DNA of 64,000 nucleotides from Buxus sempervirens (Eukaryota > Streptophyta > Magnoliopsida > Buxales > Buxaceae), in assembly GCA_947561395.2 (NCBI GenBank), contig OX387187.1, forward strand, positions 42,763,253 through 42,827,252. The letters are read 5' to 3'. A program made the translations under genes and the position numbers. The first letter of the stretch is position 1; every line of letters begins with the position of its first letter. Of this stretch, positions 1-64,000 are shown piece by piece. The notes below the pieces were generated by a model, which was not told where the DNA came from, did no database searches, and was given only the letters and a program-made list of their open reading frames with translations.

Positions 1-1550
1 CACAATAATTACAACTAGAGAAAAGATGAATAAAAATAAAAATACTTATTAATCTTCTTGTTATACTTTAAAGAAAGAAAAACAAATAGAAAATACTAAA
101 TATAAGTCGAATCAAATTAAAAATAAGTCAAAAAATTTAAGGACAAGTAATTTAAATCATCATAAGAGAAGGAATATATACATACTAAAAAGAACTTAAA
201 AAGGAAAAATAAATTTAAAAAGGATAAAAAGGCACAAAGTATAATAAAAAAAACGAAATTAAAAATTTATAATAAATAAAACGATAAAGAAAAACTAAAG
301 AGAAAAAAAAGTTAAATCACAATGAATATTTCTCAAAACAAATCAAAATATATATATAAAAAAAGTAATAAGAAATAGGACGAATGAGATCCATGAAAAA
401 GACGTGCAATGCGAATGTATTAAATTACCAAATAAAAAAAACGAGTACATCATTGAAGAGAAAACTTAGAAAGGAAAATCTTTTGGAAGTTGGCGTTCAA
501 AATAAATGATAAAAGACATCATAGAACATAAAATAATATAAAGACTTAATTAAGCTTTTTGTTATAACGTAAAGAAAAAAAAAAGTAAAAGGGAATAATA
601 AATTATAGGAAAAGATTTAAAAAGGAAACCTAAATAAAAATTTGAAACAAAGACATGAAACATAACAAAATATATAAAAAAGACAGATAAATATAAAGAA
701 ATGAGGACAATGAAATCCATGGAAAAAAAAAGGTGAATGTAGAAGATTAATAAATCAATGAAGTAAAAAATGAACAAATGATTGAAGGAAAACAAAGCTA
801 AAAAAGTAAAGACATGGGAAAAACACGTTCAAATTGAATGGTAAACATATTAATAAAGAACTTAAGAGAATGAAAATAGTTATGAGCATCACATTATATC
901 ATAATGAAAGAAAATCAAAGGAAAATGGTAAAGATTCTTATTTGTATTATTATATTTTGATTTGTTTTAATATATTTTCAATGATATTCAAGTATATCTC
1001 GTCTTTTTCTTCTTCTTTTTTTATTCATTCAAGTTTTCTAACATAGACTCTCTACTTAAGTTTCACTTCTAAGCTTATTTTAGTAAATGTTCGTATTTCA
1101 TTTTTATAATGCTTTACACATGCGTATCATTCTAATCTAATTTCAATGATGATGACTCCTATTTAATTTTCTTTTCCTGAACTAGTTCTAGTATATGATT
1201 ATCAAAATATAATCATATTAATTATCAAAATTATATAGAGATTAATTATCAGAATTGTATTTTATGTTTTATAATTGTATTTTATATATTGTATCCTTGG
1301 AGAAGTATTATCAAAATTGTATTTTAATTTGATATAAAATTTTAGAGTTTATACATATTGCATTTGATATATATTAGCGTAACCATTTTCTTGGAAAATT
1401 ATATCAATATTTGTGGAGTTCACTTATTAGTAGTTGAAAAGATGAAAAGACGGTTAGCAATACATATGGACAAAAGTTACCTTTACAAGCTTAGAAATTA
1501 ATGTAAAACGCTTCACCTTTTCCCTGGAGGATGACCCGCATTATTATTTC
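1..1550. other. AT-rich intergenic DNA, no gene seen
   Basis: The stretch is extremely A/T-rich with only short, low-complexity open frames, none with a recognisable domain. The first kilobase looks like a strongly diverged direct duplication. The segment near 48-515 and the segment near 545-870 share the order of several short blocks: a TTAATCTTCTTGTTAT-like block, a block around GAATGAGATCCATG, and a block around GGCGTTCAAA. No promoter or RNA gene could be supported. Confidence 0.5.
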
Positions 1551-2230
1551 ATTGTAAATACATATGTTTAGCGGGGTGTGTTTCGACACTAAAAATATCA
1601 GGCCAAAATCTGGCTAGTTCGCTTTAAGACATGAGTCATAGCCAAAACATCACCCTACCCATCCATCCCATCTTCTAGAACTGAATCATTTCCCTTAAGA
1701 CCGTGAATTATAATGCTACTAATTACTTTTTAATGTGTGATGACTCAAGATGAATGTGAAGGGTTCCATCCAGTTTGAGTGTTTTTTTCTTACTCCCACA
1801 CACCCGCTCACTTCCCGGCTGAGTTACCAATTCCGTTTCCCGAGTTAGATATCTACTTTTGACTTAAATGCCATGGGTTGAATTGCGAATGTTAAATGCA
1901 TTGAGATTGATCACTGTCCTTTTATTTGAAACTTGAAATGTAAGGAAGCTTTGATAAGGAGTGGGATCCAAGTCGCTCTTTTGGCAATGGCCGTTCGGGG
2001 GTAATTTAATAAAATGAATCAAAGTAAATACATATGTTTAGCGGGGGCATTTTAGGCATCGATTATCATGCCAAAATCTGGTCACTTCTCTTTATAAGTA
2101 GCATAGATTTCGACACGCGCATTCCGCTAGTAACCTTAGAAATTAATAGGGGTATTTATGTGCTTGTAAATACATATGCTTAAAGGGGTAATTTGGACAC
2201 AAAATATTAGGCCAATTCGTTTTATAATAA
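1551..2230. repeat. Three copies of a dispersed module starting TAAATACATATG
   Basis: A module beginning TAAATACATATGTTTAGCGGGG, followed by a block close to GGCCAAAATCTGG and a short A/T tail, appears near 1555, 2023 and 2165. The copies are diverged and of unequal length. They look like remnants of a small non-autonomous element with internal duplication. No terminal inverted repeats or target duplication could be set, so the class is unknown. Confidence 0.4.
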
Positions 2231-2379
2231 TATAGATTAAAGATTGTTTATATCTTTTTTTTATTTTTATTGGTGACTATTTTTGCTGGTCAAAAGTGGA
2301 TTTTTTTGTGGTGGTTGTTGCTGGTAAATGAAAGTGGATTAGAAAAAAAATGTAAAAAGAAGAAGGAGATGAGACGTCT

Positions 2380-2523
2380 GGACCGGGCTAGGTGAGTGTA
2401 AGAAATTTCTTGGAAATTAACAGAGAAGACCAAACTGACGTCTTCGCATTATAAATGGACCATTACCTGCAAAAAAACTCTTAAAGTCAATACAAGAAAT
2501 AGATAGAGGAGGAAAGGAGAGAG
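2380..2523 (+). promoter_or_regulatory. Upstream region of P1, shared with other P copies
   Basis: The block GTGAGTGTAAGAAATTTCTTGG to CTTCGCATTATAAATGGACC is repeated upstream of P3 (7444-7515) and, on its own, at 22,500-22,600. CATTATAAATGG at about 2448-2459 is the best TATA-box candidate. The leader just before the ATG is GA-rich, as in all copies. Conservation across copies supports a real promoter; activity is not shown by the sequence. Confidence 0.45.
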
Positions 2524-2817
2524 ATGGGTTTCTGGTCCTCTTTACGTTCCCTGATTCTGATTCTGGTAGTTTTGATCGTTACCATATATACAACGCAGTT
2601 GGGTTTGGCAAATGGAGGTCGGGATTGATCTCCCAAACTTTTTTTTCAGTTTTTTGTATCAAATGTTACCATCAAATCAGGTTTCATTCACTAAATCGTG
2701 TTTAATTTCTGGGATTTTGCGGATCAAAAGCCGAGGAAACTATCAGGAAGCAGATATGACTTCGCCCCTCCACCTCCGTCGTGTCCAAGCGGACCGCATC
2801 GACCACATTGCACGTAG
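2524..2817 (+). pseudogene. P1: small secreted-peptide-like gene, splice acceptor lost
   Basis: Exon 1 (2524-2617) starts at an ATG behind a GA-rich leader and encodes a hydrophobic leader beginning MGFWSSLRSL. It ends after codon position 1 at GGAG|GTCG. Exon 2 (2723-2817) encodes DQKPRKLSGS and a Pro/Cys/His-rich tail ending PHRPHCT and a TAG. Joined, the reading frame would be 62 codons with no stop. The acceptor that reads TTTTGCAG in the sister copies reads TTTTGCGG here, so normal splicing should fail and unspliced RNA stops three codons into the intron. The layout matches P2, P5 and P8. I do not recognise the family. A secreted signalling or defence peptide is an inference from the leader and the short proline-rich tail. 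Confidence 0.6.
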
Positions 2818-3375
2818 ATTGGTAGTAGCTCTGGGTGAAACTTAGGTGGCGTTTGGGTTACTAGAGCTTATGGGTAGGAACTTATAGGGTAAGTTAGCTT
2901 ATTAAAGTGTTTATCGGTAGCTGTAAGAAGCTGTTTACTTAAATAAATTTGTGTTTGGTAAGCCTTAATATTCAAACACTTAACAAGAAAAGCAGTTACT
3001 ACGCGTTCTAGAAGACGACAATGAAATCGTGAATTTCGAAACTTGCCAGAAACGAGAATTATATGAAATTTGCCGGACTTATATGAAATTGAGAATTACC
3101 CGAAACGAAACTATATGAAATCAAGAATTTCCCGAGTTATATGAAATCAAGAATTTCCGGAATCGATAACAATACGAATCTTGTTGGAAACGATAATTAT
3201 TATCGATAATCATATGAAATGGATAATTGCTGGAATTGATGCTAGACTTGCCGGAAACGCTGAAATTTTCCGGACTCGCCAGAATTGCTGAAAGATGTCC
3301 GAACCTATGCTTTGACTTGCCGGAATCGAAAACATTAGAACTACAAAAAAACAAAGAAAAGAAAGAAAAATAAAA

Positions 3376-4894
3376 GAGAAATTTACACCTAGACCCCCTG
3401 ATGTTTAGGAAAGGGACACAGACACTCCCTGAAATTTAAAACCGATCACTTACTATCCCTCAAGTTTCAAAAAGTTGCATTGAGCACCCTCTCCGTTAGT
3501 TCACAAGTTAAAATCGTTAAACTATTTTTTAAAATGCCAAAAACGCCCCTGATAAATATCCTTGTCTTCTTCCCCAAATCTAATAATCGAAAACCCTATT
3601 CTAAAACCAATCTTTGAACCCCTTCTGAAATCGAGAACCCATCTTCGAAGTTTTGGTTCGAAATCGAAAAGGAAATAAGATTGTCGATGCAATCCATTTC
3701 AAATCCAGCGAGCGTAAACCATTGCTTGCTCTTTCCGGAGTAATGCTTTACATGCCAGAAAAACTCGTTGAAGATGAGCCCTGGTCATTACCAATAGTGA
3801 AGCAATCTATAGAAGAGGACATATCATTGCTTGAAAGAAGAACGCCTGTAAGAGAAGATGGTTTACTTGGAATTTTCTTCTTGTATAGCATCATCAGTTG
3901 GGCCAGATTCGCCTTTTGACAAGAGAACGCCAACATCACAAAAATTATAAGTTAAAAGGAGAAACGGAACTTAATAGTTTATTCTCAATTATTTGCAAAA
4001 TATTGAAGAACCTTAGTGGAAGCATTTGACTTCTTTGTATTTCCATCAGCAATTGACCCACTTGCTGTTAGATCCAAGTTAATTAGCAGATCAATTCACA
4101 AAACTTGGGCACGGTATAATTTAATTGTTAATGAAAATAACTTTTTCTCATAATCCTCTGTTTAGAAAGTTGAACCAGAACAAATATAATTCATTGTTAA
4201 CAAGGGCAAGAACTTGAAAATCCTTTCTTCACTTTTATAGTAGGATACCTGATTGATCCGTAAACAGTTTTAAGTGAGTAAGTATGAAAAATTCATCTCC
4301 GATTATTTGAACTGGATTAACGGAACTCTCAACCTACGAAATCTCAGTTTCTGTTGTTACGAACTCTCCAAAACTTCTGGGGTGCTAATGTGCGTTTGAG
4401 GGATTTCAGATTTACAAGTGGGCCTGTAAACCATGCTGACACGATCGTTCGTTGCTTCTCTCCCTCTACAGAGCGGTGAATGAATCCTGTTTTGTTATGT
4501 TCTAATGCAGTGATGAAGAGAGAAACAATGATTAAGAGGAGGAGACTGTATGGTAGCGATCCGTTGAGACGTTATGGCATTGTAAGCTTGCATTTGAAGA
4601 GATGAGAAAAAGGCTACTTTTGATTGAGTAGATATCTATCCTCAAGTAGAAATCTCAATTTCTACTGCTATGAGCCTCCAAAACTTTGGGGAAGAAACGA
4701 TAGTTCTAAGATTTTTACGAAGGGTGTTTTTGGGATATTAAAAAATGGTTTAACGACATTCACGTGTGAACTAACGGGAGGGGTGATCAGTGTACCTTTT
4801 TTAAACTTTAGGGGTAGTGAGTGATCGGTTTTAAACCTCAGGGGATGTCCGTGTTTCTTTCCCAAACCTCAGGGGGTGTAAGCGTAAATTTCCC
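3376..4894. mobile_element. MULE-type TIR element with 9-bp target duplication
   Basis: The left end (GAGAAATTTACACC) and the reverse complement of the right end (GGGAAATTTACGC) start inverted repeats that can be followed for about 180 bp on each side, with blocks such as AAAACCGATCACT and CGTTAGTTCACA in both. The element is flanked by AAAATAAAA at 3367-3375 and 4895-4903, a perfect 9-bp duplication typical of Mutator-like elements. The interior, about 1.1 kb, has no transposase. It holds an open stretch at 3653-3919 (88 codons, no ATG) of unknown origin, which could be a captured gene fragment (Pack-MULE). Confidence 0.75.
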
Positions 4895-5006
4895 AAAATA
4901 AAAATAGGAGGCACAATTCATCATTTGCAAAAAGAATAGTTTGAAGTTGCGTTTGAGAAAAGACCGTAACTTGTCGTCTTGATGTGAATTCTCAAGCAGT
5001 ATGGGA

Positions 5007-5332
5007 AAATTGGGTTTTAGTAATTTTTTTTAACATAATTCAGATTTAGTCGTTCAATTCTCAAAAATTAAGAATTAATAATAATTTTTTCAAATAACTG
5101 AGATTCAGTATCATTTTACTATTTATAAAGAATTTCTTTCAAAAACACCCTAGCAAACCTCACTTGTACTTAAATGGGTGAAAAAGTTTTCAAAGTCTTT
5201 TGAAGGCATCAAGTCTCCATGAACAAAAACTAAATCCCAATTATTTAAAATAATATCACTAATTCCAAACTTTCAAAAATTACTCTACTGAATTTGGGTT
5301 ATGTTGAAAAAAAATCACTAAAAACCAATTTA
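5007..5332. mobile_element. Foldback MITE, copy a
   Basis: The left arm begins AAATTGGGTTTTAGTAATTTTTTT and the right arm ends in the inverse, ATCACTAAAAACCAATTT. The arms pair through a CAGATTTAGTC / GACTGAATCT-type block. Related copies lie at 9742-9893, 18,850-19,196, 20,604-20,885 and 20,918-21,268. The ends are approximate. Confidence 0.5.
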
Positions 5333-5489
5333 CACTAGCAGTAATGTCGGGAAATGAGCGGGTAACTTCATTTGCAAGGGCCGAAGAGAGAGAGGGACAA
5401 ACACCTGAAAATAAACTTTTTTGCCTTCAAGGTTTCGCATCTCTCAGGCCCTACCTCCCCCCTCTCGCTCCCTACCACTCTCATTTCTC

Positions 5490-5860
5490 TCTTGGAAGAG
5501 AAAGACAAACAACAGATGTTTCGTCTTCTTCCAAGAGAGAAAGACAAACAACAGATGTTTCGTCTTCTTCTACGAAGAACACGAAACATCTACTGGTTCT
5601 CTGATTGAAAACTCTTTGCAGGCAAACACAAGCTTCGATTGGAATAGCCACTCTCTCAGTGCATGATGATGATAAATCAATTCTCCAAAGGTTAGGGGCA
5701 GGTTGAAAACTCTTTGCAGAAATTCTCCCTGATGTTTTCTTGCAGGAAGAAAACAGAGTGATTTTAAGAACATCCACTCTCTCGGTGCATGATGATGATA
5801 AATTGATTCATAAGAGGTTAGGGGTAGGTTGAGGAGCTCGCTTGAGAGAATGAGAGAAGA
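5490..5860. repeat. Short direct duplications
   Basis: A block of about 37 bp containing GAAAGACAAACAACAGATG and TTTCGTCTTCTTC occurs twice in tandem at about 5499-5572. A second, longer block (TCTCTCAGTGCATGATGATG ... GGTTAGGGGCAGGTTGA) occurs at about 5651-5706 and again at about 5778-5832. These duplications create the overlapping open frames seen here on both strands. I see no gene. Confidence 0.5.
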
Positions 5861-6491
5861 AGACAGGAGAAGAAGATGAAACTCGATGAGATCAAATGGT
5901 CGATAAGCACCGGCTTCCCTCCACCCATAAGTGGAAGGAGAAGTTATTGAGAGCTGCTTTTCCTTATGGGTAGCATATCTCTATTCCTTTTGGATAAGCA
6001 CCTATCCATTTCACAATACCAAACAAGATTACAACTTAAAAAAAGTATTTTATTAACCTAAAAGCTACAATTAGCACTTAATTACGCAATCCCAAACACA
6101 ACCTTTAAGAAGGAAAGAAAAATGGTTGTTTGGAGAGGATACTGCATTCATGATGTATTATTGGATTTGGATGAAATCAATATTTTGTTTCTTCTCTTTC
6201 TCTCGTATTTCTTAAAATGCAATACCAGTGAAGCCCAAGTAAGCACTATCATCTCCAAATAACCTCTTTATGTTTCTTTAAATTGAAAGACTTCATGTAA
6301 TCTATGAAGCCTAGCCAAGGAATTAAGAACAAACTTGAGTCAAGACAGAATTGTGTGAGTCAACTAAACACAGAGCTTAATTAGGGAGGCAGTAACTTTG
6401 AAAAGGAGACGTAATTAATTGTAAGTGAAGTTCAGCATCAACCACCAAGAGCTTGATTCTTCTGACTGTTTTTGATGAGTTCCACCCAGAA

Positions 6492-6805
6492 CTACAAGCA
6501 ACAAGGCGGTGGAAGGCCCGGACGTCGGTACCAACTTCGACGAGGGTGTGCAAACGGAGCTACAGGGCGGCGGCGGCTTCTTCCTCCCAGCTTCCTCGCC
6601 TTTTGATCTGCAAAATCCCAAAAATTAAACCAAATTTAGCAAACGAAATCTGATTTGACAGTACTTGACAGTACCAAATTGATAAAGCTGTATATAAGAT
6701 TGGAACATTCGTCAGACCTCCATTTGCCAAATCCAACTGCATAGCGTAGGTAGTAGCGATCAAGACCACCAGAATCATGGAACGTAACAAGGACCATAAA
6801 CCCAT
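6492..6805 (-). CDS. P2: small two-exon secreted-peptide-like gene, intact
   Basis: Exon 1 is 6718-6805 and exon 2 is 6492-6607, both on the minus strand. The intron starts GTCTGACG and ends TTTTGCAG, and it splits a codon after position 1. The spliced frame has 67 codons and a TAG. It reads a hydrophobic leader (MGLWSLLRSM, then about 12 apolar residues), then ANGD, then the constant linker QKARKLGGR, then an Arg/Pro-rich tail ending GLPPPCCL. Relative to P1 the tail nucleotides are similar but read in another frame, so an indel has changed the peptide without closing the frame. It should enter the secretory pathway if the leader is a signal peptide. The function is unknown. It lies head to head with P3 (7534). 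Confidence 0.6.
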
Positions 6806-6960
6806 CTCTCTCTCTCTCTCTCTCTCTCTTCCTGCTTTATCTCGTTCTTGTATTGAATTTAAGATTTGTTGCAGGGTAATGATCCAATTATAATGCGAAG
6901 ACGTCGATCTGTTTGGTTTCTCTGTTAATTTCCCAGAAATTTCTTAGGCTCACGTAACGG
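6806..6960 (-). promoter_or_regulatory. P2 leader and promoter block with TC/GA microsatellite
   Basis: A (TC)n run at about 6805-6829 lies directly before the ATG, giving a GA-repeat 5' leader on the coding strand. Further upstream the block CCAATTATAATGCGAAGACGTC and AATTTCCCAGAAATTTCTTAG matches the upstream blocks of P1, P3 and P4 in order. On the coding strand GCATTATAATTGG at about 6885-6897 is the TATA-like candidate. The same GA run precedes P5 and P8. Confidence 0.45.
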
Positions 6961-7440
6961 GCGGTGGATTTCCCCACGTTCTTCTGGCCAATTTTTTTAA
7001 TCCCCTCCATTGACCTGCGCGCGAAACGATAACAACCACCCAAAAATATACATATGTAAAGTTATTAACAACTGAACAGTCCGCGATAAGGAATTTTTTA
7101 TGTAAAGAGGAGGCTTACACATACGGCTATTCGTATTGATGTCAAGATCTAGAGGAAGAACTAAAAAGATACAACAGAACTTAAAAAAACATAACTGAAG
7201 ATATAATTTTTGATAAAGGATATGAAGGCAAGATTTCACTTTGGTGGTAACTGATATGATGATGATGAATCAATAGTACTTTCTTCTCAAAAAACTTATG
7301 TACTTTTTAATACATTTTTTCTTTTATTGGTGGTTGTTGTTTCTGATCAATGAAGTGGATTATTGCTGGTTGTTATTGGTGGTCAATGAAAGTGGAATAG
7401 AAAAAAACCTTGAATAGATGAAGAAGATGGGAAGTCTGGA
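6961..7440. other. Intergenic between divergent P2 and P3
   Basis: No gene was seen. The sequence is A/T-rich. Blocks near 7310-7400 (TTTTATTGGTGGTTGTTG ... TCAATGAAAGTGGA) match 2255-2340 upstream of P1, so the duplication unit of P1 and P3 extends at least 250 bp upstream of the ATG. Confidence 0.5.
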
Positions 7441-7533
7441 CACGGTTAGATGTATAAGAAATTTCTTGGAAATTAAGAGAGAAGATCCAACAGACTTCCT
7501 TGCATTATATATGGAGAAGAGAGGGAGAGAGAA

Positions 7534-7814
7534 ATTGGTTTCTGGTCCTCGTTACGTTCTCTGATTCTGGTGGTCTTGATCATTACCATATATACCACAC
7601 AGTTGGGTTTGGCAAATGTAGGTCCGGATCGATCGATCGATCGACCTTCAAAACCTTTTTTCAGCAGCTTTAGTATCAAATGGTAGTGTCAAATATGGTT
7701 TTATTTACTAAACCGTGTTTGATTTCTGGGAATTTTGCAGATCAAAAGCCGAGGAAACTTGGAGGAAGATTCGGCTCCGCCCTTCAACCTCCATTTGCAA
7801 GCAGACCAAGATAA
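7534..7814 (+). pseudogene. P3: secreted-peptide-like gene, start codon lost
   Basis: Exon 1 (7534-7621) and exon 2 (7741-7814) keep the family splice sites (GTAG|GTCC and TTTTGCAG|ATC) and the linker DQKPRKLGGR. The expected ATG reads ATT at 7534-7536. The nearest upstream ATG (7511) is out of frame. The tail reads FGSALQPPFASRPR and stops early at TAA (7812-7814), about 10 residues shorter than its sisters. Downstream, a CAC-rich block at 7821-7842 is shared with the 3' region of P7. It is probably dead, unless a non-AUG start is used. Confidence 0.6.
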
Positions 7815-7989
7815 TGAAATCACCACCACCATCACCATTTCCTTGTTACGGGCAGTAGTTAATTCTGAGCATGAGCTTTGGATGTTAATGGTGGTGGAGC
7901 TCACCTCACAAGAATCAAGATTTTGGTGGTGGTTGAAGTTTCATCTCATATTCAATTTCTTCCAATTATCTCATCTCCATTTGCAAGGA

Positions 7990-9060
7990 TTATAGTTTCA
8001 GTTTCGAGAAGCGTGCCGCCCTTCGGGAAAAACGGCACGTCGGAGAAAAATCGATGAAACGAAGGACAAACGGTTTGTTTGAAATTTTGTCGAAATTTCG
8101 CTGGCATGTCGAAAATTTCGGAAAAACTTAGTTTTTGAATTCTGTTTGGCTAAAAAATGGGTTTTTTTTAAAGTTTCAACGAGAACCAAAGCAAGCAGAG
8201 AAGATTTCATGTAACTGATGAATGAGAAGCACGATGTCTTTCTTCAAGCAAGATATCTTCGGATGAGCTTCGCAAATTGACCCAATTCGAGTAAACGCCG
8301 AATTCTTTCACAACATTTCAAGAATTAGACCCCAGAAAATGCAGATTTCAGTAGCAAGAATTCAATTCGATCAAGGTTGTCAGCGATCAAAAATCTCCAC
8401 AAACCATTAAATCGAAACAACGATTCAATTGGGGAAAAAAAGAAAGAAAGATTATCACCGGTCGCAAGATTGAAAAGATCCTGCGATAAAGATTCTCTGA
8501 AAACTATTAAACAATTAAACCAAAACAACGATACAAAGATCGAAAAGAGGGAGAGGTAAATTGGTTGCTTGAAGGCTTACCTTGCAAATGGCGCTTTTGT
8601 TCTCTCAGAAGGAACATCGAAGAAGAAACCAAAGAAGACAAACCCAAGCGCTATTGAGTGTTGATGCAGAGAAAAGAAGTCATTCCCACCCTGTCAAGAC
8701 CCCTCTAATCGTCGACTCTTTAGTTGTTTCGCGCGCAGGTGCGGATCGCACGCGCGCGCGAATTAAATTTTAAACAAAAAGTCTTTCGTCGGCACGTCGC
8801 AACGTGCTGACGATATATTTGACTTTTTCTCACGCGCATGCTTTTTGCCTGTGCGGGAGAACAACATTTAAAGAAAAAAAAAAAGGTTTCGTCGGCACAC
8901 CGCAGAGTGCCGACAAAACAGTCAACTTTTTCGTGGGCGAATTGAATGAGCAGCACCTAGCTAGCGAAACGTGCTGCTAGCCAGGCCCGCAGCGATCGTG
9001 GCGTGCCGCCGAAACTGAAAACCGTGATTGGAAGTGTTGGGGGCCAAATTCAAGCATCCC
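7990..9060. other. Non-coding stretch with GTCGGCAC/GTGCCGAC palindromes
   Basis: Short hairpin motifs recur: GTGCCG...CGGCAC at about 8005-8038, CGTCGGCAC-7 nt-GTGCTGACG at about 8789-8814, CGTCGGCAC-7 nt-GTGCCGACA at about 8890-8914, and a half-site GCGTGCCGCCGAAAC near 9001. This resembles subterminal repeats of CACTA-type transposons, but no CACTA terminus was found. The open frames here (8377-8559, 8582-8773 and others) are short and show no domain. Confidence 0.35.
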
Positions 9061-9193
9061 ACCTGTCATCAACACCCTGAGAACAAAGCCATTCTAAATA
9101 AGATACTGCATACTATTTGAGTATTAGTGAAAAACACAATTCCAAGGTATTCTAAAAGACAGCAAAAATGCTTCTTCTTTTTTTTGGTTTAGC

Positions 9194-9243
9194 AGGGGAT
9201 CAAGACCACTAGGGAACGTAATAATTAAGGACTAGAATCCCAT
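9194..9243 (-). pseudogene. P4: exon-1 fragment of the secreted-peptide family
   Basis: On the minus strand an ATG at 9243 starts MGF followed by TAG. The rest follows the exon-1 consensus (TTACGTTCCCTAGTGGTCTTGATC) and then breaks off at about 9194, inside exon 1. The upstream block at 9255-9345 (AATTTAAGATTTGTTGCAGGG, TCTCTGTTAATTTCCCAG) matches that of P2. It is a truncated, dead copy. Confidence 0.55.
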
Positions 9244-9348
9244 CTCTATCTCCTCTTTTCCATGTGTTTGTCTTATTAAATTTAAGATTTGTTGCAGGGC
9301 AGTAGTCAGTTTGTTTGGTCTCTCTGTTAATTTCCCAGATATTTCTGG

Positions 9349-9698
9349 GTCTGGGCGTGTCTCGGTTTACCGAGCACCCGTTTCTTGGCTTTCTCGTCTC
9401 CGATGAAGCCTTTTCTCCCTTTATTGGGAATTTCAATCCGTGTTCCGACGGACCCTCCGTCCGACTTTACCCCTAGTTTTCAGGTGGTTTCATGCTGCTT
9501 CGGCGCAAGGTCGGACACTTTTACTCAGAACTATTACCAGATTGTTGGGGTTTATGCTTGCCCTGTATCCTCTCCTTTTTTGCTTTTAGGTTTGTATGGG
9601 TGTTTTGTCAGTGTTTTCTCGTTTGTAGCCTCAGCTATTGTAACTCTATGTTCATTTAATGAAGAAAGAGCTTAGCTTGGCTTTCCATAAAAAAAAAA
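9349..9698 (+). mobile_element. Poly(A)-tailed retroposon inserted in the P4 upstream block
   Basis: Aligned to the P2 upstream region, sequence continuity breaks after TTTCCCAGATATTTCT (about 9348) and resumes at GGCGGTTGAATTCCCCACG (about 9701). The extra 350 bp ends in TTTAATGAAGAAAGAGCTTAGCTTGGC and a 9-10 A tail. That is the signature of a 5'-truncated LINE or other poly(A) retroposon. No coding domain is visible, and target duplications are not clear. Confidence 0.5.
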
Positions 9699-9741
9699 CC
9701 GGCGGTTGAATTCCCCACGTTCTTCTTCTATTCAATTTTTA

Positions 9742-9893
9742 CCGTAGAAATTAACTTTTAGTGGTACTTTATGAAAATAATTAAAATTAAGTCAAACAAT
9801 TAAGAGACACCAAAATAACTAAACAAAAACAAAAACCTCAAAATATTACTGACTTAATTTTAATTATTTTCAGAAATATCACTAAAAATTAAT
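9742..9893. mobile_element. Foldback MITE, copy e (short)
   Basis: An almost perfect inverted repeat. The left arm AAATTAACTTTTAGTGGTAC...AAAATAATTAAAATTAAGTCA pairs with the right arm TGACTTAATTTTAATTATTTT...ATCACTAAAAATTAATTT. The loop is about 60 bp. It is related to the MITE copies at 5007 and 18,850. Confidence 0.5.
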
Positions 9894-10697
9894 TTACCCT
9901 TGCCCTCTCCATTAACATACAACAATAACATCAACCACCCTCTCCATTAACATGCAACAATAACATCAACCACGGTCAAAAAAAGAGTGCAACAATAACA
10001 CCAACCACCGACAAAAAAAGAGAAAATTATGAAAGAGGTTCTTAATTTAATTATAAAAATAGTCTACCAAAAACCTTATTTCCAAAAAGTCCCTTCCAAA
10101 AATAATTATTTACTATAGCAACTTGAGATACGAGTGCGACTATACTTGTGATACGAGCGTATTGAACGTAGGATGCAAGCTTTTCTACATGGGATATAGG
10201 CGTATCTTCATCTTACGTAGGATACAATCGCATCTTACACAAGACACGAGCGCATCATACCTGGATACAAGTGTTTCTTAGCCACAGACTAAAGTAACGT
10301 GACACTTTTTTTTATTATTATGAAAAATGACCCTATAGGTCAATTACATTTAAAAAGTGACATTTTTCTGCAAAATAAGGATTTTGATGGACTGTTTTTA
10401 TAAATACAGGACACCATGGATTAGGGAAAATATTAACTACCTCCAATGGGCCTGTCAATCATCCAGCGGATTAATATCAGGCTAGGCATACCCATGCTAA
10501 AACATGCCAGTCCATTAAGATCAATTATTAATAAGACCATTTTTGTGGTTTAGTAGTTCACCATTATATCATAAAATGAACATTCCATTCACATTCTATG
10601 TAACACATTTGTGTTTTAAGAAACAGTCCATTCTCTTTTAAAAAGATATAAATATAACTTAGTAAAACCAAAGTATTATTCTTTAACATGATAAACC
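9894..10697. repeat. Short degenerate tandem repeats, no gene
   Basis: A unit containing CTCTCCATTAACATGCAACA and ATAACATCAACCAC is repeated about two and a half times at about 9905-10,010. A second degenerate repeat with the motif GATACGAGYGCATC and a period of roughly 30 bp runs at about 10,118-10,275. The rest up to the solo LTR is ordinary A/T-rich DNA. Confidence 0.4.
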
Positions 10698-10801
10698 TGT
10701 AGACACCCCAAATTGCACTACAAAATGAGAAAATAATTGAAAATATTAATTGAGATTTAAAACAGGTCAAAAATGCATAAAATTTCATCAATCATGCATT
10801 G

Positions 10802-10907
10802 CTCGTATTTTACTTACGGGCTGATCTCACCCGTAATTCCTATACGGGCATGCTGCGCCCGTATTAAGAATGCGGACAACACTTGCCCGCAATATATTTA
10901 CGGGGGC
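10802..10907 (+). repeat. CCGTA/TACGG inverted-repeat array in U3 of the solo LTR
   Basis: Alternating half-sites CCGTA and TACGG (often GCCCGTA and TACGGGC) are separated by 7-9 bp spacers whose sequence is not conserved. The array lies about 105-210 bp from the LTR start and about 200 bp upstream of the TATA box. Equivalent arrays sit at 31,438, 34,968, 35,524 and 40,183. Confidence 0.8.
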
Positions 10908-11104
10908 AGGAGATTTGTGCGAATTTGATTCTTGCTCGATTTCTAAGCCTTATATTCATTCCAATATCTCTTTAGATGAGCGAATTTATTTATTTATTCG
11001 TCCAAATTATCCTTGTTGGTCATGGATGGGCATTATCCCTATTTTCAATCCAGTCTGGTGGATCATGGTATATCCCTTTGGACCAGCTTTATCCCTAGGT
11101 TTGC

Positions 11105-11114
11105 CTATAAATAG
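11105..11114 (+). promoter_or_regulatory. TATA box of family-A LTR
   Basis: CTATAAATAG lies 408 bp into the LTR. The same box occurs inverted at 31,228-31,237 and, as CTATAAATAG read on the minus strand, at 34,758-34,767. It marks the U3/R transition of the family. Confidence 0.65.
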
Positions 11115-12567
11115 AGGTGAGATCCTTAAGCAAAGGGCCACGAAAATTTGAAGTCCAAGGAGCTCCAAGAGAAGAGAGGAATACCTGCTGCTCTGCTTGC
11201 TCAATCCAGGTAAGTCCCTTTTCCCTTTTATTTTCTGTCTTCAATTCTAGAAGTAATAGGATTTTTTCCATTGCTGTAGAATAAGGCCTTCTTTTATCTT
11301 GTATTACCAAACCTATCTCTAAGTACTTCAAGAATCCTCTCTAGCCGTAAAAGGTCAAGAGAGAGCTAGGGGAAAGTGGAACAAGTGGATCCCTAGAATA
11401 GAACCCCATAATTTGTTTTTCCCCTTTGTTCTAGAATAAGGCCTTTGATAGTGATTGTATACCCAAACCTATCTCTAAGTACCTCAAGAATCCTCTCTAG
11501 CCGTAAAACGTAAAGAGAGAGCTAGGGGAAAAAAGAACAGGTGGATCCGTAGGGTAGACCCCCATGTGCTCTAATATGTGAGATGTGGTTGCTTTGAATA
11601 TCCTGATAATGTTTTAATGATTTTGTGTTGAATCTGAATGAATCATATGAATCCATGATGTTTATAGCATGAGATCCCCACTTTTTTCTAAAATTTGGAT
11701 TTTTTACACTTTTGCACCTACAGCACTGTTTTCGTGATTTTTGTGATATTAGGCTAAGATCCTGGATCTATCATAATCTATATGATAAATCTGGATTCAG
11801 AAGCCTGAAAGTAACTTCTAGGGTTTCATGATTTGGTTTTTGTGTCCTTTTTCACTTTTGAGAGAAGACCCTACGGTCTAGGTTCTCCCTTTTTTATGTT
11901 CTTCATCAACGTGGGTATTTTTGGTTTTGATTTTTTGATTTAATGTGAAATTTGGGCTATATCTATGTCCTGGACTGTTCAAGTTCAATTCTGCAATATT
12001 TTATAAAAATCATATTTTTATAGATTTCTAGAATTTAACTTGAAGCCAGATTTTTGAAGTTTTCACTTTATTTTGGTTTTATTTGATTTTATCTCAATTT
12101 TATTTTAATCATGAAACCCTAAGAATGGTATGATCATATTTGAAAGTTCTGGATCAATCAGGCTATTCATATGAAAAAACCATACACTTTTGTCTTTTTT
12201 GTGATTTTTCATGATTTTTGTAGCAAGCCATTTTCCTTTATTTTAACATGAACAATGCCTGGCAACCACCTTGTGTGGATGAATAGGGGTGCCTAACACC
12301 TTCCCCTTTTCATAACCTAATCCCCTTACCCATCTCTGGTTGTTTTTTTTAATAGGGTTATGTTTACCCTAAATTTGCCTTTTTGTGCTTATTTGATATC
12401 TTGGTGTCCATTCACACCTAAACAGAATAGTGGCGACTCTGTGTTTTTAACCAATCCCGTGTGATGATTAGGAAGTCATTGAATTGATTTTTCCATGTCT
12501 CACAAAACCCTTATAAAATTTATCATTCAATGTCTAATACATCAGTAGGAAAACATGGAATTTCATT

Positions 12568-13658
12568 AAATTGTTGCTCCGAAATTTGACCGGGCTCGAC
12601 ACGTGGCAATGAGGGTGATATGTCTTTATACGGGAGTGCCAGTATCTGTCAATACAATGATTTCAGGTCGTATCTTGACCTCAAGCACTTGTTTCGAGTC
12701 TAAACTAGAGTCGGTTTAGCCGTACTGCAAGTCACCTGTAATAAAAACTGCTCAGACGAAAGAATAAAGATTATGGATTCAGTCTTCGTTTGGGTTCTTA
12801 TACATGTTCAAGAATGGCAATAAGCAATGACAAAGTACTTTATTTAAATATCGATCGCCAGAGATACAATCATTGATTATAACAACTCTCCAAGTAACTC
12901 AAAGAAATAAAAAGAAAATCAGCAATGTCAACAATACTGGCCTTTCCCGGCCCAATAGCCGTAATCGGAGTATAAGGAAGGGATGTAGGGGCGTCTGCCA
13001 ACAATGTTGATTCGGGGGTTCACCTAGGAATACTACTTAGCTGATATTCCGTTAATCACTTGGCTTGGCCAAAGATGGCTTCGGGACCGGTTGCTTGTAA
13101 TCTTGTAGCCATATTCAGAATACAGAACTAGGAGACAAGGGTAGCCTCAACCACCTTGCCAATGGCAGGGTCTTTACTTCAATTAGAGTAAATAGGAACC
13201 TAAAGTGTCACTGTGTTAGGAAGCAGTGAGAGGGGTCTAGATTATCCTTATTTTCTACAGTGTGAATATAAGAGATGGGATAGGGATCATGAATGATCAA
13301 ATTATAATCATAACAACCAGTTGTGATTGAGTGGATGTTGTTCCCAAGCCCTTCGTGACTGTGCCTTTTATAGCTGAACTTTGACGGGTGCTTACCGTCC
13401 CATATTCGCACGACCTTCATGCCAGTTGTCTATTTGTTCCATCTCGTTCGGGTAAGATAACCGCTTGCCATGATCTTGGCAAATAACTTCCTACACCCGG
13501 ATGAGTCCTGTATTACTAATGCCATCATTCCTCAGATGTGTCCATATGGTAGAACGTTTAGACATATGTGTATGCTGACGTGGCCAAACTGATGCAGTTA
13601 GTCCACGTAGACACCATGTGGCCTTTCCTCATTTACCGTTCTATGAAGGGTGTAAACA
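12568..13658 (-). mobile_element. 3' LTR of degraded element D (minus strand)
   Basis: The right edge at 13,658 reads, on the minus strand, TGTTTACACCCTTC, directly preceded by a polypurine tract. A TATA-like CTATAAAAGG lies at 13,364-13,373 (minus). The left edge is put at TGTTGCTCCG (12,568) only because an LTR should begin and end TG...CA; it could differ by tens of bases. The element's interior lies to the right and carries an antisense PMD gene, as in elements A and B. It lacks the CCG-core arrays of A, B and C. Confidence 0.5.
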
Positions 13659-13672
13659 TTGCCCCCTACTTA
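13659..13672 (-). other. Polypurine tract of element D
   Basis: On the minus strand AAGTAGGGGGCAA lies directly 5' of the LTR start TGTTTACACC. It is the usual plus-strand primer position and fixes the orientation of element D. Confidence 0.55.
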
Positions 13673-13989
13673 CTTATTACGCCGTCATCTACCGGCGCAA
13701 TGAGTAAGTATTAGTTTGTTTCAAAATTTATCTAACTATTGGTGAATGGTCACTTTCCAATTTTCTACTATGTATTTTCGTGCTCCCCAATTGAAATTCT
13801 TATGGTCTCTTCGACTTCAATTTTTTGGAGTCTTTAAAACCGACTCGAGTAACCTCATCTTTTACCGTGCATATTCTGTCTTCTTCCACTTATTCCTCTT
13901 TGGTTTTCTATTTTCTTATTCATGGAGGGCAACATTATTCCTTGCAACTCTCCAGTTGAGACCTTGATCAACAGATAGTTATTGGTCCT

Positions 13990-16140
13990 TACCTTGATGC
14001 CGGGGATGCTCCTTGTGATGTTTCAAACGTCAAATTAGAAGGGCCTCTTCCTCTCAATAGTGACAAACCTCTTAAAAGGAGTTTCCCTATTAGAAGTTGG
14101 CCTATTGTCCATCCAGAATGGATTCAATGGGTTACCCATCTTTTAGGCCGTTTTGAAAATACCTGACGTGCAATAGGTATTTACGACATGATTCGTTTCT
14201 CTTGCCATAGAATTCTTGTTCATTCAAACTTGCTGTATGCGGCCTGTTTATCTTGGGATGCCCAAACCAACACCTTCAATTTTCCTTGCGGACCGATGAC
14301 TCCTGCTGTGATGGATGTTTGTTTTATCACCAGTCTTCTTCCAGTTGGTCATGAAATTAGACACGGTATACCGGACTTCGACCTTTTTGGTTGTTTGCAT
14401 CTCGATGGCCCCAAACTCCGTCCTTCTTTCCATTATTTTATTGAAGATTGTGCTAGGTTCTGTTCTAACCCTGATAAAGATCACCTCGGTTTCCTTCTCT
14501 ATTTCTTTTGTAATTTCGTCTTTTGCCCCAAATCCAAGGGTGTTATTAAGGAATATGTTCAGTTGGCCAAGCTTGTTATGGTTGATACCCCGATTGCCCT
14601 TGCTCCTTATTTTTTATTCATCTTGTACAATTCTTTACAAGAGCTTGTCCAGAATGATTTCCAAAATCCTGAGGGTCATTTTTGATTTCTTCAATTCTGG
14701 CTTTATCTTTACTTCCGAATCAGTTCTTTGCTCCTTTGCATCCTCTGTCAATTTCTGAGTTTGCTGGTTATTTTTGTTTGAGGGTTCTCTTAGTGATTGC
14801 TTTGTCCAGGAGTGTTTCCACCACTTATTTTGTCATCGTCACCACCCAGACTGTCCTTTCAAAGTTTCCGCGAATCCGCCCGGCTTCCTCTCTATGGTTG
14901 ATCCTGTTACTGATGATCAACATTGAATCTGGGCCAGCTTTCGATTGGCCCAAAATTTGAATTTTTTTTGTAACTGTTACGAGAAATAAGAAGTCTGGAT
15001 ATGAAGTTTATCTACTGAATTGTGTTAGTAGATAGTTTCACTATACTCAAGGGATACCTAACCTTGATCTTGACCATTTATTTTTGGTCAAAAGTTCCAT
15101 TGATTGAGATGTTACCTCTGTTTTGGATGTTGCTAAAATTGAGACTTGGTATCTTAGACCTGCTGCTACATTTCGTTTACCTTTCCTTCCTTCTAATTCC
15201 AGTTCTCGCTCTGATTTCTCAGTATGATGGAAAATCACTTGGAAAGAAATTTGCCTTTATTCTGAGGAAGAGTACCTGCGGCAGTTAGATCTGCTGAGAC
15301 CTTTGCTTGCACCATCCAAGAAAGGTCTACTTTTTTTTATATTTTCCTTATCTTTATTTCCATCACTTAATGTTATTTCTTACATGTAGAGAAATCAAAG
15401 GTCTCTATCCCCTCTTCACCATTATTGGTGGTTCTCGCTATTGCTTCATCCTCCAAAGATAAAGAAAAAGTAGAAGATATTGGAGATAATGAACTATTGG
15501 CCACAATCTGTCGTCAACTCCCCCATCCTCCTCCTTCGAAGTGTCCTAGATTAGTAGAGGTAACCCTTCAATGTTTTTCTTTTCTTTACCAATCGTAAAC
15601 TAAATTTTATTTCTTTCCAGGAAGAAAGTTCATCATCTTTGTCTGTTGTTCCTTCTAAGGCTATGGAGCCAGTTGTAGTACGATTTGCCTCGGCTATCTT
15701 AGATGTTCTTCGTCTTAGTACTGCCCCGCGGTTTCTATTCCTTCGTCAAGTAACACTGGTCCTATGATTCCCCCAGAACCATTCAAACCGATTAAAGATT
15801 CACCTAGTAGCTCTACCGGTGATACCTCAGCTTGACTTTCGGATGATATTCAAATAATTCCTTCTTCCGGGAATTCTTTAGAAGGAACTTCTTCTCCAAC
15901 TATACCTCATGGATTTGAATCTACAGAAGTTGAGTTGGAACTAGGAGTAGAAGATTCTCGGCTTGATCCATAGACTGATAAGGCAGTCACCTTTAGTGCT
16001 CCTGTCGAAACAGATATCATCCTGGAATATTCCGTAGTTGAGATTCAAGGGAGCACAGAACAAGTAAAGGTATTAACTGACGAAGACGAAATTGAGGATG
16101 CCAACTCACTCCTTCCTTTGGTGTCTACATCGGGTGAAGT
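13990..16140 (+). pseudogene. Plant mobile domain (PMD) gene, antisense passenger of element D, decayed
   Basis: The translation shows the PMD family signature: SWPIVHPEWIQWV and GIYDMIRFS, then the hallmark NTFNFPCGPMTPAVMDV (about 14,269-14,319), then FLQFWLYLYF. The domain is broken by TGA at 14,164-14,166 and TGA at 14,683-14,685, both where Trp (TGG) is expected. A frameshift follows near 14,720, after YLYF. Downstream pieces at 15,130-16,110 keep some coding sense (a basic WKITWKEI region, Ser/Pro/Glu-rich stretches) with plausible introns (GTAACC at about 15,560, acceptor at about 15,621). It lies antisense to its host element, beyond the polypurine tract, as aORF1 does in element A. 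Host PMD proteins such as Arabidopsis MAIN and MAIL1 act in the nucleus in silencing and gene expression. Function here is lost. Confidence 0.65.
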
Positions 16141-16936
16141 GTCTTTTATTAGTGATTCATTTAGGTTGATAGTACACCAAGTTTTAAATTGTAATTATGC
16201 AGGTACACCAATTTATATATATTTTCAACAACATGATTTTTTTATAGACACAAAACATTCAATATATAAAATACGAAAAAATCATTCCATGGTTCCACTA
16301 TCTTGACAAAAAAGTTAATTTAATAATCCATGGTTCCACTAGCTTGACAAAAAAAAAAATTTAATAACCCATTATATCTAAAATGACTTCGTCCCTAACA
16401 TTCCATAATGAATTTTAAATAAAATATCCAACGAATTATATATCCTCGTGTTGATAGAAAAAGCTTTCAAAGCTTAACAGGAACATGATCTGATTTATAA
16501 TTAACTACAAATATATCTAATTTCAGCAACCAACTCAACACTAAAAGACTCAAACATGATTCTTCTTTCATGCGTTTCCTATAATTTAGGAAAACACTGT
16601 CAACATTCCAATCAGCATACCGTATAAAGATAATATATACATAATAGGAAGAAATCAGTGCTTATAAACATATAGAATGGATTAACCCAATTTACCTCAA
16701 CACTCAAAATGAATTTTCCTTGATTTCTTCTTCTCCAAGATCTCTAGCAATAGCCCACATTTTGCAGCCAACAAAAATGAGAATTAGGGTTGCATTAGCA
16801 ACCATTTTCTCCCTAATATTCCTTCAATAAGAAGGAACTAAACTCAGCCTTTGATTTCATTAATTAAAAGAAATATAAGATGTGATATGATAGGTGCTCA
16901 TGCATACAAATACCATAACACACCCCATTCAATAAA

Positions 16937-16995
<59 letters not shown>

Positions 16996-17890
16996 TAGTC
17001 AAAGTTTCAACTCATTAATAACTAACCTTTGACGAGGACCTTACACATTTAATTCAGAGTAGCAAGGTGAACATGAAATATTGATCGTATGTAGAAAGGG
17101 GAGGGATAATAAGAGAAGAGGTAGGTAGGAAAAGTTTTGTAATTGCTTAAGTTTTAAAAAATTGAGCTATTATAACTGTTATACCCCTTTTATTAATGGA
17201 TATTAACAATGATGTATAAATATCCTTTTTTTTCTTTTTAAGAAGTCGCCCATTATGGTTGGTACCATTCCCGCGTCGCATTATATATAGTATAGATAGA
17301 TTAGTTTAAGAATATTATGATCACTAAAACAGTATTTGGGTTGTTCTTGATCCAATTTGAACCTAAAAACAGAGATTCATATTTAAATATATTGGGTCCA
17401 AAGTTACGGTATAGGGGTATTTTTGAGATTTAATTGACAATTTTAGTAGAATTGTTGCCGTACACGGTTGACGTAGGCACATTGCAGAATCACTATGTGG
17501 TTTTATTCTTTTATATTTATATTCTCTATTTTGCTTTTCACACTGGACAGTTCACAACAAAAGGTTTCTAGGTTGGATCCATCCAAGCTTGTACTGGTAT
17601 ATCATTTCCTATCTAGTGCTCTGTTTAGTGATATTCTTTCTTTTTACGGGAACGGCAGTCGATGACTTGAATCTCCCAAGAATGACAAAAGGAAAAGAGA
17701 TTGAGTCGTTCAATAATCCATCAAGAAATATATGTAGCAATATTGTCTCAGAAGTAACTTATTTTTATTTTTATTTCAAGTAAGACTATATATCTAATTC
17801 ATCAAACCCAAGGAAGAGCCAATTTCATCAGTAAGGAAGCTAGCTCTTCATTCTTCTCCGTACGTCGCCGCTAAGCTCTGCCTCTTTGGG
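16141..17890. other. Intergenic, with long AT microsatellite
   Basis: A pure (AT)n run of about 50 bp spans about 16,940-16,989. A 42-bp block (CCATGGTTCCACTAKCTTGAC plus poly-A) is repeated at about 16,288 and 16,330. TATATATAGTATAGAT near 17,283 looks like the end of a small element. The open frames at 16,118 and 17,589 are short and not recognisable. No gene is supported. Confidence 0.5.
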
Positions 17891-18172
17891 TCACACCCCA
17901 AACCAGTAATGATATGGCTGTGACCGTACGTTTGGTGCCGGAGCCGGAGGTGTAGAGGGGTGACCGTATCTTCCTCCTAGTTTCCTCAGCTTTTCATCTG
18001 CAAAACCCCAGAAATTAAACAAGATTTAGTGAATGAGACCTGACTAACAGACAGTACCAATTGATATATATAGAAAATCTGGACCTCCATTTGCCAAATC
18101 CAACTGCATGGCGTAGATAGCAGCGATCAGGACCACCAAAATCAGGGAACGTAACAAGTAACAGAAACCCAT
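17891..18172 (-). CDS. P5: small two-exon secreted-peptide-like gene, intact
   Basis: Exon 1 is 18,085-18,172 and exon 2 is 17,891-17,997 (minus). The intron begins GTCCAGAT and ends TTTTGCAG, phase 1. The spliced frame is 64 codons ending TGA. The order is the leader MGFCYLLRSL plus an apolar stretch ending YAMQLDLANG, the linker DEKLRKLGGR, and then a tail with repeated Pro (HPSTPPAPAPN) ending HYWFGV. A GA repeat (TC on the plus strand, about 18,173-18,192) lies at the start codon. I do not recognise the family. Short length, leader and Pro-rich tail suggest a secreted peptide precursor, possibly cleaved after the basic KLGGR linker (inference). Confidence 0.6.
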
Positions 18173-18225
18173 CTCTCTCTCTCTCTCTCTTCCTTCCTCT
18201 CTATCTCTTCCTTACTTTAAGGTTC

Positions 18226-18660
18226 GTTGCCGGGTATTTAATGGCCCCCAAAATCCAAGTACAAAGACCACTGTTTGGCTTCTTTCCTCTGTTGACTTGG
18301 ACTATGACTACATGGTATTCAATACCCAGTTTTAACTTCCAAGTAAATTTGGAGACCGCTTTATCTGGTGCCACCCAATGATATCATTGTGAAACGTGCG
18401 GATGGATTCTCCTCTTCAATATGGGCCACATCCCTAAAGCTTGTTGTGGAGTATTTAATGCCCCCAAAATCCAGTAGAAAGACCACTGTTTGGCTTCTTT
18501 CCTCTGTTGGCTTGGACTAGGAGTCTAGGACTAGATGATATTCAATACCCCGTTTTAATTTTCAAGTAAATTTGGAGACCGTTTTATCTGGTGCCACCCA
18601 ATGATAGTGAAACGTGCGGATGGATTCCCCTCTTCAATATGGGGGCCACATCCCAAAATA
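18226..18660 (-). repeat. Tandem duplication (~215 bp) in the P5 upstream region
   Basis: The segment from GTATTTAATGGCCCCCAAAA to ATGGGCCACATCCC (about 18,234-18,437) is repeated almost completely at about 18,450-18,655, including GACCACTGTTTGGCTTC and GGAGACCGCTTTATCTGGTG. A single related copy lies upstream of P8 (25,866-26,000). It may double promoter elements of P5. Confidence 0.65.
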
Positions 18661-18718
18661 CATCCTAACCGATGCTTTCACTAAGCCATCGGATTTTGAT
18701 TTTAGGAGAAATGTTCAT

Positions 18719-18840
18719 GGAAATTTCATATGTTCACTTGACCGGACCTTTTTCCCCAGTTCTTTGTTTCAGTTTTTCTAATCTCTTCCCCTTCATTGAC
18801 ACGCAACAACAGTATCCATAGAAAAAGAAAAAAGGAAAAA
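18719..18840. repeat. Block shared with the 582-bp array
   Basis: GGAAATTTCATATGTTCACTTGACC through TTTCTAATCTCTTCCCCTTCATTG and the A-rich block after CGCAACAACA match blocks at about 26,819, 27,401 and 27,982. It is a segmental duplicate belonging to the P5/P8 upstream region. Confidence 0.55.
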
Positions 18841-18849
18841 AAAAAAGAG

Positions 18850-19196
18850 AAATTGGTTTTTGATGATAATTTTAAAACAGTCTAGATTCAATCACCTAAT
18901 TCTTGTCAGTTGAAAAACAGTGATACTTTTTTCAAATAATTGAGACTGAATGGCAGTTTATTGTTCACGAAAGATTTCTTCCAAAAATGCCGTTGAAAGA
19001 CTTGCAAACAATTTATTTGTCGTATTTTAATGAGGTTAAGAAGTTTCTGAAGAGTTTTTTTTTGAAAGAAACCTTTTGTAATAGTAAACTAAAAATCATT
19101 CTCAATTATTTTAAAAAGTATCACTACTTTCTAATTTTCAAGAATTAGGTGACTGAATCTAGGTTATCTTTAAAAGGTTTCAATAAAACCAATTTC
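18850..19196. mobile_element. Foldback MITE, copy b
   Basis: The left arm (AAATTGGTTTTTGATGATAATTTT, CTAGATTCAATCACCTAATTC) pairs with the right arm (GAATTAGGTGACTGAATCTAGG, AATAAAACCAATTT). The inner loop has GACTTGCAAAC as in copies a and d. Confidence 0.5.
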
Positions 19197-19973
19197 ACCA
19201 AGAAAAAACAAACCGTATGAAACACGTCCATGATCCTCTAGTAATTGAAAGGAAATTCTGGGAAATTTTTTTCTTTTCTTTTTGTGTTACGAAAGTAATT
19301 ATAGCAATGTATGCTTATCCAAATCATACAAACAAGGCCATGGTCTATTCATATTAAAAAATTCAAGAAAATTTAAAACAGGGAAGTCAGTTAAATTTTT
19401 AATATAGATTGACCAATAACAATTTGGGGCTGAATTTCGTCGTATACCATATCATTCAGAAAAGATATCTATGCTACATATAATGAGAAGAGGCCCCTTA
19501 GGAATCGTAGTGAACAAAATACGTAGCTTTCTGAAACATTGTCTAATAAAAGGATAAAATGGTTAAAATTGCTTCAATTTTTTCAAAAACTAACAATCAA
19601 TTTTGCAACCGTTGCCTTCAACATCGTCTTTCTTTGTCCCTTCCTACACACGTCTAGTCTCCATAATGTTACCACCGGCAAGCACGTCTCTGGTCTACCT
19701 AGTGACCCACACGGCAAAAATCTTATTTCTTTGATTCCCTTTCATTCAATTATCTTTTTCAACAAATACAAAAACAATTGTTGATTTGTCATGTGGGTGG
19801 GTTCACGTACAAATGTCGTCTTAACATCTGTACTACTAGAAAAGACACATGCACTATTACATATAGAAGGTAGTTTACGTTGAAGCTTTTTAGTGATTTT
19901 AGTTTTTGAAAAGATAGACATTAGGTAATTTATATGATAAGATTTGAATCATTTGGATAGATAGTTATCGACA
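19197..19973. other. A/T-rich intergenic, nothing recognised
   Basis: An 81-codon frame at 19,539-19,784 has no recognisable domain. TACTACTAGAAAAGACACATGC at about 19,850 resembles a CACTA-type terminus by eye but has no partner end. Confidence 0.4.
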
Positions 19974-20160
19974 TGGAATTGTCTAATAGTGGGCCTCGCT
20001 CGAAATGGTAATTCAGTTGAATCAATCAACCTCTTTGATGAGATGTATTCCAAAGGACTCAAGTTGGATAAGGTAACTTTCTTAAGTCTTATTCATGCTT
20101 GCTCCCATTTGGTTTATGTTGGAAAGGGAAAATGGATTCATCATAAGCTCATTACGGCCA
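19974..20160 (+). pseudogene. Pentatricopeptide repeat (PPR) gene fragment
   Basis: The frame reads WNCLIVGLARNGNSVESINL, then FDEMYSKGLKLDKVTFLSLI, then HACSHLVYVGKGKWIH. This is about one and a half PPR motifs of the plant PLS type (FxEM..G...D.VTF..L..ACSH..). PPR proteins bind organellar RNA and usually contain many such repeats. Here the similarity ends on both sides, with no start and no further repeats. It is a stranded fragment, probably carried by a transposon. Confidence 0.7.
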
Positions 20161-20603
20161 ACACCACTACAACCATAGCGTCTATTCCGGGGATTGAACC
20201 CCCTAACGTTTGTGCATTATAGGCTAGGCACACACCTATAGAAACCTTATAGTATATTCTTGGGGCGACTTGAACCGAGACCTTGACTCCGATACTAATT
20301 GTTAGAACCAAAATAAATCAACCTGCAATAAATCTCTCTCATAAAATATATCCAGCAAATAAGAAAGAAGAGAAAAAAAAAATCTTCTAAGGTCATGTAT
20401 CCATTACCCTTAAGAAAGAAAGAGAAAAAAAAATCCTCCAATGTTATGTATCTATTACCCTTATAAAAGTACGAATCACACCAAACATTTTGTTTGATTT
20501 TTGTTCTTTAGTGGATTATAAAATATATTATAAAAGTCTGAACACGGATTCAAACGTTTTGATATTATTATTATAGTCCGAAAAAGAGAAATGCATTCGG
20601 GGA
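20161..20603. other. Transposon-derived sequence without gene
   Basis: TTGACTCCGATACTAATTGTTAGAACC near 20,282-20,308 is a phrase common at LTR or small-element ends in plant genomes. An A-rich block of about 60 bp (AAGAAAGAAGAGAAAAAA...CATTACCCTTA) is duplicated at 20,361-20,410 and 20,411-20,465. CCGGGGATTGAACCCC at about 20,188 looks like a tRNA T-arm but no tRNA can be folded around it. Confidence 0.35.
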
Positions 20604-20885
20604 AAATTGGTTTTTAATGATTTTTTTCTAAAATAATTTAGATTCAGTCTCTATTTTTGGTAATTTAAAAATAGTGATAATTTATAAACATAATTAAGAA
20701 CGAATGTTTATTCCATAACTGGCCACAGCAACCTTGCAATCATTTTCTAACGAACGAAAAACAGAAGGTTTACCAGTTCTTTTAAGGATATTTTTGGGAC
20801 AGATTTTTACGGAGATCAAAGTAAAACTCATTTTTAATTATTTTAAAATTCTATTACTTTTTCTTGATTACCAAGAATGGAAGGA
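20604..20885. mobile_element. Foldback MITE, copy c (rearranged)
   Basis: The left arm AAATTGGTTTTTAATGATTTTTTTC and CAGATTCAGTC-like blocks are present; the right arm is incomplete. It lies next to copy d, with about 30 bp between. Confidence 0.4.
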
Positions 20886-20917
20886 AAATGCGCCCCTTTC
20901 TTTGACCTTCGGTCAAA

Positions 20918-21268
20918 ACCTTGGTTTTTAGTGATACTTTTTAATATATTTCAGATTCAATTAGTCATTTCTTGGTAATTGAGAAATAATAATACCTTTT
21001 TAAAATAATTAAGAATTAATATCATTTTATTGTCAATAAATAATTTCTTTTAAAATAACCTCAAAAGACTTGCAAACTTCACTTGTAGGCAAATGAGTGA
21101 AAATGTTGTCAAAGTCTTTTGAGGATATTTTTAAAAGAAATTTTTTATAGACATTAAAATGATATTGATTTTTAATTATTTTTAAAATAACATTAATTCT
21201 CAATTATTAAGAATTAGATGATTGAATCTAAATTATTTTAAAAAATATCACTAAAACCTAATTTTTAA
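20918..21268. mobile_element. Foldback MITE, copy d
   Basis: Arms TTGGTTTTTAGTGATACTTTTT...CAGATTCAATTAG and the inverse GAATCTAAATTATTTT...ATATCACTAAAACC are well matched. The centre has CAAAAGACTTGCAAACTTCACTTGTAGG, nearly the same as copy a. Confidence 0.55.
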
Positions 21269-22494
21269 ATCTGCGTTGGCAAGAGTATAACCTACTAAAT
21301 AACGAATAAAGAATCGGTCAACGGCATCAACCAAATATAATAAATGCAAGTTAAATATTACAAAATAACCTATGGCATATAAAACAACCTATTATTATAC
21401 ATTATAAAATAAATGACACTAAACATAATTTAAAATAAAATAAAATATTTTAATCAAATAGTCCAAGAATCCTTTAAGCAGTCTTTGTCATATAGCAGAG
21501 TTAAACAAAAAAATTTTTTGGTAAATTGCACAGTTATATAATTACTATAATAAATAAAGCAAACAAGTAGCCCAACTTCAATTGATATTTGAGAATATCA
21601 ATCTATTACACTTTATCTTTTAATCATTTATCTTATTTGTCAATATGAAAAAGGAAATTATTTTATACCAAACGCTTTCTCTTTTTATTGCCGTGAATGC
21701 CATGTAAGCTTTAATTAACAACCCATTTTCCATCTTTACGGTGGTGAATAAAGTGCATATAAATGTTTATGCAAAATTTTTTGTTAAGTACTTAATTTTT
21801 TTTGGGTAAAATATATGAATATATATAATACTAAACATGCAAGGCTTAGCTTGTACACGTAAAGTTTTGTTTAAATATTTAATCAGTCAACATTATAAGT
21901 GATAAGGGAGTCGAGATTTGTGCTATAGCCCTTTAAATTTATGAAAACTTTGTTTAAATTAAAACACCAAAGTAACAAGTGGTTTAATCACCCCTAATAA
22001 GACAGAGGATAGATAATAAATGTGGATTTTAAAGAAAGTTTGGATAAAGAAAGTCATCCTTTTTTTCTTTCATATATTGTTAGATGCTATGAATCAAGTG
22101 ATTTAAATCTTACTTATTACTCTCAACAAAAATCTTATCCTTTCAAATTCTTTTTTTTTTTCATTTTTGTAGTACCGTCAAGGTCAACGTATAATCTTAC
22201 CATATGTAATGCACTAAGTATAACTCCACTTTTTTTTTTAATTTCACCAAATATTACAACGTGCACGTGCCTTGCACATGCCCACCCCACCTAAGTAACT
22301 TAATAAAACCCAATACTCACGTTCTTGTGGACGAAAAAGGAAAATAGAAAAATAACTAGATCAATAAAAAACGTGGACTTCACAATAACAAGGACCATAA
22401 AAGAAGAGTCCTAATCATATTAAAAATAAAATAAAATACTAAACAAGTATAAAAACAAACACGTAACCTGACCAAGGATCCAAAGTGGTTTACT
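21269..22494. other. A/T-rich intergenic, no gene seen
   Basis: A 90-codon open frame at 22,022-22,294 is compositionally unremarkable (Phe/Ser/Thr-rich) and unsupported. No repeat structure stands out. Confidence 0.45.
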
Positions 22495-22640
22495 AAGAAA
22501 CGTGTTATACAAGTTTAGGTGAGTGGAAGAAATTTCTTGGAAGTTAACAGAGAAGACCAAACAGACTTCTTCGCATTATAATTAGACCATTGCCCTACAA
22601 CAAATCTTAAATTTTATACAAGAAATAGAGACTAATACAG
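22495..22640 (+). promoter_or_regulatory. P6: orphan copy of the secreted-peptide promoter block
   Basis: GGTGAGTGGAAGAAATTTCTTGG, AACAGAGAAGACCAAACAGAC, TTCGCATTATAATTAGACC and ACAAGAAATAGAGAC follow the P1 upstream block in order. Similarity stops before the expected ATG, and no exon follows. It is a promoter-only remnant. Confidence 0.5.
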
Positions 22641-23672
22641 TAAGACCGGCTCCACACACTGTCAAGTCTCTATGACTAGCAAATGCAAGTTCTTGAGAAA
22701 ATTTAACTCTTCTTTCGCTCGGACGACATTGCATATATATAAGGAATGAAGGTCAAGTGGAGGCTTCTGGTTAATTATGGCCATTGTCATCAGAAATTCA
22801 TAATCTCTTAAACTTGATACATTGCATTGTTGATTGCTTTCAACAGCACCCTAGGGAAATTAATTTGGTCCTCCCGCTCTTTTTGACTCTGTAATATGTA
22901 AAACACAGGATATCATAAAATCAAAACCTACTCAAATGGGTATCTTGATATTCAAAATGCTACAACTTTGGTCTGTCTACGAATTTGTTAATCATTTTCA
23001 GAATATGAAGCAAACTTACACGAACTGTAGGCTTGCAAGCCAAGCTGCTTCTGCCTTGCGATTAATCCCTGTTGTTTTAAGGGTCTCTTTTCCACATTAG
23101 ATAGAAAAGGGGTGATCTTAGGCAAGGCAGCCACTGCAGTACAATATTTCATCTCTTAAAATTTTAATTTAACGCAACGAATTGAAATTAAAATTATTAG
23201 CCACCTCTAGAATTTAGTGGCTCTTTTTTGTGTGGCAAAAATGAAAAATGCCACTATTAATTCACTGTATTTAGTGGCGCATTTTTCTTGTGCCACTAGA
23301 AAAATGCTAATACTTATGCTTTCTTTTTTTCGAAGGCATACAATAGTTTGGTACCTAACACAACCGTTTCTTAATAATTTAAGTCACTTTTTGAATTTAG
23401 TGAGAAAAGTTGGCACAGGCCAAGACTTGTTTTCTAGCAAAGTCTTCAAGTGAACCAAAGACCTGAAAAAACATTCAAACCAAATCAAGTGAAGCAAAGA
23501 CCCGAAAAAACCATAGAAACCAAATTTTTCAGCAAGTACTTGGTGGTGGGGTTATATGAACTAATATTATTGACTAAAGTTGGCACAAGCACAAGCACAA
23601 GCACAAGCACAAGCCAAGACGTGTTTCTAGCATAGTCGTCAAATCATGCGGAAACTTGGAGAGGAGAGAGAG
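22641..23672. other. Intergenic, with (CACAAG)5 hexanucleotide repeat
   Basis: Five perfect CACAAG units lie at 23,584-23,613. Near 23,215-23,300 short inverted blocks AGTGGC...GCCACT suggest a small DNA-transposon remnant. No gene is supported. Confidence 0.45.
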
Positions 23673-24377
23673 ATGGGTTTCTGGTCCTCGTTACATTCCC
23701 TGATTCTGGTGGTCTTGATTGCTGATGCAGGGGGATCCGAGACAGATGATGCGGAGCTGTCAGATTGCACATTGATGGCGTTGGAATACCATGAGTTGGC
23801 AGAGCATCGCAAAGGCAGGAAGTGATGGTGATATATTTCTAATTGGGGCAGTTTTTGAGTGCGTTTTAGTATTTTGGCCATAACTTTGGCTACGGTTATC
23901 GGAATCGCACATATGACCCCAATTTGGAAAGATATTTCCGGCGCACCTTTCTCGACCTCAAATTCCGCTGTTTTCCCCTCTGAATCGCTATTTTTAGTTA
24001 TTTATTGTTATTTTTGGTAATACTTTGTTTGTCAATTAGGAAGTGATTTTAAATCCGATTTGGGCTAGATTTTTCACAGGTTGTTTATTTTATTCTATAT
24101 TTCATTTAGGCATGCTTTAGGGGTTTTTGCAGTTTTTAGTAACTTTCCAGTATAGACGATTTTTGGCTATAAAGTCCGGCTTGTGGACTGATTTTGGTAT
24201 TACTTGATTAATTGATATTGAATTGAACCTCAGAGACGTTTTTCTCTGTGTTTTGGGCAAGCTGCTTGTGTTCTTCCCTGTTTATCATCTGTTCGAACTA
24301 GCCTACAAAATAATCTCTATTCTGTTTGGCGTCAATCGCTGCTATGTACGCCATGTAGTTTGATTTGGCAAACTGAG
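23673..24377 (+). pseudogene. P7: secreted-peptide-like gene split by a solo LTR
   Basis: The ATG at 23,673 starts MGFWSSLHSLILVVLI, the family leader. At 23,722 a solo LTR interrupts exon 1, and the remainder of exon 1 resumes at 24,335 and runs to GAG|GTCC at 24,377. Besides the insertion, the remainder has TAG and TGA in frame. No exon 2 with the DQKPRKLGGR linker is found downstream; the sequence after the intron diverges (GTCGGCCACGGCCC) before rejoining the CACCAT-rich 3' block shared with P3. Confidence 0.7.
23723..24334 (+). mobile_element. Solo LTR, family E, inside P7
   Basis: Runs from TGATGCAGGGGGATCC to TTTGGCGTCA (TG...CA), 612 bp. It is flanked by ATTGC (23,718-23,722) and ATCGC (24,335-24,339), a 5-bp target duplication with one mismatch. 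A homologous LTR in inverse orientation lies at 28,385-29,028. No internal element sequence or coding region is present. Confidence 0.8.
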
Positions 24378-25528
24378 GTCCTAATAGATGTTCCAACCTT
24401 ATATACAGCTTTAATATCTATACATATATCAATTGGTACTATTAAATCAGATTTCATTCACAAAATTTTGTCGGCCACGGCCCTAGAGCTCCGTTTTCAA
24501 GTGGACGTATTAGTCCATACTTTCCACCACCATCACCATTTTTATCACCACCACCACCATCACCATTTCCTTGTTGCGGGTAGTTGTTAATCTAGTTTTG
24601 GATTTTAATAGCAATGGAGCTCATCTCACAAGAATCAACATCTTGGTTGTTGTTGCAGTTTCATCTCATATTCAACTTCTTCCAATTATGTCTCCTTCTT
24701 TTGGCTTGTGCACGATAAATTACTTTAAGTCTTTTATTGAGGAAGCACTTTCATGTTGGATTATTGGATGAAATCTATCTTTTGATTCTTCTCTTTCTCT
24801 CGTATTTCTTGAGGGATTCAATTTATTGGGAGTGTTGGGCCAAAGTCAAGCATCCTCCTCCTTAAGATATAAGGAAATAATGTTGTACTCTAACTGATAA
24901 ATTAAATTATTGATCCAATGTAAGTGCTTGATCCTAACACAATTCATCAACACCCTGAAAACAAGCCATTCTAAATAAGGTACTAAATAGTATTGGACTA
25001 TTGATGCAAAAACATAATTCCAAGGTATTCTAAAAAAAATAGCCAATGAAAGGAAAAAGGCAAAAAATTGCCTTCTATGAAACAAAAGTTTACTTCACAA
25101 ATGACTTGCCAAACGTTTGTTTTAGCTTTTCTAGATTACTTTTTTGCTTTCCAAGGCAAAAAAATACTTTTGAAAAGCAGTACAAATGAAGCCTAACTAT
25201 GCACTCATTTGATCCAGATTGCTTTACGGCTAATCCAATACTAAAATAATATTTAGGATTGTCTCGGGAGTTCTCGTGGAGGACTTCCTGGGTTTTACAG
25301 ATCAGGTTTCTGAAATCTTAATACATGCTGCTCTTTTTACCAAAAGAAAAAAGAAAAAAAGAAGAAGTACACGTGGACATATCGTCTCCAAATAACTCTT
25401 TATTTTAATTTCAGTTAAGGAAACACTGACTCAAAGAAGATGTGACGCAAGTAGTAGTTTGAGAATGAGAAGCTCTTAATTCTTCTGACAGTACATTTAT
25501 TCGTGACCAACGTGTTTTCCTCCATTTG
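24378..25528. other. 3' region of P7, CACCAT repeat and retroposon tail
   Basis: A CACCAT/CAC repeat lies at about 24,525-24,571 and yields a His-rich open frame that is probably not a gene. TTTCTGAAATCTTAATACATGCTGC followed by an A-rich stretch at about 25,308-25,365 looks like the 3' end of a LINE-type retroposon. No gene was seen. Confidence 0.4.
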
Positions 25529-25807
25529 TCACCGGTGTTGGCCGGGTGGGTCATGACCAACGCCTTTTGCTAAGTTTCGATTCGGAGTTGGAGGGGTGGG
25601 ATTGTCTCTTCCACCCAGTTTCCTCGGCTTTTGATCTGCAAAACCCCAGAAATTAAACAGGATTTAGTGAATGAAACCTGATTAACAGACGCTACCAATT
25701 GATAAATATCTTAATTTCGTACCTCCATTTGCCAAACCCAACTGCATGGCGCAAACAGCGATCAAGACAACCACGATCAGGGAACGTAACAAGTACCAGA
25801 AACCCAT
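25529..25807 (-). CDS. P8: small two-exon secreted-peptide-like gene, intact
   Basis: Exon 1 is 25,723-25,807 and exon 2 is 25,529-25,635 (minus). The intron begins GTACGAAA and ends TTTTGCAG, phase 1. The spliced frame has 63 codons and a TGA. It reads the leader MGFWYLLRSLIVVVLIAV, then LGLANG, the linker DQKPRKLGGR, and a tail with NPTPPTPNRN and GVGHDPPGQHR. The spacing of Pro, Gly and His in the tail recalls secreted plant peptide hormones of the CEP/PIP kind, but no diagnostic motif is complete, so this is only a hint. A GA repeat lies before the ATG. It is the closest sister of P5 in leader, intron and upstream sequence. Confidence 0.6.
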
Positions 25808-25829
25808 CTCTCTCTCTCTCTCTTCCCTT

Positions 25830-26454
25830 GTATCTCTTCCTTAATATAAGGTTCATTGCAGGGTAATTAATGGGCCCCAAATTCAAATACGTACGAAGAC
25901 CATTGTTTGCCTCTCACAACAACAACAAAAAAAAAAAGAAAAGACCACTGTTTGCCTTCTTCCCTCTGTTGACTTGGACTTACACTGCATGATATTTAAT
26001 AGGGAAAATTATGTTTACCTCTCATCTTTTCCGTGTATTTATAAATGTTTCGAAAAGTCAAATGTTCAAAAACATGTTTTTCAAAAGTCAAATATTAAAA
26101 AAATGTGTAACTTTTCTCGAATAATTGCGTTTGAGTTCGAAATCACTATAGCTTGATTAATCTCGTACTTTGCGATTAATCAAAATCACTGTTCAATTAC
26201 ACCAATTGAATAATCAACGTTGAGATTTGTCAATTAATCAAGTGGTAGTTCCTATTAATCGAATATTCACGATGAACTAATGTGTATTCGTGGATTATTA
26301 AACTCGTATCCTATGATGATCATGCTTGTTTTTATATTGGTCAACCTAATATTGCATATATCCCTCGAAGATTATACTTGTATCCATCGATGATTCGTCT
26401 GATATCCTTGAAGATCTTACATGTATCCTTTGATGATCTAAAATTTCGATTAAC
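25830..26454. other. P8 upstream region and A/T-rich flank
   Basis: The promoter block shared with P5 (GACCACTGTTTGCCTTCTTCC, CTGTTGACTTGGACTT) lies at 25,945-25,982. From 26,050 the sequence AAAGTCAAATGTTCAAAAACATG is the inverse of TTTTTGAACATTTGACTTTTG in the 582-bp unit (about 26,728), so the array has an inverted flank. Confidence 0.4.
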
Positions 26455-28110
26455 TGAAATCTTAAATCGTTGCTTTGCGATTAATTGAAAGGTATCTAAT
26501 TGATCGAAATTCATGGACACATGATCAACACACAATTAAAGCTCGATTCAACGTTCGTACGTTTGTTCGATTTATTGTACTTTTGTACGATTAATCGAAG
26601 GGCAATTTTTGAACTTTGAAAAATGTTACAGTGATTCCGATTAATTGCAATTTATGCAATTAATCGAGCTACAGTGATCTCAGACTGAAATACAATTATT
26701 CGTGACAAGTTGCACGTTTTTGAACATTTGACTTTTGAAAGCATGTTTTTGTAAATACATGGGAACAGACGGTCATCTCAATAATTTTGTGTATTTAATA
26801 CCCTGTTTTAATTTCCAGGAAATTTCATATGTTGACTTAACTAGACTTTTCTTTCCTTCTTCTTCGTTACAGTTTTTCTAATTTCTTCGCGTTCATTGCA
26901 CGCAACAACATCCATTGAAAAAGTAAAGAAAAAGGAAGAAAAAACCGTATGAAACAATTCCATGATCCTGTAGAAACGTAGAGTAAATGAAGATAGCAGA
27001 GGATTTTGTAATGGTCAAAGCAGGGGTCAATTCACGTTGAATCTTAAATCGTTGTTTTGCGATTAACCGAAAGGTATCCAATTGATCGAAATTCATGGGC
27101 ACATGATCAACACACGATTAAAGCTTGATTCAACGTTTGTACGTTTGTTCGATTTATCGTACTTTTGTACGATTAATCGAAGAGCAATTTTTGAACTTTG
27201 AAAAATGTTACAATGATTCCGATTAATCGCAATTTATGCAATCAATCGAGCTACAGTGATTTCAGACTGAAACACAATTATTCGTGACAAATTGCACGTT
27301 TTTGAACATTTGACTTTTGAAAGCATGTTTTTGTAAATACATGGGAACAGACGGTCATCTCAATAATTTTGTGTATTTAATACCCCGTTTTAATTTCCAG
27401 GAAATTTCATATGTTGACTTGACTAGACTTTTCTTTCCTTCTTCTTCGTTACAGTTTTTCTAATTTCTTCGCGTTCATTGCACGCAACAACATCCATTGA
27501 AAAAGTAAAGAAAAAGGAAGAAAAAACCGTATGAAACAATTCCATGATCCTGTAGAAACGTAGAGTAAATGAAGATAGCAGAGGATTTTGTAATGGTCAA
27601 AGCAGGGGTCAATTCACGTTGAATCTTAAATCGTTGTTTTGCGATTAACCGAAAGGTATCCGATTGATCGAAATTCATGGGCACATGCTCAACACACGAT
27701 TAAAGCTTGATTCAACGTTTGTAGGTTTGTTCGATTTATCGTACTTTTGTACGATTAATCGAAGAGCAATTTTTGAACTTTGAAAAATGTTAAAGTTATT
27801 CCTATTAATTGCAATTTATGCGATTAATCGAGCTACAGTGATTTCATACTGAAACACAATTATTCGTGATAAGTTGCACGTTTTTGAACATTTGAATTTT
27901 CAAAGTATGTTTTTGTAAATACACAGGAAAAGAGAGTCATCTCAAAAATTTTGTGTATTTAATACCCAGTTTTAATTTCCAGGAAATTTCATATGTTCAC
28001 TTTACCGGACTTTTCTTTCCTTCTTCTTCATTACAGTTTTTCTAATTTCTTCCCCTTCATTGCACGCAAAAACAACTATTGAAAAAGTAAAGAAAAAGGA
28101 AGAAAAAATT
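26455..28110. repeat. 582-bp tandem repeat, about 2.8 units
   Basis: The phrase ATCTTAAATCGTTG starts at 26,459, 27,041 and 27,623, exactly 582 bp apart each time. Units 1 and 2 are nearly identical over most of their length; the third begins to diverge after about 27,785 and ends near 28,110. Each unit contains many ATTAATCG-type palindromes, the P5/P8 upstream block (GGAAATTTCATATGTTGACTT), and a 69-codon minus-strand open frame that is copied with the unit. I regard that frame as non-coding. Confidence 0.85.
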
Positions 28111-28384
28111 GTTGTGTATTTGACTTGAATTAAGTAAATGTTTATATACGGGCTATATTGTACACTTAGCCCCAGCTTTCGCAGGTTGAGCTCTGTGGTG
28201 AGCTCGCTGGGGGGTTGTCCCCCCTGCTCGAGGTTTGGGGCGAAGCCCCAAGAAACCGTATAAGGGGTATTTTTATAACTTGGGTGTATCTTGTATAAAA
28301 CCCAAGAGTTAGGATTTCTGGTCTATGTTGAGAGACTGTATTGTTTTTTGGCTAGGAGAGGGTTGTGTGTTTTGTAACCCTATT
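28111..28384. mobile_element. Fragment of a Ty1/copia-like LTR
   Basis: TGTGTATTTGACTTGAATT, GAGCTCTGTGGTGAGCTCGCTGG, GGTTTGGGGCGAAGCCCC and TAGGAGAGGGTTGTGTGT are phrases seen in copia-type LTRs with short GC hairpins. The end is cut by the family-E LTR at 28,385. No coding part is present. Class by resemblance only. Confidence 0.35.
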
Positions 28385-29028
28385 TGACGTCGGACAAAAT
28401 AGCGATTATTCTACAGGCTAGTTCAAACAGACGATGAACAGGGAAGAACACAAATAGTTTGCCCAAAAACACAGAGAAAACGTCTCTGAGATTCAACTGA
28501 ATATTAATTAATCAAGTCATACTAAAATCAGTCCACAAGCTGGACTTTATAGCCAAAAATTGTTTATACTGGAAAGTAACTAAAAATGGCAAAATCCCCT
28601 AAAGCATGCCTAAATGAAATATAGAATAAAATAAGCAACCTGTGAAAAATCTAGCCCAAATCGGGTTTAGAATCACTTCCTAATTGACAAATGAAGTATT
28701 ACCAGAAATAGCAACAAATAACTAAGAATAGTGATTCAGAGGGGAAAACAGCAGAATTTAAGGTTGAAAAAGATGCACATCAACTTCAGTCATGTACCAC
28801 AGCGTGCGAACTGGAAATATCTTTCTGAATTGGGGCCATATATGCGATTCCGATAACCGTAGCCAAAGTTATGGCCAAAATATTAAAACGCACTCAAAAC
28901 TGCCATAATTAGAAAGATATCACCATCACTTCCTGCCTTTGCGATGATCTGCCAACTCATGGTATTCCAGCGCTATCAATGTGCAATCTGACAATTCAGC
29001 ATCATCTGTCTCGGATCCTCTTGCATCA
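28385..29028 (-). mobile_element. Solo LTR, family E, at the edge of element C
   Basis: Inverse of the LTR at 23,723: on the minus strand it runs TGATGCAAGAGGATCC to CGACGTCA, 644 bp. It is flanked by CTATT at 28,380-28,384 and 29,029-29,033, a perfect 5-bp target duplication. The second CTATT overlaps the first base of the LTR of element C, so it landed exactly at that edge. Confidence 0.85.
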
Positions 29029-29032
29029 CTAT

Positions 29033-29834
29033 TGTCAGCACCTCATTTTTGCACCTTCCAAAATACAGAAAATGAAAATTTTAATTGAAAAGTCAAACCT
29101 AGGGAGGTCAAAAAGTTGACTTTTATCTGGTTCAAATCAGTCACCATACTTCATGCCATTGGAAAGATGATTCCGATATGGTTCTAACGCCACTGAGTTT
29201 GCTCAAATTGGAGTTCGGATGAAGAAGTTATGGACTGGTTAAATTTGAGAAAAGCAGAAATCGACTTTCTGCTAAACCCCAGATCAGCTGCTCAATTCTA
29301 TACTAGCAGAAAGAGCATCTCGACACGATTCCAACGGAACTGAGTTTGCTGGAATCGGAGTCCCAGATAAGGAGATATGAGCAAAATTGGCTCCGGGACG
29401 CGACTCGGCACTTTTGCTAAAAACTCGAATTTGCTGCTAAACTCTAGCTCAGTAGGTAGAGAATCTCGACCTGATTCTAACGCCACTGAGTTTATCAGAA
29501 TCAGAGCTCAAATGAGAGAGTTATGAGTAGGCCTAGATCAAAAATAAACTGTCCACGTGGCAAACTGCGCCACATGGATGCCCCTTTTCTTAACCCTTAA
29601 GAAAGCAAAAATAATAATAATAAAGGTCTTTCTTAACCCCAAAGTAAAAAATAATAGCAAAAGAGTCATTCTTGATAATAGAAAAGTCATAAGTCAAAAA
29701 TAATAATAATATAGTCATTTTTGATAAAAAGTAATTAAAAAATGGTCTTTCTTAGCCATTAAGCAACCTCCCCTATAAAAGGGGAGGGGGAGGGATGCTC
29801 CAACCCATTCAAGCCATCTAGGTTTCTAGGCTCT
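29033..29834 (+). mobile_element. Element C, LTR left part (U3)
   Basis: Starts TGTCAGCACCTCATTTTTGC, a usual start for plant Ty3/gypsy LTRs. A TATA box (CCTATAAAAGG) lies at about 29,772-29,782. It is interrupted at 29,834 by a family-A solo LTR and continues at 31,645. Phrases with CGGATGAAGAAGTTATG and repeated CTGAGTTTGCT are internal short repeats. Confidence 0.6.
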
Positions 29835-31644
29835 TGTGAGACATGGGAAAAATCAATTCAATGACTTCCTAATCATCACACGGGATTGGTTAAAAACATA
29901 GAGTCGCCACCATTCTGTTTAGGTGTGAATGGACACCAAAATATCAAATAAGCACAAAAAGGCAAATTTAGGGTAAAAATAACCCTATTAAAAAAAACCA
30001 GAGATGGGTAAGGGGATTAGGTTATGAACAGGGGAAGGTGTTAGGCACCCCTATTCATCCACACAAGGTGGTTGCCAGGCATTGTTCATGTTTTTCAAAG
30101 AAAAAAGGCTTGCTACAAAAATCATGAAAAATCACAAAAAAGACAAAAGTGTATGGTTTTTTCATATGAATAGCCTGATTGATCCAGAACTTTCAAATAT
30201 GATCATACCATTCCTAGGGTTTCATGATTAAAATAAAATTGCGATAAAATCAAATAAAACCAATCTAAAGTGAAAACTTAAAAAATCTGGCTTCAAGTTA
30301 AATTCTAGAAATCTAGAAAAATATGATTTTTATAAAATATTGCAGAATTGAACTTGAATAGTCCAGGACATAGGTATAGCCCATATTTCACATTAAATCA
30401 AGAAATCAAAACCAAAAATACTTACGTTGATGAAGAACATTAAAAGGAGAGAACTTAGACCGTAGGGTCTTCTCTCAAAAACCACTTCATGAAACCCTAG
30501 AAGTTATTTTCAGGCTTCTGAATTCAGATCTATCATATTCAGATCTATCATATAGATCATGATAGATCCAGGATCTTAGCCTAATATCACAAAAATCACG
30601 AAAACAATGCTGTAGGTGCAAAAGTGTGAAAAATCCAAATTTTAGAGAAAAGTGGGGATCTCATGCTATTAACATCATGGATTCATAAGATTCATTCACA
30701 TTCAATCACAAGATTATTAAAACATGATCAGGATATTCAAAGCAGTCATATCTCACAGATTAGAGCACATTGGGGTCTACCATACGGATCCACCTGTTCT
30801 CTTTTCCCCTAGCTCTCTCTTCACGTTTTACAGCTATAGAGGATTCTTGAGGTACTTAAAGATAGGTTTGGGTATACAAACACAATCAAATGCCTGTTCC
30901 CCTTGAGGTACTTAAAAAGGAGAAAAACAGATTATGGGGTTCTATTCTAGGGATCCACCTGTTCCCCTTTCCCCTAGCTCTCTCTTCACCTTTTACGGCT
31001 AGAGAGGATTCTTGAGGTACTTGGAGGCAGGTTTAGGAATACAAGTACAAGATGGCCTTATTCTACAGCAATGGAGAAGATCCTATTACTTCTAGAATAG
31101 AAGACAGAAAATAAAAGGGAAAAGGGACTTACCTGGATTGAGCAAGCAGAGCAGCAGGGATTCCTCTCTTCTTTTGGAGCTCCTTGGACTTCAAATTTTC
31201 GTCGCCCTTTGCTTAAGGATCTCACCTCTATTTATAGGCAAACCCAGGGGTAAGGCTGGTCCAGAGGGATATACCGTGATCCCCCCAGATTGGGTTAAAA
31301 ATAAGGATAATGCTCATCCATGGCCAACAAAGATAATTCGAACGAATAAAAGAGATAATTCGCTCATCTAAAGAGATATTAGACTGAAGATAAGGCTCAG
31401 AAATCGAGCAAAGGTCAAATTCGCACAAATCTCCTGCGCTCGTAAATATATTGCGGGCAAGTGGTGTCTGCATTCGTATTACGAGCGCTGCGTGCCCGTA
31501 CATAAAATTCGGGCGCGACTAGCCGTAGATACAATACGGGCAACGCTTAAATGATTGGATTTTATGCATTTTTGACCTGTTTTAAATCCCAATTACATGT
31601 TTCAATTATTTTCTCATTTTGTAGTGCAATTTGGGGTGTCTACA
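29835..31644 (-). mobile_element. Solo LTR, family A, inserted in element C
   Basis: On the minus strand it reads TGTAGACACCCCAAATTGC to CCCATGTCTCACA, 1810 bp, flanked by GCTCT at 29,830-29,834 and 31,645-31,649 (perfect 5-bp duplication). The TATA box is at 31,228-31,237 (minus). Relative to the LTR at 10,698 it has a short duplication near 30,900-31,010 (GAGGTACTT and TCCACCTGTTC blocks), which creates open frames without meaning. Confidence 0.9.
31438..31541 (-). repeat. CCGTA/TACGG inverted-repeat array in solo LTR U3
   Basis: Half-sites TACGGGC, GCCGTA, GCCCGTA and TACGAGC alternate with 7-9 bp spacers, at the same distance from the LTR start as at 10,802. Several half-sites are mutated (TTCGGGC, TTGCGGGC), as expected for an older copy. 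Confidence 0.75.
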
Positions 31645-33364
31645 GCTCTGCCCTCTCTCCTCTCCCTATCCGAACCCTTGTCTCTCTCTCTCCTTTCTCT
31701 CTTTCTAAGCCCTTTGCCCTTTCCAAACCCTCCTACAACCAACCCAAAGCCTCCCAAACACCCCCATACCCTGTCCAAGTGAGCAAAGATCCTATCTATC
31801 CTTTTCCTTTTTCATTTGAAACCAAACTAGACCCAAAAGTCCCTCCCTTGAGCTGGAAGTAGAGCTGTTATGCTGTCCAAATTCCCTTTTCTTCTAAGAC
31901 CTCTCAAAACCAACCCATACCCTGCCTAAGTGTATCAAAACCCTCTCCATCATCTCCCCTTTATTCCAAACCCAAAAGGAGCCTAAAATTTCTCTCCCTC
32001 TAACCTAAAAAAGAGCCGTTATGCTGCCGGAATAGACTCCAAGGAGCCCAACATCCTCAAGCAACTTTCTGATTCCAAGGTAGGTTCCCTTGGTAAGTTT
32101 TGTTTCATATATTTGAAAATAAATATAATCAAAGCATGTTTGGTCATTTGTAACTTCCATATGTTTCGTTTCCTTTATTTTAAGTAATCATTTTCTTTAA
32201 AGGGAGCATGTTCCCCTCTCTCATCTCACTATCCAATGTACCCTATTAAATCCCCCAAGTCCCCTCTTTATTTTGATTTTATATGCTAACCTCATCACTC
32301 ACACGCTTATTTTGCAGTTTGATGTACGTATCATGCATTTAGTTAACTTGTATGGTCGTATAAGGCTATCCATCAAGTGCTACACCACTATGGGCTCACA
32401 CAGGAGCTCACATAAATCCCAAGAAGCCCTGAAGCCCCAAAAAACCGGTTTTCTATAAAAATCTTCAAAAAATCAGTTTTCTACCTTTAACCGAAAACAC
32501 AGGTCGGTAAATAACTTCTCTATGTATAACCGAAAACATATTTCGGTTAAACAGAAAATGCAGTATAACCGAAAATAAATTTCATTCATACTTTATTCTT
32601 GTTTAGCCGAAATACAATTTCGGTTACACTTAAAAAATGCCATAAAGTGAATTCTTCAACCCTTTATTGTCTATTGTTTTGTTTTAATTAAATCAAGCAA
32701 TCCCAAAATGGACTTCGGACCTGTCGGTCCAACTTGACTCACCTGTGGGCCTTCCAATGGGGCCCACATCCCGACTTGCCTCACCAGGACCTGTTTCAAT
32801 AAAGGGATCCCTCATGGCAACATGGTTAATGCCCAAGGCTATCCCCAAGCCCAATGGGCCTTAAAAATCTGAACTCATTAAATCTTGTATATATCAATCA
32901 ACCCTTAAACCAAATAACCAAAACCAACAATAGGGTTATCCAATAACCCTAATGGGCCGTGGGCTTGGCTAAAGCCCAACTTGGTATCCAAACGGGCCTT
33001 CCAACGGGGCTCATTCTAGACCCACCTCATCTTGAATAAAAAGATAAAATCAATAAAAATAAATGGGACTTACACCTTTGGTGGTCCCCGCTCAGACCAA
33101 ATGAAATGCATGCTGGCATAGGAAAAGGGTGAGACTAAGTTGACTCAGAACCAAGGAGACCCGAGGGACCCGTCATTCGACGGGGCGGACCGAGGTGTTT
33201 TCGGAATTTCCCGGGCCGTAACCGAGAACTTAACCAGGATCTCTAAAAAGCCGCAGACCAATACAAATAGACCTATATAGGCACCCCAGTGTCTGCCTGC
33301 ACTTCTCAGGCAGTGATGACTCCAATACCTTACATTTTAGTGCGGCGCCTCTTTTGAGGGACGT
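31645..33364 (+). mobile_element. Element C, continuation right of the solo LTR
   Basis: Continues from the GCTCT duplication with a C/T-rich leader-like stretch and a splice-donor-like GGTAGGTTC at about 32,080. It contains an inverted-repeat array (32,443-32,628) and ends at GACGT (33,360-33,364), where the LTR of element A begins. GACGT should recur beyond A's other LTR outside the window. I found neither a TG...CA end nor a primer-binding site for C before that point. Confidence 0.5.
32443..32628. repeat. AACCGAAA/TTTCGGTT inverted-repeat array of element C
   Basis: Sites AAACCGGTTT, TTAACCGAAAA, GGTCGGTAAA, TAACCGAAAACATATTTCGGTTAA, TAACCGAAAA, TAGCCGAAATACAATTTCGGTTA follow each other with short spacers. 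The core CCG/CGG and the alternating orientation are the same plan as the arrays of elements A and B, with different flanking bases. Confidence 0.7.
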
Positions 33365-35174
33365 TGTGAGACATGGGAAAAAATCAATTTAAATGATTTC
33401 CTCAATCATCACGCGGGATTAAATTAAACAAAGAGTCGCCACCATTCAATCTAGGTGTGAATGGACACCAAAATAGTAAATAAGCACAAAAGGCAAATTT
33501 TAGGGCAAAATATCCCTCCTAAAAAAAACAACCAGAGATGGGTAAGGGGATTAAGTTATGAACAGGGGAAGGTGTTAGGCACCCCTATTCATCCACACAA
33601 GGTGGTTGCCAGGTATTTGTTCATGTTAAAATAAAGGAAAAAGCTTGCTATAAAAATCAGGAAAAATCACAAAAAGACAAAAATATATGGTTTTTTCATA
33701 CGAACATTCTGATTGATCCAGAACTTTCAAATATGATCATACCATTCCTAGGGTTTCATGATCAAAATAAAATCAAGATAAAATCAAATAAAATCAATTT
33801 AAAGTGAAAAATCCAAAAATCTGGCTTCAAGTCAAAATTCTAGAAATCTAGAAAAATATGATTTTTATAAAATATTTCAAAATTGAACTTGAATAGTCCA
33901 GGACATAGATAAGGCCCAAATTTCACATTAAATCTGAAAATCAAAACCAAAAATACCCACGTTTATGAAAAACACCAAAAGGGGAGAATTTAGACCGTAG
34001 GGTCTTCTCTCAATAATGAAAAACAATTTAAAAATCATCTCATGAAACCCTAGAATTTATTTTCAGGCTTCTGGATTCAGATCTACCATATTGATCATGA
34101 TAAATCCAAGATCCTAGCCTAAACTCACAAAATTCACGAAAACAGTGCTGTAGGTGCAAAAGTGGCAAAAATCCAATTTTTATCAAAAAGTGGGGATCTC
34201 ATGCTATAAACATCATAGATTCATGTCATTCATTCAAATATATCATAAAAAGCATTAAAACATGATCAGGATATTCAAAACAACCACATCTCACAAATTA
34301 GAGCACATGGGGGTCTACCCTACGGATCCACCTGTTCTCTTTTCCCCTAGTTCTCTCTTCACGTTTTACGGCTAGAGAGACTCTTGAGGTACTTGGAGAT
34401 AGGTTTGGTTACACAAACACAATCAGAGGCTTTATTCTAAAAGAAAAAGAAAAAAACAGATATGGGGTTCTATTCTAGGGATCCACCTGTTCCCCTTTCC
34501 CCTAGTTCTCTCTTCACGTTTTACGGCTAGAGAGACCCTTGAGGTACTTAGAGACAAGTTTAGGAATACAAAAACAGATATGGCCTTATTCTACAGCAAT
34601 AGAGATGATCCTATTACTTCTAGAATTGAAGACAGAAAATAAAAAAGGATAGGGGACTTACCTGGATTGAGCAGGCAGAGCAGCAGGGATTCCTTTCCTT
34701 CTCTTGGAGCTTTTGATTCTTCAAAATTTCGTGGCCCTTAGCTAGAGGAATGAGCCACTATTTATAGACACACCCAGGGGCATGGTTGGTCCAGAAGGAT
34801 ATAGTCTGGTCTTTAGGATAGAGTGAAATACAGAGATAATGCCCATCCATAGCCAACCAAGGTGGCTTCAGCGAATAAAACACTTAATTCGCTCGTTTAA
34901 AGATATATTGGACTTCAAATAAAGCTCGGAAATCGAGAGAAGGACAAAACTTGCACGTGTCTTTAATGCCCGTAAATGATTTACGGTCCAATGGTGACCG
35001 TATTGGTACTACGGGCGCGCCTGCCCGTAGATATTTTGCGGGCGAGATCGGCCCGTGAAGAAAATACGGGCAAAGCCTGTTCATTCTATTTTTAGGCCTT
35101 TTTGACCTGTTTTAAGCTCTAATTATAGGTTTTTATTATTTTCTCATTTGGCAGTGCAATTTGGGGTGTCTACA
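33365..35174 (-). mobile_element. 3' LTR of element A
   Basis: On the minus strand it runs TGTAGACACCCCAAATTGC to CCCATGTCTCACA, 1810 bp. No matching 5-bp duplication lies on its right side; a polypurine tract does, so it is the 3' LTR of a minus-strand element whose body extends to the right (35,175-47,356 and, beyond element B, outside the window). The TATA box is at 34,758-34,767 (minus). The last ~280 bp (GGATGAATAGGGGTGCCTAAC) are shared with the LTR of element B; the U3 is not. Confidence 0.85.
34968..35071 (-). repeat. CCGTA/TACGG array in U3 of element A
   Basis: About eight half-sites (GCCCGTA, TTACGG, CCGTA, TACGGGC, GCCCGTA, GCGGGC, GCCCGT, TACGGGC) alternate in orientation with 6-9 bp spacers. 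The array lies about 100-205 bp from the LTR start and some 200 bp upstream of the TATA box. Four of the half-sites are perfect. The same motif recurs at 35,524 and 40,183, in front of the antisense genes. Confidence 0.85.
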
Positions 35175-35188
35175 GCTGCCCCCTCTTT
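35175..35188 (-). other. Polypurine tract of element A
   Basis: AAAGAGGGGGCAG on the minus strand ends one base before the LTR start TGTAGACACC. It is the normal priming site for plus-strand DNA synthesis in LTR retrotransposons and fixes element A on the minus strand. Confidence 0.75.
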
Positions 35189-37067
35189 GCTGGTAATTGG
35201 AACCAATTACAAGCAGAGAGCAAAAAGACCCACCAATTGCACTTTCTGAGATTTTTGTATAATCAATTGCACTTTGCAAGGATTAAATGGTTGATTTTTG
35301 AAAAAAGAATTGATTGTGGAAGATTTGTTAAGAAATCCCTCAGCTTAAGGGCCAAATCTTCCTCTCTCCTCTCACTGAGCACTTGTGGGCTATGAAGTGA
35401 GATTTGAGACAAAATTTTTAAACAAAAGTAGGTAAGGTGGCAATCCTTGCAACTTACAACTAATACAAACATTAATCTCCTAAAAATTGTGAGAAAATGA
35501 TAAAATATGCAATTTTTGGCTTCGCCCGTATTGTGCTTACGGACAGACCCTGCCCGTAGAGGATTCACGGGCGACCGGGACCGTAGTGTTTTCACGGGCG
35601 TCTGATGCCCGTACTGATGTTACGGATTTTACTCTTCTTCTTAAGCTCGCGACCGCGACCATTTCTCTTCTGCTCGCACTGTGCCCTAATTCTCTGCTGC
35701 CCGTATTCTTCTCTCCGGTTTCTCTCTTCTTCTTCAACAGTACCCAAGCTCTATCTCCGGCGACCACAGTTCTCCGGCGACTCTCTCCCACCGGCGACGA
35801 CTTGCTCATTCCGGCGACTGTTCCCATTTCAGACGACCACAATACCTTCAGCAACCATCGACTGTTCCTGGATTTGAGCATATCCGTGGCCTTGATCAAT
35901 TCTTTGGAGTGTTTCCTCTTCTATCAATCGACTGTGGATATTCCTTGAAGTTCCAGTGGAGTAAGAATTCCTCATTTGTTTCCTCCATTTTAACTATACC
36001 AAGTAAGTGGTCGAAACCTCTCTCTGAAGAATGTATGCAACAGTAGAACCCATGAACGAAATTTTTGTTCTTGATTGAATCAACTGTTTACTTTGTCTTC
36101 CTTAACCGGATTTGATTCGAAATTTCTAATCTCTTGAATTCTGGAATGATTAAACTCTCCAACATTGGTTTGTGCATCATTGTGACCTGCTGATTTTTCT
36201 TATAGCCGAAATGATGCTTGCATTTTTCTGACTCTTGAATGATTCATTCTTAATCTGTGATGTTTACTGATTGTTGACTTTAGTTTGTCACCCAGCATGC
36301 TTTCATCAGATTTGTGATTCCTCTTTGCCATTGTTAAATTGAGCTCTTTTATGACTTGTGTTGCTCCAATTTTTCTGCCAATGCTCCATCCGAACTTAAG
36401 CCTTTTGAATCCTCAAATTTTTGCTGCCTTGTTCAACACTGTATGATTCTATGACCCCAAATACATGATGCTTTGACTAAGTCTTAAAATTGCTGGGTGT
36501 ATTTACTGTTGCATCATTCTGATTTTGATTCTTGAATGGGAATTCTTATCTTTGATTTTTGTCTTGGTTGAATTCCTGTTTTTAAGCCACATTCCGCAAA
36601 TGCCTCATTTCCCTGCACATTGTTGAGGCTTGAACATGTTCAGTGTGGGATAAGTATAAGCTCTCAATCTAGTATACCCTTTTTGTGAGAATATTCCATC
36701 CCATTGCTTTGGCATGAATCAACTGCCTTGCTTGCCCTGAAACCAAATACAACACATGGTTAAATATATTTGGAAAATACAAAGGAATCAATATCCACAC
36801 ATTTTTCTTGTCATATAAAGAGAACATTCAAGAAGCAATGCATTTCTTATATAATTTTTCTATATACAAAGGCACATAAAATATCTTAAGACAAAAATGA
36901 ACTCCTTCAGTTTAATCTTTGATTTGATTGGGAGCTTCTGAAACACTTTTTCCATTCTCCATTTTTTTCTTTTTCCCTGTCAATCAATTAAACCCGGTTA
37001 GAATGATTAATCAATCAACTTAAAAATTTAAATAAATAATTAATCATCTCCCTGATTTGAACCGTAG
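35189..37067 (+). promoter_or_regulatory. Upstream region of aORF1 in element A, with CCGTA/TACGG array
   Basis: The array at 35,524-35,625 has about eight half-sites (GCCCGTA, TTACGG, GCCCGTA, ACGGGC, CCGTA, ACGGGC, GCCCGTA, TACGG). A C/T-rich stretch with an open frame of 120 codons follows (35,586-35,948), and then about 1.1 kb of ordinary T-rich sequence up to the ATG at 37,068. A 5' leader with an intron is likely, since GGAGTAAGAA at about 35,957 and the AACCGTAG just before the ATG would serve as donor and acceptor; this is inference. No TATA box is evident. Confidence 0.5.
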
Positions 37068-39975
37068 ATGGCCCGCCTTAGATCGACTTCCCGAGATCCT
37101 GCAGATGAGCCTTCCTCCTCGAGGGTTAGGCGAGATCCTGCTGTTGTGGCCTCGTCTTCGAGGGCCGAGAGGGATTCTGATTCTGATATCCCAGATTTCC
37201 CTTCTGGGGATTCGCGTGAGGCGACCCCAGAGGTATTCTCTAACCCTTCAGAATTTAACATTCTTTTACAAAAACATCTCCTTGATCCTTTCTTCTTTCC
37301 AATTGTTCCTTTAGCCGGCAGTTGAGGCTTCAGGCAGAGATAGGAGCCGTAGCAGGCGTCGAGCTGGAGGCAGATATGTGGGCCATGATGAGGGCCGTAG
37401 AGGAGGCCGCAGAGGGGGCCGTGGCAGAGATGAGGCTAGGACCAGGGTTGAGATCCCTGAGGAGGTGGCTGCCCAGATTAGGGACACCGATCTTTTGCAT
37501 GGCTTGAGGACTCATCCCTCAGCATGCGTTAGGGCGGATATCCCTTTGGAGTATCCGATGTCCCATTATAGAGGGAGCTGGGCCAGCTTCACTAGATTTT
37601 TGAGAGCTTGCAGTTCGGCCTATCGTCGGGAGCTAGGCTTATACGGTTTCGGCATGTTTATCACTATCCCGGACGTTCGCTTGGATCGAGCCCTCATTGC
37701 AGCATTATTGGAGAGGTTTTTTCCAGAGACATTGAGCTTCCACTTCCCAGATATAGAGATTGGGATCCGGCCTTCTGATTTCACGCTCATCACCGGGATT
37801 AGGATGATCGGTGATGTTATTACTGAGATGGCGATGCCAGAGGCTGATGAGATTGCTGGTTATCTTGGATATATTGTGCTGCCTCCAGAGGCCTGGGATC
37901 GGGGGAGAGCTAGATTGTCTCTGACATGGTTGAGAGAGACTTTTGGGAGGAGGCAGTTTGGCCAGCTTGCTGCCGGTGACCATGTTTTCCCATTTGCCTT
38001 CCGATTCCTCTTTCTGTATATGATGGGATCCTGCTTCTTCCCAGAGGACACGACTTCAGTTAGTCCTCACTTCTTGAGTCTTCTGGGAGATCTGCAGCGG
38101 GCGAGGAGGTATGCATGGGGCCCTCTCATATTTGGTACTATTTTGGCTGGCCTTCGCCGATCAGTGAGTGGCCTCTCTACTTCCAGAGGGGCTGGAGTTG
38201 GGTGCAGGTTCTTCTGGCCCTTCTTGCAGGTGAACCTTATTTCTCTTCTTTTTCTTTATCTCTTTCTTTTTATCTCTCATTTTCTATTCTTCTGACTATT
38301 TTCTTCTTTCTTGCAGTTTTTTGCTAGGGTTTATATACCCTATTTCCGCCCTACCTCTACGATGCCTGAGGAGACGTATCCCATGGCACTTAGATGGTGT
38401 CATGTAGAGCACGACTCTGAAAAGAGTCGTCCCAGGTCCGCCCGGGCCCACTTAGACAGGTTATACCGGTAGGAGGTAATCTTCTTTAATTCCTCTACTT
38501 CTTCTTTTCTTTTCTTCCTGGATCGCATATCTGATGTCCTGTTCTGTTTTTCAGCTATTTGTCCCCAGGATGGAGGACATTCATGAGGTGCTGGCCCTGC
38601 AAGCAGCCAGAGATGATGCATTTGTCCCTGACCAGAGACGACAGAGATACCAGTTCTTTATTGGTCAGCTGGGCAGCATTTGGTACTGCGGCGAGCGCTT
38701 CTTCTTTCAGCATGTGGGAGAGCCGCGGATCCCTGCCATCCCGCCAGATACTACTCCTTTCTATCCTCCTATGCCTGTTGATCCTGCCCAGTTCTTAGAT
38801 TGGACTGAGGCAGAGACATTATTAGAGGAGGGTGACTATGATGCCTGGTTCAGGCGAGCTTCTGTTGGGTGCCTCATGTCACCCATGCCTGTCCGTGGCG
38901 GAGTCACGGAGATAGGAGGGGTAGTGATTAGGGCCTACGACACCACGGTATGCCTTCTTCCTTTTCTGATCTTCTATTTCTATTTCATTAGCATTTTTCT
39001 GACTTCTTTCTTTGCTATTTCAGGAGGCTCAATTGGCAGAGATCAGGTCTCGCTATGCTGATTTAGAGCACCAGCGTGATGCTGCGATCGCTGAGCGGGA
39101 CGCCCTCTATATCACTATTTCAGATCTCCGGGGGCAGCTAGCCAGAGCCCAGGGCCAGGAGGGTCCATCTGATGTACATGATCAGGCGGGTCCATCTGAT
39201 GCACAGGACCAGGCGGGTGCACAGGACCAGGCGGGTCCATCTGATACTCAGGTTAATTTCTTCTTTTATTTCCATTCCTGCTTTTGTATTTGTTTGTCTT
39301 GTTCTGACTGAATTTTTCTCTTAGTTTCAGGAGTACACAGCCGGCCCCTCTTCACCTGCTTCACCCGTGCCTATGCATTTCCGGGATGAGGTGTTTTCTG
39401 TGGCACGGGTGGAGTTCGTGACGTCTCCTAGTCCAGTGGAGGTTCCTGCAGCAGAGCCCGAGGTCGAGGCTGATATTGTACCTGCTGTTGAGGACATGCC
39501 AGAGTCTGCCCCAGTAGCTGAGACTGCTCCTGCTGCATCTGCTGATGTAGATATGGATTCGGCTATGGACGCCGCTGTGGTAGAGCCTACCGTGGAGACT
39601 GCGGTGATGGAGGAGGCTACAGCTGATCCTGTAGAGCCTGGGGTTGATGCTGATGTACCTGAGACCTCTGCCCCTGCTAGTCCTGCTATGGAGGATATCG
39701 AGGAGACGCATGCTGCTGTGGATACGTCAGCGGAGTCTTCTCGTACTGATTCTGATGTAGATACTTCAGGGTACGTCCCTCCTGATCATCCTACTGCTGG
39801 CCTTGTACCTTTATATATGTGGCATGATATTCAGTCTGTTTTGAGCAGGATGCCGCGTAGCACAGCCCGCAATGTTGTGCGGCATGTCTTTGAGCGCAGG
39901 CGATCTTCAGGCCGAGGTCGAAGCAGAGGACGAGGCCGTGGCAGTGGGGGCGGACCTGCATGGTCATTAGATTAG
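37068..39975 (+). pseudogene. aORF1 of element A: PMD gene with six exons, one in-frame stop
   Basis: Proposed exons: 37,068-37,232; 37,315-38,229; 38,317-38,475; 38,555-38,947; 39,024-39,251; 39,331-39,975. All introns are GT...AG and phase 0, and together they give 834 codons. Residues 62-92 are Arg/Gly-rich. Residues ~140-345 form a plant mobile domain (WASFTRFLRACS, TLSFHFPDIEIGIRPSDFTL, FRFLFLYMMGSCFFPED, RRYAWGPLIFG). A DQAGPSD repeat, an acidic Ala/Glu/Pro-rich region and a C-terminal GRGRSRGRGRGSGGG follow. TAG at 38,470-38,472, just before the exon-3 donor, interrupts the frame (CAG expected); an alternative donor at 38,469 avoids the stop but breaks phase. The gene lies antisense to its host element, which explains how its introns survive retrotransposition. 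Nuclear, nucleic-acid-related function is likely by analogy to MAIN/MAIL1. Confidence 0.75.
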
Positions 39976-40461
39976 GATTATTCATATACACTTGTATTTT
40001 TGACAAAAGTGATGTAAACATTCTCATATATATATAAAAGAAATTTAATTTTCATTCATTTGTGCTCTTTTCTTCTTTATTTTCAGTATTTATTACCTGA
40101 TGAATGTTAAAAGAGGGACAGGTGAAGCTTAGAAAACTAAGGAAATTAAAAATTCCCATTTTTTTGCATTTTTTCGAAGGAACCGTATTTATACTACGAG
40201 CAGGCTGTGACCGTAAACTTACTACGGGCGCACTCTGCCCGTGAATTTTCTACGGGCACACTCTGCCCGTGAAGTTTTCACGGTCAGGCGTGTCCGTAGT
40301 TCCTATACGGGAGTGCTTTGCCCGTAGTATAATTACGGAATTTACTGGCTTACGATTTTTTCTATATAAACTCCTAGGGAGCGTCATTGTGACACTTTTA
40401 TTAATTGAAAAACTCCCTGAGCACGTCTTTTCTCGCTTTCCTTGGCTTCTTTGGTGCTTCC
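39976..40461 (+). promoter_or_regulatory. aORF2 promoter in element A: CCGTA/TACGG array plus TATA box
   Basis: The array at 40,183-40,338 is the longest of its kind in the window, with about a dozen half-sites alternating CCGTA and TACGG in 7-9 bp steps. It ends 24 bp before the TATA box CTATATAAAC (40,362-40,371), which is 91 bp upstream of the aORF2 ATG (40,462). Upstream, 39,976-40,180 is the aORF1 3' region (TATATATAAAAGAAA at about 40,027). The same array/TATA/ATG spacing occurs in element B at 62,890-63,160. Confidence 0.8.
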
Positions 40462-42249
40462 ATGGCTTCCCCTACGTCGCTTTCTCCTGCCGTTGAATCT
40501 CCTCCTGCAAGACAACCTGTTAGATCAAAACCTCCTAATCTTACCAGGTACAATATTGTGGATTCCTTTTATGATAGATGGGTTAACTCCATGACCCTTG
40601 ATGAGGAGATTCGTTGGGATTCCATCCACTTAGGGCACATCCTACACCTCCCTAAAATTCCCTTTAAGTGGGAAATCATTGAAGCTTTGATTGGCCACTG
40701 GGTACCTGAGCTGAATCTCTTCCGTTTTGATGACAAAGAGATGACTCCCACCATAGAAGAGATTGAAACCATCCTTGGCCTAAGATTTTCTGAAAAAGTT
40801 GTGAACCCACCCCTAAAGCTTAGTTATAAAAAAGAGGCCTCCACTTTCTTGGGTATAGGGAAGAAGGACTTAGGAAATTCTGATGCCCTATTGACCTTGT
40901 CCAAGACTTTTTTGACTGAAAAACTTCTGAGGAGTAATGACAAGGACTCTAGGTTTAATGCATTGACCCTGGTAGTGGTCAATCAGCTGCTTTTTCCACG
41001 GGGTGATGACCAGGTTGACTTGGCTCTCATCTAAGTTATTTGCCAGGTTAGGGAATGCAAGAGGTTGGCCCCTATGATCCTAGCAGAGATATATCAGGCC
41101 CTTACTGACTGTTATTTCAGGAAGAAGAAACGCTTCCTTGCCTGCGCCCCTATCCTACAGGTAAAAAATATGCATATTTTTTTCTTTTCTCTTTTTCTTT
41201 TTTTTTTTTTTTTTCTTTCCTTCTTTTTTTTTCTTCTTCTTTTTCTTCTCTCTGCTTCTTCTTCTTCTCTTTTTTCTTCTCTCTCTCTCTCTCTTTTTTT
41301 TTCTTCTTTTTTTTCTCTTTTTGGAAATAAATTGAAATACTCCCTTTTTCTGCAGCTTTGGTTGCTTGACCATCTTAGCCAGGTTGAAGAAATAACTCGC
41401 CGCTTCTTTCCACGATTGAAAGTTCCTGTTTTGATGAGCAATAGGGGATGTCCTAACATCCAAGGTGGCAAGCAAGGCTGGTTCACTTTCTTGGGTACTC
41501 TCCAGGATGATCAAGTGAGATGGCCTGGCACTTATCAGCCTACTCCAGAGACAGTGATTAGCTTTAGGGATAAAAACTTTCTGGCCCTAGCAGGCTTGAA
41601 ATCTGCTGTTCTCTATCTTCCTTTGGGGGTTATTCGGCAATTTGGAGCGACCCAGGGAATTATGATCCCCACAGGTTATGAGAGCTTTGTAGGGCCACTT
41701 ACCTCAGCCACCATGGGGCTAAATGCTCAATTAATGAAAGAGTGGTCCTATGTTTGCTTTCTGCGGGGTCCAGTCTTTTCAGAGTCCCATGTGAAGGACT
41801 ATCATTTCTGGATCAAAGAACAGGTGCAGAGTCATGCCCCAGTACCCGAGGATCCTCCTACAGTTCTTCCTCCTACCTATGAAGATATTCTGGAGTCAGA
41901 AAGGGCAACCCATAAACGTCTTCAACAAATATGGGTACGGGAGGCTCAAGAACTTAGGATAAAAGTCCTTGTTCTGGAGAGGAAACTTGAAGAGCAGAAG
42001 TCTGGCCGCATTGCCATGGAGAAGAAACTTGAAGAACAAAGGCAGGCTCGTCGCTTTGAAGTCCGAGTGATGCGGAAGAAGTATCAGGATTCCTTGGCTG
42101 ACCTTAGGGCGTTGAAGAGCAAGCTTTCTTTTTCAGATGAGGTCATCTCCTTTTTGAGTGATCCTGATGCAGAGGGTGCTTCTGGAATCATTGCAACTCA
42201 GGCAGCTAGGATTAGGGAGCTTGAGGAGCAGTTAGGGAGTAGGGATTAG
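40462..42249 (+). pseudogene. aORF2 of element A: DUF7745/PMD-like protein with coiled coil, one stop
   Basis: Exon 1 is 40,462-41,160 and exon 2 is 41,356-42,249, with a phase-0 GT...AG intron that is T-rich. The full frame would be 530 residues. Residues ~35-125 carry the family core (NLTRYNIVDSFYDRWVNSM, PFKWEIIEALIGHWVPELN, FRFDDKEMTPTIEEIETIL). The last ~130 residues are a charged coiled coil (ERKLEEQ, RRFEVRVMRKKYQDSLADL) ending ARIRELEEQLGSRD. TAA at 41,032-41,034 interrupts codon 191 where element B has Ser. The ATG at 40,462 is chosen because it lies 91 bp behind a TATA box and matches the B start by position. It converges with pol, the two 3' ends being about 900 bp apart. Proteins of this type are common in plant genomes; their role is not established. 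Confidence 0.75.
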
Positions 42250-43156
42250 ATTCTTTCATCTATTTTTTTTTCATACTTTTATACAAAAGCAAAACTCCAT
42301 TAGTGGAAAGATATTAGATTTAATTCAAAAATAGGTTTTATATTATTGGCCTCAGAATTCTCAGATGCTTATAAAAACAGAAGTTTTATGAAAAAGTATT
42401 TGATTTCTCATCACTGGCCAAAGTATAGTTTTTTTTTGAAAGCTGATCCAAAACATTTAATCACATATAATTAAAGGAATTAAAATCAGGTTGAATAATG
42501 AAAAGGGTAGTCCAAGCAATAGGGAGAGACCAAATTTGTCTACCCCGTGACCTTTAGAATCATCCCCTAATGATTTTTCCTTCATGATTGGCCTTGCTAA
42601 TCTGCTCAGTTTCCAGTGCTCATGCTGATTTGAAACTTAGACCCCATGATCAACTCAACCCTTGATTCTTTTCTTTTTTTTTCTTTTTTTTTCTTTTTTT
42701 TTCTTTTGCCCTTCTTGCCCCTAGCGCCAATTACGGTTTTCACTAAGGTCGGCTTCTGCATTCCGTCATCACCAATCTTACTCTGAAAGTTGAATGAATA
42801 TACTAAGATCACCAAGGGCTTAATAATAGGACGAAACAAAGGCTAGGCTCGGTTTATGAAAGAAAAGGTATTAAAGGCTCAAAATTTTCTAAGTGTGAAA
42901 ATGGGTCAACTGGACTTACAGTCATGGTGAATTCAATCCCATTCCCCTTCTTTTGTATTTGGCCTTTATTTGCCCCTATTTTTTTTTCTTTTTGCCCCTA
43001 TTGGCCTTGCCCTTATTGGCTTTGCCCTAGTATAAAGCTGTAAGTCCAGTTTGGGTTTAACAAAAAAGACGAACAGGCTCAAATTGGTTTGACTAGGGAT
43101 TCAAATTTTGGGATATAAGGAACAATGGCCTCAGATCATTTCCTAGTAGTATTCAT
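42250..43156 (-). other. Conserved non-coding block between pol and aORF2, element A
   Basis: Read on the minus strand, the stretch from about 42,935 to 42,700 follows element B's 60,481-60,720 with few mismatches. Its best part (GATGACGGAATGCAGAAGCC, TAGTGAAAACCGTAATTGGC, GCTAGGGGCAA) is more similar between A and B than the pol genes are by eye. A second conserved block (42,285-42,430) is the 3' region of aORF2 and matches 60,975-61,130. Simple T-rich repeats lie at 42,670-42,708. No stable protein frame links all of it. Confidence 0.55.
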
Positions 43157-46100
43157 TCATGGAAAATATCTCTTTACTGCATCAGAGTTAATTGGCTCAG
43201 GAAAATCCTTCCCATCCATTTCTGTTAAGATGAGAGCACCCCCTGATAGGACCTTCTTGACTATATAAGGCCCTTCCCAATTTGGTTTGAACTTTCCACG
43301 AGGATCCTCCAAAAAGGGTAAAATCTTCTTTAATACCAAATTTCCTTCTTGGAAAGTTCTGGGCTTTACCTTCTTATTGTAAGCCCTGGCCATCCTCTTC
43401 CGATATAATTGGCCATGACTAAGTGCCTTCAAACGCTTTTCTTCTATTAAATTGAGTTGATCATGCCTAGACTGTATCCATTCAGCTTCTTCTAATTCAG
43501 CTTCAATTAGCACTCTTAGTGAAGGTATTTCCACTTCCACTGGTAAAACTGCTTCCATTCCATAGACTAAGGAGTATGGGGTTGCCCCTGTAGAAGTCCG
43601 GATTGAGGTTCTGTAAGCATGTAGAGCAAGTGGCAGCATTTCATGCCAATCTTTAAAACTCACTACCATTTTCTGAATAATCTTCTTTATATTCTTATTC
43701 GCTGCTTCCACTGCCCCATTCATCTTTGGTCTGTAAGGCGCTGACTTGTGGTGGGTAATCTGGAATTGTTCACACATCTTCCTCATGTCTTTGTTCTTAA
43801 GGTTTGAAGCATTGTCTGTTACTATGGCACTTGGCAAACCATAGCGACAAATGATGTTGTGCTTTAAAAACTTAAGAACATGGCTACTCGTAATATTTGC
43901 ATAAGAAGCCGCTTCTACCCACTTGGTAAAATAATCAATTGCTACAAGTATAAACCTGTGTCCATTTGATGCCTTTGGAGAGATCATTCCAATGACGTCT
44001 ATACCCCACATAGAAAAAGGCCACGGAGATGTCATACTGTGTAATTCACTTGGGGGTGCATTCTTGTTATCCGCGTACACTTGGCATAAATGACTCCTTT
44101 TAACGTGCATATAGCAATCATGCTCCATAGTTGACCAGTAATATCCCAATCGCAGGATCTTCTTGGCAAGCATATGCCCATTCATATGGGGTCCACACAC
44201 TCCTCCATGTACCGTTTCAACTATCCTTTCTGACTCAGTCTTTGCAACACATCTAAGTAGTATATCATTGTGTGATCTTTTGTACAACTGACCACCACTT
44301 AGTAAGAAATGCCCTGCCAACCTCTGTATTGTTCTTTTCTCCGTAGAGGTGACATTTTCTGGTAAACTTCGATCATTTAGGAAATTCTTAATGTCTTGAA
44401 ACCATGGTACTTCTTCTTCTGGGGTTTCTTCTAGAACAAGGCAGTAAGCTGGTTCATCTCTGACTTCAATTTCCAATGGTCTAATATCAACTCCTTCTGG
44501 CATACTGACCATTGAAGCCAATGTTGCTAGAGCATCTGCAAACTGATTTTTGGCCCTTGGCATATAATTGAAGGAAATTCGAGTAAATTTATTCCTTATT
44601 TCTTCCAAATACTGGTGATAGGGGATCAATTTGTGATCCTTGGTTTTCCATTCACCAGTTGTTTGGAAGATGATAAGACTCGAATCCCCATATACGTCAA
44701 GATCCTCTACTTCATGGTCTAAGGCTGCTTGTAACCCAATTATGCATGCTTCATACTCTGTTATATTGTTCGTGCATTGGAACCTTAACTTCACTGCGAT
44801 TGGGATATGTGCCCCATCTGGCTTGATCAATACAGCCCCTATTCCATTTCCATTCATATTGGCGGCCCCATCAAAAAACATTTGCCATGAGCTTTCACCT
44901 TCTTCCTCTTCAGCAAACAGGATTGCCTCATCAGGGAAGTTGGTCTTTAAGGGTTGGTATTCTGGTAAAGGGTGTGCAGCTAAGTGATCTGCAATGGCTT
45001 GACCCTTAATGGCCTTCTGTGTGATATAGGTGAGGTCAAATTCAGAGAGTAACAACTGCCACTTTGCTGTTCTGCCAGTTAAAGCCGGTTTCTCAAATAG
45101 ATACTTCAAAGGGTCCATGCGGGATATCAATAAGGTGGAATGACTAAGGAAATAGTGCCTTAGTCTCTGAGTTGCCCATACTAAAGCACAACAAGTCTTT
45201 TCTAGAGGGGAATATTTTACTTCATATTCTGTAAATTTCTTACTTAGGTAGTAAATCGCCCTCTCCTTTCTGCCTGTATCGTCATGCTGTCCTAAGACAC
45301 ACCCCATTGATGTCTCCAAAACTGACAAGTATAAAATCAATGGTCTTCCTGGAGTGGGTGGTACTAGCACAGGTGGGTTCAATAAATACTCCTTTATTGT
45401 GTCAAAGGCTTCTTGGCAATCATTATTCCAGACTGTCGGGTTATTCTTTCTTAGAAGTTTGAAAATTGGTTCACAGATAGCGATGAGCTGTGCTATGAAC
45501 CGGCTTATGTACTGAATCCTTCCAAGAAAACCCCGAACTTCCCTCTCGGTTCTAGGTGATGGCATTTCAATGATGGCTTTAGCTTTAGCTGGGTCAATCT
45601 CAATTCCCCTTCTGCTTACTATAAAGCCCAACAATTTTCCTGATGTAGCCCCAAAGACACACTTCGCAGGGTTAAGCCTTAGACTGTATTTCCTAAGCCG
45701 GTCAAATACCTTCTTCAAGTTGATCAAGTGGTCTTCTTCTTCACATGATTTGGCTATCATATCATCCACATAGACCTCCATCTCCTTATGGATCATATCA
45801 TGGAATAAGGCTGTCATGGCCCTCTGGTAGGTTGCCCCCGCGTTCTTAAGTCCAAATGGCATGACAGTGTAGTGGAAGGTACCCCAAGGGGTGATAAAGG
45901 CTGTCTTCTCTTGGTCTTACTTAGCCATCTTAATCTGATTGTACCCAGAAAACCCGTCCATGAATGAGAACAGGCTATGTACAGCGGTGTTATCCACCAA
46001 GATGTCTATGTGTGGAAGTGGAAAATCATCCTTTGGACTTGCCTTATTCAAGTCTCTGTAATCTACGCACATTCTGACCTTTCCATCCTTCTTTGGCACT

Positions 46101-46763
46101 GGCACTATATTTGCAAGCCATTCGGGGTATGTGGAAACTGCTAAGAATCCGGCTTGGAATTGTTTAACCACTTCATCTTTGACCTTTAGTGTCCATTCAG
46201 GTTTTAACCTTCTCAATTTCTGCTTAACTGGCTTGGCGTCTGGTAGAATGGGTAGCCTGTGCACCACCATATCTGTGTCTAACCCCGGCATATCCCGATA
46301 CGACCATGCAAACACATCTTCATAATCAGCCAAAAATCGTATCATTTCATCCCGCTGTACCTCAGATAGACATACCCCAATCTTCACTATTTTTGGGTCA
46401 TCTTCGGTCCCTAGGTTGATTGATATGGTCTCTTCGATATTGGGTTGGACCCCCTTTTCATGACGCTCTAATTGATATGTGATTTCTTTTGGAACGTCGT
46501 CTTCTTCGTCCTCGGTCTCTTCTTCAACCCCCATTAGGTCAAAGTCGAGCTCAAGGTCGAAGTCATACTCATCCTGATCAAATTCCGTTTGCTTATATGG
46601 TTCATAAATGGTTTGGACCTTTTTGAAAACTTTATCTTTTCTAGAAAAAAATGGAAAATCTTTTTGTGTTTTTTGAGAGCCTTCTACAAAATCTTTCCCT
46701 GAAGACGAAGGCTCATTAAAACCTTCAGGAAAAGGGCATTCCACTAATGGAGTTTTTTTTTGG
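43157..46763 (-). pseudogene. pol of element A: RT, RNase H pair, integrase; one stop codon
   Basis: In minus-strand order: the acidic linker; reverse transcriptase (PVPKKDGKVRMCVDYRDLNK, YVDD); a degenerate RNase H (LILYLSVLETSMG); a second RNase H (MFFDGAANMNGNGIGA); integrase (WGIDVIG, VTDNASN, GAVEAANK); and the C-terminal NWEGPYIVKK. TAA at 45,917-45,919 replaces the Glu codon of element B in MAKEDQEKTAF, within reverse transcriptase. In the integrase zinc finger the first Cys of the C-x2-C pair is Ser (AGT at 44,093-44,095; RSHLC against RCHQC in B). The rest is open and very close to B in protein while many third positions differ, so both copies descend from active, selected lineages. 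It enters by frameshift from the gag-pro frame at the A9 run (46,753-46,761). Confidence 0.9.
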
Positions 46764-47356
46764 AAGCCATGTCTGTTTGCCAAACAAACGCGGCTTCAAA
46801 AGTAAGGGGAGTTTCCTCCCAATTATTCAGAATGAAAGAATCTGGGGCAGGGATACAAGCCTGCTCCTCGAGCTCATGGTCTGCATCAGAGATCACCAAT
46901 ACTGGGTGAGTTGCATCGCCTGTTTCTTCTGTAGGGCTAGTTCCAGATGGAACTTCTACTGCAGCCCAATCTATAAAAGGTAGCTCCTCTGCTACTTTTT
47001 CTTGGTTGCCTTCTGTCATGGCAAAGAATGCCCCTACGTCCTCAGAAAAGTCCTGCTCCTGTTCTGCCTGTGGCCCAGGCCCACCAGATGCTTGTGGAGG
47101 TGGAGGTGGAACATATGGTTGTACTATTGAGGATTTAGGTTTCTGGAATGGGTTGACATTGTAGTATGGAGGTTTGGCCTGATCCTCAGGAGGAGACAGC
47201 TGAATCATGTGAGACAGCTTAGGAAAAGTTTCCCTGATGTGCGGGAATTTTATAGCTTCTATCTGCCCCTGTCTTCTCCATTTCCTTGGCTTGGACCCCA
47301 ATCCTGCTCTGTGAACCATCTTCTTAACCTGTACTGGTTCTATTCTTCCTTGTAGG
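46744..47356 (-). pseudogene. gag-pro C-terminal part of element A, cut by element B
   Basis: The frame carries the end of the G-patch (LQGRIEPVQVKKMVHRAGLG, KPRKWRR), the conserved SKPPYY-like block (PPYYNVNPFQKP), DFSEDVGAFFAM and NNWEETPLTFEAA, and ends SKKKLH and TAG (46,744-46,746) right behind the A9 frameshift run. The 5' side stops at 47,356, where element B's LTR begins; the rest of A's gag, protease and 5' LTR must lie to the right of element B, outside the window. The open frame that continues leftward into the LTR is accidental. Confidence 0.85.
46753..46761 (-). promoter_or_regulatory. -1 ribosomal frameshift site, element A
   Basis: A run of nine A on the minus strand (TTCCAAAAAAAAACTCC) provides the slippery heptamer A AAA AAA. 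The gag-pro frame stops two codons after CTC CAT (TAG), and the pol frame is open through it one base back. Same sequence and spacing as in element B at 56,613. Confidence 0.65.
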
Positions 47357-47446
47357 TGTAGACACCCCAAATTGCACAAACAATCATCAAAAATCATTAT
47401 CTCCTGGAAAGCCAGCACAGAATTTGAAGAAAATATACTTTTACCT

Positions 47447-47588
47447 GTATCCGGATACTCAATCCGGATACAAGTACTCTTTCCCGTATCCGGATACTCA
47501 TACCGGATACGTGTGAGCCTTAGCGTATCCGGTACCATGTACCGGATACCTTAAGGCCCTTTGTTATCCGGTCTGATGTACCGGATAC
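47447..47588 (+). repeat. ATCCGG/CCGGAT inverted-repeat array in U3 of element B
   Basis: About nine half-sites GTATCCGG or CCGGATAC alternate: GTATCCGGATAC, TCCGGATAC, GTATCCGGATAC, ACCGGATAC, GTATCCGGTACC, TACCGGATACC, TTATCCGG, TACCGGATACC. The array lies about 90-230 bp from the LTR start and about 155 bp upstream of the TATA box, the same place as the CCGTA/TACGG array of family A. Confidence 0.85.
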
Positions 47589-47743
47589 CTTAAGTTTGCT
47601 CAAAATTAGGGTTTTCCGAGAGCTTTTCACTTTTACCATCATGTCCCTCATTAAATGAGGGGAAATCGCGGAAATAACCTTAGGGTTTAGGTTGGAGTGG
47701 TTCTAGACATTAAGTTGTGTCTACCAATGACCTTAGCCCTTGC

Positions 47744-47753
47744 CTATAAATAG
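47744..47753 (+). promoter_or_regulatory. TATA box of element B LTR
   Basis: CTATAAATAG followed by GAGCCTCC. It is identical in sequence to the family-A LTR box and at a similar distance (388 bp) from the LTR start. Confidence 0.65.
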
Positions 47754-49635
47754 GAGCCTCCTTCTTGAGCAAATGGCACACAACTCTTGTTTTGAATTCT
47801 CGCAAAGAAGAACTCCAAGAGAAGAAGAAAACCGCTGTGGAATCGCCTCCAGCTCTCAGGTAAGCCTCAACTTTTCTTTTTATTTTCTGTCTTTACATTC
47901 CTAGATCTAGATCTCTTCTTCTACCTTTCTGTAGTGTAAAGCCTTGTTTGTATGTGTGGAAATCCTTCCCCGGCTCAAAGTATCTCAAGACTCCCCTAGC
48001 CGTAAAACGTGAAGGCGGATCTAGGAGAAACGAGACTGGGGATTGACCCTAGTGCTAGAACCCATGTAGCGTAAGGCTTTTTGATTGATTGCAAACCGTT
48101 CCATATTCAAAGTACCCTTGATTATCTTAAAGAGAACAAAGGGAAACGATAATGGAACGGAACCCTAGGCTATGCTAAAACCTATTTTGTTGAATCTATA
48201 TGCATGTGTATGGATCTTTCTAGGTTTTTTTCACTTTTGCACACATATCACTATTTTGGCGGGATAGGCTCATATTTGGGGTTTATTGCATTTATTGTGA
48301 TAAAACTCAAATAAATGGCCTCAATCAATTCTGGAATGCCTTTCGGATGATTTTGAAGTATTTGTGTTCATTTTACACGAATTTCATTTTTTTTATCAAT
48401 TTTCGGACTTGGATTTCTTCAAAAGTGGCTTAACTTGACAGCACCTGTACCCTTACTTCGGACGTCCGTAACTTCATCATCCGGATGAATTTTGGGGCGA
48501 TTCCAGAACCATGGGAAAGGTGAGGCTGTCTAGTTTATGTCCACCAAATTTCATGAATTTCTATCTAGCCGATTTTTGACACTTCTCTGTCGAAGTTAAG
48601 TGGACAGTTCAGGTCCAAGTACAGAACTTGTCACTTCGACGGACCGCCATGTGTTCGTTTTAAGTCCGATTCGAGTGGTTTTTATTTCTGAGTACTCCTT
48701 TTTGAGTCTATTTTCAAATCCAGTTGGTTTCATAATTTTTGGATTCCATTTGAATTATTGGTAGCCGATTTACTCAGAACTGCTCATTTGCATTTTTCTG
48801 GGTAAATCCGTGATCTTCGGGGCCTGTTCGGGAGACCACCCAAGGCACATCCGAAGGGATTTTTGTATGAGGCTAGTTTCTGTTGAAAGATGGCCATACA
48901 GACTTCAATCACACCAAATTTCGTGGATTTCTATGTAGTGGATTTTTCTAGACAATTTTCCAAAGTTGCCCACTTACCACTTTTAAAAATCCCCAACAGC
49001 AACTTCAAAGGAGCATAACTCCTAGATTTTTCATTGGAATGAAGTGAAATTTTGCATGAGACTCTTATTTACCCTAATCTTTCAAATGGATTTGGTTTGG
49101 TTCAATTCAGAATTGGATTTGAATGATTTTAAGGCAAATGGCATACTTTTTACCGAATTTTCCGGATTTGATTTAACTTGGTTTTAGGCAACCTCTACTT
49201 TGATTTTCATCTTTTGAAATATTCCAGAAGTGATATTGACATAAGAGAAGATCTAAAATCCATTTGGATCTTCATGTGAAAATATCATACATTGTTCCTT
49301 TTTCAAGGTTTCTCATGATTTTTAGCAAGCTTTCTTACTTTGTTTTTTGCATGAATATACACTTGGCAACCACTTCGTGTGGATGAATGGGGGTGCCTAA
49401 CACCTTCCCCCGTTCATAATCTAATCCCCTTACCCATCTCTGGATTTGATTTTTAAGTAGGATTGTTTTTATCCTAGAATTTGTCTTTTGGCTATTTTTG
49501 CCTACTTTTGAACTCTTTGGTGTCCATTCTCACCCCAAAATCATGAATGGTGGCGACTCTCCCAATTTTTGCGTTGAGCCCGTGTGTTGACGGAGGGGAC
49601 GATCACTCCGGTGATTTTTTCCCATGTCTCACAAC

Positions 49636-49653
49636 TGGCGACTCTGCTGGGGA
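49636..49653 (+). other. Primer-binding site of element B
   Basis: TGGCGACTCTGCTGGGGA starts two bases after the LTR end. TGG pairs with the CCA end of a tRNA. The tRNA would end TCCCCAGCAGAGTCGCCA; I do not assign the amino acid. Confidence 0.75.
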
Positions 49654-51021
49654 CTTGTGGATTTAAGCCTATTTGTGTATATTCATGCTTTTTCATCACT
49701 TTTGAATGCTTGCTATTTTGTTTACTTTATTGGTGTATATTGGTGTATTCTAAATCTGATTGGGATACTTTTAAATTTTACATGGATGAAGGCATGTGTG
49801 TATGCTTGGATATGCTAAGGATCATGTTTAGGGCCTTACCTTGTTGTGCATGCCTACTTGTTTTTGTTTGCCTTGTGTTAGGAGGTTCTTAGTGCCATGA
49901 TTTGAGCATGAAAGATGATGAGCAAAAAATCTGTAAATACAGTAGCCATTAGGATGGTTTTCTAGCATGCTTTACCTCATTAAAACACTTTTGTATCATG
50001 TCAAGTAGTTGCTAAATTTTTAGGCATTAATTTGGGGTATAAGGGAAGCACTTTTGAGCATGAAAATTCTGGAAATTTTAGTGTATATTTGGGGGATTTC
50101 AAGCATGTTTTACCTCATTGAAACACTTTTGAACCATGCCAAGTAAGTGCTAAAATTTTAGGCTTCAATTTGGGGTAAATGGTACACTTTGAGCATGAAA
50201 AAGAGCATGAAAATCTGGAATTTTAGGAATGCTTTTGGGTTTCAAGCATGTTTACATGATTTAATTGTTGTTTGTGCAAATAACATGTTTTGTATACCAC
50301 TTTTTGGGCATGTAATATTTTTTGTGCATATTTGGTTGCTTTGGTGCTTGCTTGCTTGTATTTAGCTTCATGATCTTTGTCATTTGTACCTTGGCTTGAA
50401 ATTGAATGCATGGCTACGAAAAAGAGTGGCAAGGGGCTGGGACGTTATGAATGTTACCACAATTTTAAAATTGCACTTGAGCACTTGAAACAATTTGCAC
50501 AGCCTACCCTTTACCTATTAGGAAGTTGAACCATGAATGTGTGTAGCTTGGCGCACCGAGGTCGTGACTTCGGAAAGCGAAAGTGAAAACATTTACCTTA
50601 GAATTTGAGTCAATGATGTGATGACAATGGGATCTGTGATTCGATTCCGGGCATCACTAGACTTGAGTTCTAAGTTGCCAATTAAGCCAAAACCCAAAAA
50701 CCATACGCTTGAAGGTGGAGAAACACGTTTTTGGCTAAAAGCACACAATTGCGTTTGGGGAATTGGGTGTAAATGTGGGAAGGCCGTTTGCATGTTTTAC
50801 AGGCCAAGGTATAATGTGAATACCATATTGAATGAAGGTAATACAAGGTGGCAAGGTAAAGCCATGTCCTTTTCTTAAATTTGAGGAATTTTGCAAGTAT
50901 GATGTCCAAGCCCGATTTGGGGCAAGTTTTGAAGGTCAAATTAAGGTGAACATCAATTGGGAATGAAAAAAAAAAAATCAAATCTGGTGAAAAAATGAGT
51001 CAAAAAGGGCCATTTCGGCAA
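49654..51021 (+). other. Leader of element B, part 1 (tandem duplication)
   Basis: A unit of roughly 130 bp containing CAAGCATGTTTTACCTCATTG, AAACACTTTTG and TGAGCATGAAAATTCTGGAA occurs about two and a half times at about 49,965-50,260. Open frames of 102 and 86 codons (49,584 and 50,618) lack a domain and are not conserved elsewhere in the window. Ogre-type relatives often have an extra ORF upstream of gag; I see no convincing one here. Confidence 0.5.
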
Positions 51022-51162
51022 TAACCGGCAACTCAGGCCGGTTAATAACAATCCTGTTCATATCCGGTATATATTTCCGGATAAAAAGGCATATGCGTGA
51101 ATCCGGTTATGGTAACCGGATACAATAAGGCATATTATTATCCGGAATGTTATACCGGATAC
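51022..51162 (+). repeat. ATCCGG/CCGGAT array in the leader of element B
   Basis: Half-sites TAACCGG, GGCCGGTTA, TATCCGG, TTCCGGATA, AATCCGGTTA, TAACCGGATAC, TATCCGGAA, TACCGGATAC alternate with spacers of 7-25 bp. It is the same motif as in the LTR (47,447) and in front of aORF2 (63,020). It lies 1.75 kb upstream of the gag start. Confidence 0.8.
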
Positions 51163-51467
51163 GTTCAAAAATGCACAAATTGGCTTTTCAGCCCAAGTTT
51201 TCAGAATAAAATGCCTAAAACACTGTGGATAATCCTTAGGCACCCCGAAAAGAACATAAGAAATGTTCCCAAAAATACAAAAAAAAAAACAAAAACAAAA
51301 AAGAATAAAATAAAATATTCTTTCAGGATTTAACCTAAGTTTGAAAATCAAAGAGGAAACCAAGGTGTCATATTTTTGACACCAACTCAACTCAAACATG
51401 TGTCAGTCAAACTCTGGAACTTGAAAACTGAGAAAATTCAGCAAATTTGAAGAAGAAAAAAAAAACC

Positions 51468-52735
51468 TTTGGTTGGTTATTTTTATCAATCAAATCAAAA
51501 AAAAAAAATGAAAACCTCGGTTGGTTATTTTTATCAATCAAATCAAAAAAAGTGGGACACTTGGAAGCCCTAGAATATTCCATGAAAACCTTGGTTGGTT
51601 ATTTTTATCAATCAAATCAAAACATTTGTGGGATACTTGGATAGAGTAGTCCAAGACACCTTTGGTTGGTTATTTTTATCAATCAAATCAAAACATTTGT
51701 GGGATACTTGGATAGAGTAGTCCAAGACACCTTTGGTTGGTTATTTTTATCAATCAAATCAAAACATTTGTGGGATACTTGGATAGAGTAGTCCAAGACA
51801 CCTTTGGTTGGTTATTTTTATCAATCAAATCAAAACATTTGTGGGATACTTGGATAGAATATTCCAAGACACCTTTGGTTGATTATTTTTATCAATCAAA
51901 TCAAAACATTTGTGGGATACTTGGATAGAGTAGTCCAAGACACCTTTGGTTGATTATTTTTATCAATCAAATCAAAACATTTGTGGGATACTTGGAAGCC
52001 CTAGAATATTCCAAGACACCTTTGGTTGGTTATTTTTATCAATCAAATCAAAACATTTGTGGGATACTTGGATAGAATATTCCAAGATACCTTTGGTTGG
52101 TTATTTTTATCAATCAAATCAAAAAAAAAATGAAAACCTTGGTTGGTTATTTTTATCAATCAAATCAAAAAAAAAAAATTGGGACCCTTGGAAGCCCTAG
52201 AATATTCCAAGACACCTTTGGTTGGTTATTTTTATCAATCAAATCAAAACATTTGTGGCATACTTGGATAGAGTAGTCCAAGACACCTTTGGTTGGTTAT
52301 TTTTATCAATCAAATCAAAACATTTGTGGGATACTTGGAAGCCCTAGAATATTCCAAGACACCTTTGGTTGGTTATTTTTATCAATCAAATCCAAAACAT
52401 TTGTGGGATACTTGGATAGAGTAGTCCAAGACACCTTTGGTTGGTTATTTTTATCAATCGAATCAAAACATTTGTGGCATACTTGGATAGAGTAGTCCAA
52501 GACACCTTTGGTTGGTTATTTTTATCAATCAAATCAAAACATTTGTGGGATACTTGGAAGCCCTAGAATATTCCAAGACACCTTTGGTTGGTTATTTTTG
52601 TCAATCAAATCCAAAACATTTGTGGGATACTTGGATAGAGTAGTCCAAGACACCTTTGGTTGATTATTTTTATCAATCAAATAAAAAAAAAAATGGGACA
52701 CTTGGAAGCCCTAGAATATTCAAAATCAAAACAAA
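51468..52735 (+). repeat. 71-bp tandem repeat, about 18 units, in the gag leader
   Basis: Units start TTTGGTTGGTTATTTTTATC and contain AATCAAATCAAAACATTTG and GGGATACTTGGATAGAG. Exact 71-bp spacing is seen at 51,661, 51,732, 51,803 and 51,874. Variants end GGAAGCCCTAGAATATTCC or have the middle replaced by an A-run (about 51,495, 51,550, 52,127, 52,165 and 52,685). 71 is not a multiple of three, so it does not encode a repeated protein. Each unit holds ATAGAGTAGTCC/ATAGAATATTCC variants in an interspersed order, so units spread by unequal exchange. Confidence 0.9.
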
Positions 52736-52844
52736 AAAAAAAACAAAAAAAAAAAAAAATCTGGATTGGTGTTCACCTAACCTACTGGTTTACATATATA
52801 GGGGTGTGACTCAAGTTAAATGGAAACTAACATGTTCTATTCAT

Positions 52845-52919
52845 TGTTTTTAATCAGGTACATTCAACCCAGGTACACTTGCAATCATTGCTCCAGTAAC
52901 CAGATCCAAAGCAAGAGCC
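52845..52919 (+). promoter_or_regulatory. Splice-acceptor-like site and open frame before the gag ATG
   Basis: TTGTTTTTAATCAG at about 52,844-52,857 is a good plant 3' splice site. The gag frame is open upstream of the ATG (reading APVTRSKARA before M). A leader intron that removes the 71-bp repeats would be a simple way to bring the cap close to gag. This is inference from sequence only. Confidence 0.35.
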
Positions 52920-55900
52920 ATGAATCCTGAAGAGAACCAAGCCCAAGCTACTGTCCCCGCTCAGGACTTCACTCAACTGCAGGAGCAAGTGGCCGGTCTG
53001 GCCAAGATGCTGGGGGACTTATTGGCGGCGCAGGCCCAACAGGCCCAAGCCCAAAACCAGGCCTCTACCTCCCATCAGGCACCACCACCTCAGGCCTACA
53101 TACCGCCTCCGGTTCAGCCCATGCCTGAGCCCATTTCTGAACCGGTCCCTGAGCCCATTCTGATCAGGGAAAATACAGCTGAGTCTGAGAAAGAGTTGGA
53201 GAAAGAAAAGGCCCGAGATAAGATGGAGAAGAAAATGCTGCTGAGGATAGAGAGGATCCAGGCAGAGCTGAAAGAAGTGAAGAGGGGAGGCAGCCATGCA
53301 GGCACCACCTTCGAGGACCTGTGCATGTACCCGGACGTCTGTCTACCGGCTAAGTTCAGGTGCCCGGATTTTGACAAGTTTGATGGCACGGGCTGCCCAT
53401 TGAGCCATCTCAAATTATACTGCGGGGCCCTGTGCCAATTTGGCCGGGACGATGGAATACTGATCCAGCTCTTCCAAAGGAGTCTAACCGGGTCAGCCCT
53501 TCGGTGGTTCGCTACAGTGGACCATGGAAGGATTAGGAGGTGGAAGGACCTAGCAGACGCTTTCTTGGACCAGTACAAGTTCAACTCGGAGATCGTGCCG
53601 GACCGGTACGACATGATGAGGATGACCAAGGGGAAGGATGAACCGGTGCGGCAATACGCCAAGAGGTGGAGAGAGGCCGCCTCCCAGGTCAGGCCACCTA
53701 TGCAAGAGCCGGAGATGATCTCCACCTTTATGGGCACACTAGGGCAGCCCTTTTACAACCATCTGGTGGGCCAGATCACCACCAACTTTACAGCCCTGGT
53801 GCAGGTGGCTGACCGGATCGAAGAAGGGGTCAGGTCAGGAAGGCTGATAGACTACTCTACTCTGACTGGGCAGTCTGATTCCTCTGACTCTATGGCCCAG
53901 AAGAAAGGGGCCGGGTTCAAAAAGACGGGGGCCCGAAAAGAAGCGGAGGTGAACCTGGTCCAGGCTCCTCCAGTCAAGAAGCCACTGCACGTCAACATCT
54001 CGGCACCCCAACAGGCCCAGCAGGCCCAGCAGTCGTACCAGACCCCGCTGAATGTCAACTTCTCTCCTTCTGTGCCAGCTAACACAAGGAGGACCTTTAC
54101 TAAGGAGGAGCGGGATGCCTGGTTCGCAGCAAGGAAGAACCGGGTTTTCACCCCTCTACCAATATCTCTTTCCCAACTATTGCCAACCCTGCTAAAGGGT
54201 GAATACTTGACTCTGAAGGAGCCTAACCCAAATGCCACCAGGGGGAGAAATTTTGACACATCGGTCACCTGTGATTTCCACATGGGTGCCCCGGGGCATT
54301 CTACTGATACCTGCTGGGTGTTAAAGCATGCAGTCCAGGACCTGTTGGACCAGAAGGCGTTGGTCTTTAACACTGCTGCACCCGCCCCGTCGGGAAATGA
54401 TATTGGGCAGAACCCTCTGCCGTACCACAATGGGGCAGGCCCATCCAACTCCATCACTGCCATATCCACCACCAAAAGGGCCTTTGACCCATCACAGCTC
54501 ATAGCCCCTGTGGGGACCACAGTCCAGGTCCGATTTTTCCCAGAGGAGGAAGAGGAGGAGATCAACATGGTCTCCCAAAAAAACAATCTTGCTGCTGAGG
54601 ACATAAGCTCCTCCTTAAACCGGGTCTCTTCTCTGATGGCCCAGATAAATACTGCAAGGCCCCCATTGGTCTTCAATTGCAGTCCACCCATTTACTCCCC
54701 ATCCAAGCCGTCTAAGGCTCCACTGGTCATCAATCTTGACCCCACCACTGCTTCCATCACTTCTTCTGTCCCCACCAAATCCAAACTTCAACCCCTGGTT
54801 GTAAATGTGCAGCCGGCCCATGCTATCCCTAAACCGGCCCATACATCCCGGTCCAGACTCCAGCCATTAGTGGTTAACATCCCTAAATTAGCCTATTCAG
54901 AGGCCGCTGTACCATGGAATTACAGCGAGGGAATCACGGCTACGGTTCCAATGGTCAAGGACCAGAACCAGGAGGAGGTGAACCTCATGACGAGGTCGGG
55001 GAGATGTGCAGGGGGTGAAGAGAAAGAAAAGGAGACAGAGGTAGAAAAAGAAAAAACAGAAAAAGAAAATGAAGAAAAAAGAAAACAGAAGGGAAAAAAT
55101 AAAATAGGAGAAGACACCTCCCAGGGTGCAGAAAATGAGGCAGCAGACCTCATAAAAATAATAAAAAAGAGTGAATTCAATCTTGTGGATCAGCTAAACA
55201 AGGTCCCGGCCCAGATTTCAATACTGGGCCTTTTGCTGAATTCTGAAAAGCATAGGGATGCATTGTTAAGGGTGCTACAGAGTGCACACGTATCCCGGAC
55301 CATTGATCCAGACCAGCTTGGTAAAATGGTTGGTCTAATCTTGTCACATAATGTGATAAGTTTCTCAGAGGGTGAGATCAGCCCAGGTGGGTGTTATCAT
55401 GTGGACCCTTTGCACATCACTGTGCTTTGTAAGGGCTGCATGGTTGCACGGGTTTTAATTGACAACGGGTCAGCGTTAAACGTTTGCCCGTTAATCACTT
55501 TTACCAAGCTGGGTCTGGACCAGTCAAGGATAAAACGGAATGGGCGGATAGTGAGGGCTTTCGATAGCTCCAAGACCCACTCCCTAGGGGAGATTGAACT
55601 GCCGGTCACAATTGGGCCGAATATCTTTAACATCACATTTGAGGTGATGGATATACCCGCAGCCTTCAATCTGCTCCTAGGAAGGCCGTGGATACATTCG
55701 GCTAGGGCAATACCATCCACGCTCCACCAAAGGGTGAAATATGTAAGAGGGCAAAGGGTGATAACAGTCCTAGCTGAAAACTTGGTGCCACCCATTGTGT
55801 CACCTGATGTACCCTTGATCAATGTGGACCTAACTGTCGACAAGATTGCATTCCACTCATTTCAATTTGAGGCGGTCAATTACATACCTGGGGGGTGTGA

Positions 55901-56630
55901 GAAAAAGAAGGAAAAGGGGACCACTGCAGAAAAGATGGTCAAGAAAGTGATGGAGAAATACCACTTTCACCCAGGGAAAGGCCTGGGGATCAATCTGCAG
56001 GGGATGGTTGAGCCAATCACGGCTAAGAAACTGATCCCCAAAGTAGGGTTGGGCTTCAAGCCCAGAGGCTGGAGAAGAATGAAACATGAAGAAGGGGAGA
56101 GCAGAAGCAAAGGAAAACTCCCACATCTGAGGGTGAACTTTCCAAAACCCGCTTATATAATCCAAATTTCTCCTCCTATGGACCAATCAAAACCTCCCTA
56201 CTACAATGTCAACCCATTTCAAAAGCCTTCTGTTTCGGCCCTACAACCCTATAACCCATCTCCAATACTGGGAGCAGTGGATGGGCCTGGACCACAGCCC
56301 GAGCAGCAGGTGGACTTTTCTGAAAATGTTGGGGCCTTCTTCGCCATGATTGAAGGCGAAAAGACAAGGGCAGACATGGAACTGCCATTTATTGACTGGG
56401 CCGCAGTAAAGGTTCCAGACAAGGTCATTTCTGGATTGGGCCCCGTAGCAGAAAAGGGCAGTACCCACCCGGTGATGATGGCATCGGATTCTGGGTTTGA
56501 AGAGCAGGCTTTCCCTATTTCCCCTGCTCCCCAAAATTTTGTACTGAACAATTGGGAGGAAACTCCCCTTACTTTTGAAGCAGCGTTAGTTCGGCAAACT
56601 GACGCGGCTTCCAAAAAAAAACTCCAATAG
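52920..56630 (+). CDS. gag-protease polyprotein of element B, with G-patch
   Basis: 1236 codons, uninterrupted. Residues ~15-50 are a Gln/Ala-rich coil. Residues ~145-315 are a Ty3-type gag domain (KFRCPDFDKFDGTGCPLSHL, GSALRWFATV, WKDLADAFLDQYKFN). A C-x2-H...H-x4-C knuckle-like motif (CDFHMGAPGHSTDTC) lies at ~450-465. A Lys/Glu-rich stretch follows at ~700. An aspartic protease has DNGSALNV (Asp at residue 848) and LLLGRPWIHSARAI. A G-patch lies at ~1010-1055 (GKGLGINLQG, GLGFKPRGW). The tail (PPYYNVNPFQKP, DFSENVGAFFAM) ends SKKKLQ and TAG directly after an A9 run. It forms the particle and processes the polyprotein. It is probably functional as far as the frame shows. Confidence 0.9.
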   Translation: MNPEENQAQATVPAQDFTQLQEQVAGLAKMLGDLLAAQAQQAQAQNQASTSHQAPPPQAYIPPPVQPMPEPISEPVPEPILIRENTAESEKELEKEKARDKMEKKMLLRIERIQAELKEVKRGGSHAGTTFEDLCMYPDVCLPAKFRCPDFDKFDGTGCPLSHLKLYCGALCQFGRDDGILIQLFQRSLTGSALRWFATVDHGRIRRWKDLADAFLDQYKFNSEIVPDRYDMMRMTKGKDEPVRQYAKRWREAASQVRPPMQEPEMISTFMGTLGQPFYNHLVGQITTNFTALVQVADRIEEGVRSGRLIDYSTLTGQSDSSDSMAQKKGAGFKKTGARKEAEVNLVQAPPVKKPLHVNISAPQQAQQAQQSYQTPLNVNFSPSVPANTRRTFTKEERDAWFAARKNRVFTPLPISLSQLLPTLLKGEYLTLKEPNPNATRGRNFDTSVTCDFHMGAPGHSTDTCWVLKHAVQDLLDQKALVFNTAAPAPSGNDIGQNPLPYHNGAGPSNSITAISTTKRAFDPSQLIAPVGTTVQVRFFPEEEEEEINMVSQKNNLAAEDISSSLNRVSSLMAQINTARPPLVFNCSPPIYSPSKPSKAPLVINLDPTTASITSSVPTKSKLQPLVVNVQPAHAIPKPAHTSRSRLQPLVVNIPKLAYSEAAVPWNYSEGITATVPMVKDQNQEEVNLMTRSGRCAGGEEKEKETEVEKEKTEKENEEKRKQKGKNKIGEDTSQGAENEAADLIKIIKKSEFNLVDQLNKVPAQISILGLLLNSEKHRDALLRVLQSAHVSRTIDPDQLGKMVGLILSHNVISFSEGEISPGGCYHVDPLHITVLCKGCMVARVLIDNGSALNVCPLITFTKLGLDQSRIKRNGRIVRAFDSSKTHSLGEIELPVTIGPNIFNITFEVMDIPAAFNLLLGRPWIHSARAIPSTLHQRVKYVRGQRVITVLAENLVPPIVSPDVPLINVDLTVDKIAFHSFQFEAVNYIPGGCEKKKEKGTTAEKMVKKVMEKYHFHPGKGLGINLQGMVEPITAKKLIPKVGLGFKPRGWRRMKHEEGESRSKGKLPHLRVNFPKPAYIIQISPPMDQSKPPYYNVNPFQKPSVSALQPYNPSPILGAVDGPGPQPEQQVDFSENVGAFFAMIEGEKTRADMELPFIDWAAVKVPDKVISGLGPVAEKGSTHPVMMASDSGFEEQAFPISPAPQNFVLNNWEETPLTFEAALVRQTDAASKKKLQ

Positions 56631-59600
56631 TGGATTGCCATTTCCCTGAAGGTTCTAATGGGCCTTCGTCTTCAGGGGAATTATGTTTAGAAGGCCCACA
56701 AAAAACCCAAAAAGATTTTTCTATTTTTTCTAGAAAATTTAATTTTTTCAAAAAGGTCCAAACCACTTATGAGCCATATAATCAGACCGAATTGGACCAA
56801 GTTGAATATGACTTCGACCTGGAGCTCGACTTTGATCTCATGGGGGTCGAAGAAGAGACCGAGGTCGAAGAAGAAGACGTTCCAAAAGAAATTGAATACC
56901 AATTGGAACGTCATGAAAAGGGGGTCCAACCTAATATTGAGGAGACCATATCCATAAATCTTGGGACCGAAGAGGACCCAAAAATTGTGAAAATCGGGTC
57001 ATGCTTGTCTGATGTGCAGAAAAATGAAATGTCACAGTTCTTGGCAGATTACAAGGATGTGTTTGCTTGGTCATATCGGGACATGCCGGGGTTGGACACT
57101 GACATGGTGGTGCACAAGTTGCCAATTTTGCCAGGGGTTAAGCCGATCAAGCAGAAGCTGAGAAGATTGAAACCTGAGTGGACTCTGAAGGTCAAGGATG
57201 AAGTGGTCAAACAGTTCCAAGCTGGATTTTTGGCAGTCTCTACGTACCCGGAGTGGCTCGCAAACATAGTGCCGGTACCAAAGAAGGACGGGAAGGTCCG
57301 AATGTGCGTGGACTATAGAGACTTGAACAGGGCAAGCCCAAAGGACGATTTTCCGCTTCCACACATCGACATTCTGGTCGATAATACTGCGGTACATAGC
57401 CTGTTCTCTTTCATGGATGGCTTCTCGGGATATAATCAGATCAAGATGGCTAAGGAGGATCAAGAAAAAACAGCTTTTATCACACCTTGGGGCACATTCC
57501 ACTACACGGTCATGCCGTTTGGGCTCAAGAACGCTGGGGCAACATATCAGCGGGCCATGACTGCACTATTTCATGACATGATCCACAAAGAGATGGAAGT
57601 CTACGTGGACGATATGATTGCCAAATCATGCAAAGAGGAGGACCACTTGATCAATCTGAAGAAAGTGTTTGATCGGCTCAGGAAATACAGTCTACGGCTT
57701 AACCCGGCGAAGTGCGTCTTTGGGGCTACATCAGGGAAATTGCTTGGGTTTATAGTGAGCCGAAGAGGAATCGAAATTGACCCGGCAAAAGCCAAGGCCA
57801 TAATTGAAATGCCAGCACCCCGAACCGAGAAGGAGGTCAGGGGCTTTCTTGGAAGGATTCAATACATAAGCCGGTTCATAGCACAGCTCACTGCTATCTG
57901 TGAACCAATTTTCAAACTTTTGAGGAAAGATAACCCGACTGTCTGGAATGAGGACTGCCAACAGGCATTTGATACAATAAAGAGGTATTTACTGAACCCG
58001 CCGGTACTAGTGCCACCAACTCCAGGAAGACCACTGATCCTGTACTTGTCAGTGTTGGAAACGTCAATGGGATGTGTCTTGGGGCAGCATGATGAGACTG
58101 GTAGAAAAGAAAGGGCAATTTACTATCTGAGTAAAAAATTCACGGAATATGAAGCCAAGTACTCACCATTGGAGAAGACTTGCTGTGCTCTAGTGTGGGC
58201 AACTCAGAGGCTAAGGCATTACTTCCTTAGTCACTCCACACTATTGATATCCCGGATGGACCCGCTGAAATATTTATTTGAGAAACCGGCACTGACTGGC
58301 AGAACGGCAAAGTGGCAACTACTATTGTCCGAGTTTGACCTCACATACATCACCCAGAAGGCGATCAAGGGTCAAGCCATAGCTGATCACCTGGCTGCAC
58401 ATCCTTTGCCAGAATATCAACCCTTGAAGACCAACTTCCCAGATGAGGCAATTCTGTACACTGAAGAGGAAGACAGTGAGAGTTCTTGGCAGATGTTCTT
58501 TGATGGAGCCGCCAATATGAATGGGAACGGAATAGGGGCAGTCTTGGTCAAACCAGATGGTTCACACATCCCGATTGCAGTAAAGCTGAGATTCCAGTGC
58601 ACCAATAACATAGCAGAATATGAAGCATGCATAATTGGATTGCAAGCAGCCATGGATCATGGAGTAGAGGAACTTGACGTATACGGGGATTCGAGTCTTA
58701 TCATCTTCCAAACAACTGGTGAGTGGAAAACCAAGGATCACAAATTGATCCCCTATCACCAGTATTTGGAAGAAATAAGCACAAATTTCACTCGAATTTC
58801 CTTCAACTATATGCCAAGGGCCAAGAATCAGTTTGCGGATGCTCTAGCAACCTTGGCTTCAATGGTCAGCATATCAGAAGGAGTAGACATCAGACCGCTG
58901 GAAATTGAAGTCCGAGATGAACCGGCTTACTGTCTCATTCTAGAGGGAGCACCAGAAGAAGAAACACCATGGTTTCAGGATATCAAGAACTTCTTGAATA
59001 ATCGGAGTTTGCCAGAAAATGCCACTGCTACTGAGAAGAGGACAATACAGAGATTGGCTGGTCAATTTCTGCTAAGTGGTGGACATGTGTACAAGAGGTC
59101 ACATAATGACATTCTGCTAAGATGTGTTGCCAAGGCGGAATCGGAAAGGCTGATTGAGACTGTACATGGAGGAGTCTGTGGGCCTCATATGAGTGGACAC
59201 ATGCTGGCTAAGAAGATCCTGAGGCTGGGATACTACTGGACAACCATGGAGCATGATTGCTGTATACATGTCAGGAGGTGCCACCAATGCCAGATATATG
59301 CAGATAATAAGCATGCACCCCCAGGTGAGCTGCACAACATGACATCACCCTGGCCCTTCTCTATGTGGGGCATAGATGTCATCGGCATGATCTCCCCTAA
59401 GGCATCGAACGGTCACAGATTCATCTTGGTGGCAATTGATTATTTCACTAAATGGGTGGAAGCAGCATCATATGCAAATATCACAAGCAACCATGTGATC
59501 AAATTTTTGAAGCACAACATTATTTGTCGCTATGGACTGCCAAGTGCCATAGTATCAGACAATGCTTCAAATATTAAGAACAAGGACATGAAGAAAATGT

Positions 59601-60217
59601 GTGAGCAGTTTCAGATCACCCACCATAAGTCAGCTCCGTACAGGCCAAAGATGAATGGAGCAGTAGAAGCAGCAAACAAAAACATAAAGAAAATCATTCA
59701 GAAGATGGTAGTGAGCTATAAAGATTGGCATGAAATGCTGCCACTTGCTCTACATGCCTACAGAACCTCGATCCGGACTTCAACTGGGGCAACCCCATAC
59801 TCCCTAGTCTATGGGATGGAAGCAGTCTTGCCCGTGGAAGTAGAAATCCCGTCACTCCGAGTGCTCATGGAAGCAGAACTAGAAGAAGCTGAATGGGTCC
59901 AGTCGAGACATGATCAACTTAACCTGATAGAAGAAAAGCGATTGAAAGCGCTTTGCCATGGACAGTTGTACCAGAGGAGAATGGCCCGGGCTTACAATAA
60001 GAAAGTGAGGCCCAGAACTTTCCAAGAAGGAAACCTAGTGCTAAAGAAAATTCTACCATTTTTGGAAGATCCTCGTGGTAAGTTCAAGCCCAATTGGGAA
60101 GGCCCATATGTCGTCAAAAAAGTACTGTCAGGGGGTGCACTCATCTTAGCAGAAATGGATGGGTCAGATTTTCCTGAGCCCATTAACTCTGATGCAGTAA
60201 AAAGGTATTTTCCTTGA
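56612..60217 (+). CDS. pol of element B: reverse transcriptase, two RNase H domains, integrase
   Basis: About 1200 codons, open throughout, entered from the frameshift run. Numbering from 56,630: an acidic linker (50-110); RT (~165-345) with PVPKKDGKVRMCVDYRDLNR and YVDD at 325; a Ty3 RNase H with LYLSVLETS where a catalytic Asp is expected (~471), hence degenerate; a second RNase H (~620-745) with FFDGAANMNG (Asp 625), EYEACIIGLQ and DALATLAS. Integrase follows: HHCC finger (HMSGHML...CHQC), D916 (WGIDVIG), D977 (SDNASN) and E1013 (GAVEAANK), D-D-35-E spacing; C-terminal NWEGPYVVKK. Two RNase H domains are typical of the plant Tat group. All catalytic residues except those of the first RNase H are present, so B may be autonomous. 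Confidence 0.93.
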   Translation, partial: QKKTPIVDCHFPEGSNGPSSSGELCLEGPQKTQKDFSIFSRKFNFFKKVQTTYEPYNQTELDQVEYDFDLELDFDLMGVEEETEVEEEDVPKEIEYQLERHEKGVQPNIEETISINLGTEEDPKIVKIGSCLSDVQKNEMSQFLADYKDVFAWSYRDMPGLDTDMVVHKLPILPGVKPIKQKLRRLKPEWTLKVKDEVVKQFQAGFLAVSTYPEWLANIVPVPKKDGKVRMCVDYRDLNRASPKDDFPLPHIDILVDNTAVHSLFSFMDGFSGYNQIKMAKEDQEKTAFITPWGTFHYTVMPFGLKNAGATYQRAMTALFHDMIHKEMEVYVDDMIAKSCKEEDHLINLKKVFDRLRKYSLRLNPAKCVFGATSGKLLGFIVSRRGIEIDPAKAKAIIEMPAPRTEKEVRGFLGRIQYISRFIAQLTAICEPIFKLLRKDNPTVWNEDCQQAFDTIKRYLLNPPVLVPPTPGRPLILYLSVLETSMGCVLGQHDETGRKERAIYYLSKKFTEYEAKYSPLEKTCCALVWATQRLRHYFLSHSTLLISRMDPLKYLFEKPALTGRTAKWQLLLSEFDLTYITQKAIKGQAIADHLAAHPLPEYQPLKTNFPDEAILYTEEEDSESSWQMFFDGAANMNGNGIGAVLVKPDGSHIPIAVKLRFQCTNNIAEYEACIIGLQAAMDHGVEELDVYGDSSLIIFQTTGEWKTKDHKLIPYHQYLEEISTNFTRISFNYMPRAKNQFADALATLASMVSISEGVDIRPLEIEVRDEPAYCLILEGAPEEETPWFQDIKNFLNNRSLPENATATEKRTIQRLAGQFLLSGGHVYKRSHNDILLRCVAKAESERLIETVHGGVCGPHMSGHMLAKKILRLGYYWTTMEHDCCIHVRRCHQCQIYADNKHAPPGELHNMTSPWPFSMWGIDVIGMISPKASNGHRFILVAIDYFTKWVEAASYANITSNHVIKFLKHNIICRYGLPSAIVSDNASNIKNKDMKKMCEQFQITHHKSAPYRPKMNGAVEAANKNIKKIIQKMVVSYKDWHEMLPLALHAYRTSIRTSTGATPYSLVYGMEAVLPVEVEIPSLRVLMEAELEEAEWVQSRHDQLNLIEEKRLKALCHGQLYQRRMARAYNKKVRPRTFQEGNLVLKKILPFLEDPRGKFKPNWEGPYVVKKVLSGGALILAEMDGSDFPEPINSDAVKRYFP
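56613..56621 (+). promoter_or_regulatory. -1 ribosomal frameshift site between gag-pro and pol, element B
   Basis: In the gag-pro frame the codons are TCC AAA AAA AAA CTC CAA TAG. Slipping back one base on A AAA AAA gives AAA AAA ACT CCA and continues into pol. The pol frame is open through the run. Element A has the same run and the same distance to its stop. An intron, as known between protease and RT in Ogre elements, is the alternative, but no donor/acceptor pair is needed here. Confidence 0.7.
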
Positions 60218-61156
60218 GTGAATATTTCTAGGAAATGATCCGAGGCCATTTTTCTTTATTTCCTTCAAAAATTTTAATCCCTAGTCTAGCCAAGTTGAGC
60301 CGGTTCGTTTCTTTGATCAACCCAAACCGGATTTACAGTCAAATTGGGGCAAAATCAACTGGGGCAAAAGTGAGGAAAGAAAAAGAAAAAGAGAGGAAAA
60401 GCAATGGAAATGGCAAATGAAAGCCAAGTGTGAAAAAAAAAAAATGCAAAAAATGCAATTTGGGGGAAAAGGGTTAAATTCATCATGACTGTAAGTCCGG
60501 TTGACCTATTTCCACACTTGAAAATTTTTGGGCCTTTAATACCCTTTCTTTCATAAACTGAGCCTAGCCTTTATTTCGTCCTATTTTTAAGCCCTCGGTG
60601 ATCTTAGTTTTGTTCATTCAAATGTCAGAGTAAGATGGGTGATGACGGAATTCAGAAGCCGACCCTAGTGAAAACCGTAACTGGCGCTAGGGGCAATATT
60701 GGCAAGAAAAAGAAAAAACAAAAAAAAAATGAAAGAAAATCAGAGGTTGAGTTGATCATAGGGATCCGAGCTTCAAGCAAAGTTGGCATGAGCAGAATGG
60801 GGCAGTTTTGGCAGTTGGGAATGACTCTAAAGGTCCTAAGATGGACAGTTCTGATCCCTCAGTATTTTGTGGACTACCCTTTTCATTATTTAACCTGGTT
60901 TTAATTCCTTTAATTATAGGTGATTAAGTGCATGGACCAAATTTCAAAAAACAAAAAAAAAATATATAAAAAGGAAAAATTATACTTTGGCCAGTGATGA
61001 GAAATCAAATACTTTTCATAAAACCTTTGTTTTTACAAGCATCTGAGCATTCTGAGGCCAATAATATAAAAACTTTATTTTGAATTAAATCCTTGGTATT
61101 TCCACTATTGGAGTTCAATTTTGTACAAAGGTATGAAAAATGTGCAGGAAATAAAG
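60218..61156 (+). other. Conserved non-coding block between pol and aORF2, element B
   Basis: 60,481-60,720 (CATCATGACTGTAAGTCCGG, CCTTTCTTTCATAAACTGAG, GATGACGGAATTCAGAAGCC, TAGTGAAAACCGTAACTGGC) matches element A's 42,700-42,935 inverted. An 89-codon frame at 60,635-60,904 covers it, but A lacks the ATG there and the frame diverges after the K-rich stretch. 60,975-61,130 is the 3' region of aORF2, again conserved. pol and aORF2 converge here, so overlapping transcripts are likely. Confidence 0.55.
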
Positions 61157-62058
61157 CTAGTCTCCTAGCCGCTCCTCAAGCTCCCGAATCCGAGCTGCCT
61201 GAGCTGCAATGACTCCTGAAGCCCCCTCTGCAGCAGGATCACTCAGGAAGGAAATGACCTCATCTGAAAAGGCCTGCTGGATCCTCATACTCCTAAGGCT
61301 GGCCAAAGTATCCTGGTACTTCTGCCGGATCATACGGACCTCGAAGCGACGGGCCTGCCTCTGCTCCTCCAGCTTCTCTTCCACGGCAATACGGCGTGAG
61401 GTCTGCTCATCAAGCTGCCTCTCCAGATAAGCACTCTGTATCCTGAGCTCCTGGGCCTCCCGTACCCATATCTGCTGAAGCCGCTTATGAGAAGCCCGCT
61501 CAGACTCTAGAATGTCCTCATAGATGGGAGCTAAGACTACAGGAGGATCTTCGGGTACTGGGGCCTGAGTCTGTATCTGTTCCTTGATAATCCTTCACAT
61601 GGGTTTCCGAGAAGACGGGACCATGCATAAAGCGGACATAAGACCACTCCTTCATCAACCAGGCATTCAGCTTCATAGAAAGAGGCCCAAGACGATCCTC
61701 GTATCCATATGGGATGATAATCCCCTGGGTCGCTCGGAACTGACGAAGGACCCGCAGAGGAAGATACAACACTGCATGCTTCAGGCCCGCTAGGATCAGA
61801 AAGTTGCGGTCACGGAAGCTAATTACTGTCTCTGCATTAGGCTGATAAGTACCAGGCCATCTCACCTGGTCATCCTGAAGCGAGCCCAAGAAGGTGAACC
61901 AGCCCTGTTTGCCCCCTGGAATATCGGGGCACCCCCTGTTGCTCATCAACAAAGGGACTTTCAGACTCGGGAAGAAGTGTCGATTGATCTCTTCAATCTG
62001 GCTCAAATGATCAAGTAGCCAAAGCTGCAAAGGAAGAGAGAGGTGTCAGCACATTGTA

Positions 62059-62105
<47 letters not shown>

Positions 62106-62889
62106 AAAAAAGGCAAAAAGAAGGCCAAAAAGCAAGAAAAAAGAAAAAGAGAAAAAGAAAGAAAAAAAAAAACTTGTTTACCTGCAGGATCTGGGCACAT
62201 GCTAAGAAGCGTTTCGACTTCCTGTTGTAGCAGTCAGTCAAGGCCTGATATATCCCAGCTAAAATCATAGGGGCCAACCTCTCCCGCTCCCTGACCTGGC
62301 AGATCACAGAAATCAAGGCCAAGTCCACCTCGTCATCCTCCCGAGGGAAAAGCAACTGGTTGACCACTATCAGGGTCAACGCGTTGAATCGGGCCTCCTT
62401 ATCTTCTCCCCTCAAAAGCTTCTCAGTCAAAAAAGCCTTAGATAGAGTCAAAAGGGTGTCAGAATCCCCCAAGTCCTTCTTCCCTATGCCCAAAAAAGTA
62501 GAAGCTTCCTTCTTGTAACTGGGCCTAAGAGGTGGATTCACCACCTTCTCATCAAACCTCAGGCCCAGGATGGTTTCCACCTCTTCAATGGTTGGGGTCA
62601 TCTCATGGGTCCCAAAACGGAACAAGTTGAGATCGGGAACCCAATGACCAATCATGGCCTCTATAATCTCCCACTTGAAGGGAACCTTGGGAATAAGCAG
62701 GGTATGGCCTAGGTTAGTAGTACCCCATCTCCTCTCCTCATCTAGGGTCATAGAGTTAACCCACCTGGTGTAAAAGGAATCCACAGGGTTGTACCTAGTG
62801 AGATTTGGGGGTTTTGATCTAAAAGGCTGTTTTGCAGGGGAGGCAGTGTGGACAGACAATAATGGGGCAGAAGATGATCCGGATTCCAT
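61157..62889 (-). pseudogene. aORF2 of element B: DUF7745/PMD-like protein, frameshifted
   Basis: Exon 1 is 62,182-62,889 and exon 2 is 61,157-62,024 (minus), with a phase-0 GT...AG intron at the same place as in element A. Exon 1 is open: SKPPNLTRYNPVDSFYTRWV, PFKWEIIEAMIGHWVPDLN, MTPTIEEVETILGLRF, and past A's stop LALISVICQ. Exon 2 is shifted near 61,583-61,589: A has TATCATTTCTGGATCAAAG where B has TATCAAGG, an 11-bp deletion between two ATCA copies. After it the coiled coil resumes in another frame (RRFEVRMIRQKYQDTLASL) and ends ARIRELEERLGD, TAG. ATG at 62,889 is chosen by TATA distance (about 110 bp); a longer frame from 62,982 is possible. Exon 1 protein is close to A's, so the protein was selected until recently. 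Confidence 0.75.
62061..62103 (-). repeat. Poly(A)/poly(T) run of about 43 bp in the aORF2 intron
   Basis: An uninterrupted A run on the plus strand is a T run on the coding strand of aORF2, next to its 3' splice site (acceptor at 62,025). Element A has an interrupted T/C-rich stretch in the same intron. The length probably varies between individuals and may be an assembly weak point. Confidence 0.8.
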
Positions 62890-63160
62890 TGGATTTGACG
62901 GGAGCAAGCTAGAACTCAAGAGGAGGAAGAAAAAGGCGAAAAAGGGGGTTTCTAAACTCAAAAACTCGTAAAAAATGCCCAAATCCCGAGATTGGTTGCA
63001 TTTATAGCATCTTTTAACATATCCGGTAACTCAGACCGGATACAAAGGCTTTGGTAATATCCGGATAAGTATACCGGATACAAAGGATTCCATGAATATC
63101 CGGTATAACATACCGGATACAAAGACCAATCCATGTATCCGGTATGTCAGACCGGATACC
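62890..63160 (-). promoter_or_regulatory. aORF2 promoter in element B: ATCCGG/CCGGAT array plus TATA box
   Basis: TATA box CTATAAATGC lies on the minus strand at 62,998-63,007. Directly upstream (63,020-63,160) are four clean inverted pairs ATCCGGTAACTCAGACCGGAT-like with 7-8 bp spacers: TATCCGG/ACCGGATAC, TATCCGG/ACCGGATAC, TATCCGG/ACCGGATAC, TATCCGG/ACCGGATACC. The pairs are spaced about 35-40 bp. Layout equals that of element A (40,183-40,371) with a different motif. Confidence 0.85.
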
Positions 63161-63365
63161 GAGAAAAAATGCAAAAAAAGGGCTAAGGATGAAAAAATCC
63201 GAATTTTTACCTGTTTTACCTGCTTACAAGTCATAATTGCATAGAATTGAGAGCAGGAGATGTGCAAGACATAATAGAATGAATAAAAAGTTTTTTTCAT
63301 ATATATCTGAAAGTTTTTGTACAGGGATGATAAAAACACATGAAAATGAAAAATATAATCCTAAT
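63161..63365 (-). other. Spacer between aORF1 and aORF2, element B
   Basis: It holds the aORF1 3' region. TTTTTACCTGTTTTACCTG and an A/T-rich stretch are visible; no separate gene. Confidence 0.4.
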
Positions 63366-64000
63366 CTACTCCTGTGCAGGATCATCCCCGAGTCCTCGGC
63401 CACGTCCACCTCTACGGCGTCTCCCCCAAAGGGCTCGGCCTCTAGAGTATGCAAGAATCCGCTCGGCCGCATGGCGAGGATGCCGACCTACCACCTGCTG
63501 AAGATGATACTCCAAGCAATAATCCTCGAGATCTGGAGGAGGAGCAGGAGTAGAATCTGGGGAAGAAGCCTCGGGCTCAGCAGCAACCGGCCCAACTGGG
63601 CCCTCATCCAAAGCATCCTCTGCTCCCGCAGCTCCAGGAGGCCCAGCATCAGCAGCAGAGGGGCCGGGATCAGAAGTAGCTGAGTCCACAAAAAAGAGAA
63701 CAATCAGAAGACTCAAATATAAGAAAGAATAAAAGAGGAGAATTAAAAGAAGATCATACCAGGAATGTCTGCAGAAGGAGCAGGAGGATCCGGCTCGTCA
63801 AGACCAGCCGCGGGGGCATCCTCGGGATCAGCAGCCTGAGCCGGAGATGGGTCAGGAATCAGGAAATCATGCTCAAAGAAGGCGTCCTGATCATGGACCG
63901 GGCCCTGCACAAGTCAAACAAGCACATCAGAATAGCAGAAATGGGAAAATAATGAAAGAAATGAACATATGAGAGGGCCAGATACCTGTCTAGACTGGAG
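63366..64000 (-). CDS. aORF1 of element B: 3' part of PMD gene (runs off the window)
   Basis: Last exons on the minus strand: 63,986 to beyond 64,000 (ends LQSRQ|GTATCT), 63,760-63,904 (145 bp, starts GPVHDQDAFFEHDFLIPDPS) and 63,366-63,679 (314 bp, starts with the last two bases of a split Ala codon). The parts join in phase and end DDPAQE, TAG. It corresponds to exons 5-6 of aORF1 in element A: an Ala/Asp/Pro-rich acidic region, a short block (LQQVVGRHPRHAAERILAYS) and a C-terminal Arg/Gly tail (GRRRRGGRGRGLG). B has an extra intron in the region that is one exon in A. The PMD itself lies outside the window. It is more diverged from A than aORF2 or pol are. Confidence 0.65.

Follow-up and report, generated by a model that had tools for sequence, protein, structure and literature searches.

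Elements A and B and their arrays

The window, by which we mean the whole 64-kb stretch of DNA analysed, contains two LTR retrotransposons, here called elements A and B, of which B is inserted at about 47,356, upstream of the element A pol. Their parts, together with an array of another element nearby, are as follows.

32,491–32,623, no strand assigned: further array, other element; ATAACCGAA-type dyads with a period of 39 bp, three strict and one degenerate
33,350–35,174, minus strand: element A 3' LTR, starting TGTAGACACC at 35,174 when read on the minus strand; left end approximate
34,970–35,069, minus strand: U3 array of the element A 3' LTR; four dyads CCGTA-N7-TACGG, period 28/27 bp
35,526–35,625, plus strand: element A aORF1 promoter array; four dyads, motif and period as in the A U3
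37,068–39,975, plus strand: element A aORF1, antisense to pol, several exons; plant mobile domain (PMD) PF10536, E 4.6e-18; limits set by eye and by comparison
40,183–40,338, plus strand: element A aORF2 promoter array; six dyads, the first with a degenerate right half
40,462–42,249, plus strand: element A aORF2, antisense; DUF7745/PMD, PF24924 at E 2.8e-12 and 9.4e-7
43,157–46,783, minus strand: element A pol, with RT, RNase H, a second RNase H-like domain and integrase
47,356–49,633, plus strand: element B 5' LTR, right end set by eye; primer binding site TGGCGACTC at 49,636
47,448–47,588, plus strand: element B U3 array; four dyads TATCCGG-N9-CCGGATA, period 39 bp; TATA box at 47,745
51,025–51,158, plus strand: element B gag-leader array; four dyads, period 39 bp, the flanks of the first dyad weaker
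52,920–60,217, plus strand: element B gag ORF (with G-patch) and pol ORF
61,163–62,889, minus strand: element B aORF2, antisense; DUF7745/PMD
63,020–63,160, minus strand: element B aORF2 promoter array; four dyads, period 39/38 bp

Both copies of aORF2 are broken, that of A by one in-frame stop relative to its relatives and that of B by one frame shift relative to A. The 5' and 3' LTRs of B are identical at 1,485 of 1,485 compared bases. In the U3 array of A, the right half of the third dyad is degenerate beyond CGG; 203 bp separate this array from the TATA box of the LTR, at 34,766 on the minus strand. The aORF2 TATA box is found 24 bp past the array in A (40,363) and 13 bp from it in B (63,006, minus strand), and no TATAAA, TATATA or TATTTA occurs within 850 bp downstream of the A aORF1 promoter array. 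An aORF1-promoter array was predicted for B as well and was found just outside the window, with two strict dyads at the equivalents of 67,115 and 67,154. Decayed 28-bp arrays were also seen in the window, at 10,815–10,903 and about 31,450–31,540.

We class A and B as Ogre-like from their PMD ORF, second RNase H-like domain, size, gene order and primer site TGGCGACTC, which we take to be of tRNA-Arg type. RVT_1, RT_RNaseH, RVT_3 and rve domains occur in both elements and Retrotrans_gag in B, whose gag alone was read; gag, RT, RNase H with a second RNase H-like domain (aRH) and integrase are those of the Ogre lineage (Ty3/Tat). The order RT-RNase H-integrase is of Ty3 type and places neither element among the Sireviruses (Ty1/copia), and, as LTR retrotransposons, neither is a MULE DNA transposon. 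The extra ORFs also agree with an Ogre assignment, with PF10536 in A aORF1, B aORF1 and B aORF2 and PF24924 in A aORF2; PMD (pfam10536) is given for 57% of Ogre elements in the accessible portion of a published survey (PMC6317226).

Dyad architecture and the concerted switch

The first-pass annotation of this DNA had described six arrays of paired half-sites, with spacers of free sequence, in the U3, the leader and the antisense-gene promoters. All six lie where it had placed them; they are genuine and well beyond what chance would give, and their layout is more regular than first described, a single dyad of fixed geometry, CCG-N11-CGG, underlying every one. In A this dyad is CCGTA-N7-TACGG with a period of 28 (27) bp, CGG and CCG being also about 14 bp apart between dyads; in B it is TATCCGG-N9-CCGGATA with a period of 39 (38 once) bp, the CCGG-to-CCGG distance being 13 bp inside a dyad and 26 bp (25 once) from dyad to dyad. 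Half-sites are almost invariant while spacers vary from dyad to dyad, as tabulated for 12 A dyads (those at 35,025 and 40,183, with degenerate right halves, were omitted) and all 12 B dyads. The window holds 37 CCG-N11-CGG dyads, where 60 dinucleotide shuffles give 1.9 ± 1.3 and at most one in their densest 170 bp. Genome-wide, double dyads of A type number 13,704 against 0 for a reversed-pattern control, those of B type 20,091 against 1, and CCGA double dyads 4,366 against 5. The CCGC class is the weakest, at 2,212 against 835 or 2.6-fold, and among its matches listed the gap, counted by eye, is 11 bp in 34 of 50 and 21 bp in 11 of 50.

Within an element, one motif is common to the LTR, the leader and the antisense promoters. 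In five plus-strand groups among the B-type matches listed on one contig, arrays are spaced as expected for U3, leader, aORF2 and 3' U3, and four of the five groups also have one at the aORF1 spacing; these places are inferred from spacing, one group being confirmed by sequence in locus L038. The earlier claim that the motif is shared within an element and different between elements holds for the arrays of A and B, but the motifs are not private, each being present in more than one related family. An element with gag and no A or B pol or PMD match in the 7.8 kb read (L039) carries the same sites. So do mini LTR elements, in which DUF7745 is the sole recognised gene in the parts read and in which the arrays are D, B, A or non-CCG according to the clade of the protein, in a sample of four clades with one U3 each. 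The D, B and A dyads are those of L044, L048 and L049 respectively, the D case being one strict dyad, and the L047 clade has a quite different array of direct-repeat type. The sequence of L051 stops short of its U3, and that of L053 is hidden by a nested A-type LTR. Another D-motif locus, L037, matches neither A nor B, and none of its ORFs exceeds 120 aa. We had also taken L019 for a B LTR whose U3 had been exchanged for one of A type, and dropped this when the A-type arrays proved by position to sit in an insertion within that LTR.

Between relatives, the motif is switched in concert, and the strongest evidence for this comes from homologous B and C arrays of the leader and the aORF2 promoter, which differ at every half-site. 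In two C-type copies compared with B, a symmetric G-to-A switch is found at 16 of 16 half-sites and 48 of 48 core letters are kept. For the leader array, the core is kept at 24/24, outer TAT at 15/18 and base 4 is changed at 8/8, with 57/84 identical in the remainder; for the aORF2-promoter array, the core is kept at 24/24, outer TAT at 24/24 and base 4 is changed at 8/8, with identities of 16/36 in spacers, 35/64 in linkers and 69/86 downstream. Deamination was ruled out as the source of CCGG to CCGA because the inner letter alone changed at every half-site. Such a switch would suggest that a DNA-binding protein has evolved along with the motif, and this protein may be encoded by the elements themselves. 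Of the C elements, L043 showed no match to an A or B aORF, and in L036 the aORF1 slot is occupied by a nested mini element.

Two other readings fit these observations poorly. The arrays may be targets or products of silencing, either as CG/CHG-rich repeats that attract methylation or as readerless repeats made by slippage or gene conversion, and the sites are indeed CG- and CCG-rich and lie in repetitive DNA. We consider this very improbable, as slippage does not explain varied spacers between nearly fixed half-sites, and an inner letter switched in 16 of 16 half-sites over two array pairs is unlike random deamination. Alternatively, dyads that are inverted repeats, with one array in the gag leader, could act as DNA or RNA structures, that is, as hairpins or as leader signals for packaging or dimerisation. 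This is barely credible given arms of just 5–7 bp, free spacers and half-site letters that switch as a sequence motif, and the aORF2 arrays are upstream of TATA boxes and so probably outside that transcript.

Candidate readers of the dyads

If a protein does read the dyads, aORF1 rather than aORF2 appears to be the best co-changing candidate, a conclusion that is partly supported and drawn from few pairs. Between A and B, identity is 51% for aORF1, 77% for aORF2 and 91.5% for pol. The ratio of aORF1 to aORF2 distance is 0.96 and 0.74 in same-motif pairs as against 2.64 and 2.44 in different-motif pairs, and that of aORF1 to pol distance is 2.1 as against 7.6 and 7.1, whereas the aORF2/pol ratio between motif classes rises only from 2.2 to 2.9. 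These aORF1 distances cover shared exons 2–4 (3–4 for A and its same-motif partner L002), exon 1 being left out, and come from two same-motif and two different-motif pairs, the latter linked in that B and B2 are close relatives. When exons 5 and 6, which have no match in B, are added for A and L002, the same-motif aORF1/aORF2 ratio goes from 0.74 to 1.86. The 3' part of aORF1 is thus fast-evolving regardless of motif, which weakens the case for co-change. The expectation that motif and protein change in step finds uneven support: aORF1 departs most, over few pairs, and convergence by motif is absent from the residues of DUF7745.

Alternatively, the specific factor could be a DUF7745/PMD protein, made by aORF2 or by the minis, with aORF1 as an accessory. 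It is in favour of such a role that the D, B, A or non-CCG arrays of the minis track the clade of their DUF7745 protein, but the mini sample is small, as set out above, and the aORF2/pol ratio increases between motif classes by no more than the amount just given. Among aORF2-type residues compared between Ogre and mini proteins of like motif, we found no excess of concordant sites (1, against 2 discordant). We regard this reading as quite improbable.

The first-pass annotation had cited the VANC proteins as a precedent, and an indirect family link now backs it. VANCs carry DUF1985 and bind short, clustered, family-specific motifs, as far as the accessible text of that work describes (PMC5735166). 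In the proteins of L040 and L042, PMD (1.7e-7 and 4.6e-7) and DUF1985 (1.2e-6 and 4.2e-6) match overlapping residues, at scores below the curated cut-offs, and DUF1985 is weakly matched by 30 of the 42 PMD rows, most of which are soybean sequences related to one another. There is no DUF1985 match in exon 2 of the window aORF1 or in B aORF2. The link of PMD proteins to the VANC domain is accordingly an indirect one, by way of intermediates, and a search that did not extend to subscription papers found no paper naming both 'DUF1985' and 'plant mobile domain'. An AlphaFold2 model of PMD protein P0001 (42 rows) had a mean pLDDT of 40.7 and was discarded.

Host factors with a CCG-core target, such as LOB-domain or other dimeric factors, are the remaining candidates. 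They might drive the promoters, each lineage of elements being adapted to another paralogue or condition, and the arrays are kept in elements where no aORF1 was found. Sireviruses, of another superfamily, have repeated palindromes with a CGG-CCG core that differ by element, according to the accessible sections of the paper describing them (PMC2829016), an indication that sites of this kind can serve a host factor. On the other hand, a host factor does not predict so many coexisting motif types, nor does it alone predict the departure of aORF1 between motif classes, an argument that exons 5 and 6 weaken. Further against it, all half-sites in two pairs of homologous arrays have switched the same letter and kept the core. 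Overall we find a host factor rather unlikely.

Known systems and a proposed model

Among the papers listed in a literature search that did not extend to subscription papers, none reports these arrays, as judged from titles and the opening of abstracts; the nearest was the Sirevirus paper (PMC2829016), and the comparisons that follow hold for the accessible parts of the works cited. Like the arrays here, the Sirevirus RM boxes are palindromes repeated many times ahead of the TATA box in the LTR; their core is CGG-CCG, and they also precede an extra env-like gene and differ by element (PMC2829016). Their consensuses are compact palindromes with few bases between the arms, whereas the dyads here are CCG-N11-CGG with free spacers and 28- or 39-bp periods, and the parts described give neither a factor nor a switch between homologous arrays (PMC2829016).

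The VANC/VANDAL system is similar in its element-encoded protein family (DUF1985, with PMD linked through intermediates), in short motifs clustered in non-coding regions and in motif and protein that differ between related elements (PMC5735166, PMC10398659). Family-specific short motifs are clustered in non-coding regions here too, less clearly for CCGC. Sharing is also known there, a VANDAL motif being carried by the unrelated element AT9TSD1 (PMC5735166, PMC10398659). However, VANDALs are MULE DNA transposons, whereas the genes here are antisense in an LTR element, and the VANC motifs, YAGTATTAY and AGTTGTCC or AGTTGTAC, lack the form of a CCG dyad and are described as tandem repeats, unlike a fixed N11 dyad lattice (PMC5735166, PMC10398659).

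Ogre/Tat elements share large size, extra ORFs and non-coding regions with A and B; the available account of those with PMD makes no mention of element-specific dyad arrays and leaves extra-ORF function open (PMC6317226). Retand has tandem arrays in about half of its elements and, with TRP28, an antisense ORF between pol and the 3' LTR and DNA binding predicted there, but the protein is of another family and the arrays are not described as dyads common to several promoters (PMC11963269). The PMD proteins MAIN and MAIL1 are required for expression of genes with a promoter motif and for TE silencing; they are host genes, unlike the element-borne aORFs, and the DOWN motif, quoted for MORC1 as CATGCAGTTT, is without a CCG core, PMD binding being left open in the text available (PMC7156037, PMC9899485).

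We propose a model where a dimeric factor binds the clustered CCG-N11-CGG dyads of an Ogre-like retrotransposon and acts jointly on the promoters of the LTR and of the antisense genes, and perhaps on the leader as well. That the arrays are sites of such a motif-specific factor on all promoters at once, most likely aORF1, and that it counters silencing, is a reading we tentatively favour at close to an even chance. The factor would be encoded by the element, most likely as the antisense PMD protein aORF1, since aORF1 has diverged further where the motifs differ than where they agree, and the aORF1 family has a distant relationship to VANC. Bound to the dyads, the factor would make the promoters accessible or active and oppose silencing. 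Against this, CpG retention as a proxy for low methylation does not clearly set the arrays apart from other LTR sequence: it is 38/44 inside arrays and 134/152 outside in B, and 44/48 and 46/57 in A, from four copies of each that were chosen for intact arrays, a bias for which the comparison was set aside. As the sites also occur in relatives in which no aORF1 was found, the factor would have to act on these in trans. It is tempting to extend this to a VANC-like system in Ogre-type elements, in which aORF1 binds the dyad lattice and lifts silencing, one-letter shifts in specificity become fixed at every half-site, and insulated families (CCGTA, CCGCA, TATCCGG, TATCCGA and ATAACCGAA) each have parasites keeping the sites alone or a DUF7745 gene with sites; taken as a whole, this extended version is possible but doubtful. 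The first-pass interpretation, as a whole, is partly supported.

The element itself holds a candidate DNA target for its antisense extra ORFs, together with several natural variants of specificity. Should aORF1 prove to read the dyads, sequence-specific control of silencing by an element's own protein would no longer be confined to VANDAL DNA transposons but would take in a very large group of retrotransposons of plants. One superfamily of transposon regulators would then comprise PMD, DUF7745 and DUF1985, and host genes such as MAIN and MAIL1 may derive from it. The coexisting motifs would then give a natural series on how such a protein changes its target.

Dyad arrays in elements A and B

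The window (C9:42763253-42827252) contains two elements: A, on the minus strand, is present with its 3' part, and B, which lies on the plus strand and inserted into A, is present for the most part. The 5' and 3' LTRs of B are identical at all 1,485 compared bases, which marks B as a very young insertion. Pfam domains of the two elements comprise RT, two RNase H-like domains, integrase, gag (in B) and, in antisense ORFs, plant mobile domain (PMD)/DUF7745; a second RNase H-like domain and an extra PMD ORF are features of the Ogre lineage (Ty3/Tat). The primer site is presumably of the tRNA-Arg type. A PMD ORF is present in 57% of Ogre elements, according to excerpts of a published account (PMC6317226). 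On the PMD ORF, size and primer site, A and B are best called Ogre-like Tat elements. The antisense gene aORF2 is broken in both copies, by one stop in A (40,462-42,249) and by one frame shift in B (61,163-62,889), despite the very young age of B. The B leader also holds, 3' of its dyad array, a large array of 71-bp direct repeats (51,547-52,724).

All six inverted-repeat arrays described in the first-pass annotation are present, and all share the unit CCG-N11-CGG, here called a dyad. The A half-site is CCGT(A/G), mostly preceded by GC, with a dyad period of 28 (27) bp and CCG and CGG alternating about every 14 bp; the B half-site is TATCCGG, with a period of 39 bp (38 once). Half-sites are nearly constant from dyad to dyad, and the spacers differ (12 of 14 A dyads and 12 of 12 B dyads compared). 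The window has 37 dyads against 1.9 +/- 1.3 expected from 60 dinucleotide shuffles, none of which placed two dyads within 170 bp; by eye, 33 of these dyads belong to arrays and four are solitary.

Dyad arrays and their TATA boxes
Element A, aORF2 promoter array: 24 bp from array end to TATA box at 40,363
Element B, aORF2 promoter array: 13 bp from array end to TATA box at 63,006
Element A, U3 array: TATA box at 34,766, about 203 bp downstream
Element B, U3 array: TATA box at 47,745, about 157 bp downstream

None of three hexamers sought (TATAAA, TATATA, TATTTA) occurs within 850 bp of the arrays at aORF1, the other antisense gene. Elsewhere in the window, decayed A-like arrays lie at 10,815-10,903 and at about 31,450-31,540, the latter inside an LTR-like copy (30,000-31,661) related to the A LTR, and a third motif class, ATAACCGAA dyads with a 39-bp period, occupies 32,491-32,623 in another element.

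If the promoters of B share one signal, its aORF1, beyond the window, should carry that signal too. The adjoining sequence agrees: the 5.6 kb fetched beyond the window contain a PMD gene (PF10536, E 3.4e-14) preceded upstream by B-type dyads at the window equivalents of 67,115 and 67,154, and the 3' U3 array of B is there as well.

Motif classes across the host genome

Double dyads were counted in the 676.5-Mb host genome with the reversed pattern as control. Type A gave 13,704 against 0, type B 20,091 against 1 and the CCGA type 4,366 against 5; the CCGC type showed a weaker excess (2,212 against 835). The matches listed for each pattern are the first ones, all on contig C1. Among them, counted by eye, gaps of the CCGA type measure 22 bp (period 39) in 48 of 50 plus-strand matches, and both TATCCGA and ATAACCGAA forms occur; the CCGC type, mostly CCGCA...TGCGG, has an 11-bp gap in 34 of 50 and a 21-bp gap in 11 of 50. 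From these gaps and forms, arrays seen with a 28-bp period consist of CCGTA or CCGCA, and most of those with a 39-bp period are CCGG or CCGA. The B matches listed include five plus-strand groups with full-element spacing (U3, leader, aORF2, 3' U3), sites being named by spacing and one group confirmed by sequence (L038); the aORF1 place is also occupied in four of the five. A sixth, minus-strand group (3,385,810-3,395,479) has matches at U3, the aORF1 place, leader and U3, with none at aORF2 among the matches listed. These six groups account for part of the B matches listed.

The leader array of a C-type (TATCCGA) element, C1:11586297-11586430, aligns with the B leader array without gaps over 134 positions. 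Core letters are kept at 24/24 and outer TAT letters at 15/18, whereas the fourth letter is changed at 8/8 (G to A, or C to T in the mirrored half); the remaining letters are identical at 57/84, and shifted alignments reach at most 39/133 matches. In a different C-type copy (L036), the aORF2 promoter, compared with that of B, likewise keeps core and outer TAT at 24/24 each and changes the fourth letter at 8/8, with identity at 16/36 in spacers, 35/64 in linkers and 69/86 in TATA box plus 5' UTR. A C-type U3 (L043) has four CCGA dyads, one edge decayed, adjoining a 62-bp stretch with 93.5% identity to the B LTR. Between homologous arrays, then, the core and the geometry stay the same and a single letter differs at every half-site, which is the strongest evidence for a putative reader protein of changed specificity.

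Candidate readers of the dyads

We compared aORF1, aORF2 and pol by Poisson distances, with aORF1 covered by exons 2-4 (3-4 for A and L002); exons 5 and 6 of A have no match in B. The same-motif pair of B and its relative B2 is identical at 97.9% in pol, 95.5% in aORF1 and 95.2% in aORF2, and the other same-motif pair, A and L002, at 94.5% in aORF1 (exons 3-4) and 92.6% in aORF2; A and B, differing in motif, share 91.5%, 50.7% and 77.3% in pol, aORF1 and aORF2. The aORF1/aORF2 distance ratio is 0.96 and 0.74 within motif classes and 2.64 and 2.44 between them (A-B and A-B2, not independent), the A/L002 value becoming 1.86 once exons 5 and 6 are counted. In this small sample, aORF1/pol is 2.1 within and 7.6 and 7.1 between classes (the same non-independent pairs), and aORF2/pol 2.2 and 2.9. 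Because its ratios rise more between classes, aORF1 appears the better candidate. The annotated idea of a factor changing with its motif is partly supported by aORF1, on few comparisons; DUF7745 as reader gains no support from residues shared by motif across Ogre and mini lineages, which were concordant once and discordant twice. The aORF1 slot of the L036 C-type element has been invaded by a mini LTR element.

The annotation also cited VANC proteins as precedent. These have a DUF1985 domain and bind short, family-specific, clustered motifs, in the portion of the source consulted (PMC5735166). In proteins from loci L040 and L042, the PMD and DUF1985 matches overlap in the residues they cover (E 4.2e-6 to 1.7e-7, all below Pfam curated cut-offs), and weak DUF1985 matches occur in 30 of 42 PMD rows, most of them soybean proteins related to one another (best 3.5e-4). 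On this basis PMD, DUF7745 and DUF1985 seem to belong to a single superfamily. A profile search gave no DUF1985 match in aORF1 of the window (exon 2) or in B aORF2, so the link runs through intermediates. A Camellia relative, P0140, has an HMG box fused to PMD.

Mini elements and a proposed factor

The mini element in L036 (with L044, C1:19373081-19378756) has LTRs 95.9% identical, the same primer-site type and a sense-strand DUF7745 gene, and its LTR contains a single strict dyad of D type (a further CCG class); comparison with A and B pol gave no match for this mini. Four clades of DUF7745 minis were read.

DUF7745 mini clades
D type: L044, L036
A type: L049, L050 (0.7 kb between them unread)
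B type: L048, L046
Without CCG dyads: L047 (C3:10155900-10157300), L045; direct AGGAGTTAG repeat before the TATA box

The L047 repeats are partly at a 28-bp step. Identity of the mini proteins is 66-75% from one clade to another and falls to 30-37% against Ogre aORF2. The DUF7745 family is large, with 7,098 first-look candidates, of which 150 were scored, many with open frames of 495-516 aa. Another family, around C1:7.90 Mb, has A-type dyads in its LTRs; the 7.8 kb read at L039 (C1:7896600-7904400) has a gag ORF and a TGGCGACTC primer site, and neither pol nor the PMD genes of A or B find a match there. A factor that reads the dyads of such elements, putative parasites, would have to act in trans. 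Judged by eye, the dyad spacers of L039 are similar to those of the DUF7745-bearing mini L049, as though two partners had divided the genes between them.

The nearest known pattern is that of Sireviruses, whose palindromic CGG-CCG-core boxes precede both the TATA box of the LTR and the env-like gene and are element-dependent, in the part of the source consulted (PMC2829016). Such similar boxes keep alive the alternative that a host factor reads the dyads. The A and B arrays differ from them in geometry, superfamily and concerted switch. The array observation is confirmed and extended, and the annotated interpretation is supported in part. From sequence comparison, the arrays are most likely clustered dimer sites of a motif-specific factor acting on the promoters throughout a family. 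This factor is probably a PMD protein encoded by the elements, and aORF1 is the favoured candidate. We propose a model where this dimeric factor would bind the dyads across a family's promoters, and may thereby activate them and counter silencing.
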